64,000 nt of DNA from Polaribacter atrinae (GTDB taxonomy: Bacteria > Bacteroidota > Bacteroidia > Flavobacteriales > Flavobacteriaceae), in contig NZ_CP150660.1 in the NCBI RefSeq assembly GCF_038023995.1, positions 56,001 to 120,000 of the forward strand, in the 5' to 3' direction. Position numbers and translations under genes: made by a program. This document shows positions 1-64,000 of this stretch, piece by piece. Each line of letters starts with the position of its first letter. The stretch's first letter is position 1. Under the pieces are notes generated by a model. That model was not told the DNA's origin and did no database searches. It saw nothing but the letters and a program-made list of their open reading frames with translations.

Positions 1-1
1 A

Positions 2-742
2 GAAGTGAAAACGGTACATAGATATGATAGCAACCGTTTGGCTGTTTTTAAATTTATGAGAGATGAAATTGAAAAAGGACGACAAGTATATGTTGTGTAT
101 CCTTTAATTCAAGAGTCTGAAGCCATGGATTATAAAGATTTAATGGATGGTTATGAAAGTATTTCAAGAGATTTTCCAACGCCAAAATATCAAATAAGTA
201 TTGTACACGGTAAAATGAAACCTGCAGATAAAGAACATGAGATGCAGCGTTTTGTAAAAGGAGAAACACAAATTATGGTGGCTACAACCGTAATAGAAGT
301 TGGAGTAAATGTGCCTAATGCAAGTGTTATGATTATTGAGAGTTCAGAACGATTTGGGCTTTCTCAATTACATCAATTAAGAGGAAGAGTAGGACGTGGA
401 GGAGACCAAAGTTATTGTATTTTACTTTCTAGTTATAAATTGTCTGAAGAAGGGAAAACACGATTAAAAACCATGGTAGATACTACCGATGGTTTCAAAA
501 TTGCTGAAGTAGATTTAAAATTACGTGGTCCAGGTAACTTAATGGGTACGCAACAAAGTGGTGTTTTAAACCTTAAAATTGCTGACGTTGTAAAGGATTC
601 TAAAATTTTAGTTGCCGCAAGAAATACGGCAATTAGTGTTTTACAAGAGGATTCTAATTTATCGCAACCAGCAAACATCAATATTAAAAAAGCATATGTA
701 GAATTGTCTAAAAATTCTAAAATTTGGAGCGAGATTAGTTAG
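2..742 (+). CDS. recG: ATP-dependent DNA helicase RecG, C-terminal part (cut by window edge)
   Basis: RecG unwinds branched DNA such as stalled forks and Holliday junctions in the cytoplasm. Only the last 246 or so residues are here; the reading frame is open to the left edge, so the real start lies outside the window. Visible are the second RecA-like helicase lobe with motif V (VATTVIEVGVNVPNAS) and motif VI (QLRGRVGRG), followed by the RecG-type wedge/C-terminal stretch (LKLRGPGNLMGTQQSG). The 3' end overlaps the 3' end of the opposite-strand MFS gene by 8 bases, so the two genes converge. Family assignment is secure from motif order. Confidence 0.95.
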   Translation, partial: EVKTVHRYDSNRLAVFKFMRDEIEKGRQVYVVYPLIQESEAMDYKDLMDGYESISRDFPTPKYQISIVHGKMKPADKEHEMQRFVKGETQIMVATTVIEVGVNVPNASVMIIESSERFGLSQLHQLRGRVGRGGDQSYCILLSSYKLSEEGKTRLKTMVDTTDGFKIAEVDLKLRGPGNLMGTQQSGVLNLKIADVVKDSKILVAARNTAISVLQEDSNLSQPANINIKKAYVELSKNSKIWSEIS

Positions 743-1889
743 ATTTCTTTAGTAAAACCAAGTAGTAATAAGAAAAGCAAATACCTATTGCTACCATACC
801 AACTCCAATAAGTAGTGGCGAATTGTAGGCATAACCATACGTAATTGGTAATCCGCCAAAAAAAGCACCCATAGTATTTCCTAAATTAAAACTAGACTGA
901 CCGCCTGCAGCAGCAATACTTTCTGATCCTTCCGCAGAATCTATTAAAAGCATTTGTATTGGTGATGAACAACTAAAAGCAGCAACGCCAGTAATAAATG
1001 CCATTGCATAACTCATAAACGGAATGTGGGCGGTAAAATAGATGATAATTAAACAGAGCATCATAAATATAAAAGAAACCGTAACTGTTTTTTGAGGGGT
1101 AATTTTATCTGCTAACTTTCCTCCTAAAAGGTTTCCTATAATCATTCCCAAGCCAACTAAAACCATAACAAACGGAATTCCGTCTTCATGAACTTTGGTA
1201 ATTTCCGTCATTAAAGGTGCTATATAACTTAACCAAGCAAATAACCCACCAGTTCCTATAGAAACCATACCAATAATAACCCAAGCTTTTTTTGTTTTAA
1301 AATACCCCAATTGACTTTTTTTACTAACTTGTGATAAAGGTTGCATTTTAGGAATCCATAAATAAATAGAAAGCATCGATAATAAACCGAATAGACTTAT
1401 TATTAAATAGGTGTATCTCCAAGAAAAATGATGCCCTATATAAGTACCTAAAGGAACACCAATAAGGTTTGCAATGGTCATACCAGTAACCATTATTGCA
1501 ATTGCTTGTGCTTTTTTACCTTTATCTGCAAATTTTGCGGCAACTACAGAACCAACTCCAAAAAATGCACCATGTGGCAAACCTGCCATAAACCTTGATA
1601 TTAATAAAACAGAATAAATAGGTGAAACAGCAAATAATCCGTTAAAAACAGCAAACAATAACATTAGAAAAATTAATACTTTTCTAGGTGAATATTTAGC
1701 AGTGAATAAGACTAAAATAGGAGAACCAATAACAACGCCTAAAGCGTATAAAGAAATTAAATGTCCTGCAGACGGAATATCAATATTTAAGTCTTTAGCA
1801 ATATCAGGTAGAATTCCCATCATTGTAAACTCTGTCATTCCTATAGCAAAAGTTCCTAATGCTAATGATAATAAACTTTTCTTAATCAT
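735..1889 (-). CDS. MFS transporter, DHA1/AraJ-like exporter
   Basis: A 384-residue membrane protein with about 12 hydrophobic segments, the usual size for DHA1-family drug or sugar exporters. The N-terminus (FAIGMTEFTMMGILPDIAKD) is the characteristic start of the AraJ/YdhP/Cmr group, and SPRKVLIFLM lies at the cytoplasmic loop 2-3 position. Proton-driven efflux of small molecules is expected from the family; the substrate cannot be read from sequence. Convergent with recG (8-base overlap). The ATG at 1889 is preceded by a TACTTTTG box on its strand. Confidence 0.85.
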   Translation of the reverse strand: MIKKSLLSLALGTFAIGMTEFTMMGILPDIAKDLNIDIPSAGHLISLYALGVVIGSPILVLFTAKYSPRKVLIFLMLLFAVFNGLFAVSPIYSVLLISRFMAGLPHGAFFGVGSVVAAKFADKGKKAQAIAIMVTGMTIANLIGVPLGTYIGHHFSWRYTYLIISLFGLLSMLSIYLWIPKMQPLSQVSKKSQLGYFKTKKAWVIIGMVSIGTGGLFAWLSYIAPLMTEITKVHEDGIPFVMVLVGLGMIIGNLLGGKLADKITPQKTVTVSFIFMMLCLIIIYFTAHIPFMSYAMAFITGVAAFSCSSPIQMLLIDSAEGSESIAAAGGQSSFNLGNTMGAFFGGLPITYGYAYNSPLLIGVGMVAIGICFSYYYLVLLKKSN

Positions 1890-2192
1890 ATAATTTTTTT
1901 GACACCCTTTTATAAAAGTATGGCAAAAGTACTACATGTTATGTTCCTAAGAAGAATCTAATCTGATAGATTTATAAACTTTTTAATGTTAGTTATTAAT
2001 CTTAAAAAAGTATAATATTTGGCTATAATTACTAAGATTTAACTCTATTTATAAGGTGTTTACGTAACAGCTATTTCTCTTGATAGAGAATTTAATTATA
2101 TTTTTAAAATCTTAGCAAACTTCTAACAAATTCCATTTCGTCATTCTCTTTAAAGTGTCTATCTTTATCGGCTGTAAATAGTCACTTATTTA
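1890..2192. other. Divergent intergenic region, no gene seen
   Basis: About 300 AT-rich bases separate the divergent MFS and cysS genes. Apart from the TACTTTTG box near the MFS start I see no ORF, tRNA, T-box-like structure or terminator. The cysS promoter is presumably here, but no exact TAnnTTTG was found close to its start. Confidence 0.5.
1924..1931 (-). promoter_or_regulatory. Putative -7 box (TACTTTTG) for the MFS gene
   Basis: The minus strand reads TACTTTTG, a match to the Bacteroidota primary-sigma -7 consensus TAnnTTTG, 34 bases before the MFS start codon. No convincing -33 TTG is visible at the right distance, so this is a moderate call. Confidence 0.45.
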
Positions 2193-3671
2193 ATGGAACT
2201 GTACAAAGAAAATCAACTAAAAGTATACAACTCTTTAACCAAATCTAAAGAGGATTTTAAAACCATAACAGACGGATACGTAGGTATGTATGTTTGTGGT
2301 CCAACCGTTTATAGCAACGCACATTTAGGTAATGTTAGAACCTTTATGTTTTTTGATGTTGTGTATAGATACTTATTGCATTTAGGGTATAAAGTGCGTT
2401 ATGTACGTAATATTACCGATGCAGGTCATTTAGAAAACGATGCAGATGAAGGCGAAGATAAAATTGCAAGAAAAGCACGTTTAGAACAAATTGAGCCGAT
2501 GGAAGTTGTACAAAGGTACACGGTAGACTTTCATGACGTTTTAAAAAATTACAATTTTTTACCACCAAGCATAGAACCAACTGCAACAGGACATATTGTT
2601 GAGCAGATAGAAATGATTAAAGAAATCATAGAAAAAGGTTTTGCTTATGAGGTAAATGGATCTGTATATTTTGATGTACATGAGTACAATAAAAAAGAGA
2701 ATTATGGTATTCTATCCGGAAGAAAAGTAGAGGATTTATTACATAATTCAAGAACTTTAGATGGGCAATCAGATAAGAAAAACCCACAAGATTTTGCCCT
2801 TTGGAAAAAAGCGGATGAAAAACATATTATGCGTTGGCCTTCTCCTTGGAGCGATGGTTTTCCGGGGTGGCATTTAGAATGTTCTGTAATGAGTACAAAA
2901 TATTTAGGCGAAAGTTTTGATATTCACGGTGGTGGAATGGATTTAAAATTTCCGCACCACGAATGTGAAATTGCACAATCTAAAACATGTAGTGGAGTTA
3001 CTCCTGTAAATTATTGGATGCACACAAATATGCTTTCTTTAAATGGACAAAGAATGGCAAAATCTACAGGGAATTTTATTTTACCAAATGAAATTTTATC
3101 TGGAGAAAATACGATTTTACCAAAACCATTTTCTGCAAGTGTAGTTCGTTTCTTTAACATGCAAGCCAATTATAGAAGTATTTTAGACTTTTCTGGAGAT
3201 GCATTAGAAGCATCAGAAAAAGGACATTCTAAATTGATGGAAGCGGTTAATTTCTTAGATAAGATAGAAGCAGGAAAAACATCTACGTTTGATGTGCAAA
3301 AATGGAAGAAGGATTGTTATGCTGCAATGAATGACGATTTTAATACACCAATGTTAATTCCTCAATTATTTGAAGCTGTAAAGGTTGTAAATCAAATTAA
3401 AGAACATAAAGCAAGTTTAACGGCAGATGATTTAGCTGAATTTAAAACAACAATTAACGCATTTGTTTTTGATGTTTTAGGGTTGATGAATGAAAATTCT
3501 CAAGACAATTCAGAAAAAATAAATGGCGTAGTAGAATTGTTGATTAAATTAAGAAAAGAAGCAAGAGAAAATAAAGATTGGGCCTTGTCAGATCAGATTA
3601 GAGATGAATTAATTGCATTAGGAATTCAACTAAAAGATGGTAAAGAAGGAACCACTTTTTTAATCAATTAA
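2193..3671 (+). CDS. cysS: Cysteine--tRNA ligase
   Basis: Charges tRNA-Cys with cysteine in the cytoplasm. The 492-residue length fits the family. The class I signature HIGH appears as NAHLGNVRT near residue 42, after CGPTVY whose Cys is a zinc ligand; further zinc ligands are in GWHLECSVM and PHHECEIAQ. The KMSKS loop is MAKSTGN, which carries an A in place of M, as is tolerated in CysS. The C-terminal helical domain ends in a lysine-rich stretch. It is followed by yidD and lgt on the same strand, probably separate units because repeats lie between them. Confidence 0.97.
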
Positions 3672-3713
3672 GAGGTAATTACGAATTATGAATTTCAAGT
3701 TTTTGAGTGTGAT

Positions 3714-3749
3714 TGTCATTTCGAAATAAGAACGATTGAGAAATCTCAT
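3714..3749 (+). repeat. Dispersed intergenic repeat, copy 1 (TGTCATTTCGAA...GAGAAATCTCAT)
   Basis: The stretch begins TGTCATTTCGAAAT and ends CGATTGAGAAATCTCAT. The same two blocks, in the same order, occur on the minus strand at 19183-19223 and, more diverged, around 19034-19072. Repeats of this kind are common between genes in Flavobacteriaceae; no transposase is attached. Confidence 0.6.
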
Positions 3750-3787
3750 AATCAGGATGTATTCATTTAATTCTTAAAGTTTAATCA

Positions 3788-4021
3788 TTGAAAAAAATAC
3801 TGTCTTTTCCATTTATATTGCTAGTTCGTTTTTATCAAACCGCAATTTCACCATTTACACCAGCAACTTGTAGATACAGTCCTACGTGTTCACACTACAC
3901 AATTGAGGCTTTGCAAAAACATGGTTTGTTTTCTGGGGGATGGTTAGCATTAAAAAGAATTTTTAGTTGTCACCCTTGGGGAGGAAGTGGTTATGATCCT
4001 GTTCCAGAAAAGAAAGAATAA
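3788..4021 (+). CDS. yidD: Membrane protein insertion efficiency factor YidD
   Basis: A 77-residue amphipathic, membrane-associated protein that assists YidC-dependent insertion. It has the family hallmarks: a hydrophobic N-terminus, the Cys-rich [14 protein letters not shown] block, and GGW followed by [15 protein letters not shown] at the C-terminus. Translation appears to start at TTG (3788); no in-frame ATG exists that would keep the N-terminal helix. Unlike many bacteria, it is not beside rpmH/rnpA/yidC here but lies between cysS and lgt. Confidence 0.92.
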
Positions 4022-4032
4022 TAATTGTTACC

Positions 4033-4095
4033 TCGAGCGCAGTCGAGAGGTTTTTTATAAATTGTAGTTAATAATGAGGTCTCGACTGCGCTCGA
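4033..4095. repeat. Perfect 16-bp inverted repeat, terminator-like, between yidD and lgt
   Basis: TCGAGCGCAGTCGAGA at 4033-4048 is exactly complementary to 4080-4095, with a 31-base AT-rich spacer. The GC-rich arms stand out against the AT-rich surroundings, and the left arm is followed by a T-run. Each arm is also partly self-complementary (TCGA...TCGA). It may terminate yidD transcription or be a mobile palindromic unit. Confidence 0.6.
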
Positions 4096-4117
4096 CCAGA
4101 CTTAGAATAAGAAAAAT

Positions 4118-4963
4118 ATGAGCTTTTTAGCAATTACATGGAATCCTTCTATAGGAATAGATTTAGGTTTTTTTACCGTTCGTTGGTACAGTTTAATGTT
4201 TGTAGCCGCATTTTTATTAGGTTTACGACTAATGAAAAAAATCTATGTAGAAGATAAAATTCCGCAAGAGAAATTAGATGTGTTATTTATGTATGTCTTT
4301 GTTTCTATGCTTGTTGGTATGCGTTTAGGAGATGTGTTTTTCTATAGTTGGTCTTATTATCAGAATCATTTATTAGAAATATTTTTACCGATAAAAGAAA
4401 GTGCAAACGACTCTTTATTTGGTATTATTAAAGGATGGAAATTTACTGGTTTTACTGGTTTTGCAAGTCATGGAGCAGCAATTGGTATTCCTATTGCTAT
4501 GTTCTTTTATGCAAAAAAACACTTACAAAAACCTTGGTTATTTATCTTAGATAGATTGGCTATAATGGTTGCCTTGGCTGGTTTTTTTATCCGTTTAGGT
4601 AATTTTTTCAATTCAGAAATTTATGGAAAAGCAACAGGTTCTAGTTTTGGAGTAATTTTTAAAGCAGCAGGAGAAACAGTACCAAGACACCCTACACAAT
4701 TGTATGAAGCATTTAGTTACTTAGCATTGTTTTTTGTGATGTGGCATTTATTCTGGAAAACAGACAAAAAAGAACAAACAGGATACCTTTTTGGTCTTTT
4801 TATGATAGTACTTTGGTCTTTAAGATTCTTTATAGAATTCTTAAAAGAGGCACAAGTAGATGGAAGAGAAGATTGGATTTTAAACTCTTTAAATACGGGG
4901 CAAGTTTTAAGTATACCTCTAGTTTTAATAGGTTTATGGTTGATGCTAAGGAAGAAAAAATAG
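4118..4963 (+). CDS. lgt: Prolipoprotein diacylglyceryl transferase
   Basis: Transfers diacylglycerol from phosphatidylglycerol to the lipobox cysteine of prolipoproteins in the inner membrane, the first step of lipoprotein maturation. The 281-residue protein has about seven hydrophobic segments. Signature elements are visible: the periplasmic-side SHGAAIGI block (family HG motif), the Lgt signature RLGNFFNSEIYG near residue 165, and RHPTQLYEA. Several lipoproteins that need it are encoded in this window (SusDs, GH3, SMP-30, DUF255 protein). The ATG at 4118 gives the standard short N-terminus. Confidence 0.95.
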   Translation: MSFLAITWNPSIGIDLGFFTVRWYSLMFVAAFLLGLRLMKKIYVEDKIPQEKLDVLFMYVFVSMLVGMRLGDVFFYSWSYYQNHLLEIFLPIKESANDSLFGIIKGWKFTGFTGFASHGAAIGIPIAMFFYAKKHLQKPWLFILDRLAIMVALAGFFIRLGNFFNSEIYGKATGSSFGVIFKAAGETVPRHPTQLYEAFSYLALFFVMWHLFWKTDKKEQTGYLFGLFMIVLWSLRFFIEFLKEAQVDGREDWILNSLNTGQVLSIPLVLIGLWLMLRKKK

Positions 4964-5043
4964 TTTGATTATCTAAAAAATTAACATTTTTTTTGTAGAT
5001 TTATTGTTAAGCTCTTCAAATCCTTAATAGATTTAGTTCAACT

Positions 5044-8000
5044 ATGAAATTTACAACTCCTTTATTTTTTGTTTTTGCACTTCTGCAAATGACAGTAATG
5101 GCCCAAAGTTTAAAATATAGCGGCCCTAATTATTTTGATATTACAGAAGTCGATTTTGTAGGAGCTACAAATGGTATTATTTCTTATGAAACAACTCCTA
5201 ATGGGATGGCATTTGGAGATGGAGGAACAAAATTTTATGTGGTTGGTTCTAGTGCAAATTTTATTAGTCAATTTAACTTAACCACACCTTACGATTTATC
5301 TACAATGTCTCATTTAGATAAAAACTATTTTATAGAATCTAGTGTAGATAATAATCCAGAAGATGTAACTTTTAATACATCTGGCTCTAAAATGTACATT
5401 ACAGGAGAAAGTAATATTAATATTACAGAATTTGATTTACCTATAAATTGGGATGTTTCTTCTGCCATAATTAATGATACTTTTGATATTTCTGCAGCTA
5501 TATTTTCTTATGATGGGTCTTCAGCAACAAGGCCTCATGGTATTACTTTTAATAATGACGGTTCTAAACTATATGTATTAGAGAGAGATACCGATAAAGT
5601 TTACGCATTTAATCTAACTACTGTTTATGATGTTTCTACAGCAAGTTCAACGGGTGTTGTAGATTTAGATGTTTCTAGTCAAGAAGGCAATCCAAGAGGA
5701 CTTGCTTTTAATAATGATGGAAGTGAACTATATGTTATTGGGACGACCGGTGATGATATAAATACTTACACTTTTCCGTCAGGGAGTGAATTTAATTTAT
5801 CACTAGCTAGTTACTCTTCTAATTTTTCCATTCAAACGCATGAAAAAGAACCCCAAGAAGTTATTTTTAATGATATAGGTTCTAAATTTTACGTTCTTGG
5901 AACAGATGGAATAGACGTAGATGAATATACATTATCTACTAATTTCGATTTTACATCTACCGTAACATATTTAGATAGCTATAAAATAGAAACAATAGAA
6001 AAAACAACACATGATGTATTGTTTAATGCAGATGGTACTAAAATGTATGTTGCAGGAGATATTTTAAATTCGGTATCACAATTTTCTTTATCTACTCCGT
6101 ATGACATTTCAACAATAACTTTCGAAGATGCTTTATCCATTAGTAGTCGAGAAACATTTATTAGAGGTATACAATTTAATAATATTGGAGATCGGTTTTA
6201 TATTACTGGATCACAATCTGATGACATAGAAGAGTATTCTGTTTCTACTCCATTTGATTTATCTTCTAGTGTTAATCATTTAGGTAGTTATAATATAAAT
6301 TCAGAAGATTCAAATCCATCTAGTTTTACTTTTAATAATGATGGAAGTTTGTTATTTCTTTTAGGAAACAATACCGATAGAATAATTGTATATTCCCTTT
6401 CTACTAATTTCGATTTATCTGGTATTGCATCTGGTTCTATAGGTAGTTTTTCTGTTAATACAGATGATGATTCACCAACAGGTTTAGCTTTTAATAATGA
6501 TGGTACAAAGTTTTTTATTACAGGTAATGAATTTACAAAAGTTTTAGAGTATACATTAATTACTCCATTCGATTTAATTAGCAGGACACCAATTTTAACA
6601 AATGAATATTCGGTTAATGATACTGAAGTAAGGCCAACAGGGATTACTTTTAATAATTCAGGTTCTAAAATGTATGTAGTTGGTTTCCGTAATGATAATG
6701 TTAATGAGTATAATTTAAAAAAAGGTTTTTTACCCGAAGTAGCAGCAACAAATACCGGAACAATAAGTACTTCTAATCCATTAGTTGTAACTATAAGCGG
6801 AGATACTTTTGCAGATATTGATGGAGATGATTTACTTGATGAAAATACCGAGTTTACAATCACTAATTTACCAGAAGGACTAACACCTGTTTTTACGTTG
6901 TCTGACGCAGATACAGTAGCAACACTCTCTTTTACAGGAGTAGCAAAATCTCATTTAGATACAGATGATGTAGCAGATTTAGTTTTTAATTTTACAGATG
7001 CAGCCTTTACATCATCCACGGCAATAATGGTTACTAATGCGGTAGCTTTTTCAGACTTTGTAGGTATAAACTTTATAAATTGTTATGATGATATTATTTA
7101 TAATGGAAGTTGGTCTGGTGGAAGTGGAGTTAGTGGACAACCAACAGTAGCAGATGTAACAAAAGGAATTCGCATTCAATCTGATGTAACTTTAAATGAA
7201 GATGTAGATTGTTTTTGTTTAAATGTAGAATCTGGAAATACTTTATCAGTAACAACAGGTTTAGAGTTAAACGTTTCTAACTCTTTAGAATTAATAGGAG
7301 ATATCCGTTTATTGGGGACTTCTCAATTAAAGCAAACACATACAGGTGTTAAAAATGCATCAGGTTCAGGAAACCTTTATAAAGATGTAAAAGGAAATTT
7401 ATCTAACGTTTATCAAACAAGTTATTGGTCTTCTCCAGTAACAACAAATGGAGAAACATACAATATAAAAGGTGTTTTAAAAGACGGTACAATTCCGTTA
7501 GCAGCAACGGGTACACCTTTAGATATTTCTTTTACAGATAATTATAATGGAGATAATAGTACTTCTCCTATAAGATTAAGTAGAAGGTGGTTGGCTAAAC
7601 TTGTAAATAGTAATGATTGGACAAGGCAAATAAATGAATCTACAACGTTATTAAACCCTTCAGAAGGTTTTACTAAAAAAAGTACAGGAAATACAACTGG
7701 GCAAAATTATACTTTTGTAGGGAGACCTAATGATGGAGATTACACAAGTGAAATAGCTGCTTATGGTTCTGGTACATGGAGTGTTTTAGGTAATCCTTAT
7801 GCTTCTCCTATAAATGCAGATACCTTTATAGCTGATAATGCAGGAGTTATTGTTGGGTCATTATATTTTTATGATTCTGGTGATGATACTTCTCATGTAA
7901 GAGGAGAATATTTAGGAGGTTACGCAACAAGAACTTCCGGTATAGGAACTCCGGAATCTGGCATTGGAGGAACAGGAACGAAGACTCCAAGTCAGAATAT

Positions 8001-8568
8001 AGATATAGGTCAAGGTTTCTTTGTAGAAGCATCTGCTTCTGGAGGTTCTGTAAATTTTAATAACGCACAAAGAGTTTTTGATGTTTCTGGTGCTGCAACA
8101 GAAGTATTTCATAAAAGTAGTTTAATTACAAAGAAATCGGCTTTTCCTATTTTAAGAATAGGTTATGAGTTTTTGTTAACCGACCAAACGTATCATAGAC
8201 AAGTATCTGTTGGTTTTAGAGGATTAACAAATGAGTATGAAGATGGTTATGAAGCAGAAATGTGGGATTATAAATCCACAGATTTGTCTTTAAAAATTGA
8301 AGAAAAAGATTTTCCTTATGCTATTACGGGGATAGAAGATTTTAATAAATCTTTAGTAATACCTCTTAAAGTTCAAACCGATTTAAATAGAGATGTTACT
8401 TTTAAGATAGATGACATGACAGATATCGATTCTGAAGTCTATTTATATGATAGTGTCACTGAAAACTACGTTGATATAACTGTTACTAATGCAACAGTAA
8501 ATCTAGATTCTGGTGTTTATGATGATCGTTTTTTTATTACTTTTAATCAAACTGTTCTTGGTTTATAG
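5044..8568 (+). CDS. Giant secreted repeat protein, separated from its T9SS sorting domain by an in-frame TAG
   Basis: 1174 residues with an N-terminal signal peptide ending near AQS (residue 22). Residues 54-550 hold ten copies of a roughly 55-residue repeat, each with a core like FNNDGSKLYV followed by a beta strand and a T-P-FDLS segment; this resembles beta-propeller blades (SMP-30/YVTN-like). Next come an Ig/cadherin-like stretch rich in Asp (residues 565-660) and a domain typical of flavobacterial T9SS cargo. The frame stops at TAG 8566-8568, but the same frame continues with a complete type A sorting domain (8569-8808). Presumably a surface or secreted adhesin or enzyme; function unknown. 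Either a recent nonsense mutation, a sequence error, or readthrough. Confidence 0.8.
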   Translation: MKFTTPLFFVFALLQMTVMAQSLKYSGPNYFDITEVDFVGATNGIISYETTPNGMAFGDGGTKFYVVGSSANFISQFNLTTPYDLSTMSHLDKNYFIESSVDNNPEDVTFNTSGSKMYITGESNINITEFDLPINWDVSSAIINDTFDISAAIFSYDGSSATRPHGITFNNDGSKLYVLERDTDKVYAFNLTTVYDVSTASSTGVVDLDVSSQEGNPRGLAFNNDGSELYVIGTTGDDINTYTFPSGSEFNLSLASYSSNFSIQTHEKEPQEVIFNDIGSKFYVLGTDGIDVDEYTLSTNFDFTSTVTYLDSYKIETIEKTTHDVLFNADGTKMYVAGDILNSVSQFSLSTPYDISTITFEDALSISSRETFIRGIQFNNIGDRFYITGSQSDDIEEYSVSTPFDLSSSVNHLGSYNINSEDSNPSSFTFNNDGSLLFLLGNNTDRIIVYSLSTNFDLSGIASGSIGSFSVNTDDDSPTGLAFNNDGTKFFITGNEFTKVLEYTLITPFDLISRTPILTNEYSVNDTEVRPTGITFNNSGSKMYVVGFRNDNVNEYNLKKGFLPEVAATNTGTISTSNPLVVTISGDTFADIDGDDLLDENTEFTITNLPEGLTPVFTLSDADTVATLSFTGVAKSHLDTDDVADLVFNFTDAAFTSSTAIMVTNAVAFSDFVGINFINCYDDIIYNGSWSGGSGVSGQPTVADVTKGIRIQSDVTLNEDVDCFCLNVESGNTLSVTTGLELNVSNSLELIGDIRLLGTSQLKQTHTGVKNASGSGNLYKDVKGNLSNVYQTSYWSSPVTTNGETYNIKGVLKDGTIPLAATGTPLDISFTDNYNGDNSTSPIRLSRRWLAKLVNSNDWTRQINESTTLLNPSEGFTKKSTGNTTGQNYTFVGRPNDGDYTSEIAAYGSGTWSVLGNPYASPINADTFIADNAGVIVGSLYFYDSGDDTSHVRGEYLGGYATRTSGIGTPESGIGGTGTKTPSQNIDIGQGFFVEASASGGSVNFNNAQRVFDVSGAATEVFHKSSLITKKSAFPILRIGYEFLLTDQTYHRQVSVGFRGLTNEYEDGYEAEMWDYKSTDLSLKIEEKDFPYAITGIEDFNKSLVIPLKVQTDLNRDVTFKIDDMTDIDSEVYLYDSVTENYVDITVTNATVNLDSGVYDDRFFITFNQTVLGL

Positions 8569-8808
8569 CTTAATAAAATCAATAATTTTACAATTAAGAG
8601 TAAAGAAAAAGAACTCATAATTTCATCAAAAGAAGTAATAGAGAAAGTACAGATCTATAATTTGTTAGGGCAAAATGTTACTACTAAAATAAATTTATTA
8701 AAACAGCCTGAAGTAAAAGTTAATACAGCTAGTTTTAATAAGGGAATTTACATCGTTAGAGTAAAAAATTCAAACGGGAGTTTTACTAAGAAAATTAATA
8801 TCAACTAA
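8569..8808 (+). pseudogene. Severed type IX secretion C-terminal sorting domain (in frame with 5044-8568)
   Basis: Directly after TAG 8566-8568, with no frame change, 79 codons encode a type A Por/T9SS sorting domain. Visible are LIISSKEVIEKVQIYNLLGQ, then VNTASFNKGIYIVRV and KKININ before TAA at 8806-8808. In intact proteins this domain sits at the extreme C-terminus, takes the protein through the T9SS pore, and is cleaved off. It has no start codon or ribosome binding site of its own, so it can only be made by readthrough or in an ancestral allele. Confidence 0.85.
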
Positions 8809-8833
8809 ATTTCCTTAATTGGTTTCCTAATTG

Positions 8834-8841
8834 TAGTTTTG
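8834..8841 (+). promoter_or_regulatory. Putative -7 box (TAGTTTTG)
   Basis: TAGTTTTG matches TAnnTTTG and ends 7 bases before the ATG at 8849. If transcription begins about 5-7 bases after the box, as is usual in this phylum, the mRNA would have almost no leader. The -33 element is not clear. Confidence 0.5.
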
Positions 8842-8848
8842 TCGAAAT

Positions 8849-9160
8849 ATGGAAAAATTAAAACAACGTTGGGGAGTAAAAAATAATTGGTCTATTGTAG
8901 CAATTATTTTGGTGTTTTCTATAAACGGTTCTTTTGCTACTTGGGTAGCTAAACCTATTACTAGTTTTATAGGACTGTCTCAAGACACAACAAACCCTTG
9001 GGTATTTTGGCCTTTAAGAATTATGTTAATTTTTCCTATTTATCAAGCAACATTGCCTATTGTAGGTTGGTTTTTTGGTCAGTTTAAATTCTTTTGGGCT
9101 TTCGAGAAAAAGTTTTTAAGTAGATTGGGGTTAGGTTTTTTATTCAAAAAAGAAGATTAA
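8849..9160 (+). CDS. Small conserved membrane protein (DUF6787-like)
   Basis: 103 residues. KQRWGV at the N-terminus, two hydrophobic segments (about 14-32 and 50-75), and an aromatic-rich stretch ending in a basic tail with KKFLSRLGLG. I recall this pattern as a short uncharacterised Flavobacteriia family, sometimes annotated DUF6787, but cannot verify it here. Role unknown. The last 4 bases overlap the 3' end of the convergent gene at 9157. The ATG is placed just after a TAGTTTTG promoter box. Confidence 0.7.
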   Translation: MEKLKQRWGVKNNWSIVAIILVFSINGSFATWVAKPITSFIGLSQDTTNPWVFWPLRIMLIFPIYQATLPIVGWFFGQFKFFWAFEKKFLSRLGLGFLFKKED

Positions 9161-9426
9161 AACATTATAATTTCTTCTACTTCTTCCTTTTTAATGACAT
9201 GGCTGTAAAACCACATTATTGTAAATGTTGGTATGATATCTAAAAAAGGGATGGCTTCTTCAATAAAACTGATTATAGCAGCAACTTTTCCCTGTTTTCC
9301 TTTGTACATTTTGGATATTAAATAACTAGATAATGGAGCCCAAAGAACATCTATAAAAGGTATTGGAATAATACCAATAAGATCTAGTAGAATGCTTAGA
9401 ATTAGTTTTTTGTATTTTTTAGTCAT
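9157..9426 (-). CDS. Hypothetical small membrane protein
   Basis: 89 residues with a basic start (MTKKYKK), a hydrophobic segment at about 8-30, a second one around 60-78, and an acidic C-terminus (KKEEVEEIIMF). I do not recognise a named family; the IPIPFIDVLWAPLSSYLISKMY stretch resembles short flavobacterial proteins of unknown role. It converges with the 8849 gene, overlapping 4 bases at the stop codons. Confidence 0.65.
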   Translation of the reverse strand: MTKKYKKLILSILLDLIGIIPIPFIDVLWAPLSSYLISKMYKGKQGKVAAIISFIEEAIPFLDIIPTFTIMWFYSHVIKKEEVEEIIMF

Positions 9427-9519
9427 AGTTGTGTTTTATAGTGTCATTCAAAATTCTTGCCAAATACTGCTTATTTAAAGTCGAAAAAGAATAATTTTGT
9501 TAAAATTAAATTTTTCTAA

Positions 9520-10146
9520 GTGAATTTTAACGATTTTAAAAATAAAATAGCGCAATTAAAAACAACTGAGTTAGGAGGTTTATCTGCACAATTTAAATTA
9601 GCACCTAAAATTAGACTAAAATATGATGCTGATAAAATTACTGCAAATAATCCAAAAAAAGCGGCAGTATTAGCATTGTTTTATCCAAATTTAAAAAATG
9701 AAACTTGTTTTTTACTCACACAAAGAGCTAGCTATAAAGGAATACATTCTGCACAAATAAGTTTTCCAGGAGGTAAGAAGGATCAAACGGATACAAATCT
9801 TCTAAAAACAGCGTTAAGAGAAACCTTTGAAGAAGTTGGTGTTGTTGAGGAATCTATTGAAATAATTAGAGAATTAACAGATGTATATATTCCGCCAAGT
9901 AATTTCTTGGCAACCCCTTTTTTAGGATATGCAAATCAAAGACCAAATTTTAATTTAAACTACGAAGTAGCGCAAACAATTGAGGTTCTACTAAGAGATT
10001 TGTTAAGTGAAACAAATTTTACTTCTATAAAAATGAATACTTCTTATATGAATAACGTAGAAGTACCGTGCTTTAATCTAGATGGTTATGTTGTTTGGGG
10101 GGCAACAGCCATGATGCTTTCTGAAATTAAAGAACTCTTAAAATAG
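9520..10146 (+). CDS. Nudix hydrolase, CoA pyrophosphatase type
   Basis: Nudix enzymes of this subgroup (NudL/YeaB, UPF0035) cleave coenzyme A and related compounds to 3',5'-ADP and phosphopantetheine. Here the subgroup signature LLTQRAS...HSAQISFPGGK precedes a Nudix box ending TALRETFEEVGV near residue 112, with the REXXEE metal-binding core intact. 208 residues is the normal length. Translation appears to begin at GTG (9520); no ATG precedes it in frame. A TAATTTTG box lies at 9492-9499. Confidence 0.88.
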   Translation: MNFNDFKNKIAQLKTTELGGLSAQFKLAPKIRLKYDADKITANNPKKAAVLALFYPNLKNETCFLLTQRASYKGIHSAQISFPGGKKDQTDTNLLKTALRETFEEVGVVEESIEIIRELTDVYIPPSNFLATPFLGYANQRPNFNLNYEVAQTIEVLLRDLLSETNFTSIKMNTSYMNNVEVPCFNLDGYVVWGATAMMLSEIKELLK

Positions 10147-10166
10147 CATCTTTCTTAATTGTTTTG

Positions 10167-10174
10167 TAAGTTTG
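10167..10174 (+). promoter_or_regulatory. Putative -7 box (TAAGTTTG) for the acyltransferase
   Basis: TAAGTTTG matches TAnnTTTG and lies 25 bases before the ATG at 10200, in the short gap after the Nudix gene. No clear -33 TTG. Confidence 0.4.
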
Positions 10175-10199
10175 TTAAAATAACTAAAACTAATTTAGA

Positions 10200-11015
10200 A
10201 TGCCTTTATTTAAAAGGAACCCATTTGGTCATATTTTATTCCTAAAAAAATGGCTTATAAGAATTTTTGGAATTGTTTCTCACGGTAGATATCGTAAATT
10301 CAATAACCTACAGATTGAAGGTTCAGAAAATCTTAAAAACTTACCAGATTCAGGAGTCTTATTTATTGCCAATCACCAAACTTATTTTGCTGATGTAGCG
10401 GCAATGTATCACGTTTTTAATGCTTCTTTAAGTGGTAGAGATGATTCTATTAAAAATATTGGATATATCTGGAAACCCAAATTGAATGTTTATTTTGTTG
10501 CTGCAGGAGAAACAATGAGAGCGGGATTATTACCTAAAATATTTGCTTATATGGGATCTGTTTCTATAGAAAGAACCTGGAGAAGTGGTGGTAAAGATGT
10601 AAAAAGACAAGTTAAAAATTCTGATATTTCTAATATTGGAAAAGCAATAAAAGATGGTTGGGTAATTACTTTTCCACAAGGTACAACAACCCCTTTTAGA
10701 CCAATTAGAAGAGGTACAGCTCATATTATTAAAACCTATAAACCAGTTGTAGTACCAATTGTAATAGATGGTTTTAGACGTTCTTTTGATAAAAAAGGAT
10801 TAAATATTAAGAAACGTAATGTTTTACAATCTATGGTTATTAAAGAACCGTTAGATATAGATTATGAAAATGAAACCGTTGCAGAAATAGTAACTAAGAT
10901 AGAGTATGCTATAGAGCAACATCCTTCATTTTTAAAAGTTTTATCTGTAAAACAATTAGAAGAACTTACAAAAGAAGAAGAAGAATTGAATAAGAAAAGA
11001 GAGTTTTGGAGCTAA
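10200..11015 (+). CDS. 1-acyl-sn-glycerol-3-phosphate acyltransferase family protein (PlsC-like)
   Basis: A 271-residue acyltransferase expected to acylate a lysophospholipid at the inner membrane. Block I is ANHQTYFAD near residue 58; the His-Asp spacing is one residue longer than the canonical HX4D, so the catalytic pair reads HX5D unless a different Asp is used. The block III equivalent is FPQGTTTPFRPIRRG near residue 158, followed by VVVPIVIDG (block IV). The C-terminus is charged and helical. Probably PlsC-like, but a glycolipid or ornithine-lipid acyltransferase remains possible. Confidence 0.85.
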   Translation: MPLFKRNPFGHILFLKKWLIRIFGIVSHGRYRKFNNLQIEGSENLKNLPDSGVLFIANHQTYFADVAAMYHVFNASLSGRDDSIKNIGYIWKPKLNVYFVAAGETMRAGLLPKIFAYMGSVSIERTWRSGGKDVKRQVKNSDISNIGKAIKDGWVITFPQGTTTPFRPIRRGTAHIIKTYKPVVVPIVIDGFRRSFDKKGLNIKKRNVLQSMVIKEPLDIDYENETVAEIVTKIEYAIEQHPSFLKVLSVKQLEELTKEEEELNKKREFWS

Positions 11016-11045
11016 TTATTCAATTTGAAATATACTACTTAAAAG

Positions 11046-11068
11046 CCTCGAAATTTCGAGGTTTTTTT
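11046..11068 (+). terminator. Intrinsic terminator after the acyltransferase gene
   Basis: CCTCGAAATTTCGAGG is a perfect palindrome (11046-11061) followed by seven T residues, 30 bases after the stop codon. Confidence 0.85.
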
Positions 11069-11186
11069 ATGCAATAAAATTAGATTTAAGAACTTCATCA
11101 ATAGGTAAACAACCAACTTTTGTACAATCTATATTTGTTTATAATAACCATATTAAAAACTATATAGATATACCCTAATTAAGCTG

Positions 11187-11194
11187 TATATTTG
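11187..11194 (+). promoter_or_regulatory. -7 box (TATATTTG) for rimO; rules out the TTG at 11192 as a start
   Basis: TATATTTG matches TAnnTTTG. The longest open frame of rimO could start at a TTG that lies inside this box, so that start is unlikely; transcription should begin near 11200 and translation at ATG 11213. Confidence 0.6.
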
Positions 11195-11212
11195 CAGTCT
11201 GAAAAAAATGAT

Positions 11213-12565
11213 ATGCGTACAAAAACCATCAAAAAAAATAAGATTAACGTAGTTACTTTAGGGTGTTCTAAAAATGTTTACGATTCTGAGGTGTTAATGG
11301 GACAATTAAAGGCCAACGGAAAAGAGGTTGTTCACGAAGATGAAAACGATGATGGAAATATTGTCGTAATCAATACTTGTGGATTTATTGGTAAAGCCAA
11401 AGAAGAATCTATTGATACAATTTTACATTATGCAAAAAGAAAAGAAGCTGGTGAAATTGATAAAGTTTTTGTTTCTGGTTGTTTAAGTGAACGTTATAAA
11501 CCAGATTTAGAAGCAGAAATTACCAATGTAGATCAATATTTTGGTACGCACGATTTACCGAATCTTTTACAAGCATTAGAAGCAGATTATAAGCACGAAT
11601 TAATTGGTGAACGTTTAACTACAACACCTAAACATTATGCGTATTTAAAAATAGCAGAAGGTTGTGATAGACCTTGTTCGTTTTGTGCAATTCCTTTAAT
11701 GAGAGGAAAACACGTTTCTACACCTATTGAAGATATTGTTACAGAAGCAACAAAACTTGCAGAAAAAGGAATTAAAGAAGTAATGTTAATCGCGCAAGAT
11801 TTAACGTATTACGGATTAGATATTTACAAAAAAAGAGCATTAGCAGATTTATTAGAAGCTTTGGCTAAGGTAGAAGGAATTGAATGGATTAGAATGCATT
11901 ATGCTTTTCCAACAGGTTTCCCTATGGATGTTTTAGAGGTAATGAAACGTGAACCTAAAGTGTGTAATTATTTAGATATTCCTTTACAACACATTAATAC
12001 AGAGTTGTTAAAGTCGATGAAACGTGGTACAACGCACGAAAAAACAACGGCATTAATTCATAAATTTAGAGAAGTTGTCCCAGAAATGGCTATTAGAACA
12101 ACTTTGATTGTTGGTTATCCTGGAGAAACAGAAGAAATGTTTCAAGAGTTAAAAGATTGGATCGAAGAAATGCGTTTTGAACGTATGGGCGCTTTTGAGT
12201 ATTCTCATGAAGAAAATACTGGAGCATATGTTTTAGAAGATGATGTACCTGCAGAAGTAAAGTTTAGAAGAGTAAATGAGATTATGGAAATTCAATCTCA
12301 AATTTCTTGGGAATTAAATCAAGAGAAAATAGGAAAAACATTTAGATGTTTATTCGACAGAAAAGATGGAGAGTTTTTCTACGGAAGAACAGAATCTGAT
12401 TCGCCAGATGTAGATAATGATGTTATTGTAGATGCAAAAGAACATTATATTAAAATAGGTGAATTTATAGATATTAAAATCCACGAAGCAGGAGATTATG
12501 ATCTATACGGTACACCAACTGTTAAGCAAGAAAAACCAGTTTCTTTAAATCAAAAAAGAAAATAA
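11213..12565 (+). CDS. rimO: Ribosomal protein S12 methylthiotransferase RimO
   Basis: A radical-SAM enzyme that adds a methylthio group to a conserved aspartate of ribosomal protein S12. The N-terminal UPF0004 domain carries three cluster cysteines (LGCSKN, NTCGFI, SGCLSER). The radical SAM motif CX3CX2C is CDRPCSFC near residue 140, and the C-terminal 65 residues form the TRAM domain. RimO rather than MiaB is indicated by GCSKNVYDSE and the IPLMRGKHVS region. I place the start at ATG 11213 (MRTKTIKK), because the upstream TTG lies in the promoter. Confidence 0.95.
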   Translation: MRTKTIKKNKINVVTLGCSKNVYDSEVLMGQLKANGKEVVHEDENDDGNIVVINTCGFIGKAKEESIDTILHYAKRKEAGEIDKVFVSGCLSERYKPDLEAEITNVDQYFGTHDLPNLLQALEADYKHELIGERLTTTPKHYAYLKIAEGCDRPCSFCAIPLMRGKHVSTPIEDIVTEATKLAEKGIKEVMLIAQDLTYYGLDIYKKRALADLLEALAKVEGIEWIRMHYAFPTGFPMDVLEVMKREPKVCNYLDIPLQHINTELLKSMKRGTTHEKTTALIHKFREVVPEMAIRTTLIVGYPGETEEMFQELKDWIEEMRFERMGAFEYSHEENTGAYVLEDDVPAEVKFRRVNEIMEIQSQISWELNQEKIGKTFRCLFDRKDGEFFYGRTESDSPDVDNDVIVDAKEHYIKIGEFIDIKIHEAGDYDLYGTPTVKQEKPVSLNQKRK

Positions 12566-12573
12566 ATAATCAA

Positions 12574-12599
12574 AATCCTACTTTATGTAGGATTTTTTT
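12574..12599 (+). terminator. Intrinsic terminator after rimO
   Basis: AATCCTAC (12574-12581) pairs with GTAGGATT (12587-12594) around a 5-base loop, followed by a T-run to 12599. The next gene's first possible ATG (12600) touches the T-run. Confidence 0.85.
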
Positions 12600-12614
12600 A
12601 TGCAAATTGTTCGT

Positions 12615-13340
12615 ATGAAAAAAACGTATTTTAATTGGAGTTCTGGTAAAGATTCTGCTTTGGCACTTTATAAAATTTTACAAGATCCAACTTACAATTT
12701 AGATTTATTAGTAACCACAATTAATAAAGATTTTAATAGAGTTTCTATGCACGGTCTTAGAAATGATTTATTATTAAAGCAAGCAGCATCTATAGGAATC
12801 GATTTAAAAACAATAGAATTTCCTGCGGATGTTACGATGGATTTGTATGCTGAAATAATGAAAGAGGCGATGGATTCTTTAGTAGAAAAAAAATATTCAC
12901 ATACTATTTTTGGTGATATTTTTCTGGAAGATTTAAAAGCATACAGAGATACTAAATTAGCTGAGGTAAATATCACAGGAGTGTATCCGCTTTGGAAAAA
13001 AGATACTAAAGAAGTCTTGCAAGAATTTTTAGCTTTAGGCTTTAAGGCAATTACAGTTTGTGTAAATGCAAAGTTACTAGGCGAAGAATTTGTGGGACGA
13101 GTTATCGATGAACAGTTTATAAAGGATTTACCAGAAAATGTAGATGTTTGCGGAGAAAATGGTGAGTTTCATACTTTTGTTTTTGACGGACCTATCTTTA
13201 AAAACCCAATTGATTTTTCTATAGGAGAAAAAGTTCTTCGTTCTTATACGTTACATGATAATGAAGATGATAATTGTTATCAAGCTAAAAAAGAAGAAGC
13301 TAACCACGATACTAGTTTTTGGTATTGTGATTTGAGTTGA
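12615..13340 (+). CDS. Dph6-related ATP pyrophosphatase (diphthine-ammonia ligase family)
   Basis: An adenine nucleotide alpha-hydrolase-type protein with the PP-loop SSGKDSALAL within the first 20 residues. In archaea and eukaryotes Dph6 amidates diphthine on EF-2; bacteria lack diphthamide, so the substrate here is unknown. Conserved family segments include LRNDLLLKQA, FGDIFLEDLKAYRD and GENGEFHTFVFDGP near the C-terminus. ATG 12600 would add five residues but abuts the rimO terminator; the common family N-terminus MKKTYFNWSSGKDS starts at 12615, which I prefer. Confidence 0.88.
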   Translation: MKKTYFNWSSGKDSALALYKILQDPTYNLDLLVTTINKDFNRVSMHGLRNDLLLKQAASIGIDLKTIEFPADVTMDLYAEIMKEAMDSLVEKKYSHTIFGDIFLEDLKAYRDTKLAEVNITGVYPLWKKDTKEVLQEFLALGFKAITVCVNAKLLGEEFVGRVIDEQFIKDLPENVDVCGENGEFHTFVFDGPIFKNPIDFSIGEKVLRSYTLHDNEDDNCYQAKKEEANHDTSFWYCDLS

Positions 13341-13360
13341 TTCTACTTTTTATAAAATAT

Positions 13361-13388
13361 AAAAACCCGATCTATTGATCGGGTTTTT
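13361..13388. terminator. Intrinsic terminator, bidirectional
   Basis: AAAAACCCGATC (13361-13372) pairs perfectly with GATCGGGTTTTT (13377-13388) around a 4-base loop, giving U-runs in both directions between the Dph6-like gene and the convergent peptidase gene. Confidence 0.9.
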
Positions 13389-13453
13389 AAGTTTTAATAT
13401 TGTTTGATGATAAATATTAATTGAGCTCTTAAGATAACTTGTTTTAAGTAACT

Positions 13454-13530
13454 GCTTGCGTTAAGGATTGAAATGGCATCCTTTTTACTTTTTTGTAAAA
13501 AGATATAATGGAAAGCCTGTTAAAACGCCC
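13454..13530 (+). repeat. Structured dispersed element, copy A
   Basis: Plus-strand order: GCGTT, block GGATTGAAATGGCATCC, central hairpin CTTTTTAC/GTAAAAAG, block GATATAATGGAAAGC, then AACGCCC. The outer GCGTT can pair with AACGC. Same blocks as copies B, C, C-prime and D. It sits between two convergent genes, downstream of a separate terminator. Confidence 0.75.
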
Positions 13531-13541
13531 AAATTAAAAAT

Positions 13542-16019
13542 CTATTTCAATTTATCTGAATTTAATAAGAAAACAGCATTGGCAACAAATAGTTTTCCGT
13601 TTTGCCAGAAAGATCTAAACAAAGGGTTGTCTACCATATAAATGATGCTTCCGCTACCCATTTTTTCCTCGGCAAATAAAACAGATTTTGGTACTTTTTT
13701 TATGGCTTTACTACCTGCGTAACCAGATACATTTTTAACATTTTCATCAAAGTAAGCAACGTTATTTCCGTCTTTTAAATACTCATACGTAGTTCCACCC
13801 AATTTTAAAGAAAAATAGGTTTTTCCATAACCAAAAGCTAATGGATGCGTATTGTCTAAAGTACTTTTAAAAATACTACCGGTAATTAAATGGGCTACAC
13901 TTTTGCGTTCTCTATCTGCAAAAGGAATTAAATTTGCTTCTTTAATTATTTCTTCGGATACTTTCTTTTTTAAAGAGAATTCCTTTTTATCTGCAAAACT
14001 ATTTAAAGCGTTTCCAATAGCAATTAAAGTACCACCAGAACGCGTCCAAGTTTTTAATTTCTCTAAAGTAGTTTTTGTTAAAACTGAATTATATCGTCCG
14101 TCAGGAATAATAATAACATCGTATTTTGAATAATCTAAATAGCTAAAATTGTCTGAGTTTACATTGGTTATTGGGTATTGTAATTGTGTTTCAAAGAAAT
14201 GCCAAATTTCACCAAAGCTTAAAGAAGATGTTCCCTTACCAGATAAAACCGCAACTTTTTGTTGGTTGATTGGTTTTACAGAATACGAACCAAAGTCTGC
14301 ACCAGAAGAAACAAAACCTGTAGAAACATTTGCTAATTCTCTTTGGTGCTTGTTTGCAATGGTTATTAAATTCGTATCAAAATCATCATTTCTGTTGTCA
14401 TTTCTTAAAATAATTAAAGTTCCTCTTTCATACGATTTACCCGCAATAGAAAAAGGTTTTTCTGAGAAACGAGGCGTAATATTTGCTTGTAACAAAGCTC
14501 CTAAAAAAGTGGCATCCTTTAAACTATTCCACTTAGAGATGTAAGCATACGCACTTTTATCAATTAAATTAGTAATAGGTTTTGTGGCTTTGCTAGCGCT
14601 AGAACTTACTTTTGTTTTAGAAGCAATTGCTTTAAATCCGTGGGCATAAGGTAAAGACCAAGCAGTAATATCATAGGTTAAAGAATCTACTATTTTTGCT
14701 TTAGGCTCAAAAAGTACTTTTACCATTTTTCCTTTTGGCTGATTGGTGTGTATTACTAAATCAGATGAAGAAACATTCATTTTAGCTTCTTTTTGAGTAC
14801 TATAATCATACCCTTTTACAGTACCTGTATTTGTGTTTTCATAGGTAATTTCATGCGTGTCTAACAATGCTTTTAAACGATTTGTCTTGTCTTCATTTTC
14901 ATTTTTTAACACATAACTTTTGAATTCTATAGCATCATTTTTAAAGAACTTTCTAAATTCGGTATTTAATTTTTCTGCATTTTTAGAGGAAACTTCTACA
15001 GTAGACAAACCTGTTGTAAGATGATGTGTAGCTCTATCTTTTAAGGTTAAAACTTCTCCTTGATCTGTATTGATGCCTAAACCAGCCATTCCATGACCAG
15101 CTTGTTCATAGGTCATTCCAATGGCACCCATATAAGTTGGGTAGGTGTCTCCGTAACTTGGGTATAATAAATCGAAACTTTCTTTTGTAAAATACAACCA
15201 ACCTTCTTTATCAAAGTAACTCGCATGATTTTTTCCTATTTCAGTTTGAAATTCTCTTTGCCAATCAGAAATAATTTCATGAAAAGGTTCTGCCGCTGGT
15301 GCAAAATAATAAGGATTATTGATATATTGTTCGTGGAAATCTACATGTACATGAGGCATCCATTTGTTATACATTTTTATACGTTGTGCAGATTCTACTT
15401 GTGTAACCCAAGCCCAATCTCTATTTAAATCGAATAAATAATGATTTGGTCTTCCAGAAGGCCAAGGTTCTGCATGTTCTTTTGCATCTTGGTTGCTATT
15501 ATAAGGAGTGCTTTTTACTTGGTTGTACCAATTCACATATCTATCTCGTCCGTCTGGATTTACAGAAGGATCTATAATTACCACTGTGTTTTCTAACCAA
15601 GCAGCTTTTTTAGTAACCAATTCATACAAAGTTAACATGGCTGCTTCTGTACTAGAAGCCTCGTTTCCATGTACGTTGTAACTTAACCAAACAATGGCTT
15701 TATTGTTTTTAGAATTTCCAGAAAGAATACCTGTTTGCGTAAGGTTGTTTTTTCTAATAGTTTCTAAATTATTGATGTTTTCTTGCGAAGAAATATAACT
15801 TAAATACAAAGGTCTGTGTTCATTAGTTTCTCCGTATTTTTCTAATTTTACATTAGATAAAGTGTTGCTAACATATTTAAAATAGTCTACAACTTTATGA
15901 TTTCGGGTAAAACGAGTACCAATTTCATAACCTAAAAATTGAGAAGGAGATTGTAGTGTTTGAGAAAAAATGCTTCCAACCGTTAAGAAAGCAGTGATAA
16001 AAAGGATTTTAATTTTCAT
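13542..16019 (-). CDS. Secreted M14-family zinc carboxypeptidase-like protein
   Basis: About 825 residues with a signal peptide (MKIKILFITAFLTVGSIFSQ); I prefer the ATG at 16019 over the upstream in-frame start because the signal sequence begins there. The zinc site is NVHGNEASSTEA (HXXE), with NPDGRDRYVNWY and the third-ligand region VDFHEQY following; the C-terminal half contains a ThuA/GATase-like segment (KYDVIIIPDG) and a Gly-rich end. Exported peptidase presumably acting on peptides in the periplasm or outside. A second family member lies at 58389-60875. A TACTTTTG box lies on its strand at 16038-16045. Confidence 0.88.
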   Translation of the reverse strand: MKIKILFITAFLTVGSIFSQTLQSPSQFLGYEIGTRFTRNHKVVDYFKYVSNTLSNVKLEKYGETNEHRPLYLSYISSQENINNLETIRKNNLTQTGILSGNSKNNKAIVWLSYNVHGNEASSTEAAMLTLYELVTKKAAWLENTVVIIDPSVNPDGRDRYVNWYNQVKSTPYNSNQDAKEHAEPWPSGRPNHYLFDLNRDWAWVTQVESAQRIKMYNKWMPHVHVDFHEQYINNPYYFAPAAEPFHEIISDWQREFQTEIGKNHASYFDKEGWLYFTKESFDLLYPSYGDTYPTYMGAIGMTYEQAGHGMAGLGINTDQGEVLTLKDRATHHLTTGLSTVEVSSKNAEKLNTEFRKFFKNDAIEFKSYVLKNENEDKTNRLKALLDTHEITYENTNTGTVKGYDYSTQKEAKMNVSSSDLVIHTNQPKGKMVKVLFEPKAKIVDSLTYDITAWSLPYAHGFKAIASKTKVSSSASKATKPITNLIDKSAYAYISKWNSLKDATFLGALLQANITPRFSEKPFSIAGKSYERGTLIILRNDNRNDDFDTNLITIANKHQRELANVSTGFVSSGADFGSYSVKPINQQKVAVLSGKGTSSLSFGEIWHFFETQLQYPITNVNSDNFSYLDYSKYDVIIIPDGRYNSVLTKTTLEKLKTWTRSGGTLIAIGNALNSFADKKEFSLKKKVSEEIIKEANLIPFADRERKSVAHLITGSIFKSTLDNTHPLAFGYGKTYFSLKLGGTTYEYLKDGNNVAYFDENVKNVSGYAGSKAIKKVPKSVLFAEEKMGSGSIIYMVDNPLFRSFWQNGKLFVANAVFLLNSDKLK

Positions 16020-16037
16020 AAAGATGGGTTTGGAAGC

Positions 16038-16045
16038 CAAAAGTA
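16038..16045 (-). promoter_or_regulatory. Putative -7 box (TACTTTTG) for the M14 peptidase
   Basis: The minus strand reads TACTTTTG, 18 bases before the preferred ATG at 16019. It overlaps the longer ORF start (16040), which supports the shorter start. Confidence 0.5.
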
Positions 16046-16218
16046 AGAATATATTTTTTTGTTTATCAGAAGATTGATTCTTTATGTTGTTAAAACTTTG
16101 TTAGATTGAAAGAAGCCTTTCGACAAAGGATAAATAATTCGTATTTTTATCAAAAATTAATCAAACTAAATGAATTCTACCACAGAATCTGATTGTTGCA
16201 AAAACCGTGTTATTTAAG

Positions 16219-17811
16219 ATGAAAGTAACACAGATACCATTTCAAAAAACAGGATTTTTTTCTAATATAATGCTAGATTATTTAGAGAAAAAAGAGTCTA
16301 TACAACCATTTTATAATAATTTTCCGGATATTTCTGGTTTTCATAATCAGATAGAAGAGAAGCAAAAATCGTTTAGATTGCAATCTAGATTGGTGCTAGT
16401 AGATGCTTTAAAAAATCAATACAAAGGTTTTAACGTTTCTAAAAAAACGGAAGAAAACATTGAAACTCTAAAGTTACAAAATACATTTACAGTGACTACG
16501 GGACATCAATTAAACTTGTTTACGGGTCCTTTATACTTCTTGTATAAAATTCTTTCTACTATTAATTTGTGTGAAGAATTGTCTGAAAAATTTCCAGAAC
16601 AAAATTTTGTTCCAATTTATTGGATGGCAACAGAAGATCATGATTTTGAAGAGATTAATTATTTTAATTTTGATGGAAAAAAAGTACTTTGGAACCGTGA
16701 AGATGGTGGGGCAGTTGGACGTTTTTCTACTGAAGGATTAGCAGCCGTTTTCGATGTTTTTTCTGAACACTTGGGGCATTCTAAAAATGCAGAATTTCTA
16801 AAAAAGTTATTTTTTGATGGGTATTTAAAACATCATAATTTAGCTGATGCTACACGTTATATTGCAAATGAATTATTTAGCGATTATGGTTTGATTATTT
16901 TAGATGGAGATGATGCTAGTCTAAAACAATTGTTTACCCCAATTGTAAAAGACGAACTAGAAAACGAAACTTCGTTTAAAGCTGTTTCAAAAACAATTAT
17001 AGATTTAGAAAAGAATTATAAAATTCAAGTGAACCCAAGAGAAATTAATTTATTTTATTTGGGAGCTGATTTTAGAGAACGTATTATTTTTGAAGAAGGA
17101 GTTTACAAAGTAAACAACACAGATATTACTTTTTCTAAGGCTGAAATTTTAAAAGAAGTAGATGAAAATCCGAAAGCATTTTCTCCAAACGTAATAATGA
17201 GACCTTTATACCAAGAGGTAATTTTACCAAACCTTTGTTATTTAGGTGGAGGAGGAGAGATGGCGTATTGGTTAGAATTAAAAGATTATTTTAAAGAAGT
17301 AGCCATTCCATTTCCTATTTTACTATTGCGTAATTCTGTGCAAGTAGTTTCTGAAAAACAAGCAAAAAAGTTAGAGAAATTAAATATTTCTTTAGAAGAA
17401 CTGTTTTTAAATCAATATGATTTATTGTCTGAAAAGGTGATAGAAAACTCAGAGATTAAGGTGAATTTTAATGAGAAGATTCAGTTTTTACAAAAGCAAT
17501 TTTTAGAACTGAAAGAAGTAGCCAAACAAACAGATGTTTCTTTTGTAAATGCAGTAAATGCACAAGAAAGAAAGCAAGTTAAAGGTTTAGAGAATTTACA
17601 AAAGCGTTTGTTAAAAGCAGAGAAAAAAAGACAAACAGATTTAGTGGAAAGAATTACGCTACTTCAAAATGAAATTTTACCAAATCAGAGTTTAGAAGAG
17701 CGTCAACGTAATTTTTCTGAATATTATTTAGAATATGGTTCAGCATTTACAAAAGCATTAAAAGTTTCATTAAAACCATTGCAATTAGAGTTTACAATTT
17801 TAGAACTGTAA
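16219..17811 (+). CDS. bshC: Bacillithiol biosynthesis cysteine-adding enzyme BshC
   Basis: Adds cysteine to glucosaminyl-malate, the last step in synthesis of the low-molecular-weight thiol bacillithiol. About 530 residues, the family length. Recognised by the N-terminus (IPFQKTGFFSNIMLDYLE), TTGHQLNLFTGPLYFLYK near residue 95, YWMATEDHDFEEI, and a late coiled-coil (residues 395-490). I use ATG 16219; a GTG at 16207 would add four residues. bshA and bshB are not in the window. The broken bacillithiol-transferase relic at 61803-62045 belongs to the same thiol system. Confidence 0.95.
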   Translation: MKVTQIPFQKTGFFSNIMLDYLEKKESIQPFYNNFPDISGFHNQIEEKQKSFRLQSRLVLVDALKNQYKGFNVSKKTEENIETLKLQNTFTVTTGHQLNLFTGPLYFLYKILSTINLCEELSEKFPEQNFVPIYWMATEDHDFEEINYFNFDGKKVLWNREDGGAVGRFSTEGLAAVFDVFSEHLGHSKNAEFLKKLFFDGYLKHHNLADATRYIANELFSDYGLIILDGDDASLKQLFTPIVKDELENETSFKAVSKTIIDLEKNYKIQVNPREINLFYLGADFRERIIFEEGVYKVNNTDITFSKAEILKEVDENPKAFSPNVIMRPLYQEVILPNLCYLGGGGEMAYWLELKDYFKEVAIPFPILLLRNSVQVVSEKQAKKLEKLNISLEELFLNQYDLLSEKVIENSEIKVNFNEKIQFLQKQFLELKEVAKQTDVSFVNAVNAQERKQVKGLENLQKRLLKAEKKRQTDLVERITLLQNEILPNQSLEERQRNFSEYYLEYGSAFTKALKVSLKPLQLEFTILEL

Positions 17812-17820
17812 CACAGCTTT

Positions 17821-17861
17821 TTTTAGAGAGAATATAGCTGTTTACAGCGTTTTCTCTAAAA
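17821..17861 (+). terminator. Nested hairpin after bshC, possible terminator
   Basis: TTTTAGAGA (17821-17829) can pair with TCTCTAAAA (17853-17861), enclosing a second stem GCTG/CAGC. No T-run follows, so terminator activity is uncertain. Confidence 0.4.
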
Positions 17862-18083
17862 TGTTTACCTCATACATAACGTTCTCTCATTTTGAAATGA
17901 TTTTTTTTGAAGTGAATTATGTGTTTTAAATAGAAAATAAATTATTTTGAACTAACTTTATAAATTCGAGCTAATTCATCTTATTATAAACTACTTTTGA
18001 CCTTTGAAAAAAAGAAACACAAATGGCTGTGACAATCAGTATAATTCGTTTTGTTTTTTTTCAATATAATTACACGAAATACA

Positions 18084-18938
18084 ATGAAAGATAAAGGATT
18101 ACACCCAAAAAATAAATTCAACAAAGGTTATAATTTTGATGAATTAATTATCATAAACCCAGCATTAAAAGAATACGTCGCTAAAAATCAATTTGATACT
18201 GTTACCATAGATTTTTCAAATCCGGATGCAGTAAAAGAATTGAATAAAGCTCTATTATTTTCTTTAGATAAAATTTCTACTTGGAATTTTGGTGACAAAA
18301 ACTTATGTCCTCCAATTCCTGGACGTTTAGATTACATTCACCATTTAGCAGATTTACTTTCTGGAGAAAAAGATATTAAGATATTAGATATTGGTACAGG
18401 TGCAACTGGTATTTATCCTTTATTAGGTATTGCAGAATATGATTGGAATTTTGTAGCTACAGACATCGATTTAGATTCTTTAGATACTGCCCAAGATATT
18501 ATGGACGATAATAATTTTACAAATAAAATTGAATTACGTCAACAATTAAATGAAGAACAAATTTTAAAAGGAATTTTAAAAGACACAGATTCTTTTTCTG
18601 CAACAATGTGTAATCCTCCTTTTTACAAATCGGCAGAAGAAGCACAAGGAGCTAATGGAAGAAAGTCTAGAAACTTAGGCAATAACGCAGTTAGAAACTT
18701 TGCAGGAAACAACAATGAGCTTTGGTACATTGGTGGAGAAAAAGCTTTTTTACATAATTATTTATATGAAAGTTCTTTGTTTCCTAAAAGTAGTAAATGG
18801 TACACAAGTTTAGTTTCTAAGAAAGAAAACGTAAAAAGTTTAGAAAAATCTTCTGCAAAATTAGGGGCTGCTGAGTTTAAAATTATTCCGATGCATCAAG
18901 GAAATAAAGTAACTAGAATTGTTGCTTGGAGGTTTTAA
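18084..18938 (+). CDS. rlmF: 23S rRNA (adenine(1618)-N(6))-methyltransferase RlmF
   Basis: SAM-dependent methylation of A1618 (E. coli numbering) in 23S rRNA. About 284 residues. N-terminal HPKNKFNKGYNF is the family start; the SAM site is LDIGTGATGIYPLLG near residue 103 and the catalytic N6-adenine motif is CNPPFYKS near residue 180. The ATG at 18084 (MKDKGLHPKN) is preferred over an in-frame start 33 bases upstream, because the extra residues (MFFFNIITRNT) do not look like this family. Followed by a strong terminator. Confidence 0.95.
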   Translation: MKDKGLHPKNKFNKGYNFDELIIINPALKEYVAKNQFDTVTIDFSNPDAVKELNKALLFSLDKISTWNFGDKNLCPPIPGRLDYIHHLADLLSGEKDIKILDIGTGATGIYPLLGIAEYDWNFVATDIDLDSLDTAQDIMDDNNFTNKIELRQQLNEEQILKGILKDTDSFSATMCNPPFYKSAEEAQGANGRKSRNLGNNAVRNFAGNNNELWYIGGEKAFLHNYLYESSLFPKSSKWYTSLVSKKENVKSLEKSSAKLGAAEFKIIPMHQGNKVTRIVAWRF

Positions 18939-18982
18939 GAAAACTTCTTTATTTTCTTAATAAGAAAACATATTTATAAAAA

Positions 18983-19020
18983 AAGGTTCAATCAAATTTC
19001 ATTTTGATTGAACCTTTTTT
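18983..19020 (+). terminator. Strong intrinsic terminator after rlmF
   Basis: A 14-bp perfect stem (18983-18996 with 19003-19016; arm AAGGTTCAATCAAA), a 6-base loop and a T-run. The A-run before the stem would also serve the opposite strand. Confidence 0.92.
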
Positions 19021-19033
19021 TATTTGAAATAAT

Positions 19034-19223
19034 AGATTTCTCAATTGCTAAAAAGCTCATTTGGAAATTACAGTCGGTTTGTTGTTTGAAGTTGAAATTC
19101 AGTCTGTCATTCCGAATGAGGAACGAAGAGGAATCTCATCATGTTTTTAATAATCTTAATAATGTAGGTTTTGTAAAATTTTCATGAGATTTCTCAATCG
19201 CTAAAAAGCTCATTTCGAAATGA
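19034..19223. repeat. Cluster of three dispersed intergenic repeat copies
   Basis: Three related units: 19034-19072 and 19183-19223 (both minus orientation, ending CTCATTTCGAAATGACA or a variant) and 19105-19138 (plus orientation, TCATTCCGAATGAGG...GAATCTCAT). The last two face each other and can form a long imperfect hairpin. Related to the copy at 3714-3749. No coding potential; the unit fills the gap between rlmF and the convergent membrane gene. Confidence 0.65.
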
Positions 19224-19234
19224 CAAAAGAAGAC

Positions 19235-19837
19235 TTAGTTAAACACCACATCATTAATTTTATACTTTTTACAAATAAAATGTAACAGCGTATAAACTAA
19301 CATATGTACAAAAACCAAACAGATAAACGCATACAAAGGCACTCCAAAAAGTTGATAAGGCCAATAATAGGTCCAAACTCCTAAATAAATAGTAATTACT
19401 TCTCCAAAAGCAGGGAGAATTAAGGCCAATAAAATTGCCAAAAGAATCTTGTTTTTTTGAGTTTTCTCTTTTAATAAAGGAATTAAATTACGTTCTAATT
19501 TGTACAAATAATGGAAGGCGAGCATCCAAGCAAAAGGTAACCATAAGGGCAATTCTCTTGTAACTTCATGATACTCCCAATATCCATTTGCAACTCCCCA
19601 AGTTTCACCAACAATTCCTCCAAAACCAGTTAATAACATACCTATTAATAACAACCAATTCTTGTTTGTTTTTGGCTGAATTATTTCTTTATAGATATTA
19701 GATACAATTTTTAGCACTAAAATTCCTGCAATTATAGCGTCATATTCTTTTAAAAGACCAATAAAAATTCCTGCAATTATTAATTTTAATAGCGCTTTAA
19801 GCGTTTCTTTTAAGAATAGTTTTTTGTTAGTAATCAA
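19235..19837 (-). CDS. Hypothetical multi-spanning membrane protein
   Basis: 200 residues, about six hydrophobic segments. A distinctive central region, GETWGVANGYWEYHEVTRELPLW, carries conserved-looking Trp, Glu and His residues between membrane segments and is followed by LPFAWMLAFHYLYKLE; a second WTYYWPYQLFGVPLYAF block follows. The two aromatic loops could be a repeat of one fold. I do not recognise a characterised family, so no function is proposed. Convergent with rlmF, divergent from the AsmA-like gene. Confidence 0.7.
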   Translation of the reverse strand: MITNKKLFLKETLKALLKLIIAGIFIGLLKEYDAIIAGILVLKIVSNIYKEIIQPKTNKNWLLLIGMLLTGFGGIVGETWGVANGYWEYHEVTRELPLWLPFAWMLAFHYLYKLERNLIPLLKEKTQKNKILLAILLALILPAFGEVITIYLGVWTYYWPYQLFGVPLYAFICLVFVHMLVYTLLHFICKKYKINDVVFN

Positions 19838-19961
19838 TGTGTTATTTCTTTTTTGGCAAAAATAAGGTTCTAAATTGAGTCAACTCTTATTTTTTTATAA
19901 AATTGAACGATATGAGTTCATTCTTTTCTGTATTGAAGTAAGAAAAAATAAATTAGTATGT

Positions 19962-19969
19962 TAGATTTG
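19962..19969 (+). promoter_or_regulatory. Putative -7 box (TAGATTTG) for the AsmA-like gene
   Basis: TAGATTTG matches TAnnTTTG, 17 bases before ATG 19987. A TTG at 19933-19935 is a possible -33 element, though the 26-base spacer is long. Confidence 0.45.
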
Positions 19970-19986
19970 TTTTAAAGCTAACTCAC

Positions 19987-21471
19987 ATGAATAAAAAAAC
20001 GTTTAAAATATTTTTACTAGTCGTATCTATTTTATCTATTTATAAAATTGTGGAGTATCGGGTTACAAAAAAATTAGACGCATATTTAATAACCCAAGAA
20101 TTAAATTATGACACGTTATCAATAAATTTATTATTTGGGAATATTACTTTAGAAAATGTTTCTAAGAAAAAAGACAGTCTTCAGCTTAGTGCTGAGAAGT
20201 TAGAAATAAAAGGAGTTTCTTATTATCAATATCTAAAAAATAATTCAATTTATATTCAAGATTTAAAAACGATTAACTCTACAATTACAGGAAAAATTCT
20301 AAAAAAAGGGCATAAAAAAGAGACTCGTAAAGATTCCTCAAAAAAGGCTCCCTTAGATTTAAAAATAGATAATATTGACTTTGAAAATGTAGAAATTGAT
20401 ATTCAAAAGAATGATAATTTTCCTTTAACGGTTAAAAACATTTCTTTTGTAATTAATGATTTTGAGCTGGATACTTCTCAAAACAAGTCGATTCCTTTTT
20501 TATATTCTAATTTAGAGGTATCGGTTATTGATTTTGAAACTCAGTATTCTAAAGTTCAAAAAGTGAAGTTTTCTAAACTGATTTTTGAAAAAGACAATTT
20601 ATCTTTAGACAGTTTAGAGATTGTACCTTTAAAGTCAAGAGAAAAATATATCTATCATGTTTCCGAAGAAAAAGAACTGATGACTTTATTAAGTGAAAAG
20701 GTTGTTATTTCTGATATAAAAATATCCGAAAAAGAAAAATTTAACTTCACGGCAAACCATATTTTATTTGAAGAAGTTTTTTTTAATTTATACTTAGACG
20801 GAACTGTATTAGAACATCCAGATAAAAGAAAAGACTTGTATAGTAAAAGTCTTAGAGAGCTGCCTTTTAATATTGATATCAAGAATGTAGAGATTAAAAA
20901 ATCGAAAATTGTTTATGAAGAGTACACCATAGAAGGGAACAAACCAGGTATTTTAAATTTCGACAATCTAAATGCCCAAATAAGTAATATAAATAATAAT
21001 AGTGTTAGAGAAAACAACGTAACAACAGCAAAGATTCAATCTAACTTTATGAAATATTCTCCTTTAGATATTGAGTGGATATTTGATATCAATAATAAAA
21101 ATGATAATTTTAGAATTAAAGGAAGTTTGTTTGATGTGAATTCAAAAAATATGAGTTCTTTTTTATTGCCAACCATGAATGTGAAAATGGATGGTTATAT
21201 CGATAAAATGTACTTCGATTTTGAAGGCAATGATTATACTTCTAACGGGAAGTTAAATTTAGATTTTAAAAACTTTAATATTAAAGTTTTAGATAAAGAC
21301 AAAAGTAAGAAAAAGGTACTAAGTTGGTTGGCAAATCTATTTATAAAAGATTCTTCTAAAAACGGAATTGTAAAAGTAGCAACTGAAAATGTAGAAAGAG
21401 ATAGAACAAAATCTTTTTGGAATTTCTTTTGGAAGAATGTTGAAAAAGGACTGCAAAACTCGTTAATTTAA
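19987..21471 (+). CDS. AsmA/DUF748-like envelope protein
   Basis: 494 residues: one N-terminal membrane anchor (residues 6-20), then a long beta-rich periplasmic region with many alternating hydrophobic and charged strands (KIDNIDFENVEIDIQKND, FNIDIKNVEIKKSKIVYEEY) of the kind seen in AsmA/TamB-like lipid-bridge proteins. The C-terminus ends in a short amphipathic stretch with KSFWNFFWKNVEKGL. Such proteins are linked to lipid transport across the periplasm; here that is inference from pattern only. Ends 10 bases before the convergent small membrane gene. Confidence 0.65.
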   Translation: MNKKTFKIFLLVVSILSIYKIVEYRVTKKLDAYLITQELNYDTLSINLLFGNITLENVSKKKDSLQLSAEKLEIKGVSYYQYLKNNSIYIQDLKTINSTITGKILKKGHKKETRKDSSKKAPLDLKIDNIDFENVEIDIQKNDNFPLTVKNISFVINDFELDTSQNKSIPFLYSNLEVSVIDFETQYSKVQKVKFSKLIFEKDNLSLDSLEIVPLKSREKYIYHVSEEKELMTLLSEKVVISDIKISEKEKFNFTANHILFEEVFFNLYLDGTVLEHPDKRKDLYSKSLRELPFNIDIKNVEIKKSKIVYEEYTIEGNKPGILNFDNLNAQISNINNNSVRENNVTTAKIQSNFMKYSPLDIEWIFDINNKNDNFRIKGSLFDVNSKNMSSFLLPTMNVKMDGYIDKMYFDFEGNDYTSNGKLNLDFKNFNIKVLDKDKSKKKVLSWLANLFIKDSSKNGIVKVATENVERDRTKSFWNFFWKNVEKGLQNSLI

Positions 21472-21481
21472 TAGCTTAAAA

Positions 21482-21760
21482 CTATGCCTCTTTTTTTAAT
21501 CTTTGATATTTCTTCTCATAAATAGTAAAAGAAACATAATAGGATAAAAGAAAATATACGCAAAATAAGGTAAGGACTTTAGTTACGAATTGTAAGGTTA
21601 AAAAACCTTGTACACTTTCTATAAATTGAAAAACAATACCAAAGGGAATTGCAAAGTAAAGACTTTGTAATAGGGCGTATTTTACTCTTTGTGTTCTTTT
21701 AGGTTCCCAATATTTTATAAAGTTGTCTTTCTTAGACTTTGCAGATTCTTTAGAACTCAT
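21482..21760 (-). CDS. Hypothetical small membrane protein with two helices
   Basis: 92 residues. A strongly basic N-terminus (SKESAKSKKDNFIKYWEPKRTQRVKYALL), then two hydrophobic segments at about 34-50 and 59-78, ending in a basic tail. Cytoplasmic ends expected from the positive-inside rule. No family recognised. It converges with the AsmA-like gene with 10 bases between stops. Confidence 0.6.
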   Translation of the reverse strand: MSSKESAKSKKDNFIKYWEPKRTQRVKYALLQSLYFAIPFGIVFQFIESVQGFLTLQFVTKVLTLFCVYFLLSYYVSFTIYEKKYQRLKKEA

Positions 21761-21847
21761 TTTTAGTTTTTAGAATTCAAAGATAAATAAAACGAAATAA
21801 ATTTAGTTTCTAATACAGTTTTTTTGGCAATCAATACAAATAAAAAA

Positions 21848-21868
21848 ACCGAAGCAACTTGCTTCGGT
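21848..21868 (-). terminator. Terminator of the LysM gene (ACCGAAGC hairpin)
   Basis: ACCGAAGC/GCTTCGGT stem with a 5-base loop; on the minus strand it is followed by a U-run (A-run at 21842-21848 on the plus strand). Nearly identical to the hairpin at 22308-22328. Confidence 0.88.
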
Positions 21869-21890
21869 TTTAATATAGTTTTGTTTATGC

Positions 21891-22265
21891 CTAGATATTA
21901 GGGATCACCAATTCTTGTCCTATTTGAATTGCATCTGGGTTATTTAAGATGTTTGTATTTGCTTCAAAAATAATATTGTATTTTCTTGAGTTACCATAAT
22001 ATTTTTTAGATATTTTACTTAAAGTATCTCCGCTTTTTACAGTATGATTTGCAAAAACAGAAGTATCTGCAACTTCTATATTTGCTTTAATATCTGTAGG
22101 ATTGTCTCCACCTACTTCTTTTATTTTATCCCAAAGAAGGTTTTTTTCATATTGGTTTTTTGCCGTACCAGTTACGTGTAAAACACCATTTTCTTCTTTT
22201 ACATCTCCATTTTGAATTGCTAATTGCTCACCTAAATCTAATACACTTTGATATTTTGTTTTCAT
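21891..22265 (-). CDS. BON-LysM protein, Kbp/YgaU-like
   Basis: 124 residues: an N-terminal BON-like domain (residues 15-65) and a C-terminal LysM domain (residues 73-122; HTVKSGDTLSKISKKYYG to IQIGQELVIP). No signal peptide. In E. coli the same architecture (Kbp/YgaU) is a cytoplasmic potassium-binding protein; LysM usually binds peptidoglycan. Either role is possible. The gene is bracketed by two almost identical terminator hairpins and so is likely monocistronic. Confidence 0.85.
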   Translation of the reverse strand: MKTKYQSVLDLGEQLAIQNGDVKEENGVLHVTGTAKNQYEKNLLWDKIKEVGGDNPTDIKANIEVADTSVFANHTVKSGDTLSKISKKYYGNSRKYNIIFEANTNILNNPDAIQIGQELVIPNI

Positions 22266-22307
22266 TTTGTTTTTTAGTTATCGTTAATACTTGAAAGATA
22301 CAAAAAA

Positions 22308-22328
22308 ACCGAAGCAAGGAGCTTCGGT
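22308..22328 (-). terminator. Terminator of lpd (ACCGAAGC hairpin)
   Basis: Stem ACCGAAGC/GCTTCGGT, 5-base loop AAGGA, U-run on the minus strand. Lies between the lpd stop and the LysM start. Confidence 0.88.
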
Positions 22329-22447
22329 TTTCGTTAAAAGTACTGTTTTTATAGATGAAATTTAACTGTTGTAAGTAGTATCACCTTTTTTATATATTGA
22401 TTTGTGGTTCTAATAAACTACAAACCAAACAGTTTAGTGTTTAAATC

Positions 22448-23836
22448 TTATAAGTGAATTACTTCATCATAAGCATCCGCAACTGCTTCCATAACAGCTT
22501 CACTCATTGTTGGGTGAGGATGAATTGTTTTTAAGACTTCATGACCAGTAGTTTCTAATTTACGTCCTAAAACTGCTTCTGCAATCATATCTGTAACACC
22601 AGCACCAATCATATGGCATCCTAACCATTCACCGTATTTTGCATCAAAAATTACCTTTACAAAACCTTCAGTCGCTCCAGATGCAGTTGCTTTACCAGAT
22701 GCAGAAAAAGGAAATTTACCTACTTTTAAATCGTAACCAGCTTCTTTAGCTTTTGCTTCTGTCATACCCACAGATGCAATTTCTGGAGTAGCATAAGTAC
22801 AACCAGGTACATTTCCGTAATCGATTGGTTCTGTATGTAAACCAGCTAATTTCTCAACACAAGTAATTCCTTCTGCAGAAGCAACGTGTGCTAAAGCTTG
22901 TCCAGGAACCACATCACCAATAGCATAATAACCAGGTATGTTTGTTTGGTAAAAATCGTTTACTAAAATTTTATCTCTATCAACAATAATACCAACATCT
23001 TCTAAACCAATGTTTTCAATGTTAGATTTAATTCCAACTGCAGATAATAAGATATCAGCGGTTAAAGTTTCCTCTCCTTTTTTAGTTTTTACAGTTGCAA
23101 CAACACCTTCACCAGAAGTATCAACAGATTCTACAGAAGAATTTGTCATTACTTTAATACCCGCTTTTTTAATAGATTTTTCAAATTGCTTTGAAACATC
23201 AATATCTTCTACAGGTACTACATTTGGCATAAATTCTACAATAGTAACATCAGTTCCCATAGAATTATAAAAATGAGCAAACTCAACACCAATTGCTCCA
23301 GAACCTACAACAATCATAGATTTTGGTTGCGTTGGTAAACTCATTGCTTGTCTATAACCAATTACTTTTTTACCATCTTGTGGTAAATTAGGTAACTCTC
23401 TAGAACGTGCACCAGTTGCAATAATAATATTGTCTGCGCTATATTCAGTTACGGTACCATCTTCTGCAGTAACATCAACTTTTTTACCCGTTTTAATTTT
23501 ACCAAAACCGTTAATAATATCGATTTTGTTTTTCTTCATTAAAAAGGCAACACCTTTACTCATTCCATTTGCAACACCACGACTTCTTTTAATAACAGCT
23601 TCAAAATCTTTATCAATTGCCTCTGCTTTTAAACCATATTGATCTACATGCTTTAAATAATCATAAACCTGTGCAGATTTTAACAATGCTTTTGTAGGTA
23701 TACATCCCCAGTTTAAGCAAATTCCACCTAAGTTTTCTTTCTCTACAATGGCAACTTTAAAGCCTAATTGAGAAGCTCTAATTCCTGTTACATAACCTCC
23801 AGGTCCACTTCCAATAATAATGATGTCGTATTTCAT
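22448..23836 (-). CDS. lpd: Dihydrolipoyl dehydrogenase (E3)
   Basis: FAD-dependent enzyme that reoxidises the lipoyl arms of 2-oxoacid dehydrogenase complexes and the glycine cleavage system, passing electrons to NAD+. 462 residues. FAD motif GSGPGGYVTGIRASQLG at the N-terminus, redox-active disulfide in GGICLNWGCIPTKALL (CX4C), NAD-binding GSGAIGVEFAHF near residue 180, and the catalytic His-Glu pair in HPHPTMSEAV near the C-terminus. No E1/E2 genes are adjacent; the upstream neighbour is argS. Confidence 0.97.
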   Translation of the reverse strand: MKYDIIIIGSGPGGYVTGIRASQLGFKVAIVEKENLGGICLNWGCIPTKALLKSAQVYDYLKHVDQYGLKAEAIDKDFEAVIKRSRGVANGMSKGVAFLMKKNKIDIINGFGKIKTGKKVDVTAEDGTVTEYSADNIIIATGARSRELPNLPQDGKKVIGYRQAMSLPTQPKSMIVVGSGAIGVEFAHFYNSMGTDVTIVEFMPNVVPVEDIDVSKQFEKSIKKAGIKVMTNSSVESVDTSGEGVVATVKTKKGEETLTADILLSAVGIKSNIENIGLEDVGIIVDRDKILVNDFYQTNIPGYYAIGDVVPGQALAHVASAEGITCVEKLAGLHTEPIDYGNVPGCTYATPEIASVGMTEAKAKEAGYDLKVGKFPFSASGKATASGATEGFVKVIFDAKYGEWLGCHMIGAGVTDMIAEAVLGRKLETTGHEVLKTIHPHPTMSEAVMEAVADAYDEVIHL

Positions 23837-23869
23837 AATTGTATATTTAACTTTTTATTTCTCTGTTTT

Positions 23870-23946
23870 GGGCGTTTTAACGGGCTTTCCGTTGTATCTT
23901 TTTTGTAAAAACAAAAAAGGATGCCACTTCAATCCCTAACGCTTGC
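23870..23946 (-). repeat. Structured dispersed element, copy B
   Basis: On the minus strand: GCGTT, GGGATTGAAGTGGCATCC, hairpin CTTTTTTGT/ACAAAAAAG, GATACAACGGAAAGC, AACGCCC. It lies in the gap between the argS stop and the lpd start, in the sense direction of both genes, so it could be in the argS 3' untranslated region or the lpd leader. Confidence 0.75.
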
Positions 23947-23993
23947 TAATTTACTAACTTTTGGTCTTACAGCCAATGTAAGAATCAACTAAT

Positions 23994-25769
23994 TTACATT
24001 CTCTCTGGAACCTGAATTCCTAACAATAAAAATGCAGATTTAATAGTATCAGCTACTTTTTTAGACAATTGTACTCTAAAAGCTTTTTTATCTAAACCTT
24101 GTTCTCCTAAAATATGCACATTCTGATAGAAAGAATTAAATTCTTTTACCAAATCATACGTGTAATTTGCAATAATTGCTGGCGAATAATTAGCAGCAGC
24201 TTGTTGCACCGTTTCTGGATATAACTCTAATTGTTTTAGTAATTCTTTTTCCTTTTCGTGTAACTCTATCTTTACAGGTTCAGAATAATCAAAATCTGCT
24301 TTTCTAATAATAGACTGAATTCTAGCATAGGTATATTGAATAAAAGGACCTGTGTTTCCTTGAAAATCTACAGAAGATTTTGGGTCGAACAAGATTCTCT
24401 TTTTAGGATCTACTTTTAAGATAAAGTATTTTAAAGCACCTAAACCAATCGTTTCATATAACTCGTTTTTTTCAACATCAGAATAGCCATCTAATTTCCC
24501 TAATTCTTCAGAAATTTCTTTTGCAGTTGCTGTCATTTCATCCATCAAATCATCGGCATCTACAACAGTTCCTTCTCTAGATTTCATTTTACCAGAAGGT
24601 AAATCTACCATTCCGTAACTTAAATGATGTAATTGTTTGGCCCAATCAAATCCTAATTTTTTTAAGATTAAAAACAATACTTGAAAATGGTAATCTTGCT
24701 CGTTACCAACCGTATAAACCATTCCACCAACATCTGCATAATCTTTTACACGTTGTATAGCGGTACCAATATCTTGCGTCATATACACTGCTGTTCCGTC
24801 AGAACGCAACACAATCTTTTCATCTAAACCATCTTCTGTTAAATCACACCAAACAGAACCGTCTTCTTTTTTATAGAAAACACTTTTTTCTAAACCTTGT
24901 GCAACTACATCTTTACCTAATAAATACGTGTTACTTTCATAATATAAGGTATCAAAATCTACACCCATACTTTTATAAGTAACCTCAAAACCTTTATAAA
25001 CCCAAGAGTTCATTTCTTTCCAAAGAGCAACAACTTCTTCGTCTCCAGCTTCCCACTTCAACAACATTTGTTGTGCTTCTACAAATAACGGAGCTTCTTT
25101 TTTAGCTTCGTCTTCGGTTTTACCTTCCGCAATTAATTGCGCAATTTCTTTTTTATATTCTTGGTCGAATTTTACATAGTAATTACCAACCAATTTATCA
25201 CCTTTTAAACCTGTAGATTCTGGCGTTTCTCCGTTTCCGAATTTTTCCCAAGCCAACATAGATTTACAGATATGAATACCTCTATCGTTAATAATCTGTG
25301 TTTTATAGACTTTTTTACCAGCAGCTTTTATAATTTCTGCAACAGAATAGCCTAATAAATTGTTACGAACGTGCCCTAAGTGCAAAGGTTTATTTGTATT
25401 TGGAGAAGAGTATTCTACCATCACTGCTTTTTCATCCGCCTTTGGCGAAACGATTCCATATTTAGAATCTGGGTAGATCGAATTGAAAAAGTTAGTATAA
25501 AAACTATCGTCAATGACTAGATTTAAGAAACCTTTTACCACATTATAATTAGTGATTTCGGTAACATTTTCTACTACATATTTACCTAAATCCTCACCAA
25601 TTTGTACCGGATTTCCTTTTTTGTGGCGCAATAAAGGGAATACTACTACCGTAATATCTCCTTCAAATTCTTTTCTTGTTGCCTGAAATTCTACAGTTGG
25701 AATTTCTATATTGTATAGTGCTAAAAACCCTTCTTTTACTTTGGTTTCTATAATGTTTTGAATGCTCAT
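23994..25769 (-). CDS. argS: Arginine--tRNA ligase
   Basis: Charges tRNA-Arg. 591 residues with the N-terminal Add-1 domain, class I HIGH motif in NTNKPLHLGHVRNNLLG near residue 125, the KMSKS-equivalent MKSREGTV, and the C-terminal DALR anticodon-binding domain (residues 470-591). A good promoter lies just upstream on its strand (25791-25821). Downstream, structured element B separates it from lpd. Confidence 0.97.
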   Translation of the reverse strand: MSIQNIIETKVKEGFLALYNIEIPTVEFQATRKEFEGDITVVVFPLLRHKKGNPVQIGEDLGKYVVENVTEITNYNVVKGFLNLVIDDSFYTNFFNSIYPDSKYGIVSPKADEKAVMVEYSSPNTNKPLHLGHVRNNLLGYSVAEIIKAAGKKVYKTQIINDRGIHICKSMLAWEKFGNGETPESTGLKGDKLVGNYYVKFDQEYKKEIAQLIAEGKTEDEAKKEAPLFVEAQQMLLKWEAGDEEVVALWKEMNSWVYKGFEVTYKSMGVDFDTLYYESNTYLLGKDVVAQGLEKSVFYKKEDGSVWCDLTEDGLDEKIVLRSDGTAVYMTQDIGTAIQRVKDYADVGGMVYTVGNEQDYHFQVLFLILKKLGFDWAKQLHHLSYGMVDLPSGKMKSREGTVVDADDLMDEMTATAKEISEELGKLDGYSDVEKNELYETIGLGALKYFILKVDPKKRILFDPKSSVDFQGNTGPFIQYTYARIQSIIRKADFDYSEPVKIELHEKEKELLKQLELYPETVQQAAANYSPAIIANYTYDLVKEFNSFYQNVHILGEQGLDKKAFRVQLSKKVADTIKSAFLLLGIQVPERM

Positions 25770-25790
25770 TTAGTATCGAAAATTGAAATG

Positions 25791-25821
25791 CAAAATTACG
25801 TTAAAAGATTAAAAGATTCAA
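25791..25821 (-). promoter_or_regulatory. Promoter of argS (TTG, 20-bp spacer, TAATTTTG)
   Basis: On the minus strand a TTG at 25821-25819 is followed after 20 bases by TAATTTTG (25798-25791), matching the Bacteroidota -33/-7 pattern; the start codon is 22 bases further on. Confidence 0.65.
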
Positions 25822-25925
25822 GCCTTCACAATTAAAGATTTACATGTTTAAATTAGATGAATTTTAAGCGATAAAATAGAAGTAATCTATGTCTAAGATA
25901 TTTGTGAAACCTTTTTTTAGAAATC

Positions 25926-25954
25926 TTGTTTTAAACTATTAAATTGTATTTTTG
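25926..25954 (+). promoter_or_regulatory. Promoter of the YkgJ-family gene, implying a leaderless mRNA
   Basis: TTG at 25926-25928, 18-base spacer, TATTTTTG at 25947-25954. The ATG at 25959 begins 5 bases after the box, about where transcription should start, so the mRNA would have no or almost no leader. Confidence 0.65.
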
Positions 25955-25958
25955 CACA

Positions 25959-26483
25959 ATGGAAAAACGTCTAGAACAATTACCAAAATTAGCAGAAGAA
26001 GCTAAAAAGGAAAGTCTAAAGTACTTTGCGACGCTTAAGAAAAGAACGCCCAAAAATTTAGATTACGTTGTACAAGAATTGCATGATGCAGAATTTAAAA
26101 AAACAGATTGTTTAACCTGCGGAAATTGTTGTAAAACTACAAGTCCTATTTTTACGGATAAAGATGTAGAACGTATTTCTAAGCATTTAAAAATGAAAGT
26201 GGCCGGTTTTACAGAGCAATATTTAGAAAGAGATGAAGATGATTTTATGGTGTTAAAAACAGCACCTTGTTCTTTCTTTGACGAATCTGATAATACTTGT
26301 TTTATTTATGATGTTCGGCCAAAAGCGTGTTCTGAATATCCGCATACAAATAGAAAAAAGTTTATAAACATATCTGATTTAACGGTTGCAAATACAGCAA
26401 TTTGTCCTGCTGCTTATTCTATTGTAGAAGCATTAAAAAAAGCAGTACCTATGGTTTCTAAAGTGAAAAAAAGAAGGAGTTAA
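25959..26483 (+). CDS. YkgJ-family cysteine cluster protein
   Basis: 174 residues with the CxxxCxxCC-type zinc/iron cluster motif CLTCGNCCK near residue 53, then CSFFD, TCFIYDVRPKACSEYP and a last Cys in TAICPAAY. The family (UPF0153) is predicted to bind Zn or Fe-S; function is unknown. The ATG at 25959 (MEKRLEQLP) is chosen over an in-frame start 15 bases upstream, since that start lies inside the promoter. Confidence 0.9.
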   Translation: MEKRLEQLPKLAEEAKKESLKYFATLKKRTPKNLDYVVQELHDAEFKKTDCLTCGNCCKTTSPIFTDKDVERISKHLKMKVAGFTEQYLERDEDDFMVLKTAPCSFFDESDNTCFIYDVRPKACSEYPHTNRKKFINISDLTVANTAICPAAYSIVEALKKAVPMVSKVKKRRS

Positions 26484-26612
26484 TTAGGCTAATTGTTAAA
26501 TATATCTAAAAATAAAATTCAAATATATTTTGGCATAGAACTTGCTTTTATAAATATGAAGACAACGTAGTTAACTGTTTTCATTGTGTAGATTATTTGA
26601 ATTAGTTGATTA

Positions 26613-26642
26613 AACAAACCATCTCTTTGGAGATGGTTTGTT
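26613..26642. terminator. Bidirectional terminator
   Basis: A 13-bp perfect stem (arm AACAAACCATCTC at 26613-26625 with 26630-26642) and a 4-base loop between two convergent genes. Confidence 0.85.
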
Positions 26643-26653
26643 AGTTTTATAAA

Positions 26654-28759
26654 TTATTTGTTAATCAACTCAATCGCCTTTATAGTTTCTTTCTGCGGCA
26701 GTTTACAAGTACCTAAATTACAGACGTAAATGAAAGTTTCATCTGTTATAAATTTATCCTTTAATAAAGGAATGGTGTTGTTTTCATTGGTAGAACCTAC
26801 AATGATGGTATTAGGAATGTAATGCTCTTGTAATTCATTTTTAAGGAGCGTTGCTTTTTCTCCAACAATGGCTACTTCATAAAAAGGTCTTGTATAATTA
26901 GTCATCAAGTTTAACCAATTACTATAACCAGATGGAGTTTCTAAAATATGACCAAGCATATTATGAAGCATTTGTTTTGCTATTTTAGTGTAATTTGTAT
27001 CATAATAATACAATCCTAATTTAAACAAACAGTTTGCTAAAATAGAATTTGGAGAAGCAATTACATTATCATCTACTTTTACTTTTCTAGTTATTAATTT
27101 TTGACTTTTATTAGAGGTAAAGTAAAACATATTGTTTTCTTTATTAAAATAGTGTTCTATTGTAAAGTTCATTAAATTTCTAGATTCTTGTAACCATTTT
27201 TCATCAAGAGTTACTTCATACAAATTAATAAAAGCATCTATTAGAGTTGCATAATCTTCTGAATATGCCTCAATTGTACTTTTTTCATTTTTGTAATTAC
27301 GAAATAAGTTTCCGTCTTTATGTAATTGGTTCTTTAAAATAAAATTAGCATTTTTTAGTGCGGCTTTTAAATAGTCTTTATTTTTTAATGCTTTATAAGC
27401 GTCTAGATATCCTTTTATCATTAAGGCATTCCAAGAAGTTAAAACCTTACCATCTAAATTAGGTTTTGCTTTTTCCTTTCTGGCTTTTTTAAGTATTTTT
27501 TTCCAGTTTTTTATGGTTGATGAAAGTACATCCGCATTTATTTTATGTTTTTGAGCAAAAGCAGCATCCGTAGAACTTCTTATTAAAACATATCGGTCTT
27601 TTTCCCATAGGCCAAAATCACTTATATTATAGTACTCTTCAAACAAAGCATAATCATCAGTAATTAAATTTTGTAATTCTTGTTTTGTAAAATAATAATA
27701 TGCACCTTCTTCTAATTCGTTTTTTTTGTTTTTACTATCCGCATCTAAAGAGGAAAAGAAAGTCCCATTTTGGTCTGTTAATTCTTGATTTACAAAATTT
27801 AAAGTTTCTTCAATAACTGTTTTGTACAACTCTTTTTTGTCTTTTTGATACGCTTTTGCATACAAACTAACAAGTTGTGCATTGTCATAAAGCATTTTTT
27901 CAAAATGAGGAATGTGCCATTTTTTATCAGTAGCATATCTAGAAAAACCTCCGTTTATTTGATCATAAATTCCACCAAAAGCCATTTTTGTTAAGGTAGT
28001 TTCTACATGGTTGTTTATGTTAAGATCATTAAATTGATAGCCATATCTCATTAAAAAATCTAAAGAATTTGGCATTGGAAATTTAATATCACTTTGTTCA
28101 CCACCATATATTGTGTCAAAGTTTTGTTTCCATTTTAAAACAGCATTTTCTATTTCGATACCTTTAAATTCATCTTTGTCTTCTTTTAGTGTAATTAATT
28201 CAGATTGCTGTAAACCTTCCGTTAGTTTTGTTGCAAAAGCAATTGCTTTTTCTGGAGTTTCATTATAGAGCGCAGAAATGTTTAATAAAATCTGTTCCCA
28301 TTGTTCTTTAGTAAAATAAGTTCCTCCAAAAATTGGTCTACCATCTGGCAATGCAATGCAGTTAAGCGGCCATCCACCGCTACCGGTCATTAGTTGTACT
28401 GCATTTAAATATACATTATCTATATCTGGTCTTTCTTCTCTATCAACTTTAATATTAATGAAATTTTCGTTCATTATTTTGGCTATTGAATCGTTTTCAA
28501 AACTTTCTTTTTCCATTACATGACACCAGTGGCAAGCAGAATAACCAATAGAAATAATAATTAACTTATTCTGGTCTTTGGCAAGTTGTAATGTTTTATC
28601 ATTCCAAGCTTTCCAATTAACAGGGTTGTTTGCATGTTGTAATAAATAAGGACTCGTTTCGTTGGCTAATTCATTTTGACTTGCTGTTTCTCCGTTTTTA
28701 TTACAACTTAAACAGAGCGTTAAACATAAATAGAATAAGGTTTTAGTAATGAGTCTCAA
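26654..28759 (-). CDS. DUF255 thioredoxin-domain lipoprotein (YyaL/SPATA20-like)
   Basis: 701 residues. N-terminal lipoprotein signal ending in LSC, then a thioredoxin-like domain with the CHWC active site (SACHWCHVMEKESFEN, residues 70-90) and DREERPDID, followed by a large alpha/alpha-barrel region resembling N-acylglucosamine 2-epimerase folds (residues 200-680), the standard architecture of the DUF255 family. Role unknown; export with a redox-active CxxC suggests periplasmic disulfide or thiol chemistry. The start codon appears to be TTG at 28759; no upstream ATG is in frame. Confidence 0.9.
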   Translation of the reverse strand: MRLITKTLFYLCLTLCLSCNKNGETASQNELANETSPYLLQHANNPVNWKAWNDKTLQLAKDQNKLIIISIGYSACHWCHVMEKESFENDSIAKIMNENFINIKVDREERPDIDNVYLNAVQLMTGSGGWPLNCIALPDGRPIFGGTYFTKEQWEQILLNISALYNETPEKAIAFATKLTEGLQQSELITLKEDKDEFKGIEIENAVLKWKQNFDTIYGGEQSDIKFPMPNSLDFLMRYGYQFNDLNINNHVETTLTKMAFGGIYDQINGGFSRYATDKKWHIPHFEKMLYDNAQLVSLYAKAYQKDKKELYKTVIEETLNFVNQELTDQNGTFFSSLDADSKNKKNELEEGAYYYFTKQELQNLITDDYALFEEYYNISDFGLWEKDRYVLIRSSTDAAFAQKHKINADVLSSTIKNWKKILKKARKEKAKPNLDGKVLTSWNALMIKGYLDAYKALKNKDYLKAALKNANFILKNQLHKDGNLFRNYKNEKSTIEAYSEDYATLIDAFINLYEVTLDEKWLQESRNLMNFTIEHYFNKENNMFYFTSNKSQKLITRKVKVDDNVIASPNSILANCLFKLGLYYYDTNYTKIAKQMLHNMLGHILETPSGYSNWLNLMTNYTRPFYEVAIVGEKATLLKNELQEHYIPNTIIVGSTNENNTIPLLKDKFITDETFIYVCNLGTCKLPQKETIKAIELINK

Positions 28760-29012
28760 GCTTTTATTTTTTATTAAAAATTAAATTCAAATATCAATAG
28801 GACTAAAGTATTATAAAACTCTAATTTAAAAAATTCTTTTGATGCAAAATCTAAAGCATCAAGTAACTCATATGTGTTATTGCCTTATAAAATGAGGTGT
28901 TAAGGGAGTAATTGCAACAAATGTTTTAATCTTAGTTCAAATAGTTTTATTCATATATTTAGTTAAATAGTAGTTTTATCGAAAATAGTAAACAATAAAA
29001 TAAACTTTAACT

Positions 29013-31241
29013 ATGAGACTAGCGTTGAAAAAAAATATCCCTGTACTCGTTTTTGTTTTGTGCTTGCAGATTTCATATACGAAAGCACAAAATAAGATTC
29101 CTAAAATTGAATTAGAGAAAAACCAAATATCTACAGTCTTTATAGAAGCCAAAATAGATAGTATAATTGCTGTTTTAACTTTAGAAGAAAAGGTAGCAAT
29201 GACGCATGCACAATCTAAATTTAGCACAAAAGGTGTTGCTAGATTAGGTATTCCAGAAGTTTGGATGTCTGATGGACCTCATGGAGTGAGAGAAGAAATT
29301 AGTTGGGATGCTTGGGAAAATGCAGGTTGGACAAACGATGCTATCACCGCTTTTCCGGCGCTTACTTGTTTAGTAGCAACTTTTAATCCTCAATTAGCTG
29401 AAAGTTAAGGTTTTAGTTTAGGTGAAGAAGCTAAATATAGAGAAAAAGATGTACTTCTTGGTCCTGGTGTAAATATCTATAGAACACCAATGAATGGTAG
29501 AAATTTTGAGTATTTAGGTGAAGATCCTTTTTTAGCCTCTACCATGGTTGTACCTTATATTAGAGGTGTACAAGAAAACGGAATTGCTGCTTGTGTAAAA
29601 CATTTTGCTTTAAACAACCAAGAACATTGGCGTGATAAAATTAATGTAGAAGTAAGTGATAGAGCATTGCATGAAATTTATTTGCCAGCATTTAAAGCTG
29701 CTGTGCAAAAAGGGAACGTTTGGGCATTAATGGGCGCTTATAATAAATTTAGAGGTCAGTATACAACGCATCATAAAATTCTACATAAAATTTTAAAAAC
29801 AGATTGGGGATTTGATGGAGTTGTTATTAGTGATTGGAGTTCTGTGCACTCTACAGAAGAAGCTGCGTTGTATGGCGTAGATATGGAAATGGGAACAGGA
29901 ACAGATGGTTTAGGAACCACTACAAATAACCATTATCAACATTATTATTTAGCAAATCCATTTTTAAAAGCAATTAAAAATGGAGAGTTAAGTGAAGATT
30001 TAGTAGATGATAAAGTACGTAGAATTTTAAGATTAATGTATCGTACAAACTTAAATCCTAACAGAACTTTAGGTAAACTTAATACTGACGAACATCTTAA
30101 AGTTGCTAGAAAAGTAGCTATAGAAGGAATTGTGTTATTAAAAAATGAAGATAATTTCTTTCCTATTCAGGATAAAAAAGGAGTAACAATTGCCGTTATT
30201 GGAGAAAATGCAACGAGAGATATGACACAAGGTGGAGGATCATCTCAATTAAAACCTCTTTTCGAAATTTCTCCTTTACAAGGGATAAAAGAACGATATA
30301 AAAATGCAACCATTGTTCACACAATGGGATATGAATCTGGCGCTTCTGTGTATGATGAAATTCTACCTGCAAGTTTAAATCAAGATTCTTTGTATGTAAA
30401 AGCAATAGAAGTTGCTAAAAAAGCAGACATCGTTCTTTTTGTAGGAGGATTAAATAAAAGTCATCACCAAGATAGTGAAGGAGATGACAGACAAGTTTAT
30501 GGCTTACCTTACGGACAAGAAAAATTAATAAACGGAATTTATGAGGTTAATAAAAACATAGGATTCTTATTAGTTACAGGAAATGCAGTAAAAATGCCTT
30601 GGGTTTCTAAAACAAAAGGAATTTTACAAACGTGGTATTTAGGTAGTATGGCAGGTCATGCAATTGCAGATATTGTTAGTGGAGATGTAAATCCTTCGGG
30701 GAAACTTCCTTTTTCTTTTCCAAAAGAATTAAATGACAATGCAGCTCATACTTTTGGTAGAATTTCATATCCAGGAGATGGAGTTAATCAAGAATATATA
30801 GAAGATATTTTAGTAGGATATAGATGGTTTGATACTCGAAAAATTAAACCTCAATATGCTTTTGGTTACGGATTGTCTTATGCAGATTTTAAAATTTCTG
30901 ATGTAAAGATAGATCAAGAAAAATATGCTAAAAAAAATCAAATAAAAGTAACTTTTAAGGTTGCTAATACAGGTGATAGAGAAGGAGCAGAAGTGGTACA
31001 AGTATATGTTGGTAAACACAAGTCTAAAGTAAAAAGAGCTTTAAAAGAATTAAAAGGTTTTGCGAAAGTAAATTTAGAGAAAGGAGCAGAAAAAACAGTT
31101 ACAATTTCTATTGACGCAACCTCATTAGCATATTATAATACAGAGATTTCAGATTGGTCTGTAGAAGACGGAACGTATTATTTATACGTAGGCAATGCAT
31201 CTAATAACATTGTGAAAAAGATTAAGTTTAATTTGTTTTAA
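29013..31241 (+). pseudogene. GH3 beta-glucosidase interrupted by an in-frame TAA
   Basis: Encodes a secreted glycoside hydrolase family 3 enzyme (beta-glucosidase or beta-xylosidase). Signal peptide, then the N-terminal barrel (WMSDGPHGVREEI), broken by TAA at 29406-29408 after PQLAES. The same frame continues GFSLGEEAKYREKDVLLGPG, so just one codon is wrong; in relatives an aromatic residue, usually Tyr, stands near this point, so TAT/TAC to TAA would explain it. Downstream are NGRNFEYLGEDP, the catalytic nucleophile region GVVISDWSS and a C-terminal fibronectin III-like domain. If translated alone the second part would start at ATG 29490. Followed by a terminator, so separate from the next two genes. 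Confidence 0.88.
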
Positions 31242-31260
31242 TTTGAGTTGTTAAAAGTGG

Positions 31261-31296
31261 AAAAGCAGTATAAAGTTACTTTGTGCTGCTTTTTTT
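31261..31296 (+). terminator. Intrinsic terminator after the first GH3 gene
   Basis: AAAAGCAG (31261-31268) pairs with CTGCTTTT (31286-31293) and the stem extends inward with wobble pairs; a T-run follows. It separates the broken GH3 gene from the SMP-30 gene. Confidence 0.75.
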
Positions 31297-31308
31297 GAAT
31301 AAAAAATT

Positions 31309-32292
31309 ATGATAAAAAAGATATTATGTATTAGTTTTTCAATATTACTATTTGCTTGTAATTCTAAAAAAGAATATAGAGAGAAAATTGTAAAAGGTAA
31401 AAATAAAACGGTAACACTAGCTTATCAAATAAAGGCCAAGTTAGGAGAAGGTGCTATATGGAATTATAAAACACAAGAGCTTTATTGGGTAGATATAGAA
31501 GGAAAGAAATTTAACATTTATAATCCGAAATCTAAGGTAAATACAATTTTAAATACAGCATCTAGAATAAGTACTGTTGTTCCTTTTACAGAAAATGAAG
31601 CGATGATTGCTCTTGAGGACGGAGTGCATAAAATGAATTTACAAACCGGAGAAAGTACTTTGTTTACAGACATGAAAAGTGAATTACTTGGCAGTAGATT
31701 AAATGACGGAAAATGTGATCCAGCAGGAAGATTCTGGGTTGGTTCTATGCATTTTAAACAAGAAAAAGGAAAAGCTAATTTGTACACTATTTCATCAGAA
31801 AATATTTTACAAAAGAAAATTGATAGTGTAACAATTTCTAACGGAATTGTTTGGACTTCCGATAAAAAAACGATGTATTATATTGATACGTCAACATCAA
31901 CCGTAAAATCTTTTGATTATAATAATGAAACAGGCGAAATATCAAACGAAAAATTGGCTGTTAAAATTCCGATTTCATTAGGTTTTCCTGATGGAATGAC
32001 AATTGATGAAGAGAATATGCTTTGGGTTGGTATGTGGAATGGTAATGCAGTTATCAGATTTAATCCTGTAACAGGAAAAGTTATTTCTAAAATAGAAGTT
32101 CCTGCTCATAATATTACTTCATGTGCCTTCGGAGGAGAAAATTTAGACATCTTATATATTACTTCTGCAAGTGTAGATATGACGGCTGAAGAAATAGAGA
32201 AATATCCTTTAGCAGGTTCTATATTTAAAGTAAAACCAGGTGTTAAAGGAGTAAATAGTAATTTTTATATCGAAAATAAATCAACCAAATAA
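31309..32292 (+). CDS. SMP-30/gluconolactonase family lipoprotein
   Basis: A six-bladed beta-propeller lactonase type; relatives hydrolyse sugar lactones such as gluconolactone. 327 residues with a lipoprotein signal ending LLFAC. Metal-site segments are present: the Glu in AKLGEGAIW near residue 46, RLNDGKCDPAGRFWVGSM, SNGIVW, and GFPDGMTIDEENMLWVGMW. Located 8 bases before the second GH3 gene, so very likely one operon: GH3 releases glucose or oligosaccharides and the lactonase would process an oxidised sugar. Substrate is inference. Confidence 0.88.
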   Translation: MIKKILCISFSILLFACNSKKEYREKIVKGKNKTVTLAYQIKAKLGEGAIWNYKTQELYWVDIEGKKFNIYNPKSKVNTILNTASRISTVVPFTENEAMIALEDGVHKMNLQTGESTLFTDMKSELLGSRLNDGKCDPAGRFWVGSMHFKQEKGKANLYTISSENILQKKIDSVTISNGIVWTSDKKTMYYIDTSTSTVKSFDYNNETGEISNEKLAVKIPISLGFPDGMTIDEENMLWVGMWNGNAVIRFNPVTGKVISKIEVPAHNITSCAFGGENLDILYITSASVDMTAEEIEKYPLAGSIFKVKPGVKGVNSNFYIENKSTK

Positions 32293-32300
32293 AAAATATT

Positions 32301-34556
32301 ATGAGAAAATTATTCCTTTTTATACTGTTATTGGTAACAATTATAAGTTGTAAAGAAAATAAAAATACATCTTCTGTAAAAGACACTATGCATGAAGCTA
32401 AGATTCAAGCTTTACTACAAAAAATGTCTTTAGAAGCAAAAATTGGGCAAACCAATTTAAGAGGAATGCACAGCACAGAAAGTGAGCTTCCTGAAAAATT
32501 AATTGCATCTGTTAAAAAGGGAAGTGTAGGTGCTTTTTTAAACATCATGAATTTAGACTATGTAGATGAATTGCAAAGAATAGCGGTAGAAGAAAGTCCG
32601 AATGGAATTCCGTTAATTTTTGGTAGAGACGTAATACATGGTTTCAAAACTATTTTTCCAATTCCTTTGGGATTAGCTGCTACTTGGAATACACAAATAG
32701 TAGAAAAATCTTCTGAAATTGCTGCTTTTGAAGCAACGTCATTTGGCATACGATGGACGTTTGCACCCATGTTAGATATTGCAAGAGATAGCCGATGGGG
32801 GAGAATAGCAGAATCTCCAGGAGAAGATCCTTATTTAGCAAGTGTTTTAGGAGCTGCTTATATCAAAGGTTTTCAAGGAGATAATTTAACAGATCCTTAT
32901 AGAATGGCGGCTTCTGCAAAACACTATATTGCTTATGGAGCTGCCATTGGCGGTAGAGATTACAACACGGTTAATTTAAGTGAACCACTTTTAAGAAATG
33001 TTTATTTACCTCCATTTAAAGCCGCTATAGATGCGGGGTCTGCAACGGTTATGAGTGCTTTTAATGAAATAAACGGAATTCCGGCAACAGGAAATGAGTT
33101 TCTATTAAAGGATGTTTTAAGAGGAGAATTGCAGTTTGATGGTTTTGTAGTAAGTGATTGGGATTCGGTTACAGAAATGATTGCTCATGGTTTTGCTAGT
33201 GATGAAAAACATTCGGCAGAATTAGCAGCAAAAGCAGGATTAGATATGGAAATGAATAGTGAAGCTTATGAACATTATTTAAAAGAATTAATTAAAGAAG
33301 GAAAAGTAAGTATAGAAGAATTAGATGAATTTGTTCGTAATATTTTACGAATTAAATTTAGACTTGGTCTTTTCGAAAATCCATATAGAAACAAAGAACA
33401 CACAGGAAACTTGTATGCAGAAAGTCATTTAAAGGAAGCTAAAAAAGCAGCGATTGAAAGTACCGTTTTGTTGAAAAATAAGGATTCTATTTTACCAATA
33501 TCAGAAAAAACAAATGTTGCTATAATTGGTCCTTTGGCAAATGCCCCACACGAACAATTAGGAACTTGGGCTTTTGATGGAGAAAAAGAACATACTAATA
33601 CGCCTTTAGATGCTTATAAAAAAGTAAATACAAATTTTCTGTTTGCCAAAGGATTGGATTATAGTAGAGATAAAACTAAAAAAGGATTTCAGGAAGCAAT
33701 TGATATTGCAAAAAAATCTGATGTTATTTTATTCTTTGGAGGTGAAGAAGCTATTTTATCAGGAGAGGCACACAGTAGAGCAAATATAGATCTCCCTGGT
33801 GCTCAAGAAGAACTACTTAATGAATTGGCAAAAACAGGAAAACCAATTGTTTTAATTATTATGGCAGGTAGACCTATTACTATTACCAATATTATAGATA
33901 AAACGGATGCTGTTTTAATGGCATGGCATCCAGGAACAATGGGAGGTGAAGCTTTGTATGAAATTATAAATGGTATAAAATCTCCAGAAGGAAGATTACC
34001 TGTTTCTTGGCCTAAAACAGCAGGACAATTACCGTATTTCTACAATCATAAAAATACAGGTAGACCTGCAGATAGCATTAACTATATTCCTATGGATAAA
34101 ATACCTATTGCTGCGTGGCAAAGTTCTTTAGGAAATGATTCTCATTATTTAGATGTTGGTTTTACACCACACTTTCCTTTTGGTTATGGTTTGTCTTACA
34201 CGACTTTTAAATATGAAAATGTATCAATTTCTAAAGATGTTATCAATTTTAATGAAGATTTAGAAATTAAAGTATCCGTAACAAATTCGGTGAAAAAGGA
34301 TGGTAAAGAAATAGTACAATTATATGTACAAGATATTGTGGGGAGTATTACAAGACCGGTAAAAGAATTAAAAAGGTTTAAACACGTATTCTTAAAAAGT
34401 GGAGAAACAAAAGAAGTTACTTTTAAAATTTCTTCTAAAGATTTAGAGTTTGTAAACCATAAAATAATAAAAGATGCAGAAGAAGGGACGTTTAATCTTT
34501 GGGTTGGCCCTAATGTTGCACAAGGTTTAAAAGCTTCTTTTACTCTTAAAAAATAA
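32301..34556 (+). CDS. GH3 beta-glucosidase lipoprotein (BglX-like)
   Basis: 751 residues, intact. Lipoprotein signal (LLLVTIISC), then the GH3 barrel with GRDVIHGFKTIFPIPLG, RWGRIAESPGEDPYLAS and the nucleophile Asp in GFVVSDWDSV near residue 283; the alpha/beta sandwich domain (residues 400-620) and a fibronectin III-like C-terminus (PFGYGLSYTTF to TFNLWVGPN). Expected to act on beta-linked gluco-oligosaccharides at the outer membrane or periplasm. It differs in subgroup from the interrupted GH3 upstream, so the pair is not a simple duplication. Confidence 0.92.
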   Translation: MRKLFLFILLLVTIISCKENKNTSSVKDTMHEAKIQALLQKMSLEAKIGQTNLRGMHSTESELPEKLIASVKKGSVGAFLNIMNLDYVDELQRIAVEESPNGIPLIFGRDVIHGFKTIFPIPLGLAATWNTQIVEKSSEIAAFEATSFGIRWTFAPMLDIARDSRWGRIAESPGEDPYLASVLGAAYIKGFQGDNLTDPYRMAASAKHYIAYGAAIGGRDYNTVNLSEPLLRNVYLPPFKAAIDAGSATVMSAFNEINGIPATGNEFLLKDVLRGELQFDGFVVSDWDSVTEMIAHGFASDEKHSAELAAKAGLDMEMNSEAYEHYLKELIKEGKVSIEELDEFVRNILRIKFRLGLFENPYRNKEHTGNLYAESHLKEAKKAAIESTVLLKNKDSILPISEKTNVAIIGPLANAPHEQLGTWAFDGEKEHTNTPLDAYKKVNTNFLFAKGLDYSRDKTKKGFQEAIDIAKKSDVILFFGGEEAILSGEAHSRANIDLPGAQEELLNELAKTGKPIVLIIMAGRPITITNIIDKTDAVLMAWHPGTMGGEALYEIINGIKSPEGRLPVSWPKTAGQLPYFYNHKNTGRPADSINYIPMDKIPIAAWQSSLGNDSHYLDVGFTPHFPFGYGLSYTTFKYENVSISKDVINFNEDLEIKVSVTNSVKKDGKEIVQLYVQDIVGSITRPVKELKRFKHVFLKSGETKEVTFKISSKDLEFVNHKIIKDAEEGTFNLWVGPNVAQGLKASFTLKK

Positions 34557-34620
34557 ACATTAGCAAGTTGAATTAAATTAAATACATTGGGGTAAAAAGA
34601 AGGTGCTTATTATATAGAGT

Positions 34621-34647
34621 TCCCTAAGTTTTGCTTATGGGATTTTT
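34621..34647 (+). terminator. Probable terminator after the second GH3 gene
   Basis: TCCCTAAG (34621-34628) pairs with CTTATGGGA (34634-34642) with one bulged T, followed by five T residues. Confidence 0.6.
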
Positions 34648-34744
34648 AATGCAGATGAACGTGTATTATATTAAAAATATATTAGAAGAAATTTTTAGTT
34701 GTAATGTACAGTTGACTTCAGTATAAGCTTCTTTATATCAATAT

Positions 34745-36640
34745 TTATTCTAAAACTTCGTTTTTAGTTTTGTTTGTCTTGTGATCTGAAGTGTCAGAAA
34801 GTGTTTTGATGAAAGCAATAATAACATTAATTTCTTGTTTAGATAAATTTAAATGAGCGTTCGAAAGTGTTTGGTTTTCTACTTTTAACCCCATTCCTTC
34901 TCCGCCTCCTAAATTATAAAATGCTAAAACATCTTCTAAAGTATAAAATAATCCATTGTGCATATAAGGAGCCGTTAAATCTGTATTTCTAATAGAAACT
35001 GTTTTAAAAGAATTTTTAAAATAAGGTTGTTTATCACCTTTAAGACCATTATCATAGCGACCTAAATCATTATCTAATTTAGGCGAAATTGAATCAAAAC
35101 CCTGTGTAATTCCTAATACTTCCGATTCTGTTTCTAAATAAAATGGTGGTGTAGTACCGTTAAAAACCGGAGCAAAATGGCAAGTTGCACAAGTTCCTTT
35201 TCCCATAAATAAATTAAAACCTCGCTTGGCATTTTCTGGATATTCTTTAATTTCGTTTCTTACGTATTTATCAAAAAGACTATTAAAAGACTTTAATGAA
35301 TTTACATAGGCTGCAATTGCATTACTTATAGATTTTTGATTGATGGTCTGTTTATGAATACCTCCATAAGCATCTTTAAATAATTTTCTATAGTTATTGT
35401 TTTTAGTTAATTTATTAATTATTACTTTAAAAGTAGTATTAAATTCTAAGGGGTTATCAATAACATGAGCCACTTGCGATTCTAAATTAGAAGCACGCAT
35501 GTCTAAAAAGTAACGCGTGGAATAACCTGCGTTTAAAAGGGTTGGAGCATTTCTAGTACCAAAGGTTCCTTTTTTATTAGAAACACTTTTTGGCAAACCA
35601 TCTGTAAAACCTTTACTAGGGGAATGACAAGTTAAGCAAGACATTTTACCACTATTAGAAAGCAAGGGATCATTAAATAATAACTTACCTAATTTAATTG
35701 TTTTTTTATTATCTAAAGGTAAGTAAACTAATTCTGAATAAAAATTGGCATTAATAAAGTTGACATCAAATATATTTTTTGCTTTATAATTTTGAGCGTG
35801 TTTTTTATAAGGTTCTAACAGGGTATTATTTAAGTTTTGAAATTCTAATAATTCTGCATACAACGGATTTACTATTTCCTTTAAAAAGAGCATTCTATCA
35901 AAATTATTAAAATTATTTTCTGATAGTAATAAGTTTTTACCTTTTTTAAATACCTTTATTATGTTTTTAAATTTAGTGTTTGCATTAGAATTAATTTCTT
36001 CTTTAAAATAAGAAAAAGTAGTTTCCATACTTTGTAAACTCACCAAACTTTCTTCTAGACCATTTACAGAACCAGGTGTATCGTAACCTGTTATTCCTAG
36101 GGTGAAAATCCGTACTATGCCAGAGCGAATAGATTCTATAATTTGACTAGGTTTTAAGGCAATAGGTAAATGGCTTTTTAAAAGAAAATCTACTCGTTCT
36201 TTTAATTTATTAGCCAAGTTTTTAATCTGTTGTTTGTTTTCTAAAGAATTTTCTTCAAAAACGACTTCATCTAAAGCTTGTAAACCATTTGGGTGTATAA
36301 CATTTGTCGCTTCAAAATATTCACTTATTTTGGGTAAAGGAGCTCCGTTTATATAACTGGTATTGTAAAATGTTTGGTAATAATCAAAAATGAATTCAAT
36401 TTTTTTATAAGCTAATCTTGTTTTTTTAATTTGGTATTTTATGTCTTTATAAGAACCGATGTTATTTGAAAGGGAGTCTAATAAATTAACTTCTTTTTGA
36501 AACTTTAAAAAATTACTAGAATAAACAAAGGCTATTTTTTTTAAAACAGGATCGGTTTTATAGAGCTTACTTCTGTTTTTACCCGATAAGATAAAAAAGC
36601 AAGTAAAAAGTAAGATACATAAAACACTTTTTTTTTTCAT
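34745..36640 (-). CDS. Di-haem cytochrome c peroxidase family protein
   Basis: About 631 residues. Signal peptide, an N-terminal helical region of about 290 residues that resembles iron-regulated/imelysin-like sequences (LQALDEVVFEE, GYDTPGSVNGLEES), then a CcpA/MauG-type domain with two haem-binding CXXCH sites: SCLTCHSPS near residue 345 and GTCATCHFAP near residue 485, plus APYMHNGLFYTLEDVL at the end. Periplasmic haem protein; peroxide reduction or oxidation of an unknown protein. I choose ATG 36640 (MKKKSVLC) over the start 9 bases upstream. A long hairpin separates it from the phosphatase gene upstream. Confidence 0.85.
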   Translation of the reverse strand: MKKKSVLCILLFTCFFILSGKNRSKLYKTDPVLKKIAFVYSSNFLKFQKEVNLLDSLSNNIGSYKDIKYQIKKTRLAYKKIEFIFDYYQTFYNTSYINGAPLPKISEYFEATNVIHPNGLQALDEVVFEENSLENKQQIKNLANKLKERVDFLLKSHLPIALKPSQIIESIRSGIVRIFTLGITGYDTPGSVNGLEESLVSLQSMETTFSYFKEEINSNANTKFKNIIKVFKKGKNLLLSENNFNNFDRMLFLKEIVNPLYAELLEFQNLNNTLLEPYKKHAQNYKAKNIFDVNFINANFYSELVYLPLDNKKTIKLGKLLFNDPLLSNSGKMSCLTCHSPSKGFTDGLPKSVSNKKGTFGTRNAPTLLNAGYSTRYFLDMRASNLESQVAHVIDNPLEFNTTFKVIINKLTKNNNYRKLFKDAYGGIHKQTINQKSISNAIAAYVNSLKSFNSLFDKYVRNEIKEYPENAKRGFNLFMGKGTCATCHFAPVFNGTTPPFYLETESEVLGITQGFDSISPKLDNDLGRYDNGLKGDKQPYFKNSFKTVSIRNTDLTAPYMHNGLFYTLEDVLAFYNLGGGEGMGLKVENQTLSNAHLNLSKQEINVIIAFIKTLSDTSDHKTNKTKNEVLE

Positions 36641-36661
36641 TGTATACAAAGTTTATCAATT

Positions 36662-36697
36662 ATTAAGGCTTTTTTATTCTTATAAAAAAGCCTTAAT
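36662..36697 (-). terminator. Long-stem terminator between phosphatase and peroxidase genes
   Basis: 15-bp perfect stem ATTAAGGCTTTTTTA / TAAAAAAGCCTTAAT around a 6-base loop. On the minus strand it follows the phosphatase stop at 36724. The U-run is inside the stem, so it could also act as an attenuator. Confidence 0.7.
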
Positions 36698-36723
36698 AGT
36701 AATTCTTTAAAATTGATTTTTTA

Positions 36724-38328
36724 TTATTTTAAGAGAACAGATTTGTAAAAAGTTTTTTTATCTGTAGTTATTTCTAAAACATAAGTACCTAACTCCATCT
36801 TTTTAACGTCAATTTTATTGTGTTTACTTTCTTTTATAAGTTGACCAATAGTATTGTAAAACTTAACTGATTTTAATTTTTCTGTAGGGTTGATGTTGAT
36901 TGTAAGTAAACCATTAATAGGGGCTATAAAAGATTTTTCACTTTTTGTTACTTCCTTTTCAATTTCAGGTTTAACAGTTATGTTAGATTTATTGATGGTA
37001 AAATAATCATCAATTTCATTATTATCACGTAAAAATTTAACGGTTAAATTTTGCCCACCTTTTCCGTCATCATCAATCTCCATAACACAAGAACCTAACT
37101 TGTTTAAAGAAATATACATGGCTTTATGGTTTAACTCACCACCAGATATTTGTCCAGAAGATCCTGTTGTAATATAAACAGCTCCTTTTGTGTCTATATT
37201 TGTTTTTTTGTAGGCTCCATTTCCATTTATTTTTCCATCTCCATTTCCATTTTCACTAACAATGTTACCACCTTTTGTTGTTTGATTAGCATTAAAAGTA
37301 TTTGAAAATCCGTGATGTCCGTTTAAAAAATAAGAACGTTCGTAAGAATGACTGTGCCCGTTTAAAACAAGGTCTATACCATTGGCTTCTAACATTGGCA
37401 TAAAATTTTCTCGCATTTCAATAAGTCTATCTTCTACATCAGAATCATGAGAACCTTTAGAGTATGCAGGATGATGAAATAAAGTTACAATCCAATCTTG
37501 TTTTGTGTTTTGAATATCTGATAAAGCCCAATTATACATGGCATCTCCAACGGCACGACTAGAATGATGAGAGTCTAATATTATAAAATGGATATTAGCA
37601 TAATTAAAAGAATAATATGCTTCGGTACCAGATGCTATTCCGCCTGCTTCTGCTTTTTTAGGAAAAGTAAAAATATCATAATAAGGACCAGATTGTGTGT
37701 CTGAATCTGCCGTATAACCATCGTGGTTGCCTAAGCAAGACCAAGCTACAGATTTTTTTAACATTTCATCATAAACATCAAAAAAAGCAAGTTTATATTC
37801 TTCATCTGTTCCGCTACTATAAGCATTGTCCCCTAAAAGGAGCATCATATCTGTCTTACCAGGGTTAATAGAATCAGAGTCAACATACTTATAATAAGCA
37901 TCTCTTACATTTCTTTGGCTTTTATTATCTGTACCAGGATCTCCCAAAATCCATGCGCGAACAAATTGATCTGTACCAACTTTTGGAGCAGTTACTACAT
38001 ACATGTCTCCAGAAATACTTTCAGACAAAACTTCTTTTTGATTACCGATGTTAAAATAATATTTGGTATTTGGTAGCAAACCAGATAAAAGAACTTCATG
38101 CTCTGTTGTTTGTTTTTTATTTGTTTGGTTCTTAAATAAAGAGTCTAATTTTGTACCGTAATTAACAACAGATGCTGTTGCAATATTTGTTCTCCATTTT
38201 ACAATAACACTGGTTGATGTTCCGCTTTGTAAATAGGGGCCTCTTTTTACAATAGTAGAAGTAGAAGTTTGAGAAAATAAAGATACCGTAATCAGCATAA
38301 ATAGTAAAAGCATGCTTTTTTTAATCAT
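36724..38328 (-). CDS. Purple-acid-phosphatase-like metallophosphoesterase with T9SS sorting domain
   Basis: 534 residues: signal peptide, an N-terminal fibronectin-like domain typical of purple acid phosphatases (residues 28-115), the calcineurin-type catalytic domain with metal ligands in WILGDPGTDN, LLLGDNAY, LGNHDGY, LFHHPAYS and NGHSHSYER, and a C-terminal type A T9SS sorting domain (residues 455-534; VKFYNTIGQLIKES to MELGTYVLEIT). Predicted to be secreted and to release phosphate from organic esters. It starts 5 bases after the stop of the interrupted TPR gene, so it is probably co-transcribed with it. Confidence 0.92.
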   Translation of the reverse strand: MIKKSMLLLFMLITVSLFSQTSTSTIVKRGPYLQSGTSTSVIVKWRTNIATASVVNYGTKLDSLFKNQTNKKQTTEHEVLLSGLLPNTKYYFNIGNQKEVLSESISGDMYVVTAPKVGTDQFVRAWILGDPGTDNKSQRNVRDAYYKYVDSDSINPGKTDMMLLLGDNAYSSGTDEEYKLAFFDVYDEMLKKSVAWSCLGNHDGYTADSDTQSGPYYDIFTFPKKAEAGGIASGTEAYYSFNYANIHFIILDSHHSSRAVGDAMYNWALSDIQNTKQDWIVTLFHHPAYSKGSHDSDVEDRLIEMRENFMPMLEANGIDLVLNGHSHSYERSYFLNGHHGFSNTFNANQTTKGGNIVSENGNGDGKINGNGAYKKTNIDTKGAVYITTGSSGQISGGELNHKAMYISLNKLGSCVMEIDDDGKGGQNLTVKFLRDNNEIDDYFTINKSNITVKPEIEKEVTKSEKSFIAPINGLLTININPTEKLKSVKFYNTIGQLIKESKHNKIDVKKMELGTYVLEITTDKKTFYKSVLLK

Positions 38329-38333
38329 AATAT

Positions 38334-39200
38334 TTAGTTATTAATGGTGTTTTCTAAAGTTTTAATTTGTTCTTTTAGCTTAATTATTGACTTCATATTT
38401 TTAAATTTTATATCTAATTCTGCTATATTCATATGAGCCAGTTGTAAAGCAATATTTGCTTGTTGAGGTTGGTTAACGTTTGCTAAATATTTAGCTTTTT
38501 TATAATACCAAAACTCATTTCTATTGTACTCACTAATAAAATAATTATACTGTTTAATTACTTTTTCTGTTTGATGAGATTCTTTTAAATATTCTAATTT
38601 TTTTAACTGAAGAGATAAAGTGTTTTTTCCAAGTTTATCTAACCCTGTTTCAATAGCACTTAATGCTTCTTTATAGTTTTTATTATTTTCCGTAAGTATA
38701 ATGTTTGCATATTCTAAGATCTCTTCCGGACGAATTTCTGGTAGGTTCTTAATAACAAATCGATATGATTTTATGGCTTTTTTATATTCTTTTAAATGAA
38801 ATAATATTTGAGCTTCCAGCTTTTTGCCTATACTATTTGTATTTTCTTTTTTTTAATAAAAAGCTATATGTTTTAATGCTACCTTGTATTCTTCAGACAA
38901 ATAATTAACCTCTGCAATTCTATATTGTAGTACATTTTCTTGATTCCCTAATTGTTGAGACTTCTTATAATCGGTTAAGGACTTTTTATATTCTGAATGT
39001 TGTTGGTATAATAAACCTCTTTGAAAATACAGATTACAATCTTTAGGGTTTTGTTTTATTTCTTCCGTTTTCTTTTCTATTCTAAGAGATAAATCTCCAT
39101 GTGCAAATATTTGTGTATGTAATAGTAAAAAAGAAATGATAAAAACAGTTCTAATAAAAATAGGACTATTGAAGTTTAGTGAAAATGATTTTTTTTGCAT
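38334..39200 (-). pseudogene. TPR-repeat secreted protein interrupted by an in-frame TAA
   Basis: An 867-base frame on the minus strand. Signal peptide (residues 15-35), then helical TPR-like repeats. After residue 115 (KHIAFY) there is TAA at 38855-38853, and the same frame continues without further stops for 172 codons, including LEAQILFHLKEYKKAIKSYR, to TAA at 38336-38334. I checked each codon of the second half. It ends 5 bases before the phosphatase start. In the present sequence only the first 115 residues would be made. Function unknown; probably an accessory protein for the phosphatase or peroxidase. Confidence 0.85.
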
Positions 39201-39739
39201 GGAAAGGAAGAAGTTTGGAAAGGCAAATTTATATAATCTGTTTTCAAATTATTTTTTACAAAATTAAAAACGAGAAGGAGTTAATTTGTTGATAATAGAG
39301 GGCAATCCGCTGTTTTACTTTAATATGTTTTTTTTTTTTTTTTTGCTTAAAGTGTTGTTTTGTAGTTGTTTATGTGTTTTTGTTACGTTTAGATTAATAA
39401 TAAGTTAAGTAAATGTTTATTTAGACTGAGTTTGTTCAAATTATAATTATGAAAATTTGAAACTATAAACTGATACCTAAAATAGGACCGAAATACGGTT
39501 TTAAAGGCTCTTCTTTAGTGCTTTAAAATAGTATGTTTTTTATTAGAAATCCATTTTAAAATAATCTTCATTCCTTGAATTTAGATTTTTTTTGATGGTT
39601 AAAAATATTAACAACCAGTGATTTATCAGAATATGAACCCTTTGTTTTTTGATTTAACAGAATGATAATATTTACTTATTAGAGGTTGCTGTTAAATACT
39701 ATTTTTTTGTAAAATCTAAAGATGCTAACAAATTAATTT
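39201..39739. other. Long divergent intergenic region with a T17 tract
   Basis: 540 AT-rich bases between the divergent TPR gene and the ECF sigma gene. No ORF or RNA gene is recognised. A run of 17 T residues lies at 39328-39344, about 130 bases before the TPR start on the minus strand, and shorter T-runs occur near 39700. Probably holds promoters for both directions, though no exact TAnnTTTG was found close to either start. Confidence 0.55.
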
Positions 39740-40315
39740 ATGGGTAAACAACAGGACTATAATAAAGCCTACAATGAGTATTGGTATCAACTATTTGGTT
39801 ACGCTAATAATATTTTAAGATCTAGCCAAGACGCAGAAGATGTTACGCAAGAAGTTTTTTTAGATTTATGGAATCGGTTAAACGATTTATCTATTGAACA
39901 TTATAAAGCCTATTTATTTAAAGCCGTAAAGTTTCAATGTGCAAAGAGACTTCGTAGCAAACCTTTTACAGAGGTTTTGTTAGATAAGATGGAGGCTGTT
40001 TTAAATTTAGATGATACGGATGACGTAGAAGATATCGCTGAGAATAAAGCATTACTTATCAAAAAAATAGATGTTTTAGCAGATGAATTATTACCAGAAA
40101 AATGTCTCAAAATATCCAAACTTCGGTTTAAAGAGAGCTTAAGTTATAAAGAAATTTCAACGGTATTAAATATTTCTACCAGTACTGTTGATAATCAAAT
40201 AAACAAAGCATTAAAAATTTTACGAAAATCAGGTGTTTATAGTTCAGAAATGATGATACTTCAATTTGTTTTAACAGGTCTTATAACTGCTCCATGTTAT
40301 CTTAGTGTTAGCTAG
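39740..40315 (+). CDS. ECF RNA polymerase sigma factor (Bacteroidota FecI-like)
   Basis: 191 residues. Region 2 (YWYQLFGYANNILRSSQDAEDVTQEVFLDLWN, written here only as a landmark: residues 12-43) and region 4 with helix-turn-helix SYKEISTVLNISTSTVDNQI near residue 135. In Bacteroidota such sigma factors are held by a FecR anti-sigma and respond to substrate binding at a SusC receptor carrying an STN domain; exactly that set follows downstream (FecR, SusC with STN, SusD). Intact in this window. Confidence 0.92.
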   Translation: MGKQQDYNKAYNEYWYQLFGYANNILRSSQDAEDVTQEVFLDLWNRLNDLSIEHYKAYLFKAVKFQCAKRLRSKPFTEVLLDKMEAVLNLDDTDDVEDIAENKALLIKKIDVLADELLPEKCLKISKLRFKESLSYKEISTVLNISTSTVDNQINKALKILRKSGVYSSEMMILQFVLTGLITAPCYLSVS

Positions 40316-40414
40316 GTTAATAAAACCTTAACTTAAAAAAAAGGCATAGGGGATAATTAAAATCTGGGTACTTAACAGTAAAGGGAAACTATTTCTCTAG
40401 CAAGTAAGTACATT

Positions 40415-41355
40415 ATGAAAGAACAAGATTTTAAAATTATTTTAAAAAAAATGAAGAAAGAACTGCTACACAAAAAGAAATTGATTGTGTAGAATCTTTT
40501 TTTGATGAAATGCAAAAAGATGGAACAAAACCTATTGATTTTAAATACAATCTTGCTCTTAAAAACCGCATTTACAAAAGAATTCAAAAAAATAAAAAAC
40601 CAGCATTTATTAGGAGCTGGACTATTGCTGCTTCTATTGTTATTTTATTAGGGATTAACTTTTATTCTCTAATTTATAATAAGAGTTTTTCTTTTTTTAA
40701 TAGTCAAGATAAAATAGCTCTCATTTTAAAAGAAACAGATTTAAATCAACAGGTAAAAGTTTCTTTGCCAGATGGTTCCTTCGTTATTTTAAATGGAGAA
40801 AGCTCTATAGAATATCCAGAAAATTTTAATGATACAATTAGGCTTGTAAAACTTAAAGGAGAAGCCTTTTTTGATGTTACAAAAAATATAAATAAACCAT
40901 TTGTAATTCAATCTGGTAGCATTAGAACTAAAGTGCTAGGGACTTCTTTTAATATAAGAGAAGCAAAAACTACTACAGAAGTGGTGGTTCATACAGGCCT
41001 GGTAAAAGTAACCTCTAAAGAAGCATCTGTATTTATTACTCCCAACCAAAAAGTAATCTATAATAACAAAACAAACAAACTATACAAGAAAGAAGTAAAT
41101 GCAGAAGTAACAAACCTTTGGTGGAAAGAAGAAGTGGTTTTAGAAAAAATAAAAATTGAAGAGTTAGCAATAGAGCTTCAGAAGTTATATAAAATTCCAT
41201 TTGTCTTTAAAACCGAAGAGATTAAGGAAGCGTATTTCTATTCTTTACGATTGTCTAAAAATGAAACATTAGATGAATTATTAGTACGTGTAAATTTTAT
41301 CAACGAAGTAAAACTAATCAAAAATAATAATATGGTTGAAATAGTAAAAAAATAG
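40415..41355 (+). pseudogene. FecR-type anti-sigma factor with a 1-nt shift in an A8 tract
   Basis: Inner-membrane anti-sigma/transducer protein. From ATG 40415 the frame reads MKEQDFKIILKK and then enters an A8 run (40444-40451); in the present sequence it stops at a TAG after a few codons. Adding one A gives NEERTATQKEIDCVESFFDEM, which joins the long downstream frame exactly and looks like a normal FecR N-terminus. Downstream: membrane helix (near IAASIVILLGINFY), FecR domain (QVKVSLPDGSFVILNGESS, VLGTSFNIRE) and the C-terminal signalling domain. If the shift is real, only an N-truncated product from ATG 40510 could be made. Confidence 0.82.
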
Positions 41356-41420
41356 TAAGGTAAATTAATAAAAACAATAAGAATTACATTAAAAACTAAA
41401 TAAAAATAACACTTAAATAA

Positions 41421-44400
41421 ATGAAGAAATTTTACAGTAAAACATTACAACTAATACTATTTGTATGTTTTTTTAGTACGATTCAACTATATGGATCGTC
41501 GCAAAATATTGATGTAACAAATTTAACATTAAATGAAAAAGGAGTTACGCTGGTAACAATTTTAAATAAAATATCTAACGTTACACACTTTAACATTACT
41601 TATGGCAATTTTATAGCAAAGAATCATCAGCAATACAACGCTGTTTATCAAAATAAACCATTGACTTTAATTTTAGAGGATTTAGGAAAACGTGCTCAGT
41701 TTGATTTTAAAGTGAATGGTAATGAAATTTTAATAGGTAAAATAAAAGAAACTAATAAAAACGTGTTGCAACAAAAAGTAACCATAACGCGTATTATTGT
41801 TGATGAAATAGGTGAACCTTTGCCAGGTGCTAGTATTCTAGAAAAAGGAACAAATAATGGAGTTACAACAGATTTTAATGGAGGGTTTTCATTAAAAGTT
41901 TCTAATAATAAAGCTGTAATTGTAGTTTCTTATTTAGGTTTTGTAACTAAAGAAGTTCCGTTAGAAGGAAAAAAAGAAATCTCTGTTCGTTTAATAATGG
42001 ATTCATCTAGTTTAGATGAAGTTGTTATTGTAGGGTACGGAAGTGTTAAAAAAAGTGATTTAACGGGGTCTGTTTCTTCTATCGATTCAGAAGATTTAGT
42101 TGCTTTTCCTGTTATGGATGCAACACAAGCTTTACAAGGTAGAGCTGCAGGTGTAACTGTGCAAGCTACAAACGGAGCGCCAGGTTCTGGTTATAGCATT
42201 CAAATTAGAGGAAATACCTCTATAAATGCAGGTAACGATCCTTTAATTGTTGTTGATGGTTTTATTGGAGGTGTAATGCCTCCTGCGGAAGATATTGAAT
42301 CTATGGAAATTCTTAAAGATGCTTCATCTACAGCAATTTATGGAGCAAGAGGAGCAAATGGAGTTGTAATTATCAGTACAAGTAGAGGTACCAAAGGAAA
42401 GACACAATTTAGTTTTTCTTCTTCTTATTCTACACAGAAAGAAATTAATCGCTTAGATTTATTAAATGCAGACCAGTTTACTTCTTTTATAAATGAATTA
42501 GATCCTAGTTTTGTGCCTGAGTTTACAGGAGAAGGAATTGATTGGCAAGATCAAATTTACAGAACTGGTGGAGTTCAAAATTATCAACTATCTGCTTCTG
42601 GAGGAACGGAAAAAGTAAACTATTATTTATCGGGTTCTATTTTTGATCAAAAAGGAATTGTAGAAAATTCAGATTTTAATAGATACTCTATAACTTCTAA
42701 TTTAGACTTAAAGGTCTCAGAATCTGTAAAATTAGGTTCAAGTATTTTTGTTCGTAGAACTAATAAAAACGGAGTTAAAAGTCAAGAAGGAGGAGATGCA
42801 GCACAAACAGGTGTAATTTCTGGAGCTTATAAATTTTCGCCAACACAAGGAGTTACAGATGAAAATGGAGACAATTCTTTAAGTACCATTGGTTACCCTA
42901 TTGATAATCCGTATGCTTTAGCAAAAGAGTATAAAAATGAGACAATTACAGATTTGTTTCAGGGAAATGTATATGCAGAAGTTGGACTTTTTAAAGATTT
43001 AAAATTTAAATCGACTTTAGGTGTTAGTATCAATCAATCTAGAACCGGACGTTATTATCCAACAACTTTAGATAGAGGGAATAGTGTAGGTGGTGAAGCT
43101 ACTTTTAGTACAAGAAAGAGTACAAGTTTTATCAACGAAAATTATTTAACGTACAATAAAACGATCGGTAAAAAGCATGATTTTTCTATTATGGCGGGTT
43201 ATTCTTTACAAAAAGATAGATCAGAATCATCTAATATAATTGCTTCTGGTTTTATTTCTGATTCTTTTTCTTTTTGGAATTTAGGAGGAGGAACAAACCC
43301 TGCTTCTGTAGATTCAGAATTATCAGAAACTGCTTTTGAAGCTTTCTTTGGTAGAATTAATTACACGTTAGACAATAAATATTTATTTACGTTTACTGGT
43401 CGCCAAGAAGGAGCTTCTGTATTTGCAGCAAATAATAAGTAAGGTTTTTTTCCATCAGCAGCTTTTGGATGGAAAATTTCTGAAGAACAATTTTTATCAG
43501 AATCAAACGTCATCAACTTATTAAAATTACGTATGAGTTATGGTCAAGTTGGTAACCAGGCAATTAGTCCTTATCAATCTTTAGCATCTTTTACAGATGT
43601 TTTTTCTACAGTTCAAGGTAGTACTGTTACCGCAATAAGACCGTCTACCATTTCTAATAATGATTTAACTTGGGAAACCACTACACAAACAAATATTGGG
43701 TTAGATCTTCAGGTTTTAAGAAATCGATTTGGTGTTACTTTAGATTATTATAATATGAGGACCAATGATCTTTTATTTGATGTACCAACACCAAATTATA
43801 CAGGTTTTTTAACGCAGTTACAAAACATTGGTACCGTAGAAAATAAAGGATTTGAATTTGCTGTAAATGCAAATGTCTTACAAGGTGATTTAAAATGGAA
43901 AACGTACGCTAATATTTCATTCAATAAGAATAAAATAATAAAATTGGTAGATAATGATACCGACGGAAATGATATATTTTATTCATCATCGCCATTGTCT
44001 GGAGCAGGAACTACTCAATTATTAAGAGAGGGGTTATCTGTTGGTCAATTCTGGGGATATATTTATGAGGGTGTTGTACAAACTGCAGATGATGTACTTG
44101 TTGGCGGAGAAGAAATTGGAGGAGAAAAGTTTAAAGACCTTAATGGAGATGGTGCTTTAACGGATGATGATAGAGCAGTAATTGGAGATCCACATCCAGA
44201 TTTTAGTTGGGGTTGGAATAATGATTTTAGCTACAAAAATTTAAGTCTTAATATTTTTATTCAAGGTTCTAAAGGAGGAGAAATATTAAATTATACTTTA
44301 ATGGAATTAGGCGCTTTAAACGGAAGAACCAATGTTACTACAGATGCTCTTAACCGTTGGACACCAACAAATACAGATACAGATATTCCACAAGCAAGAG

Positions 44401-44684
44401 TAAGTAGAAGTTTTGTAACCTCAGATAGATGGATAGATGATGCCAGTTATATTCGAGTAAAAAATATTTCTTTGGGATATAATTTCCCTGAAACTTTGTT
44501 ATCTAAAATTAGTTTGTCTTCTGCAAGACTTTATTTAAGTGGGCAAAATTTATTTACAATTACAGATTATAAAGGGATAGATCCAGAAGTGTCTTATAGT
44601 AATTCTAGTAGTAATATAGGACTAGATTATGGTAGTTATCCAAACGTTAAATCATTCACTTTAGGGGTAAACATAGAATTTTAG
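41421..44684 (+). pseudogene. SusC-family TonB receptor with STN domain, interrupted by an in-frame TAA
   Basis: A 1088-codon frame: signal peptide, STN domain (residues 30-105), carboxypeptidase-D-like domain (IVDEIGEPLPGASILEKGTN), TonB box region, plug (GAPGSGYSIQIRGNTSINAG, ASSTAIYGARGANGVVIIST) and a 22-strand barrel ending in IEF. TAA at 43440-43442 falls between AANNK and GFFPSAAFGW, where most SusC proteins have an aromatic residue (NKYGFFPSA or similar); TAT/TAC to TAA is the simplest change. The frame is open before and after. The STN domain marks it as the signal-transducing partner of the FecR/sigma pair. Truncation at residue 673 would remove nearly half the barrel. Confidence 0.88.
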
Positions 44685-44712
44685 TATTTAATAAAAAATT
44701 GAAATTATAATT

Positions 44713-46263
44713 ATGAATAATATAATAAAATTATCTGCATTAGCTGTTTTAACTTTTATGGTGAGTTGTGTAGATTTAGATGAAACTCCAGAAGGCTCTT
44801 TAACTCCAGAAGGATTTTTTAATACAGTAGATGATGTGTACCCAATGATAGATGGTACATATGGCTTAATGGCTTCTTCTAGTTATTATGGAGCCGGACT
44901 TACAGTTCCGTTACAATTAATGAGTGACATGGTAGATAACGGATATGAATTTGGTGATTATGCCGAGTTTAGTCCATTTTTAGTAACGCCAACAAACTCT
45001 TATGTAAACGATGTTTGGGCATCTTCATATCAAACAATTGCAACAGTCAATACAGCAATAAAAGGAATAGGTCTTTTAAAGGATACAAATGAAGAAGAGA
45101 AAACTCTTGTGGAAGGAGAAGCAAGGTTTGTTCGTGCATTTTTGTATTATCATTTGGTAAGACTTTATGGTAACATTCCTTATATCGATAATCCAGATAT
45201 TGCAGATCCTTTAAGTATAAAACAAGCTACTAAAGAAGAAGTGTATGCTAAAATTTTAGAAGATATGACGTTTGCTTTTAATCATTTAGAGATGACCTCT
45301 AGGGGAAGTGTAAAATCTAGACCGTCTAAAGGTACAGCTGCTACTTATTTATCATCTATATATTTGACTTTAGGTAATTGGGAGAAATCTTATGAAAATG
45401 CGAAATGGGTAATTGATAATGCTGGTCAATTAAACTATGCTTTACAAGATGATTATCAGAATATTTTCAGAAATAGTGAACAGTGGATTTCTACAGAAGA
45501 TATTTTTACAATAGATTTTACGAATAATCAAACTGGGCAAAATCCTAATCCGGTTACTTATGAAAACGATAATAAAGTTGGACCATTTAATGGAGTAGAA
45601 GGTGGAGTGAAACCTATAAGAGGATGGAGTATGTTAGTTCCTCATATTAATGTTTATAATAATTGGGATGTTAGAGATTACAGATTAAAAGTAAGTTTAG
45701 CAGATTCTCTAATCTTAGATGATGGTACTGATGTTGTAAGGCCTTATACCGATTTTGAAATAGCAAGACCACATATTGCAAAGTTTAATAGATTTCCAGG
45801 AGAAGGGAGAACTACTGCAGGATGGAGATCTGATTTAGATTTTGTTGCTTTTAGATATGCAGAAGTTTTATTGATTGCTGCAGAATCTGCAAACGAATTA
45901 GGTTTAATTACAGAAGCTGTTGGATATTTAAATAAAATTAGAAAACGTGCAAGAAATGCAGGTGCTATTAATTTTGAAGGAAGTGGCTACGGGGTTTATA
46001 TGGCTTCAAGTTATCCAGAAGATGTTGATGCTATTATCAATCAAGAAAATTTAAGAACAACCATTATAGAAGAAAGACGTGTGGAGTTTGCTTTTGAATT
46101 TAAAAGATGGTATGATATTGTTCGTTTAGATTTAGGAAACGAAGTTTTTAATATTGATGGATTAGAACCTCAATCTAATTTTAAAGAGTTTAGATACTTA
46201 TTACCAATTCCTCAAGATGAGATGAATAAAAATGAAAATTTTGTACAAAATTCTGGGTATTAA
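44713..46263 (+). CDS. SusD-family outer-membrane glycan-binding lipoprotein
   Basis: 516 residues; lipoprotein signal with LTFMVSC. Typical SusD/RagB elements: TPEGFFNTVDDVYPMIDG at the N-terminus, EARFVRAFLYYHLVRLYG (TPR region), FRYAEVLLIAAESANELG, and the C-terminal RRVEFAFEFKRWYDIVR and YLLPIPQDEM. It caps the SusC channel and captures oligosaccharides. 28 bases after the SusC frame; last gene of the sigma-FecR-SusC-SusD unit and followed by a strong terminator. Intact although its partner is interrupted. Confidence 0.93.
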   Translation: MNNIIKLSALAVLTFMVSCVDLDETPEGSLTPEGFFNTVDDVYPMIDGTYGLMASSSYYGAGLTVPLQLMSDMVDNGYEFGDYAEFSPFLVTPTNSYVNDVWASSYQTIATVNTAIKGIGLLKDTNEEEKTLVEGEARFVRAFLYYHLVRLYGNIPYIDNPDIADPLSIKQATKEEVYAKILEDMTFAFNHLEMTSRGSVKSRPSKGTAATYLSSIYLTLGNWEKSYENAKWVIDNAGQLNYALQDDYQNIFRNSEQWISTEDIFTIDFTNNQTGQNPNPVTYENDNKVGPFNGVEGGVKPIRGWSMLVPHINVYNNWDVRDYRLKVSLADSLILDDGTDVVRPYTDFEIARPHIAKFNRFPGEGRTTAGWRSDLDFVAFRYAEVLLIAAESANELGLITEAVGYLNKIRKRARNAGAINFEGSGYGVYMASSYPEDVDAIINQENLRTTIIEERRVEFAFEFKRWYDIVRLDLGNEVFNIDGLEPQSNFKEFRYLLPIPQDEMNKNENFVQNSGY

Positions 46264-46291
46264 AAACAAACAATAGCCTAAATATTTAAAA

Positions 46292-46330
46292 AACCTCTGT
46301 TTAAAACTATTTTAAACAGAGGTTTTTTTT
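46292..46330 (+). terminator. Strong intrinsic terminator after the first SusD
   Basis: 15-bp perfect stem (46292-46306 with 46310-46324; arm AACCTCTGTTTAAAA), a 3-base loop, then eight T residues. Confidence 0.92.
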
Positions 46331-46447
46331 ATTGCTTTTATAAAAATAGGAACACCTATAATATTATTCTCTAACGCATTATTTTTCCTTTCTTAGCTAA
46401 TTATGATAGGAGACTTGTAACTCTACCATTGTTATAAATAAAGAAAG

Positions 46448-46474
46448 CAGCATGAAAATTGTTTTCATACTGCC
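46448..46474 (-). terminator. Probable terminator of the second SusCD unit
   Basis: GCAG-ATGAAAA / TTTTCAT-CTGC hairpin with one mismatched pair; on the minus strand it follows the SusD stop at 46508 and is followed by a short U-rich stretch. Confidence 0.5.
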
Positions 46475-46507
46475 TTACTTTCTGATTAAAATAGGGGGAC
46501 TTTTATT

Positions 46508-48046
46508 TTAGTATCCAGGGTTTTGATCAGTAAGAGATAACTTAGAATTTTTATCGATTTCTGTAATTGGAATAGGGTATAAATCATTTGTAGAGCTATA
46601 ACCGGTTCCAGATAATTCTGTTGCTGCTTTACCCCAACGAACTAAATCCCAGAAACGTTGTCCTTCATGTGGTAATTCTAAGAATTTTTCATTAACAATA
46701 GCTTCAAATAACGCATCACCTGTTAAATTCACATCAATATTTGCTAAACCAGCTCTGTTTCTAACTTTATTTAACTCTGTTCTTGCCATACCGTCTTGTC
46801 CGTCTTTATTATAAGCTTCTGCAGCTAATAATAATACTTCTGCATAACGAAACAGTCTGTAGTTTGTACCGTAATTTAATTCTTTAACACCATCACTACT
46901 TGTGTCTTCTAGTTTTGTACCATATTTTATTCTAATAGCACCTTCATAATCCCAAATTACACCACCAGTTGCTGCTGTTGGGTCTACAGAACCACCTGCA
47001 GCAATTAATTTAGCTTCTGTCATAAGCGTTGCTGCTTTTCTTTTTGTATCACCAGCGGCTTCAAAAGCTTTTACCAATTTACTAGTAGGTAAGTTAAATC
47101 CCCAACCGTTAATAAGACCTGTTCCAGTAACATCAAAAATTCCATCACCTCTTGGGCCCATTAGTTGTATGTGTAAGTTACTTTCGTTTCTACCACCCCA
47201 AGCAAGGTTTCCCCAGTCTCTAGCTGATGTAGATATGTATCCCATTTCGAATAATGATTCTTTTCCGAATTCTTTATGGATACTCCAAACGTCTTCTGGG
47301 TTTGTTTCTAAGTCTATAGCAGGGTTGTCTATTACAGATTTAAAGAAAGGGATAGCATCGCTATATTTTTCTTGAAAAACCAATACTTTTCCCATTAATG
47401 CTTCTGCAGTTTCTGATGTTGCTCTAAAACTATCTGATTGTCCTTTACCCGGTAAATCAGCAATTGCAGCAGTTAAATCTAATTCTACTTGCGTATAAAT
47501 AGCTGCTCTAGAAGATTTTTCTATTCCAAAATCTTCAGCTTTTTCAGGTAATGTTAATCTTAAAGGAACATCACCAAACATGGTAGTTAACTCAAAATAA
47601 CACCAAGCTCTCATAAATTTTGCTTCTGCTAAAGCTCTGTCTTTATTTCCTAAATTACTATCAGAAATGTTATTGATAACTAAGTTAGAAAGTGCAATAG
47701 TTCTGTAATATAAATCCCAAACACTCGCTATAGATACATTAGATGACGATACTTTGGCATAATCATCAATGTTTTGAAGTTGATTTTGATCATTTTCATT
47801 TCCACCGGCTGCATTAGAATCGTCACCTGGAAGTAATTTTACTAAAAAAGCGCTGCTCCAATCTTTGCTGTAGTTGTGTTGCATTAAATCATAGATACCT
47901 ATAATTGCCGTTTCTACATTTTCTTCTTCAAGAAAATATGTATCTAATTCTTCTACATTTATTCTAGGGTTTTCTGTAAACTCATCGGTACAAGAAAAGA
48001 TTCCTAGAAAAAGAATTCCTATAATTGTTAAAAATGTTTTTTTCAT
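46508..48046 (-). CDS. SusD/RagB-family lipoprotein (second pair)
   Basis: 512 residues; lipoprotein signal ending GIFSC. SusD features: NVETAIIGIYDLMQHNY, EAKFMRAWCYFELTTMFGDVPL, RLFRYAEVLLLAAEAYN, ELPHEGQRFWDLVRWG and LYPIPITEID. Preceded by a SusC frame 18 bases upstream that has lost its N-terminal part. The pair converges on the first SusCD unit and is not closely related to it. No regulator, enzyme or sigma factor accompanies this pair here. Confidence 0.92.
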   Translation of the reverse strand: MKKTFLTIIGILFLGIFSCTDEFTENPRINVEELDTYFLEEENVETAIIGIYDLMQHNYSKDWSSAFLVKLLPGDDSNAAGGNENDQNQLQNIDDYAKVSSSNVSIASVWDLYYRTIALSNLVINNISDSNLGNKDRALAEAKFMRAWCYFELTTMFGDVPLRLTLPEKAEDFGIEKSSRAAIYTQVELDLTAAIADLPGKGQSDSFRATSETAEALMGKVLVFQEKYSDAIPFFKSVIDNPAIDLETNPEDVWSIHKEFGKESLFEMGYISTSARDWGNLAWGGRNESNLHIQLMGPRGDGIFDVTGTGLINGWGFNLPTSKLVKAFEAAGDTKRKAATLMTEAKLIAAGGSVDPTAATGGVIWDYEGAIRIKYGTKLEDTSSDGVKELNYGTNYRLFRYAEVLLLAAEAYNKDGQDGMARTELNKVRNRAGLANIDVNLTGDALFEAIVNEKFLELPHEGQRFWDLVRWGKAATELSGTGYSSTNDLYPIPITEIDKNSKLSLTDQNPGY

Positions 48047-48064
48047 AATATGTTGTATTTTTTA

Positions 48065-50280
48065 TTAAAAATCTAAAGAGAGTCCGAATACTGCTTTGGC
48101 AGCTGTTGGGTAAAAACCTCTGTCTACACCTATAGAATTATAGTTAAAATTTCCTATTTCTGGATCTAAACCTTTGTATCCTGTAATGGTGAAAAAGTCA
48201 TCTAAAGAAACATACATTCTTAAATTTTTGAGATGTACTTTGTTGGTGAATTTTTCTGGTAAAGTATACCCAAACTGAATTTGTTTTATTCTCATAAAAG
48301 AACCATCTTCTACCATTAAATCTGTTTCATAAGAACCAGTTACACTTGCAGCGCCTGGAAAATTAGCTACATCACCTGGGTTTTGCCATCTCTCATTAAA
48401 GAAGTGGACAGGTTTGTTGGTAATAGGTCTTGATGGTTGATGATACGTTGCAATAATATCATTACCTATAGTTCCTTGAAATTGTAAGTTAAAATCAAAA
48501 GCTTTATAACCTAAGTTGATGTTTCCACCAAATAAAACATCTGTATGTGGTGAACCTATATTTGTTTTATCTGCAGAAGTAATTCCTGCAACACCATCTG
48601 TGTCTTTTATGATTACTTCTCCAGTTGCAGTATTAATTCCGTCTGTTTTATATCCGTAAAAATACCAAGATGGTTGTCCTTCTGTAAACCTTGTAATTCC
48701 ATCTGCATTTTGAGGAGCACCAGCTCCAGGTAGAGAAGTTCCTTCTGGAACAAAAAGAATTTCTGTAACGTTATTTTGTAAAGTAGATAAGTTTGCATTA
48801 AGATTATATCTAAGACCGTTTTCTGTTGTATCTCCATAACCTATTTCAAATTCAAAACCTTTATTTTCTATAGTACCTGCATTAAACTCATTAAAAACAA
48901 ACCCTGCAGAACCTGGTGTAATTAAAGAACCATCGTTAATAATGGCATCTCTTGTTGTCTTTTTATAATAATCAACAGAGAAAGTTAACCTGTTTTGTAA
49001 AGCTTTCAAATCTACACCTAAATCTAATTGTTCTGATGTTTCCCATACTAAGTTAAGGTTAGAATATCCCGTAATTTGTGCTCCTGTATTTCCTAAATAA
49101 TCGATACTTTGTCCGTTTATTGTTGAGGTAATATAGGTTCTATCTGAGTTACCATTTAAGTTATTTCTACTTCCGTTTTGTCCCCAACTTGCTCTTAATT
49201 TGAAATAATTTAATTTAGAGTCTTCTTTCCAAAAATCTTCTTTAGAAACTACCCAACCTGCAGAAAATGCTGGAAATGTACCTGCTTTATTTGCTGTTGG
49301 AAACTTATCTGATTTATCTCTTCTTACAGAGGCTTCGAATAAATATTTACCAGAATAATCGTAAGAAAATCTACCAAACATAGATACCATATTATCTGGT
49401 GATGGATCTATTAAGTTTATTTGTGTGTTAAAGTCTGGTAAGTCAAAATCGAAACCTACAAAGTCTGCAATAGAAGCAGAACCACTTCTAGATGTTGGTG
49501 TTGTAACTCTTGTTTCTTCTGCAGAATATCCTGCTAATAATTTAAAGTTATGATTACCAACTACTTTTTCATAAGAAGCAAAGTTTTCCCACAACCATCT
49601 TTTAGATTTTACAATTGTTTGAGAACCTGTATAGGTTGTATTTGCTGCTTCTGACGATACATAATATGGGGTGACAGTATTTCTGGTATCCCATTGATTT
49701 TTATCATACCCTAACCTTGTTGTAAAAGAGAAACCGTCAAAAGGTTTAAATTTTAAATACGCTGAGGTTAAGAATTGATACGCATCTACAGTTGTTCTAT
49801 TAATGTTGTTTGCATAGGCAACAGGATTTATTACTTCTCCTGTAGAATAACTTGGATATCCATATACATTGCCATTTCTGTCTTTTAATACAGGAACATT
49901 GTTTGTGTTAGCACGATCTATAACCGATTGCGGTACACTTCCATTGGTATAAGTAACAGGAGTTAAAGGATCTATAATCAACATATTTTGTATAACTCCT
50001 CTTGTATCATTGTTTTCTTGAATTCCGCTTTTATCTGAAGAAGAATAGGTAGAATTAACACCCACTTCTAACCATTTTGCAACATCAGCTTTTAAGTTTA
50101 CTCTAAAAGTAGATCTCTTAAAAGAAGTACTGCCATCACCAACGATACCTTCTTGGTCTAAATGAGATGCAGAAGTATAATATGATAATTTTTCTGTAGC
50201 ACCAGATAGGTTAATGTCGTTTCTGTGCATTATAGCTGGCGAGAATGTTTCTTCAATCCAATCGGTATCATACCCATTTC
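48065..50280 (-). pseudogene. SusC-family receptor lacking its N-terminal third
   Basis: The frame covers only the barrel. Recognisable homology begins at NGYDTDWIEETFSPAI (about 50280) and runs to the C-terminus (FGLSLDF). Signal peptide, carboxypeptidase-like domain, TonB box and plug, which should add about 250-300 residues, are absent. Upstream the frame stays open to a stop at 50351-50353 without a start codon or SusC-like residues; an internal ATG at 50230 lies within the barrel. This is a 5' deletion rather than a point mutation, and it removed the promoter region too, so the following susD may be silent. Confidence 0.85.
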
Positions 50281-50793
50281 TCTTAAAATTAAAAATATTT
50301 CTGATAAAATGCAGAATTTGGTAACTAAATATTATGAAAATATGTTTATTCTAAATAAGGTTTGTGTTTCATAAAATTAGGTATAGAAATTTCTATTATT
50401 AGAAATAATCAGTTTGTCATTTTACAATTTTAGTTAACTTTTATTTGGTTGTAGAAAAGAGGATATTCTTTTTCTTTAGCATTTAAAGATAGTTTTACAG
50501 AACAAAATTAGATGCAACAAATTAAACATCTAATAACAGAGATGTTGTTTTTTATAACAAGTAAAATAAATAAACCCTTATTTATGAAGGGTAAGAGAAG
50601 TATCCATTAAAAAAAAGTTGCATTGAGTAGATTGATTACAAGTATAGATGCGTATTATTTTTTTTTAAAATAGAACTCTCATAAATTTTATTACACACTT
50701 GTAATTATTAAAGAGCATAAAAAAAACACCTCGTTAAAGGTGTTTTTATTTGTATAAATTATAAGATTCAGAAACTAGTTTCGCATCCTAAAA
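50281..50793. other. Intergenic region beside the truncated SusC; no gene seen
   Basis: AT-rich sequence with no ORF of substance. The left end is the breakpoint of the truncated SusC. I find no transposase, inverted repeat or target duplication at the breakpoint. The right end holds the terminator of the CBS-domain gene (50724-50745). Confidence 0.5.
50724..50745 (-). terminator. Terminator of the CBS-domain PLP enzyme gene
   Basis: AAACACCT (50724-50731) pairs with AGGTGTTT (50738-50745); the U-run on the minus strand follows. Confidence 0.85.
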
Positions 50794-52152
50794 TTACATA
50801 GCGCTAATAATATCGTACTTTGTAATAATCTGATGATTTCCGTTCTCTAAATCAACCAAAACAGCATCATTTTCTTTGGTTATCAACTTAGAAATATCTT
50901 CTAATTTTGCAGTTATTTTTACAATAGGATATGGTTTACCCATAATGTCTTTAATAGGTTTGTCTGCAATATTTTTATCAGCAATAAAATTGTGTAATAA
51001 AACAGACTCATTAATAGAACCTACAAAACCGTGAATATCTTTTACTGGAATCTGAGAAATTTTATATTCTTTCATACGCTCAATAGCATGCGAAACCAAT
51101 TCTTCTGTTTGTGCGGCAACCAAAGGAGTGTTATCATGGTTTTTAATTAAACCAGCAGCAGTTTTAATGTCTTCTTCTAAGAAACCTCTGTCTCGCATCC
51201 AATCGTCATTAAACATTTTACCCACATATCTACTTCCGTGATCATGAAATACAACTACAACAACGTCCTCTTTTGTAAAGTTTTCTTTTAATTGCAACAA
51301 ACCTTTTATAGCAGAACCTGCAGAGTTTCCTACAAAAATCCCTTCCTCTTTGGCAATTTTTCTAGTATAAACCGCAGCATCTTTATCTGTTACTTTGGTA
51401 AAACCATCAATTAAAGAAAAGTCAACGTTTTTAGGTAAGATATCTTCTCCAATACCTTCTGTTATATAAGGATACACCTCATTTTCGTCAAAAATACCTG
51501 TTTCATGGTATTTTTTAAACACAGAACCGTAGGTATCAATTCCCCAAATTTTAATGTTTGGGTTTTGCTCTTTTAAGTATTTTGCCGTTCCAGAAATAGT
51601 ACCTCCAGTACCAACACCAACTACTAAATGAGTGATTTTTCCATCCGTTTGTTCCCATATTTCAGGACCCGTTTGCTCATAATGTGTTAAAGCGTTACTC
51701 GGGTTGTCATACTGATTTACATACCAAGAATTTGGCGTTTCTGCACCCAAACGTTTTGAAACCGAATAATAAGAACGAGGATCTTCTGGTTCTACGTTTG
51801 TAGGACACACAATTACTTCTGCACCAACGGCACGTAAAATATCCATTTTTTCTTTAGATTGCTTGTCAGATATTACAAAAATACATTTGTAACCTTTTAC
51901 AATTGCAGCCAAAGCCAACCCCATTCCGGTGTTTCCAGAAGTCCCCTCTATAATGGTTCCTCCAGGTTGTAAACGACCATCTGCCTCTGCATCTTCAATC
52001 ATTTTTAAAGCCATTCTATCTTTAATAGAATTTCCCGGATTAAAAGTTTCAACCTTTGCCAATACCAAAGCATCTACTTCTTTTGTTACCGAATTTAACT
52101 GCACCAATGGTGTATTACCAATGGTTTCTAATATATTTTTAGCGTATTTCAT
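50794..52152 (-). CDS. Cystathionine beta-synthase-type PLP enzyme with tandem CBS domains
   Basis: 452 residues. PLP-dependent fold II enzyme: IGNTPLVQLNSV at the start, the PLP lysine in NPGNSIKDRMALKM near residue 42, phosphate-binding GTSGNTG, and GVGTGGTISGTAKYL. The C-terminal 110 residues hold two CBS modules. Architecture matches cystathionine beta-synthase, though cysteine synthase activity is also possible. A longer open frame reaches 52218, but the extra 22 residues would be encoded by repeat element C-prime, so ATG 52152 (MKYAKNILETIGNTP) is preferred. Confidence 0.92.
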   Translation of the reverse strand: MKYAKNILETIGNTPLVQLNSVTKEVDALVLAKVETFNPGNSIKDRMALKMIEDAEADGRLQPGGTIIEGTSGNTGMGLALAAIVKGYKCIFVISDKQSKEKMDILRAVGAEVIVCPTNVEPEDPRSYYSVSKRLGAETPNSWYVNQYDNPSNALTHYEQTGPEIWEQTDGKITHLVVGVGTGGTISGTAKYLKEQNPNIKIWGIDTYGSVFKKYHETGIFDENEVYPYITEGIGEDILPKNVDFSLIDGFTKVTDKDAAVYTRKIAKEEGIFVGNSAGSAIKGLLQLKENFTKEDVVVVVFHDHGSRYVGKMFNDDWMRDRGFLEEDIKTAAGLIKNHDNTPLVAAQTEELVSHAIERMKEYKISQIPVKDIHGFVGSINESVLLHNFIADKNIADKPIKDIMGKPYPIVKITAKLEDISKLITKENDAVLVDLENGNHQIITKYDIISAM

Positions 52153-52189
52153 TATTTCTATTTTCGAGTGTAAAGGTAAATTAATTTTT

Positions 52190-52285
52190 GGGCGTTCCCA
52201 AAAAGGTCGCGCTTTCATTACTCGCTTTTAACACTTTTTAAGAAGTGTTAAAGAGCTTAAACATACCATTCAATCGCTAACGCAA
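52190..52285 (-). repeat. Structured dispersed element, copy C-prime
   Basis: Minus strand: GCGTTAGCGATTGAATGG, then a longer central hairpin (TTTAACACTT / AAGTGTTAAA), GAAAGCGCGACCTTTTTGGG and AACGCCC. The middle is unrelated in sequence to other copies but still palindromic. It faces copy C, and the outer 27 or so bases of the two are near-perfect inverted repeats. It overlaps the over-long 5' end of the CBS-domain ORF. Confidence 0.7.
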
Positions 52286-52327
52286 ATTGTTTGCCAGCAA
52301 TTTGTATTTACCAAAGCTAACAGCTTG

Positions 52328-52412
52328 TTTGCGTTAGCGATTGAAACGGCATCCTTTTTAGAGGTACGAGAAAAAGATATAGTGGAAAGCGCGACCTTTT
52401 TAGGGAACGCCC
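52328..52412 (+). repeat. Structured dispersed element, copy C
   Basis: Plus strand: GCGTTAGCGATTGAAACGGCATCC, hairpin CTTTTT/AAAAAG, GATATAGTGGAAAGCGCGACC and GGGAACGCCC. With C-prime it fills the whole gap between two minus-strand genes and ends 5 bases before the permease stop codon. Confidence 0.75.
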
Positions 52413-52417
52413 AAATG

Positions 52418-53653
52418 TTAAGTAAATTTAATAGACTTAGATGGATTGATTTTAGTAATGATATAAGAAGGAATAATCAACATTAAAAAAGACATAATTA
52501 ACGTACCAATATTTAGCAATACAATAGCTTTTAAAGAAATGTAAACAGGCATTGTAGTTACATAATAAGTTTCTGGATTAAGCGTAATCAACTTAAAGTA
52601 ATATTGTACAAAAAGGATTGATAAACCAATGATATTTCCCAAGAATAAACCTTTTAAAATAAGATAAGAGGCGTTGTATAAAAATATTTTTCGAATGCTT
52701 GTATTTGTACTTCCTAAGGCTTTTAAAATACCGATCATCTGTACACGTTCTAAAATTAAAACGAGTAGGGCAGTAACCATATTTATACCAGCAACCAAGA
52801 TCATAATGGCAATAATAAACCATACGTTATTGTCAAAAAGTTCTATCCATTCAAATACAGCAGGGTAACTGTCTAAAATAGTTTTACTGTTTAAAGTAGC
52901 TCCTGTATTGCTGTAAATCTCTTCTCCTTTTTCTTCAATTTTATCAAAACTATCTAAAATAACTTCAAAACCTCCAACTTCATTATCAGACCATTTGTTG
53001 AGGTTTTGTACCTCTCTAATGTCACCAATCATCATACTTTTATCAAATTCTGCAAAACCAGAATTATAGATTCCTACTATGGTATATTTTCTATTTGATG
53101 GCAGTTTACTAGTAGCTGTTTTTATAAAAGTAGCTAAAATAGTATCGTTTAATTTTAATTGTAAACGATTTATAATGGTCTGAGATAATAAAACTTCACG
53201 GGTTCTATCTTGGTTAAAATTGGGTACTCTACCTTCTCTTAAATATTCTTTAAAAAAAGACCAATCGTAATCTGTAGAAACTCCTTTAAAGATGATGCCT
53301 TCAAAGGCTGTTTTTGTTCTTAAAATTCCTGCTTTATTTGCAAAAACCTGAATGTTTTTAATGCCGTCTACATTTTTAAACTTCGGATAAAAATCTTGAT
53401 TTTTATTTATAGGTACGGTAGATACATCAGAATTATTAGCATCGTAATTTACAATTTGAACATGGCCTTTAAATCCCGCCATTTTATCGCGAATTTTATA
53501 TTGCAGGCCAGCACCTGTTGCTACAGCAATTAGCATAATAATAATTCCCAAAGCAATTGCTGTAATGGCAATTTTTATTATTGGAGATGAAATGCTATTT
53601 TTATACTTTTTACCGGCAATAATGCGTTTTGCTATAAATAACTCGTAATTCAA
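52418..53653 (-). CDS. LolC/FtsX-type ABC transporter permease
   Basis: 411 residues: one membrane segment near residues 25-50, a large periplasmic MacB-PCD-like domain (residues 55-260), then the FtsX domain with three C-terminal segments. The N-terminus NYELFIAKRIIAGKKYKNSISSP is typical of LolC/LolE relatives, which extract lipoproteins from the inner membrane with an ATPase partner; none is adjacent here. The start is TTG at 53653, 3 bases from the divergent namZ start. A TACTTTTG box on its strand lies at 53677-53684, inside namZ. Confidence 0.88.
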   Translation of the reverse strand: MNYELFIAKRIIAGKKYKNSISSPIIKIAITAIALGIIIMLIAVATGAGLQYKIRDKMAGFKGHVQIVNYDANNSDVSTVPINKNQDFYPKFKNVDGIKNIQVFANKAGILRTKTAFEGIIFKGVSTDYDWSFFKEYLREGRVPNFNQDRTREVLLSQTIINRLQLKLNDTILATFIKTATSKLPSNRKYTIVGIYNSGFAEFDKSMMIGDIREVQNLNKWSDNEVGGFEVILDSFDKIEEKGEEIYSNTGATLNSKTILDSYPAVFEWIELFDNNVWFIIAIMILVAGINMVTALLVLILERVQMIGILKALGSTNTSIRKIFLYNASYLILKGLFLGNIIGLSILFVQYYFKLITLNPETYYVTTMPVYISLKAIVLLNIGTLIMSFLMLIIPSYIITKINPSKSIKFT

Positions 53654-53656
53654 ATT

Positions 53657-54928
53657 ATGATCAATTTTAAACCTTTCAAAAGTACATATTTATTCTTATT
53701 TCTACTGCTGAATTTTCAGCTCATTTCTTATGCTCAAAAGAAAGAAGTTCAAGATTCAAAATTGAATGTTCAAAGTTCAAAAAATGAGGTTTTAGAAATT
53801 AAAACGGGTGCAGCGCAAACCAATCTGTATCTTAATTTATTAAAAGGAAAAAATGTGGCTGTGGTTGCAAACCAAACTTCTGTATTGTCTGTTTTAGAAA
53901 GGGCAGAAGTTGGACCTAATGTTATGGGTTCTAAAAAAGTTACACATCATTTGGTAGATTATTTACATAATTATAACGGAATAAACGTTAAAAAAGTTTT
54001 TGCTCCAGAGCATGGTTTTAGAGGAAAAGCAGATGCTGGCGAGGTTGTAAAAGATGGTTTTGATACCAAAACGGGTTTACCAATTGTATCGCTTTACGGT
54101 AAAAATAAAAAACCATCTGAAGCGCATTTAAAAGGAGTTGATGTCGTTGTTTTTGATATTCAGGATGTAGGTGCGCGTTTTTACACCTATATTTCTTCTT
54201 TACATTACGTAATGGAAGCGTGTGCAGAAGCAGGAATAGAAGTAATTGTTTTAGATAGACCCAACCCAAACGGACATTATATAGACGGACCTGTTTTAGA
54301 ATTGGAACATACTTCTTTTGTTGGTATGCATAAAGTTCCGGTGGTTTACGGAATGACCATTGGAGAATACGGACAAATGATTAACGGAGAAAAATGGCTT
54401 AAAAACGGAATACAGTGTAACTTAAAAGTGATTCCGTTAGAAAACTATACGCATCAAACAGCATATAGTTTGCCTATAAAACCATCTCCTAATTTACCAA
54501 ATGATAAAAGTATAAATCTATACCCAAGTTTGTGTTTCTTTGAAGGTACCAATGTTTCTGCAGGTAGAGGAACCGAAATGCAATTCCAAATTTATGGTTC
54601 TCCATTTTTAACAAAAAGCGATTTTACTTTTACTCCACAAGCAAATGAAGGTGCTAAATACCCTAAGTTTAAAAATCAATTATGTTACGGAGAAAACCTA
54701 CAAGAAACAGAGAATCTTAGTAAAATAGATTTGTCTTTTTTGATAAAAGTTTACAAGCAAAATACGTCTAAAGAATTTTTTAATAATTTCTTTACCAAAT
54801 TAGCAGGAACAAAAAAACTACAAGAACAAATAGAAAAAGGTGTGCCCGAACAAGAAATTAGAAAAACTTGGCAGAAAGATATAGATGCTTTTAAATTGAT
54901 TAGAGCTAAGTATTTGATTTATGAATAG
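53657..54928 (+). CDS. namZ: Exo-beta-N-acetylmuramidase NamZ-type (DUF1343)
   Basis: 423 residues with a signal peptide ending ISYAQ. DUF1343/NamZ enzymes remove N-acetylmuramic acid from the non-reducing ends of peptidoglycan fragments and act in cell-wall recycling. Family blocks: VANQTSVL, FAPEHGFRGKADAGE, DIQDVGARFYTYISSL, LDRPNPNGHYIDGP, and NVSAGRGTEMQFQIYG. A low-complexity insert (KKEVQDSKLNVQSSKNEV) follows the signal peptide. Start ATG 53657 is 3 bases from the divergent permease start. Confidence 0.92.
   Translation: MINFKPFKSTYLFLFLLLNFQLISYAQKKEVQDSKLNVQSSKNEVLEIKTGAAQTNLYLNLLKGKNVAVVANQTSVLSVLERAEVGPNVMGSKKVTHHLVDYLHNYNGINVKKVFAPEHGFRGKADAGEVVKDGFDTKTGLPIVSLYGKNKKPSEAHLKGVDVVVFDIQDVGARFYTYISSLHYVMEACAEAGIEVIVLDRPNPNGHYIDGPVLELEHTSFVGMHKVPVVYGMTIGEYGQMINGEKWLKNGIQCNLKVIPLENYTHQTAYSLPIKPSPNLPNDKSINLYPSLCFFEGTNVSAGRGTEMQFQIYGSPFLTKSDFTFTPQANEGAKYPKFKNQLCYGENLQETENLSKIDLSFLIKVYKQNTSKEFFNNFFTKLAGTKKLQEQIEKGVPEQEIRKTWQKDIDAFKLIRAKYLIYE
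53677..53684 (-). promoter_or_regulatory. Putative -7 box (TACTTTTG) for the permease, inside namZ
   Basis: On the minus strand TACTTTTG matches TAnnTTTG and lies 23 bases before the permease TTG. It is within the namZ signal-peptide coding region. No clear -33 TTG. Confidence 0.45.
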
Positions 54929-54970
54929 AGAAGCAAAGAATTCTTAAGTTCTATAGAAAAACATAGAAAC

Positions 54971-55002
54971 AAAAAAGCCCGTAATTTCTCACGAGCTTTT
55001 TT
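54971..55002. terminator. Probable bidirectional terminator
   Basis: AAAAAAGC-C-CGT / ACG-A-GCTTTTTT stem with one internal mismatch and an 8-base loop, between namZ and the convergent outer-membrane gene; A- and T-runs flank both sides. Confidence 0.75.
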
Positions 55003-55021
55003 AGTTTTGGTTAAACGTTTC

Positions 55022-55914
55022 TTATATATTAAGGTTGTAAGTTAAGCCAACAGTATAATTGGTAGATTTACCAATATTACGACCATCAATTACGCTACTA
55101 ACCCCAACACTAGCACCTAATTCTGGAATAATGTTTTTGTAGATAGTTGCACCAATTCTAGTGTATTCTACTTTAGTTTCAGGGAATTACCTACAAAAGT
55201 ACTATCAGAAATATCAACACCATCTTTAGAAGCTAAATAATCTAACCAACCTTCTACATAAATAAAAGAACTAGCATATCCTATTTTGGTGGTTGCGTAA
55301 TATGCATTTGGTACATCAAAATCATTTCCACCAGCAGTATTATCTGCATCTCCTTTAAATTGATATGAATTTAAAAAAGTAGCAAAAAAACCTGCATCGT
55401 TTTGTAAATGTAAACCTGCAGTTAAGTTGGTAGAAAAAGTATTATTACCAAGAGATAAAATTCCGTTTGCTTCGTAATCTGTAGGGATATCAACACTTAA
55501 ACCTGTAATTACGTCTAAATTAAATTTATTAAAATTTAAACTATAAGCATTGTATTTTAAACCGATAGAAATATCTTGAAAACCATCTTGTTCTGTTGTT
55601 CCGTTAAAAGGATCTGCAATTCCATTTCCTTCTGCAGAAATATAAGGAGCATTTAAAACAACAGATAATTTGTTTGTAATTCCGTATTTAGCATATATGC
55701 TATAGATATTTTGATCAATTTCATTGTGAGCAGGAACTGCGTCCATTTTTGTAGTTCCAGCATAAAATTTTTCATAATTACTAGAAGTATAAGAAGCTGT
55801 AATAGATAGATCTCCTTTTTTAGGAGTAAAACCATCTAACAATCCTTGAGCACTTGTTTGTAATGTTAGTAATAGACCAAAAATTATTCCTAATACTATG
55901 TTTTTTGTATTCAT
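55022..55914 (-). pseudogene. Outer-membrane beta-barrel protein with a 1-nt frameshift near its end
   Basis: Signal peptide (MNTKNIVLGIIFGLLLTLQTSA, ATG 55914), then about 16 amphipathic strands with KLSVVLNAPYIS and ISIGLKYNAYSLN, like the MetA-pathway/phenol-degradation type porins. The first frame ends at TAG 55168 just after VGNS. One base is missing in a G-run at 55182-55184 (plus strand); restoring it continues PETKVEYTRIGATIYKNIIPE and ends YTVGLTYNL at TAA 55022-55024, giving a proper C-terminal strand. A homopolymer error in sequencing is a real alternative. Probable diffusion channel. Confidence 0.8.
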
Positions 55915-56306
55915 TTTTTTGTTTTTAATAATTAGGTTGCTTCGTCGAAAGGTCAATACTTTAATTACAGCAGACTTTTTTTTATGATGAAATTAATAGC
56001 TTTTAAGGGTTATTTATTCAAGAAATAGAAAAGGTTATAAACTCTTTTTAAGAAAGTTATAAATGTTTTTATGACAGGTGTTTTTTTTTGAAATAAATTA
56101 ATTTTTATTCTTTTTTTTAAGGGATATAGTAATTTATAAATAGATAAAAGGCTTTTTTTTTTCTAATTTTTTACTTTAAGAGAAGGTAAATTGAGATTGC
56201 TATGGTCTGTAATTTTTAAATTGAAATATGTTTTAGAGTTTAATCGCTATAAAATGTGTAATTTTGAAAACTAGAAATAAGCTACTTAAATTAATTCTAG
56301 TAAAGC
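55915..56306. other. Divergent intergenic region with T-tracts
   Basis: About 390 AT-rich bases with several T-runs and no ORF. It must hold promoters for the outer-membrane gene (minus) and pyrD (plus). A TAATTTTG box at 56259-56266, 40 bases before the pyrD ATG, is the best candidate. Confidence 0.5.
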
Positions 56307-57341
56307 ATGTACAAATCTGTTGTAAGACCAATTTTCTTTTTATTCGATCCTGAAAAAATTCATTATTTTACCTTCTCTTTGGTTAAAACCCTTTGTAAAA
56401 TTCCTTTTGTTTCTTCAATATTCAAAAGCTTGTATGTGTTTGAAGACAAGCGTTTAGAAAAAACTTTATTCGGAATTACTTTTAAAAATCCTGTTGGTTT
56501 AGCTGCTGGTTTTGATAAAAATGCTGTTTTATATAACGAATTGGCTAATTTTGGTTTCGGTTTTATAGAAATAGGAACCGTAACCCCAAAAGGACAAGTT
56601 GGTAACCCTAAAAAAAGATTATTTCGTTTAAAAGACGATCAAGGAATTATAAACAGAATGGGTTTTAATAATGACGGAATGGAAGCTGCCATTAAAAACC
56701 TTAAAAAGAATAAAGGACAAGTTGTTATTGGTGGTAACATTGGTAAAAATACAACAACTACTCCAGAAAACTATACAGAAGATTATTGTGAGGTTTTTAA
56801 AGAATTGCATCCTTATGTAGATTATTTTGTACTAAATGTAAGTTGCCCAAATGTTGGTAGTCATGCAAAACTGAATGACAAAGATTATTTATTAGAATTG
56901 ATTTCTGCTTGTCAGGAATTGAATAATAAAGAAAAAATACAAAAACCAATTTTACTTAAAATTGCTCCGGATTTAAATAATAATCAGTTAGATGAAATTA
57001 TAGAATTGGTAAGCGAAACAAAGATTGATGGTGTAATTGCTTCTAATACTTCTACAAATAGAGATAACTTAAAAGTTTCTAAAGAACGTTTGGCAGAAAT
57101 AGGGAATGGTGGTGTAAGTGGTCAGCCTGTAAAAAAACAAAGTACTGCTGTTATTAAATATTTAGCAGATACTTCAAAAAAATCTTTTCCTATTATTGGC
57201 GTAGGAGGAATTCATTCAGAAAAAGATGCTTTAGAAAAGTTAAATGCAGGAGCAGACTTGGTACAAGTATATACAGGTTTTATTTACGAAGGTCCTAGTT
57301 TAGTAAAACGAATTAACAAAGCCATTTTAAAACAACTTTAG
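56307..57341 (+). CDS. pyrD: Dihydroorotate dehydrogenase (quinone), class 2
   Basis: Oxidises dihydroorotate to orotate in pyrimidine synthesis, with electrons going to the quinone pool. 344 residues; the N-terminal helical pair ([21 protein letters not shown]) that binds the membrane marks class 2. FMN and substrate sites: [41 protein letters not shown], the catalytic Ser in [20 protein letters not shown] and [16 protein letters not shown]. Standard length, intact. Confidence 0.97.
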
Positions 57342-57438
57342 GTTTTATAATTTATAGATATTCCAAAGTCTACAAGAATTTCTGAAAACAACTTTAAATA
57401 AACTTATTTCAGAGGGGTTTTTCAATGATTAAAAATAT

Positions 57439-58053
57439 ATGATAGAAATTTTAATTTCTTTTGCAATAGCAACGTCTATTTTATCGATTTCTCCAGGTCC
57501 TGATAATATTTTTGTACTTACACAAAGTATTGTTAATGGAACAAAATATGGGTTGGCTACAGTTATTGGTTTAATGTCTGGTTGTTTGGTGCATACTTCC
57601 TTAGTTGCTTTTGGCGTTTCTGCAATCATAAAAGAAAATGAAAATCTTTTTTTTGTGATCAAATTAATAGGAGCAAGTTATTTAATCTTTTTAGCGTACA
57701 AAGTCTTTAAAAGTGATGCGAAAATTGTCTTATCTAATGATGGTGTTAAAAAAGAGTCAATCGTAGCACTTTTTAAAAAAGGGTTTATCATGAATGTCTT
57801 AAACCCAAAAGTGGCTTTATTCTTTTTAGCATTTTTTCCTCAGTTTTTGTTTTCTAATACAATCTCAACAGTTATTCAATTTTATACTTTAGGTGGAATC
57901 TTTATTTTAGTTTCCTTTTTAGTTTTTGGAATGATTGCTGTTCTTGCAGGCAGTATTTCTAATTACCTAAAAGAACATGCTAAAATAGGTGTGTATTTAA
58001 AATGGGGACAAATAATAGTATTTGTCTTTATTGCAATTATGATTCTGTTGTAA
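57439..58053 (+). CDS. LysE/RhtB-family amino-acid exporter
   Basis: 204 residues with about six hydrophobic segments. The family signature SPGPDNIFVLTQSIVNGTKYG lies in the first 40 residues, and KLIGASYLIFLAYKVFKS and FKKGFIMNVLNPKVALFFLAFFP follow. Exports amino acids or similar small solutes across the inner membrane; substrate unknown. About 100 bases after pyrD, with a possible weak hairpin (TCTGAAA/TTTCAGA, 57381-57413) between, so probably a separate unit. Confidence 0.92.
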   Translation: MIEILISFAIATSILSISPGPDNIFVLTQSIVNGTKYGLATVIGLMSGCLVHTSLVAFGVSAIIKENENLFFVIKLIGASYLIFLAYKVFKSDAKIVLSNDGVKKESIVALFKKGFIMNVLNPKVALFFLAFFPQFLFSNTISTVIQFYTLGGIFILVSFLVFGMIAVLAGSISNYLKEHAKIGVYLKWGQIIVFVFIAIMILL

Positions 58054-58388
58054 GTACTTGTTTTATATCTTTATAAAACTCTGTCAATTCAAGAATTTTT
58101 ACAACTTAGATGCGTAAAATTGTATGGATAGAATATTTTTGGGTTCCTTAAAATTACCAGAACTACTAGTTCATATTGCTTTTTTACTTACAAATTACCT
58201 AAAACCTACCTATAGGTAATTAGTAGTTCGGTCTTTGTGAATATAACCAATCATAATTTTTATAGATTCATACTTTTTATCAATAATATAAAAGAGGATA
58301 ACTCTACTGAAATAGATAAAATGTTAAAGTATTAAAAGAGTAATTACCTGAATAAGTATATTTGTTTGATAACCAAATTAAAACATAA
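58054..58388. other. Intergenic region with nested inverted repeats and a possible gene remnant
   Basis: GAACTACTA (58160-58168) pairs with TAGTAGTTC (58221-58229), enclosing ATTACCT/AGGTAAT (58194-58200 with 58214-58220). On the minus strand a short open stretch (reading FYIIDKKYESIKIMIGYIH, then a stop near 58214) looks coding, but I cannot assign a family. A TATATTTG box at 58357-58364 is a plausible promoter for the next gene. Confidence 0.4.
58357..58364 (+). promoter_or_regulatory. Putative -7 box (TATATTTG) for the second M14 peptidase
   Basis: TATATTTG matches TAnnTTTG and lies 24 bases before the ATG at 58389. Confidence 0.5.
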
Positions 58389-60875
58389 ATGAAAAAAGTA
58401 CTACTCTTATTTATGTTGTCTACATTTTCTATAGTTGGGCAGCAAATAGACTTATCTTATTATTTACCAAAAGGAAATTACAATGAAAAAATACCAACAC
58501 CTAAAAGTGTTTTAGGGTATGAAGTAGGTGAGTGGCATGTTACGCACGATAAATTGGTAGAGTATATGAAAGCTTTGGCGGTTTCTTCAGATAGAATTTC
58601 TATAGAAAATAGAGGAACTACATTTGAAGGTAGACCTTTATTGTTGCTAACAATTACATCACCAGAAAATCATAAGAACTTAGAAAGTATCAGAAAAAGA
58701 CATATTGAAGCTACTAATAATGATGCGGTAGATATTACAAAAAATCCTATTGTTGTTTATCAAGGATTTTCCATTCATGGTAATGAGGCAAGTGGTTCTA
58801 ATGCAGCATTGGCGGTTGCGTATTATTTAGCTGCTGCTGATAATATTGATGATGTTTTAAATAATACCGTTATCCTTTTCGATCCTTCTCTTAATCCAGA
58901 TGGTTTACAGCGTTTTGCATATTGGGCAAATACCAACAAAAGTAAAAACATTAATCCAGATCCTAATGATAGAGAATATACAGAGGTTTGGCCACGAGGA
59001 AGAACCAATCATTATCAGTTTGATATGAATAGAGATTGGTTGCCTGTACAGTTACCAGAAAGTAAAGTTAGAATTGCAAGTTTTCATAAATGGTTACCAA
59101 ATATTTTAACAGATCATCACGAAATGGGGAGTAACTCTAGTTTCTTCTTTCAACCAGGAATTCCTTCTAGAACAAATCCGTTAACACCACAAATGAATCA
59201 GGATTTAACGAAAGAAATAGGATCTTATCATGCAAAAGCATTTGATAAATTAGGTTCTATGTATTTTTCAGAAGAAAGTTACGATGATTTTTATTACGGT
59301 AAAGGTTCTACATTTCCAGATATTAACGGAAGTATAGGTATTCTGTTTGAGCAAGCAAGTTCTAGAGGACACGCTCAAGAAACAGAAAACGGAATTTTAA
59401 CGTTCCCTTTTACAATAAGAAATCAGTTTACGGCAGCTTTATCTACTTTAGAAGCCGCTAAAAATATGCGTGTAAAAATATTACAATACCAACAAGATTT
59501 TTACAAAGAGTCTAGAAATACAGGTTTTAAAAAAGCTATTGTTTTTGGTGATGAAAAAGATGGCGCAAAAAGCTATCAATTAGCAGAAGTGTTAAAGCGT
59601 CATCAAATTAAAATACATGAAGTAAAAGATGATTTTACGCAAAATGGCAAAAACTTTAAAAAAGGATATAGTTATGTAGTACCAATGAATCAGAAAAACC
59701 AACGTTTGGTAAAAGCAATGTTCGATATAAGAACAACCTTTAAAGACAGTTTGTTTTATGATGTTTCTGCTTGGACTTTTAACCATGCTTTTGGTGTAGA
59801 TTATGCAGAAAATATATCGCTTGCAAAAGCAGGAAAAGAAATTACTGAATTAAAAATGAATACAGGTATTGTTTCTTTTAAAAGTGATTATGGTTATTTA
59901 ATGCCTTGGAATGAATATTATACACCTAAAGCTTTAAATGCAATTTTACAAAAAGGTTTACGTGCAAAAGTAGCTATGAAAAATTTTATAAATGGCGATA
60001 CTTCTTACGATTATGGAACTGTTTTTATTCCCGTTCAAAATCAAGAATTAAATGCTGATGAAATGTATCAGTTTTTAGAAAAAATAGCAATAGAAAGTCA
60101 TGTTAAAATTGCAGGAGTTACTACAGGTTTAAATGAAGGAATAGATTTAGGATCTAGAAGTTTTAGTGCTATTAAAAAGCCAAAAGTAGCTATGCTAGTG
60201 GGAGACGGAATTACGGGTAATGATTCTGGAGAAATTTGGCATTTATTCGATCAACGTTTCGATATGCATTTAACTCGTTTAGATATGAATTATTTTACAA
60301 GAGTAGATCTTAATAAATACACACATATTATTATTCCGAGTAGTCGTTTAGAAAAGGATGCAATAGAAAAATTAAAAACTTGGACTACTAATGGGGGTAT
60401 TATTATTGGTTATAAAAACACAGTTAAATGGTTGGCAAGTAATAAATTTATAACGATAGATTTTGATAAAACTAAAATGGATACTATTAATGATATTTCT
60501 TTTGAAAATCGTTCTTTAAAATCTGGAGCACAAGTTATTGGTGGTGCTATCTTTAAAGCAAAAGTAGATCGTTCTCATCCAATTAATTTTGGATATAAAA
60601 ATGATGAAATTGCATTGTTTAGAAAAACAACCTTGTTTATGAAACCAGATAAAAAGAGTTATAATAATCCTATTCAGTATACAGCCAACCCATTATTAAG
60701 TGGGTATATTTCTAAAGAGAACGCCAAAGTAATTAAAAACACAGTTCCTTTTAAAGTACAAAGATTAGGTAGAGGTAGCGTTATTGTTTTTACAGACAAT
60801 ACAAATTTTAGAGGTTTTTGGTTTGGAACCAATAAATTATTAATGAACACAATTTTCTTTGGAGATAAAATGTAA
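58389..60875 (+). CDS. Secreted M14-family zinc carboxypeptidase-like protein (second copy)
   Basis: 828 residues, same architecture and length as the protein at 13542-16019. Signal peptide (KKVLLLFMLSTFSIVGQ), zinc site FSIHGNEASGSNAA near residue 135, LNPDGLQRFAYWAN, RGRTNHYQFDMNRDWLPVQ and the third-ligand region LTDHHEMGSNSSFFF; a C-terminal GATase/ThuA-like half (YTHIIIPSSRLEKDAIEKLK). The two paralogues differ throughout, so the duplication is old or they were acquired separately. Exported peptidase; substrate unknown. Confidence 0.9.
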   Translation: MKKVLLLFMLSTFSIVGQQIDLSYYLPKGNYNEKIPTPKSVLGYEVGEWHVTHDKLVEYMKALAVSSDRISIENRGTTFEGRPLLLLTITSPENHKNLESIRKRHIEATNNDAVDITKNPIVVYQGFSIHGNEASGSNAALAVAYYLAAADNIDDVLNNTVILFDPSLNPDGLQRFAYWANTNKSKNINPDPNDREYTEVWPRGRTNHYQFDMNRDWLPVQLPESKVRIASFHKWLPNILTDHHEMGSNSSFFFQPGIPSRTNPLTPQMNQDLTKEIGSYHAKAFDKLGSMYFSEESYDDFYYGKGSTFPDINGSIGILFEQASSRGHAQETENGILTFPFTIRNQFTAALSTLEAAKNMRVKILQYQQDFYKESRNTGFKKAIVFGDEKDGAKSYQLAEVLKRHQIKIHEVKDDFTQNGKNFKKGYSYVVPMNQKNQRLVKAMFDIRTTFKDSLFYDVSAWTFNHAFGVDYAENISLAKAGKEITELKMNTGIVSFKSDYGYLMPWNEYYTPKALNAILQKGLRAKVAMKNFINGDTSYDYGTVFIPVQNQELNADEMYQFLEKIAIESHVKIAGVTTGLNEGIDLGSRSFSAIKKPKVAMLVGDGITGNDSGEIWHLFDQRFDMHLTRLDMNYFTRVDLNKYTHIIIPSSRLEKDAIEKLKTWTTNGGIIIGYKNTVKWLASNKFITIDFDKTKMDTINDISFENRSLKSGAQVIGGAIFKAKVDRSHPINFGYKNDEIALFRKTTLFMKPDKKSYNNPIQYTANPLLSGYISKENAKVIKNTVPFKVQRLGRGSVIVFTDNTNFRGFWFGTNKLLMNTIFFGDKM

Positions 60876-60902
60876 CGTTTATTTACCAAGAATATAGCAT
60901 CA

Positions 60903-60937
60903 AAATCGCAATGTTTAATTAATAAACTTTGCGATTT
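60903..60937 (+). terminator. Intrinsic terminator after the second M14 gene
   Basis: AAATCGCAATGTTTA (60903-60917) pairs with 60923-60937 with one mismatch, followed by T-rich sequence. Confidence 0.85.
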
Positions 60938-61133
60938 TTTTTATTTAATAGTTTCTTAATTGTAACAAATAGAATACTTAAACGGCTTATTTATGTTACC
61001 AACTAAATATATAAATGAGTTTTTTTTATTAATAAGTAGTTTTTTTAGCTTTCAAAAAAACATTAATTTCAATTATAGCTCCTATTATCATATCAACTTT
61101 AAAAAATATTCAAATGTAATTTCGTCTTTTATA

Positions 61134-61601
61134 TTATTTTTTCTTCATGCCTAATTTCTGAATTACCCATAATGGGCCTATCAATAAAAACTCTAAATCT
61201 TTTAAAAAAGATGGTTTTGCTCCTTCTACTTTATGTCCGTAAAACTGACCAATCCAAGCTAAAACAAAAATAGTAATAGATGCATAGAGTAAGCTTACTT
61301 GGTTACCTAACCAAAAATTAGCAAGAATAGCTATTAAAATGATAAAGAGCATTTCAATAAAATACCAAAACCCTAAACGTAAATAAAAAACAGAAATTAC
61401 AAGACCAACAATTACAGCCCAATTTTCTATCAAAGGATTAGAAAGCACAAAAGTATTTTCTAAAAATGTAGTTGGTATGCTCATGAGTAAACCAATAACA
61501 CTAAAAAATATAAGGGGAACACAAACGTAATGAATGGCTTGGTTTGTCTCATTTTGATGACTTACAGCGTATTCGTCAAAATATTCTTTGGCAGTTTTCA
61601 T
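61134..61601 (-). CDS. Mpo1-like protein (DUF962)
   Basis: 155 residues with about four hydrophobic segments. Family marks: EYAVSHQNETNQAIHYVCVPLI, containing the His residue of the NxxxHxxGxP-like region, and WIGQFYGHKVEGAKPSFLKD with the second conserved His, ending in FLLIGPLWVIQK. The yeast relative Mpo1 is an Fe(II) dioxygenase in 2-hydroxy fatty acid alpha-oxidation; the bacterial role is untested. Convergent with the M14 gene and separated by about 200 bases without a gene. Confidence 0.88.
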   Translation of the reverse strand: MKTAKEYFDEYAVSHQNETNQAIHYVCVPLIFFSVIGLLMSIPTTFLENTFVLSNPLIENWAVIVGLVISVFYLRLGFWYFIEMLFIILIAILANFWLGNQVSLLYASITIFVLAWIGQFYGHKVEGAKPSFLKDLEFLLIGPLWVIQKLGMKKK

Positions 61602-61802
61602 AAAATTGATATTAAAAATTTACAAGATAACTATTTTTTATAAAAAAGAATTGCTATTATTTCCAACCATTTATTATCATTAACTCTTCTATATGTATAA
61701 AAAGATGTTTACTATGACCAAGCATAAATACATATATTCTCTTTTAAATGAACTTCATTATTCCTAGAAGGATGAATAAAAGTTTTTCTAATTCAGTACC
61801 CG

Positions 61803-62045
61803 TTAATTTTCATAAAATAAATAACCATATCTAGAGAGTAAGGCCTTTAAAGCATCAATAGATAAAAAAATAGGAGCATATTTAGATTCGTTCAATTTAG
61901 CCAAATAATCTTCATAAGCCTTTATTACTGGTTTATCTTTTGTCAATCCCCATTTAAAACATAAATAAGAATTATAGTGACTATCATAACAATGGTGTAC
62001 AAGCTGTCTAATTATCCAAACATCTTTTCTATACGGAGTATCTAA
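61803..62045 (-). pseudogene. Remnant of a BstA/YfiT-type (DinB-fold) bacillithiol transferase
   Basis: Minus-strand frame of 80 codons, open from a TAG at 62046-62048 to TAA at 61803. It reads LDTPYRKDVWIIRQLVHHCYDSH and continues with KWGLTKDKPVIKAYEDYLAKL and YAPIFLSIDALKALLSRYGY. These match the YfiT/BstA pattern ([32 protein letters not shown]...LH.RW). The first part of the protein and the C-terminal NHH..H metal region are missing, and no start codon is available. BstA enzymes attach bacillithiol to toxic electrophiles. Clearly a relic. Confidence 0.75.
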
Positions 62046-62149
62046 CTATATATAATACAGTTGTTTGGTTTTTGTAGGCGTTTTTTTTAAAGTTGATAAT
62101 TGTATGAATACTATCTTTTTTAAAAATCAAATCAACATTAAAAAAACAA

Positions 62150-62644
62150 TTAAGCTTTATAATTATCAATTAAATCTTGTATAACTTCAGCAGTAAGTTC
62201 ATAGCCCTTTAATTGTGGCCAACCTTCCCAAACAACAATTCCATCAGGATCTATAATAATACAATGTGGAATCCCCTTAATCTCTAACTTTCTATTAAGT
62301 CTAGCTCTTCTATCAATTGCACTATAATATTCAATTTCAGCTTTTTTAAAACGTTTAATTTTAGCTTTAGACTCGTTGCTAAGAGCAATAACAACCAAAT
62401 CTTTGGTAAATTTTTTATGAAAAGCATTCATTTCAGGTATCCCTTTAATACAAGGTCCACACCAAGTAGCCCAAAAATCTACTAATATAAATTTCCCATC
62501 CGTTTTAGGTGCATCTGTCAACCAAGAACCCACAACTAATTCAGGTGCTTTTTTATTTAAAAACGATTTTGCCCACATTTTCTTATTTTGACTATAAGAA
62601 GTCATAACAAAAAGACCAATACAAACTAAGATAATTTTTTTCAT
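62150..62644 (-). CDS. TlpA-family thioredoxin-like protein
   Basis: 164 residues with a signal peptide (KKIILVCIGLFVMTSYSQN) and a thioredoxin fold with active site WATWCGPCIKGIPEM near residue 60. GIPHCIIIDPDG near residue 125 holds the conserved cis-Pro. Expected to be periplasmic and reduce or shuffle disulfides, for example for cytochrome maturation. ATG at 62644; repeat D lies about 170 bases upstream. Confidence 0.9.
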   Translation of the reverse strand: MKKIILVCIGLFVMTSYSQNKKMWAKSFLNKKAPELVVGSWLTDAPKTDGKFILVDFWATWCGPCIKGIPEMNAFHKKFTKDLVVIALSNESKAKIKRFKKAEIEYYSAIDRRARLNRKLEIKGIPHCIIIDPDGIVVWEGWPQLKGYELTAEVIQDLIDNYKA

Positions 62645-62810
62645 TAGATAAATATAGTGGTTTTAAATCTCATTGTTTTAATAATTGTATCAAAAGCATC
62701 CTATATAACATTTATTGGTTTCCCTTGGGTGTTCCCTTTTTTTAGTTCGATTTAAAGAAAGTTAATGTCCTATATAATGATAAGTATTCAAAATAAAGAA
62801 ACTTTCAGAT

Positions 62811-62890
62811 AAAAAAGGTCGGGCTTTCCACTATATCTTTTGCTTCATACTTCACAAAAGGATGCCGTTTCTATCCCTAACACGAATTGT
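62811..62890 (-). repeat. Structured dispersed element, copy D
   Basis: Minus strand: GTGTTAGGGATAGAAACGGCATCC, hairpin CTTTTG/CAAAAG, GATATAGTGGAAAGCCCGACC followed by a U-rich run. The terminal AACGCCC block is absent and the outer pairing is lost, so this copy is degenerate or 3'-truncated. It lies upstream of the TlpA gene and beside the rRNA operon. Confidence 0.7.
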
Positions 62891-63146
62891 TATCCAAATA
62901 AAGTTCTTGATAAAGTAATTTTCAGACATACTATAAGAACTAATTTTTAAAAATTAAAAGAAAACCAACAAACAAACCTTACTGTATTGAATACTTTCTA
63001 TAACAAAACACCAAGAAATACTCCAGTCCATCAACAAGCGGATAAACCCTCCAAAAAATAGTCAAAAAATAGAGCTTATAAATCACTCAAAACAAGCTTA
63101 TTAAAAGCAAGTATAAAATTAAATTAAAATAAAGGTAAAAAAATAG

Positions 63147-63176
63147 TTGTTAGATTAAAAAGGTGTTGTAAGTTTG
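63147..63176 (+). promoter_or_regulatory. rRNA promoter P1 (TTG, 19 bp, TAAGTTTG)
   Basis: TTG 63147-63149 and TAAGTTTG 63169-63176 with a 19-base spacer, followed by CACCCGCTAAC. Matches the Bacteroidota -33/-7 consensus. First of three similar promoters ahead of 16S. Confidence 0.75.
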
Positions 63177-63303
63177 CACCCGCTAACAGCAATATAGGGT
63201 TGTTAGTTGAGTTCATTGAGGAGTTGTAAGTCGAGTGAAAGTTAAGGAGTTAAAACGATAAGTTTGTAAAAACGAGTCAAAAAAAACTTTAATTTTTATG
63301 AGG

Positions 63304-63331
63304 TTGGTTTGTAAAAAACGTTGTATGTTTG
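63304..63331 (+). promoter_or_regulatory. rRNA promoter P2 (TTG, 17 bp, TATGTTTG)
   Basis: TTG 63304-63306 and TATGTTTG 63324-63331, followed by CAGTCCGAA. Core GTTTGCA is shared with P1 and P3. Confidence 0.7.
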
Positions 63332-63404
63332 CAGTCCGAAATTTTCGGCAAAACGTTCATGCTTTTTACTAGCAAATTAAAATAGAAAAAAGTTTATTTT
63401 TTTA

Positions 63405-63434
63405 TTGTCAGATTAGAAATAGTTTGTATGTTTG
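63405..63434 (+). promoter_or_regulatory. rRNA promoter P3 (TTG, 19 bp, TATGTTTG)
   Basis: TTG 63405-63407 and TATGTTTG 63427-63434 with a 19-base spacer, followed by CAGCCGCTAAG, which closely repeats the sequence after P1. Nearest to 16S. Confidence 0.75.
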
Positions 63435-63497
63435 CAGCCGCTAAGAAATACAGCGAAAACGATCAGAGAAAATTTGGAATGACTATTGAAAAAGTCA

Positions 63498-63514
63498 GTT
63501 AGTTCGATTCTAAC
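63498..63514 (+). other. tRNA T-arm-like hairpin in the rRNA leader
   Basis: GTTAG-TTCGATT-CTAAC: a 5-bp stem with a 7-base TTCGATT loop, the geometry and sequence of a tRNA T-arm, followed by CTTTCTAC like an acceptor strand. No matching 5' acceptor strand or anticodon arm is found upstream, so it is not a full tRNA gene. Confidence 0.4.
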
Positions 63515-63684
63515 CTTTCTACAAAGTTTTATTTAGGGAGTAGCTTTAGGGTTACTAATTAATATTAAAACAAAGTTCATTGAAAATATTGAAATTGACA
63601 GCGTAATTAAAGAGTAGAATAACCATGTTTAGATTTATTTAAACAAATTCTTTTGAAACTTATTCATTATAATATTTACAATAT

Positions 63685-64000
63685 ACAATGAAGAGTTTGA
63701 TCCTGGCTCAGGATGAACGCTAGCGGCAGGCTTAACACATGCAAGTCGAGGGGTAACATTGTGCTTGCACAGATGACGACCGGCGCACGGGTGCGTAACG
63801 CGTATAGAACCTACCTTTTACTGAGGGATAGCCTTTAGAAATGAAGATTAATACCTCATAGTATTGAGACTTGGCATCGAGTTTTAATTAAAGATTTATT
63901 GGTAAAAGATGGCTATGCGTCCTATTAGTTAGATGGTAAGGTAACGGCTTACCATGACTTTGATAGGTAGGGGTCCTGAGAGGGAGATCCCCCACACTGG
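63685..64000 (+). rRNA. rrs: 16S ribosomal RNA, 5' end (cut by window edge)
   Basis: AGAGTTTGATCCTGGCTCAG, the universal 16S position 8-27 sequence, begins at 63692, so the mature 5' end is near 63685. GGATGAACGCTAGCGGCAGG and AACACATGCAAGTCGAGGG follow, which is typical of Flavobacteriia. The last bases (GGGAGATCCCCCACACTGG) are the helix 12 region near position 310; the rest of the gene lies outside the window. Confidence 0.98.

Follow-up and report, generated by a model that had tools for sequence, protein, structure and literature searches.

Flavo-1 elements of Polaribacter atrinae with fixed ends and exchangeable centers, viewed as possible REP-like interspersed repeats

Five copies of a folded intergenic element (A, B, C′, C, and D; Table 1) lie within a 64,000-nucleotide stretch of the Polaribacter atrinae genome (the window), and the question they raise is what kind of element this is and whether its fold is under selection. 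A covariance-model search reveals that A, B, C, and D belong to Rfam family RF01705, Flavo-1, all scoring above the gathering score (42 bits) with E-values of 7.1e-9, 1.9e-10, 1.3e-7, and 1.4e-6, respectively. An earlier note on this DNA had reported five structured copies, all of which are present with boundaries re-set from the letters, and had considered them more than chance, with which E-values of 1.9e-10 to 1.4e-6 agree; the class, for which it knew no name, therefore already has one. Copy C′ yields no RF01705 match, even with a lax threshold, because its central module differs.

The Flavo-1 RNA motif dates from Weinberg et al. 2010 (PMC2864571), is typed by Rfam as an sRNA gene, and is placed among the most abundant sRNA families in a review (PMC9029176); the available portions of these papers and of PMC9723704 give no function for it. 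With 150 of 1087 candidates scored, the P. atrinae genome contains at least 71 RF01705 matches at E ≤ 0.001, of which 51 exceed the cut-off; 68 of the 71 were used for the analyses of loci, three being left out, and the genome total is at least 84 copies. Of 296 genomes from the Bacteroidetes class to which the window belongs, 107 contain matches; none of 14 control genomes does.

The element is modular. Its ends are of type I (TAGCCC...GGGAAATAGCTTC) or type II (GCGTTA...AACGCCC), and inward from these follow helix P1, an internal loop in which GATWG faces AWAGC (the high identity of which, 0.988, is imposed by the parser and carries no evidential weight), the 2-bp helix P2, and an exchangeable center (a, b, c, or d) crowned by a variable apical stem-loop able to hold other repeats. 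Three details of the first description change. The shared 5′ block, GGATTGAAACGGCATCC, is not letter-identical among the copies (A reads ...AAATGG, B ...AAGTGG, and D GGATAG...), and for several of these differences the 3′ block carries a matching change. The central hairpin is not common to all five, C′ reading GATTGAATGGTATGTTTAAGCTC...AAGCGAGTAATGAAAGC, which is center b and of the same kind as in other center-b copies of this genome; C′ and C stand head to head, 47 bases apart. The outer stem, described as able to pair in four of the five, can do so in every copy: in D, GTGTT (62883-62879) has its partner AACAC (62733-62729) behind a tail insert that sits between GACC and GGGAACACCC, and the stem differs by a C-G to T-A change from GCGTT/AACGC. 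The copies at 19160, 3041091, 3525818, and 3532400 match D in the 5′ part and where the tail begins.

Table 1. Flavo-1 copies in the window and features adjoining copy B.
Feature	Position	Strand	Description
Copy A	13458..13530	+	Flavo-1, end II, center a, P1 AG/CT, P2 AT/AT; RF01705 53.9 bits
Copy B	23870..23942	-	Flavo-1, end II, center a; RF01705 59.5 bits
Gene ending upstream of B	23994-25769	-	B sense to it
Gene starting downstream of B	22448-23836	-	B sense to it
Stretch directly upstream of B	23943..23968	-	TAAATT(T/A)GC box, recurring in many B-site loci
Copy C′	52190..52283	-	End II, center b (TGTTTAAGCTC.../...GCGAGTAATGAAAGC); without Rfam match
Copy C	52331..52412	+	Flavo-1, end II, center a, GAGGTACGA-kind loop; RF01705 49.3 bits
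Copy D	62727..62883	-	Flavo-1, end II, center a, loop GTGAAGTATGAAGC; RF01705 45.5 bits

Covariation carries the argument for structure, the folding energy of single copies being mostly unremarkable. On the Rfam strand RNA folding z-scores range from +0.22 to -1.38; as DNA, copy B reaches -2.53 and the remaining copies -0.26 to -1.78, and for B and C′ the opposite strand gives the better RNA fold (z -2.60 and -3.26). Of the 68 P. atrinae copies, 66 and 66 are Watson-Crick at the two P1 pairs (maxima of 34 and 40 in 1000 shuffles), and 65 and 61 at the two P2 pairs, for which the shuffles reach at most 47. These figures come from custom scripts, not R-scape, from copies that are not independent within one genome, and from a parser that picks the best-pairing reading and so inflates the paired percentage. 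Among 740 cells the exceptions include 19 G.U and one A.C (p 4e-5 if independent), and the Rfam strand therefore looks like the selected one. In 42 orthologous element pairs there are 18 cells in which both sides changed from one Watson-Crick pair to another, ten at pairs with an unchanged center and eight where the center changed, together with four breaks and two repairs. Selection on pairing is thus supported, as had been proposed, by P1 and P2, which adjoin conserved unpaired bases; the arms of the central hairpin, which had been cited for it, are weaker evidence. The apical arms are near-perfect palindromes that turn over, with five G.U and three A.C in 157 apical parts, a pattern which could also come from quasi-palindrome correction by template switching.

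This last point lends itself to an explanation in which Flavo-1 copies are functionless, decaying repeats, their arms kept perfect by template-switch correction and the copies homogenized by gene conversion. The near-perfect, fast-changing apical arms, which show no clear G.U/A.C asymmetry, suit it, as do the four broken pairs set against ten both-side changes at unchanged-center pairs, the absence or degeneracy of the element at many sites, and the recombination between copies that center exchange implies. It is nevertheless improbable, since P1 and P2 covary despite the non-complementary loop bases that separate them, and since the wobble asymmetry stands at 19 to 1.

Comparison with congeners reveals which parts of the element stay in place. 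With the strict parser, an element is found at the orthologous site in 25 of 37 cases in congener G034 and 17 of 36 in G029; this parser misses elements recognizable by eye (e.g., 851354, 1647383, and 3550158 in G034) and two copies of P. atrinae itself. Many orthologous sites have no element or a degenerate one: at the mapped place of copy A none was found in either congener, nor was one at that of copy C, where in G034 the downstream side alone is alignable. At the 37 and 36 sites mapped in the two congeners, neither a target-site duplication nor a clean empty site could be established. The orthologous place of copy B holds an intact element in 22 of the 35 loci read, P. atrinae included, and in five of these 22 the center is b, which by parsimony on the flank tree amounts to at least four changes between a and b. 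Centers are also exchanged at sites 1378571, 2526263, 3478502, 1647383, 2273977, 2503930, and 303542, whereas the end type changed in none of the 42 orthologous pairs. Ends are therefore retained in place while center modules swap, which is new here; the available portions of the Flavo-1 literature make no mention of module exchange, of a burst, or of a one-strand wobble bias. Center exchange implies recombination between copies, which we infer to occur inside the conserved loop. The numerous copies at orthologous sites fit poorly with another possibility that had been raised, that of recent duplicates that simply diverged.

A recent burst is nonetheless seen in one congener. Under strict filters copy numbers range from 0 to 66 across 35 congeners, G002, G003, G025, and G035 being among those without any, and G018 has at least 135 copies; 29 of its 35 loci read are of subtype I-b, with 95% mean identity and unrelated flanks, the other six being five from among the best-scoring loci plus L306.

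We favor, with modest confidence, the interpretation that Flavo-1 elements are short, non-autonomous, REP-like interspersed repeats, whose folded single strand is recognized by a putative protein, rather than sRNA genes. The element would multiply by copying into intergenic DNA; a single folded strand, as modeled by Rfam, would be recognized by a putative trans-acting protein; and recombination between copies within the conserved loop would produce the center exchanges. More tentatively, and rather doubtfully, Flavo-1 loci could be fixed platforms, the folded strand serving as substrate of a putative Bacteroidetes recombination or copying system that repeatedly replaces the hairpin center (a, b, c, or d) and loads other repeats into the loop while the site and the ends stay fixed.

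The principal competitor is a functional RNA, an untranslated-region element or small RNA whose fold on the Rfam strand binds a protein or ligand, the spread of the element reflecting recruitment to many genes. The selected strand tolerates G.U, and covariation is seen at orthologous sites. Copy B is sense to a gene which we take, from its sequence, to encode a dihydrolipoamide dehydrogenase-like protein (lpd), and it lies just after a box that resembles the flavobacterial -7 promoter motif, at which transcription may start; this arrangement recurs in many congeners. The available part of a Flavobacterium psychrophilum transcriptome study likewise reports 5′ regions that in some cases coincide with Flavo-1 matches, but the matches are sense or antisense to transcribed regions alike, many lie outside them, and the transcriptome offers no clue to a role (PMC9723704). 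In P. atrinae, moreover, 25 of 67 copies are antisense to both neighbors, and promoter-like TANNTTWG boxes occur within approximately 48 bases upstream of only seven of 68 copies, a raw count to which no chance expectation is attached. Gene context is inconsistent in the G018 sample, and a functional RNA is accordingly possible, if somewhat unlikely. The context bias of P. atrinae is itself not seen in a sample of six other genomes (AA 18, SS 10, AS 7, SA 7), no common gene was seen beside the element in low-copy and other genomes, and replication-strand bias, judged by eye against a sparse GC skew, showed no clear pattern. A 3′-untranslated-region role on the other strand is disfavored by the wobble bias, though B and C′ fold better there.

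For the repeat interpretation, the recognized form would be the folded single strand. Tolerance of G.U fits RNA no less than single-stranded DNA; the latter is slightly preferred because of the antisense copies and the scarcity of promoter-like boxes given above.

Which enzyme might mobilize such repeats was sought among known candidates. REP or REPIN sequences are mobilized by RAYT (TnpA_REP), and a Bacteroidetes form such as subclass 2.6, which according to the available part of PMC6006769 occurs mostly in that phylum and has atypical flanking structures, would suit elements that are intergenic, folded, and high in copy number and that include the inverted pair C′/C. Two RAYT-like genes are indeed present in P. 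atrinae, but both are flanked by palindromes other than Flavo-1, and a Y1 gene near one Flavo-1 copy in G018 has palindromes of its own. In 29 congeners at least 90% complete (seven less complete ones being left out), Y1_Tnp (PF01797) does not track Flavo-1 copy number (rho -0.10), and G001, G008, G021, and G029, with 53-59 copies each, have no PF01797 match. RAYT/Y1 was rejected as the mobilizer because neither association with copy number nor flanking by Flavo-1 was found, and this origin is very improbable. Reverse transcriptase matches are patchy (six of 12 chosen genomes) with no clear link to Flavo-1. A gene-bearing autonomous version was also sought, for center a: six 5′ halves for which no Rfam match was listed proved to be complete, gene-free, long-loop elements.

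If the repeat interpretation is correct, the sRNA annotation of Flavo-1 misleads, and the enzyme that spreads or reshuffles the element remains to be found. The distinction between fixed and exchanged modules, and a species with a recent burst, make both this interpretation and the strand question testable.

Flavo-1 may finally be set beside known systems. The window's copies A-D agree with the Rfam family in score, in their occurrence in Bacteroidetes, and in having identical helices; the model differs in giving no match to the end-II/center-b form represented by C′. With REP, BIME, and REPIN sequences, as described in the available parts of PMC6006769 and PMC3733652 (see also PMC3116915), Flavo-1 shares the character of a short folded intergenic repeat with many copies, sometimes in inverted pairs. 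REP sequences span 20-40 nt, whereas the Flavo-1 core is approximately 70 nt or longer, and no cognate RAYT flanked by Flavo-1 was found. MITEs are non-autonomous, intergenic, and spread in bursts. Flavo-1 resembles them in all three respects; no transposase-bearing relative was found, and terminal inverted repeats with target duplication were not established. Integron attC sites are recognized by their structure and have a highly variable apical part, as Flavo-1 has, whereas their outer boxes occur in the order RYYYAAC ... GTTRRRY and those of Flavo-1 in the reverse order, with GTT at the 5′ end and AAC at the 3′ end.

All five copies of the structured intergenic element were found, on reading the sequence, where the earlier note had placed them; the class, for which the note knew of no name, does have one: in a cmscan search against Rfam copies A, B, C, and D exceed the gathering score for Flavo-1 (RF01705), a known and named family. 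The fifth copy, C′, gave no Flavo-1 match even in a lax Rfam search; by eye it has the outer ends and GATTG...AAAGC frame of the other copies, but a different centre. The window spans positions 56001-120000 of a single-contig 4.01 Mb genome. Scoring 150 out of 1087 candidates in that genome gave 71 Flavo-1 matches at E ≤ 0.001, 51 of them above the cut-off, and a pattern search added six centre-a copies with long loops and six centre-b copies, giving, with C′, at least 84. A strict long centre-b pattern matched only the + strand (9 to 0), while other b copies lie on both strands. The window ends within a 16S rRNA gene.

Sixty-eight of the 71 copies were read with flanks. Each joins one of two end modules to one of several centres: 31 are II-a, 15 I-a, 13 I-b, four II-c, four II-d, and one II-unclassified. 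Genomes from other families of the order also contain both end types and centre a. In the window, copies A, B, C, and D belong to II-a, and C′ to II-b. Outer-stem pairing, which the earlier note allowed in four of five copies, is indeed possible, and in all five, as copy D can pair as GTGTT/AACAC across its tail insert. Other repeats can sit inside the loops, such as GTCATTGCGAGG...CAATGAC and GTTCGAGTGAATTT...GAGAAC. C′ and C lie head to head as an inverted, REPIN-like pair (AATCGCTAACGCAAA...TTTGCGTTAGCGATT), whose palindrome is probably what sub-threshold microRNA-family matches there reflect. In G111, G234, G335, and G352, a II-a element terminates a longer repeated unit preceding different genes, with much of the upstream 220 bases common to the copies (just 47 bases are available in L348).

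The element shows a fold with strong covariation and a wobble bias on one strand. Helices P1 and P2 lie on either side of the internal loop, where GATWG is opposite AWAGC. Watson-Crick pairs were counted in 66 and 66 (P1) and 65 and 61 (P2) of the 68 copies, percentages inflated by a parser that picks the best-pairing reading; 1000 shuffles of the 3′ letters reached maxima of 34 and 40 (P1) and 47 and 47 (P2). P2 is mostly AC/GT, AT/AT, GC/GC, or GT/AC. The loop W pair is T-A in 56 copies, A-T in five, A-A in four, and T-T in three, and in eight of 13 b copies the loop is one base shorter on both sides, a coordinated change. Among 740 P1 and P2 cells from 185 distinct elements of many genomes (orthologues included, poorly paired elements removed by a filter identical for G.U and A.C), 712 were Watson-Crick, 19 G.U, one A.C, and eight other. 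This asymmetry (p 4e-5 if all are independent, which the elements are not; 7 to 1, p 0.07, in the P. atrinae genome alone) points to the strand modelled by Rfam as the selected one. In the apical arms no such asymmetry is clear (five G.U versus three A.C), and their complementarity is therefore weaker evidence. On the Rfam strand, RNA folding of the five window copies gave z of +0.22 to −1.38, mostly close to shuffles, and DNA folding −2.53 for B and −0.26 to −1.78 for the others; on the opposite strand, RNA folding gave −2.60 for B, −3.26 for C′, and +0.95 to −0.40 for the other three, so that thermodynamics casts no vote for the Rfam strand. We favour reading Flavo-1 as a REP-like repeat that would be recognised in the form of a folded single strand, slightly more probably DNA than RNA.

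Forty-six flank pieces (copy D lies outside these) were mapped to two congeners; under strict parsing G034 shares the element at 25 of 37 sites and G029 at 17 of 36, with more by eye. End type changed in none of 42 orthologous pairs; centre type, by script, changed in four of 25 and four of 17, respectively, one G029 case being from an unclassified centre. The 168 helix cells comprised 136 unchanged Watson-Crick, three unchanged GU, 18 with both bases replaced and Watson-Crick pairing retained (ten with the centre unchanged, four in P1 and six in P2; eight with it changed), five one-sided changes between Watson-Crick and GU, four one-sided breaks, and two one-sided repairs. Every break falls in P2, at a pair whose centre is unchanged. 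At the mapped places of copies A (69453) and C (108326) no element was found in G034 or G029; copy B has one in both. At site 1375688 the corresponding gap in G029 contains a type I element facing the other way, suggestive of an independent insertion.

The place of copy B, upstream of the dihydrolipoamide dehydrogenase-like gene lpd, holds an intact element in 22 of 35 loci, a degenerate one in five, and none in eight (34 loci with both flanking genes were classified by reading; L101 and L105 were scanned, without an element). Five intact loci (L086, L090, L091, L092, and L116) carry centre b. In the flank tree, L086 falls among centre-a loci (support 99), L092 with centre-a L095 (100), L090 next to two empty loci (99), this group being joined by centre-a L083 (89), and L091 with L116 (100). 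Parsimony on this tree, which is poorly supported at deep nodes, requires four a/b changes; the centre has therefore been exchanged repeatedly, with the ends kept in place. Several Polaribacter are among the best named relatives of the lpd protein. The main rival to a REP-like repeat is a functional RNA. A box upstream of B resembles the flavobacterial -7 promoter element, so B may begin the lpd 5′ untranslated region. In the P. atrinae genome the 3′-side gene is antisense to the element in 49 of 66 copies with a called gene (a purpose-written open-reading-frame script was used), 26 of these 49 genes ending no more than 30 bases from the Rfam match; tandem gaps were AA 25 versus SS 9 (p 0.009), and convergent gaps outnumbered divergent (22 versus 6, p 0.004). 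The bias is weaker or absent among 42 copies from six other genomes (AA 18, five of them G047 copies with similar flanks; SS 10, AS 7, SA 7).

The family, favoured here as REP-like, is modular, able to burst, and swaps its centre in place. Copy number across 35 congeners is 0 to 66 under strict filters, and at least 135 in G018 under laxer ones. Of 35 G018 loci read, 30 were hand-picked, non-randomly, from listed matches, and 29 of these 30 are I-b, with a mean pairwise identity of 95%; flanks of the I-b loci align like unrelated AT-rich DNA (0.61, 0.65). The other subtypes there are L306 and the five best-scoring loci. Across the class, a match was obtained in 107 of 296 genomes and exceeded the cut-off in 72, with no more than 15 candidates per genome being scored.

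Coordinates of features, in the window or in fetched loci
Feature	Sequence	Position
Inverted pair C′/C	Window	52269-52352
16S rRNA gene start	Window	63685-64000
Longer repeated unit with II-a	L342	3083 and 12492
Longer repeated unit with II-a	L343	3953
Longer repeated unit with II-a	L344	11039
Longer repeated unit with II-a	L348	47
Longer repeated unit with II-a	L349	4919 (reverse)
Palindromes at RAYT-like gene	L036	6920-7720
Palindromes at RAYT-like gene	L035	10060-10200, 10800-10950
Palindromes at Y1-type gene, G018	L286	1868-1898 and 2522-2553

As to a mobiliser, PF01797 matches do not track Flavo-1 counts among 29 congeners (rho −0.10): G001, G008, G021, and G029 have 53-59 copies and zero PF01797 matches, and G002 and G035 six matches and zero copies. 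Reverse transcriptase matches are patchy (six of 12 genomes). G018 has a Y1-type gene (189 aa, YINLNP) lying between palindromes of the kind AGACCTCACAGGTTTTAAAAACCTGTGAGGTCT. The P. atrinae genome has two RAYT-like genes, each with its own flanking palindromes of the ACGAGCG...CGCTCG kind, likely their cognate repeats; near-duplicates of the start region of the L036 gene lie upstream of it. These palindromes differ from Flavo-1, and the two genes were rejected as its mobiliser; no Flavo-1 core is directly beside them, the nearest being about 1.2 kb off. Their YIHNNP and YVHNNP motifs resemble RAYT subclass 2.6 (PMC6006769).
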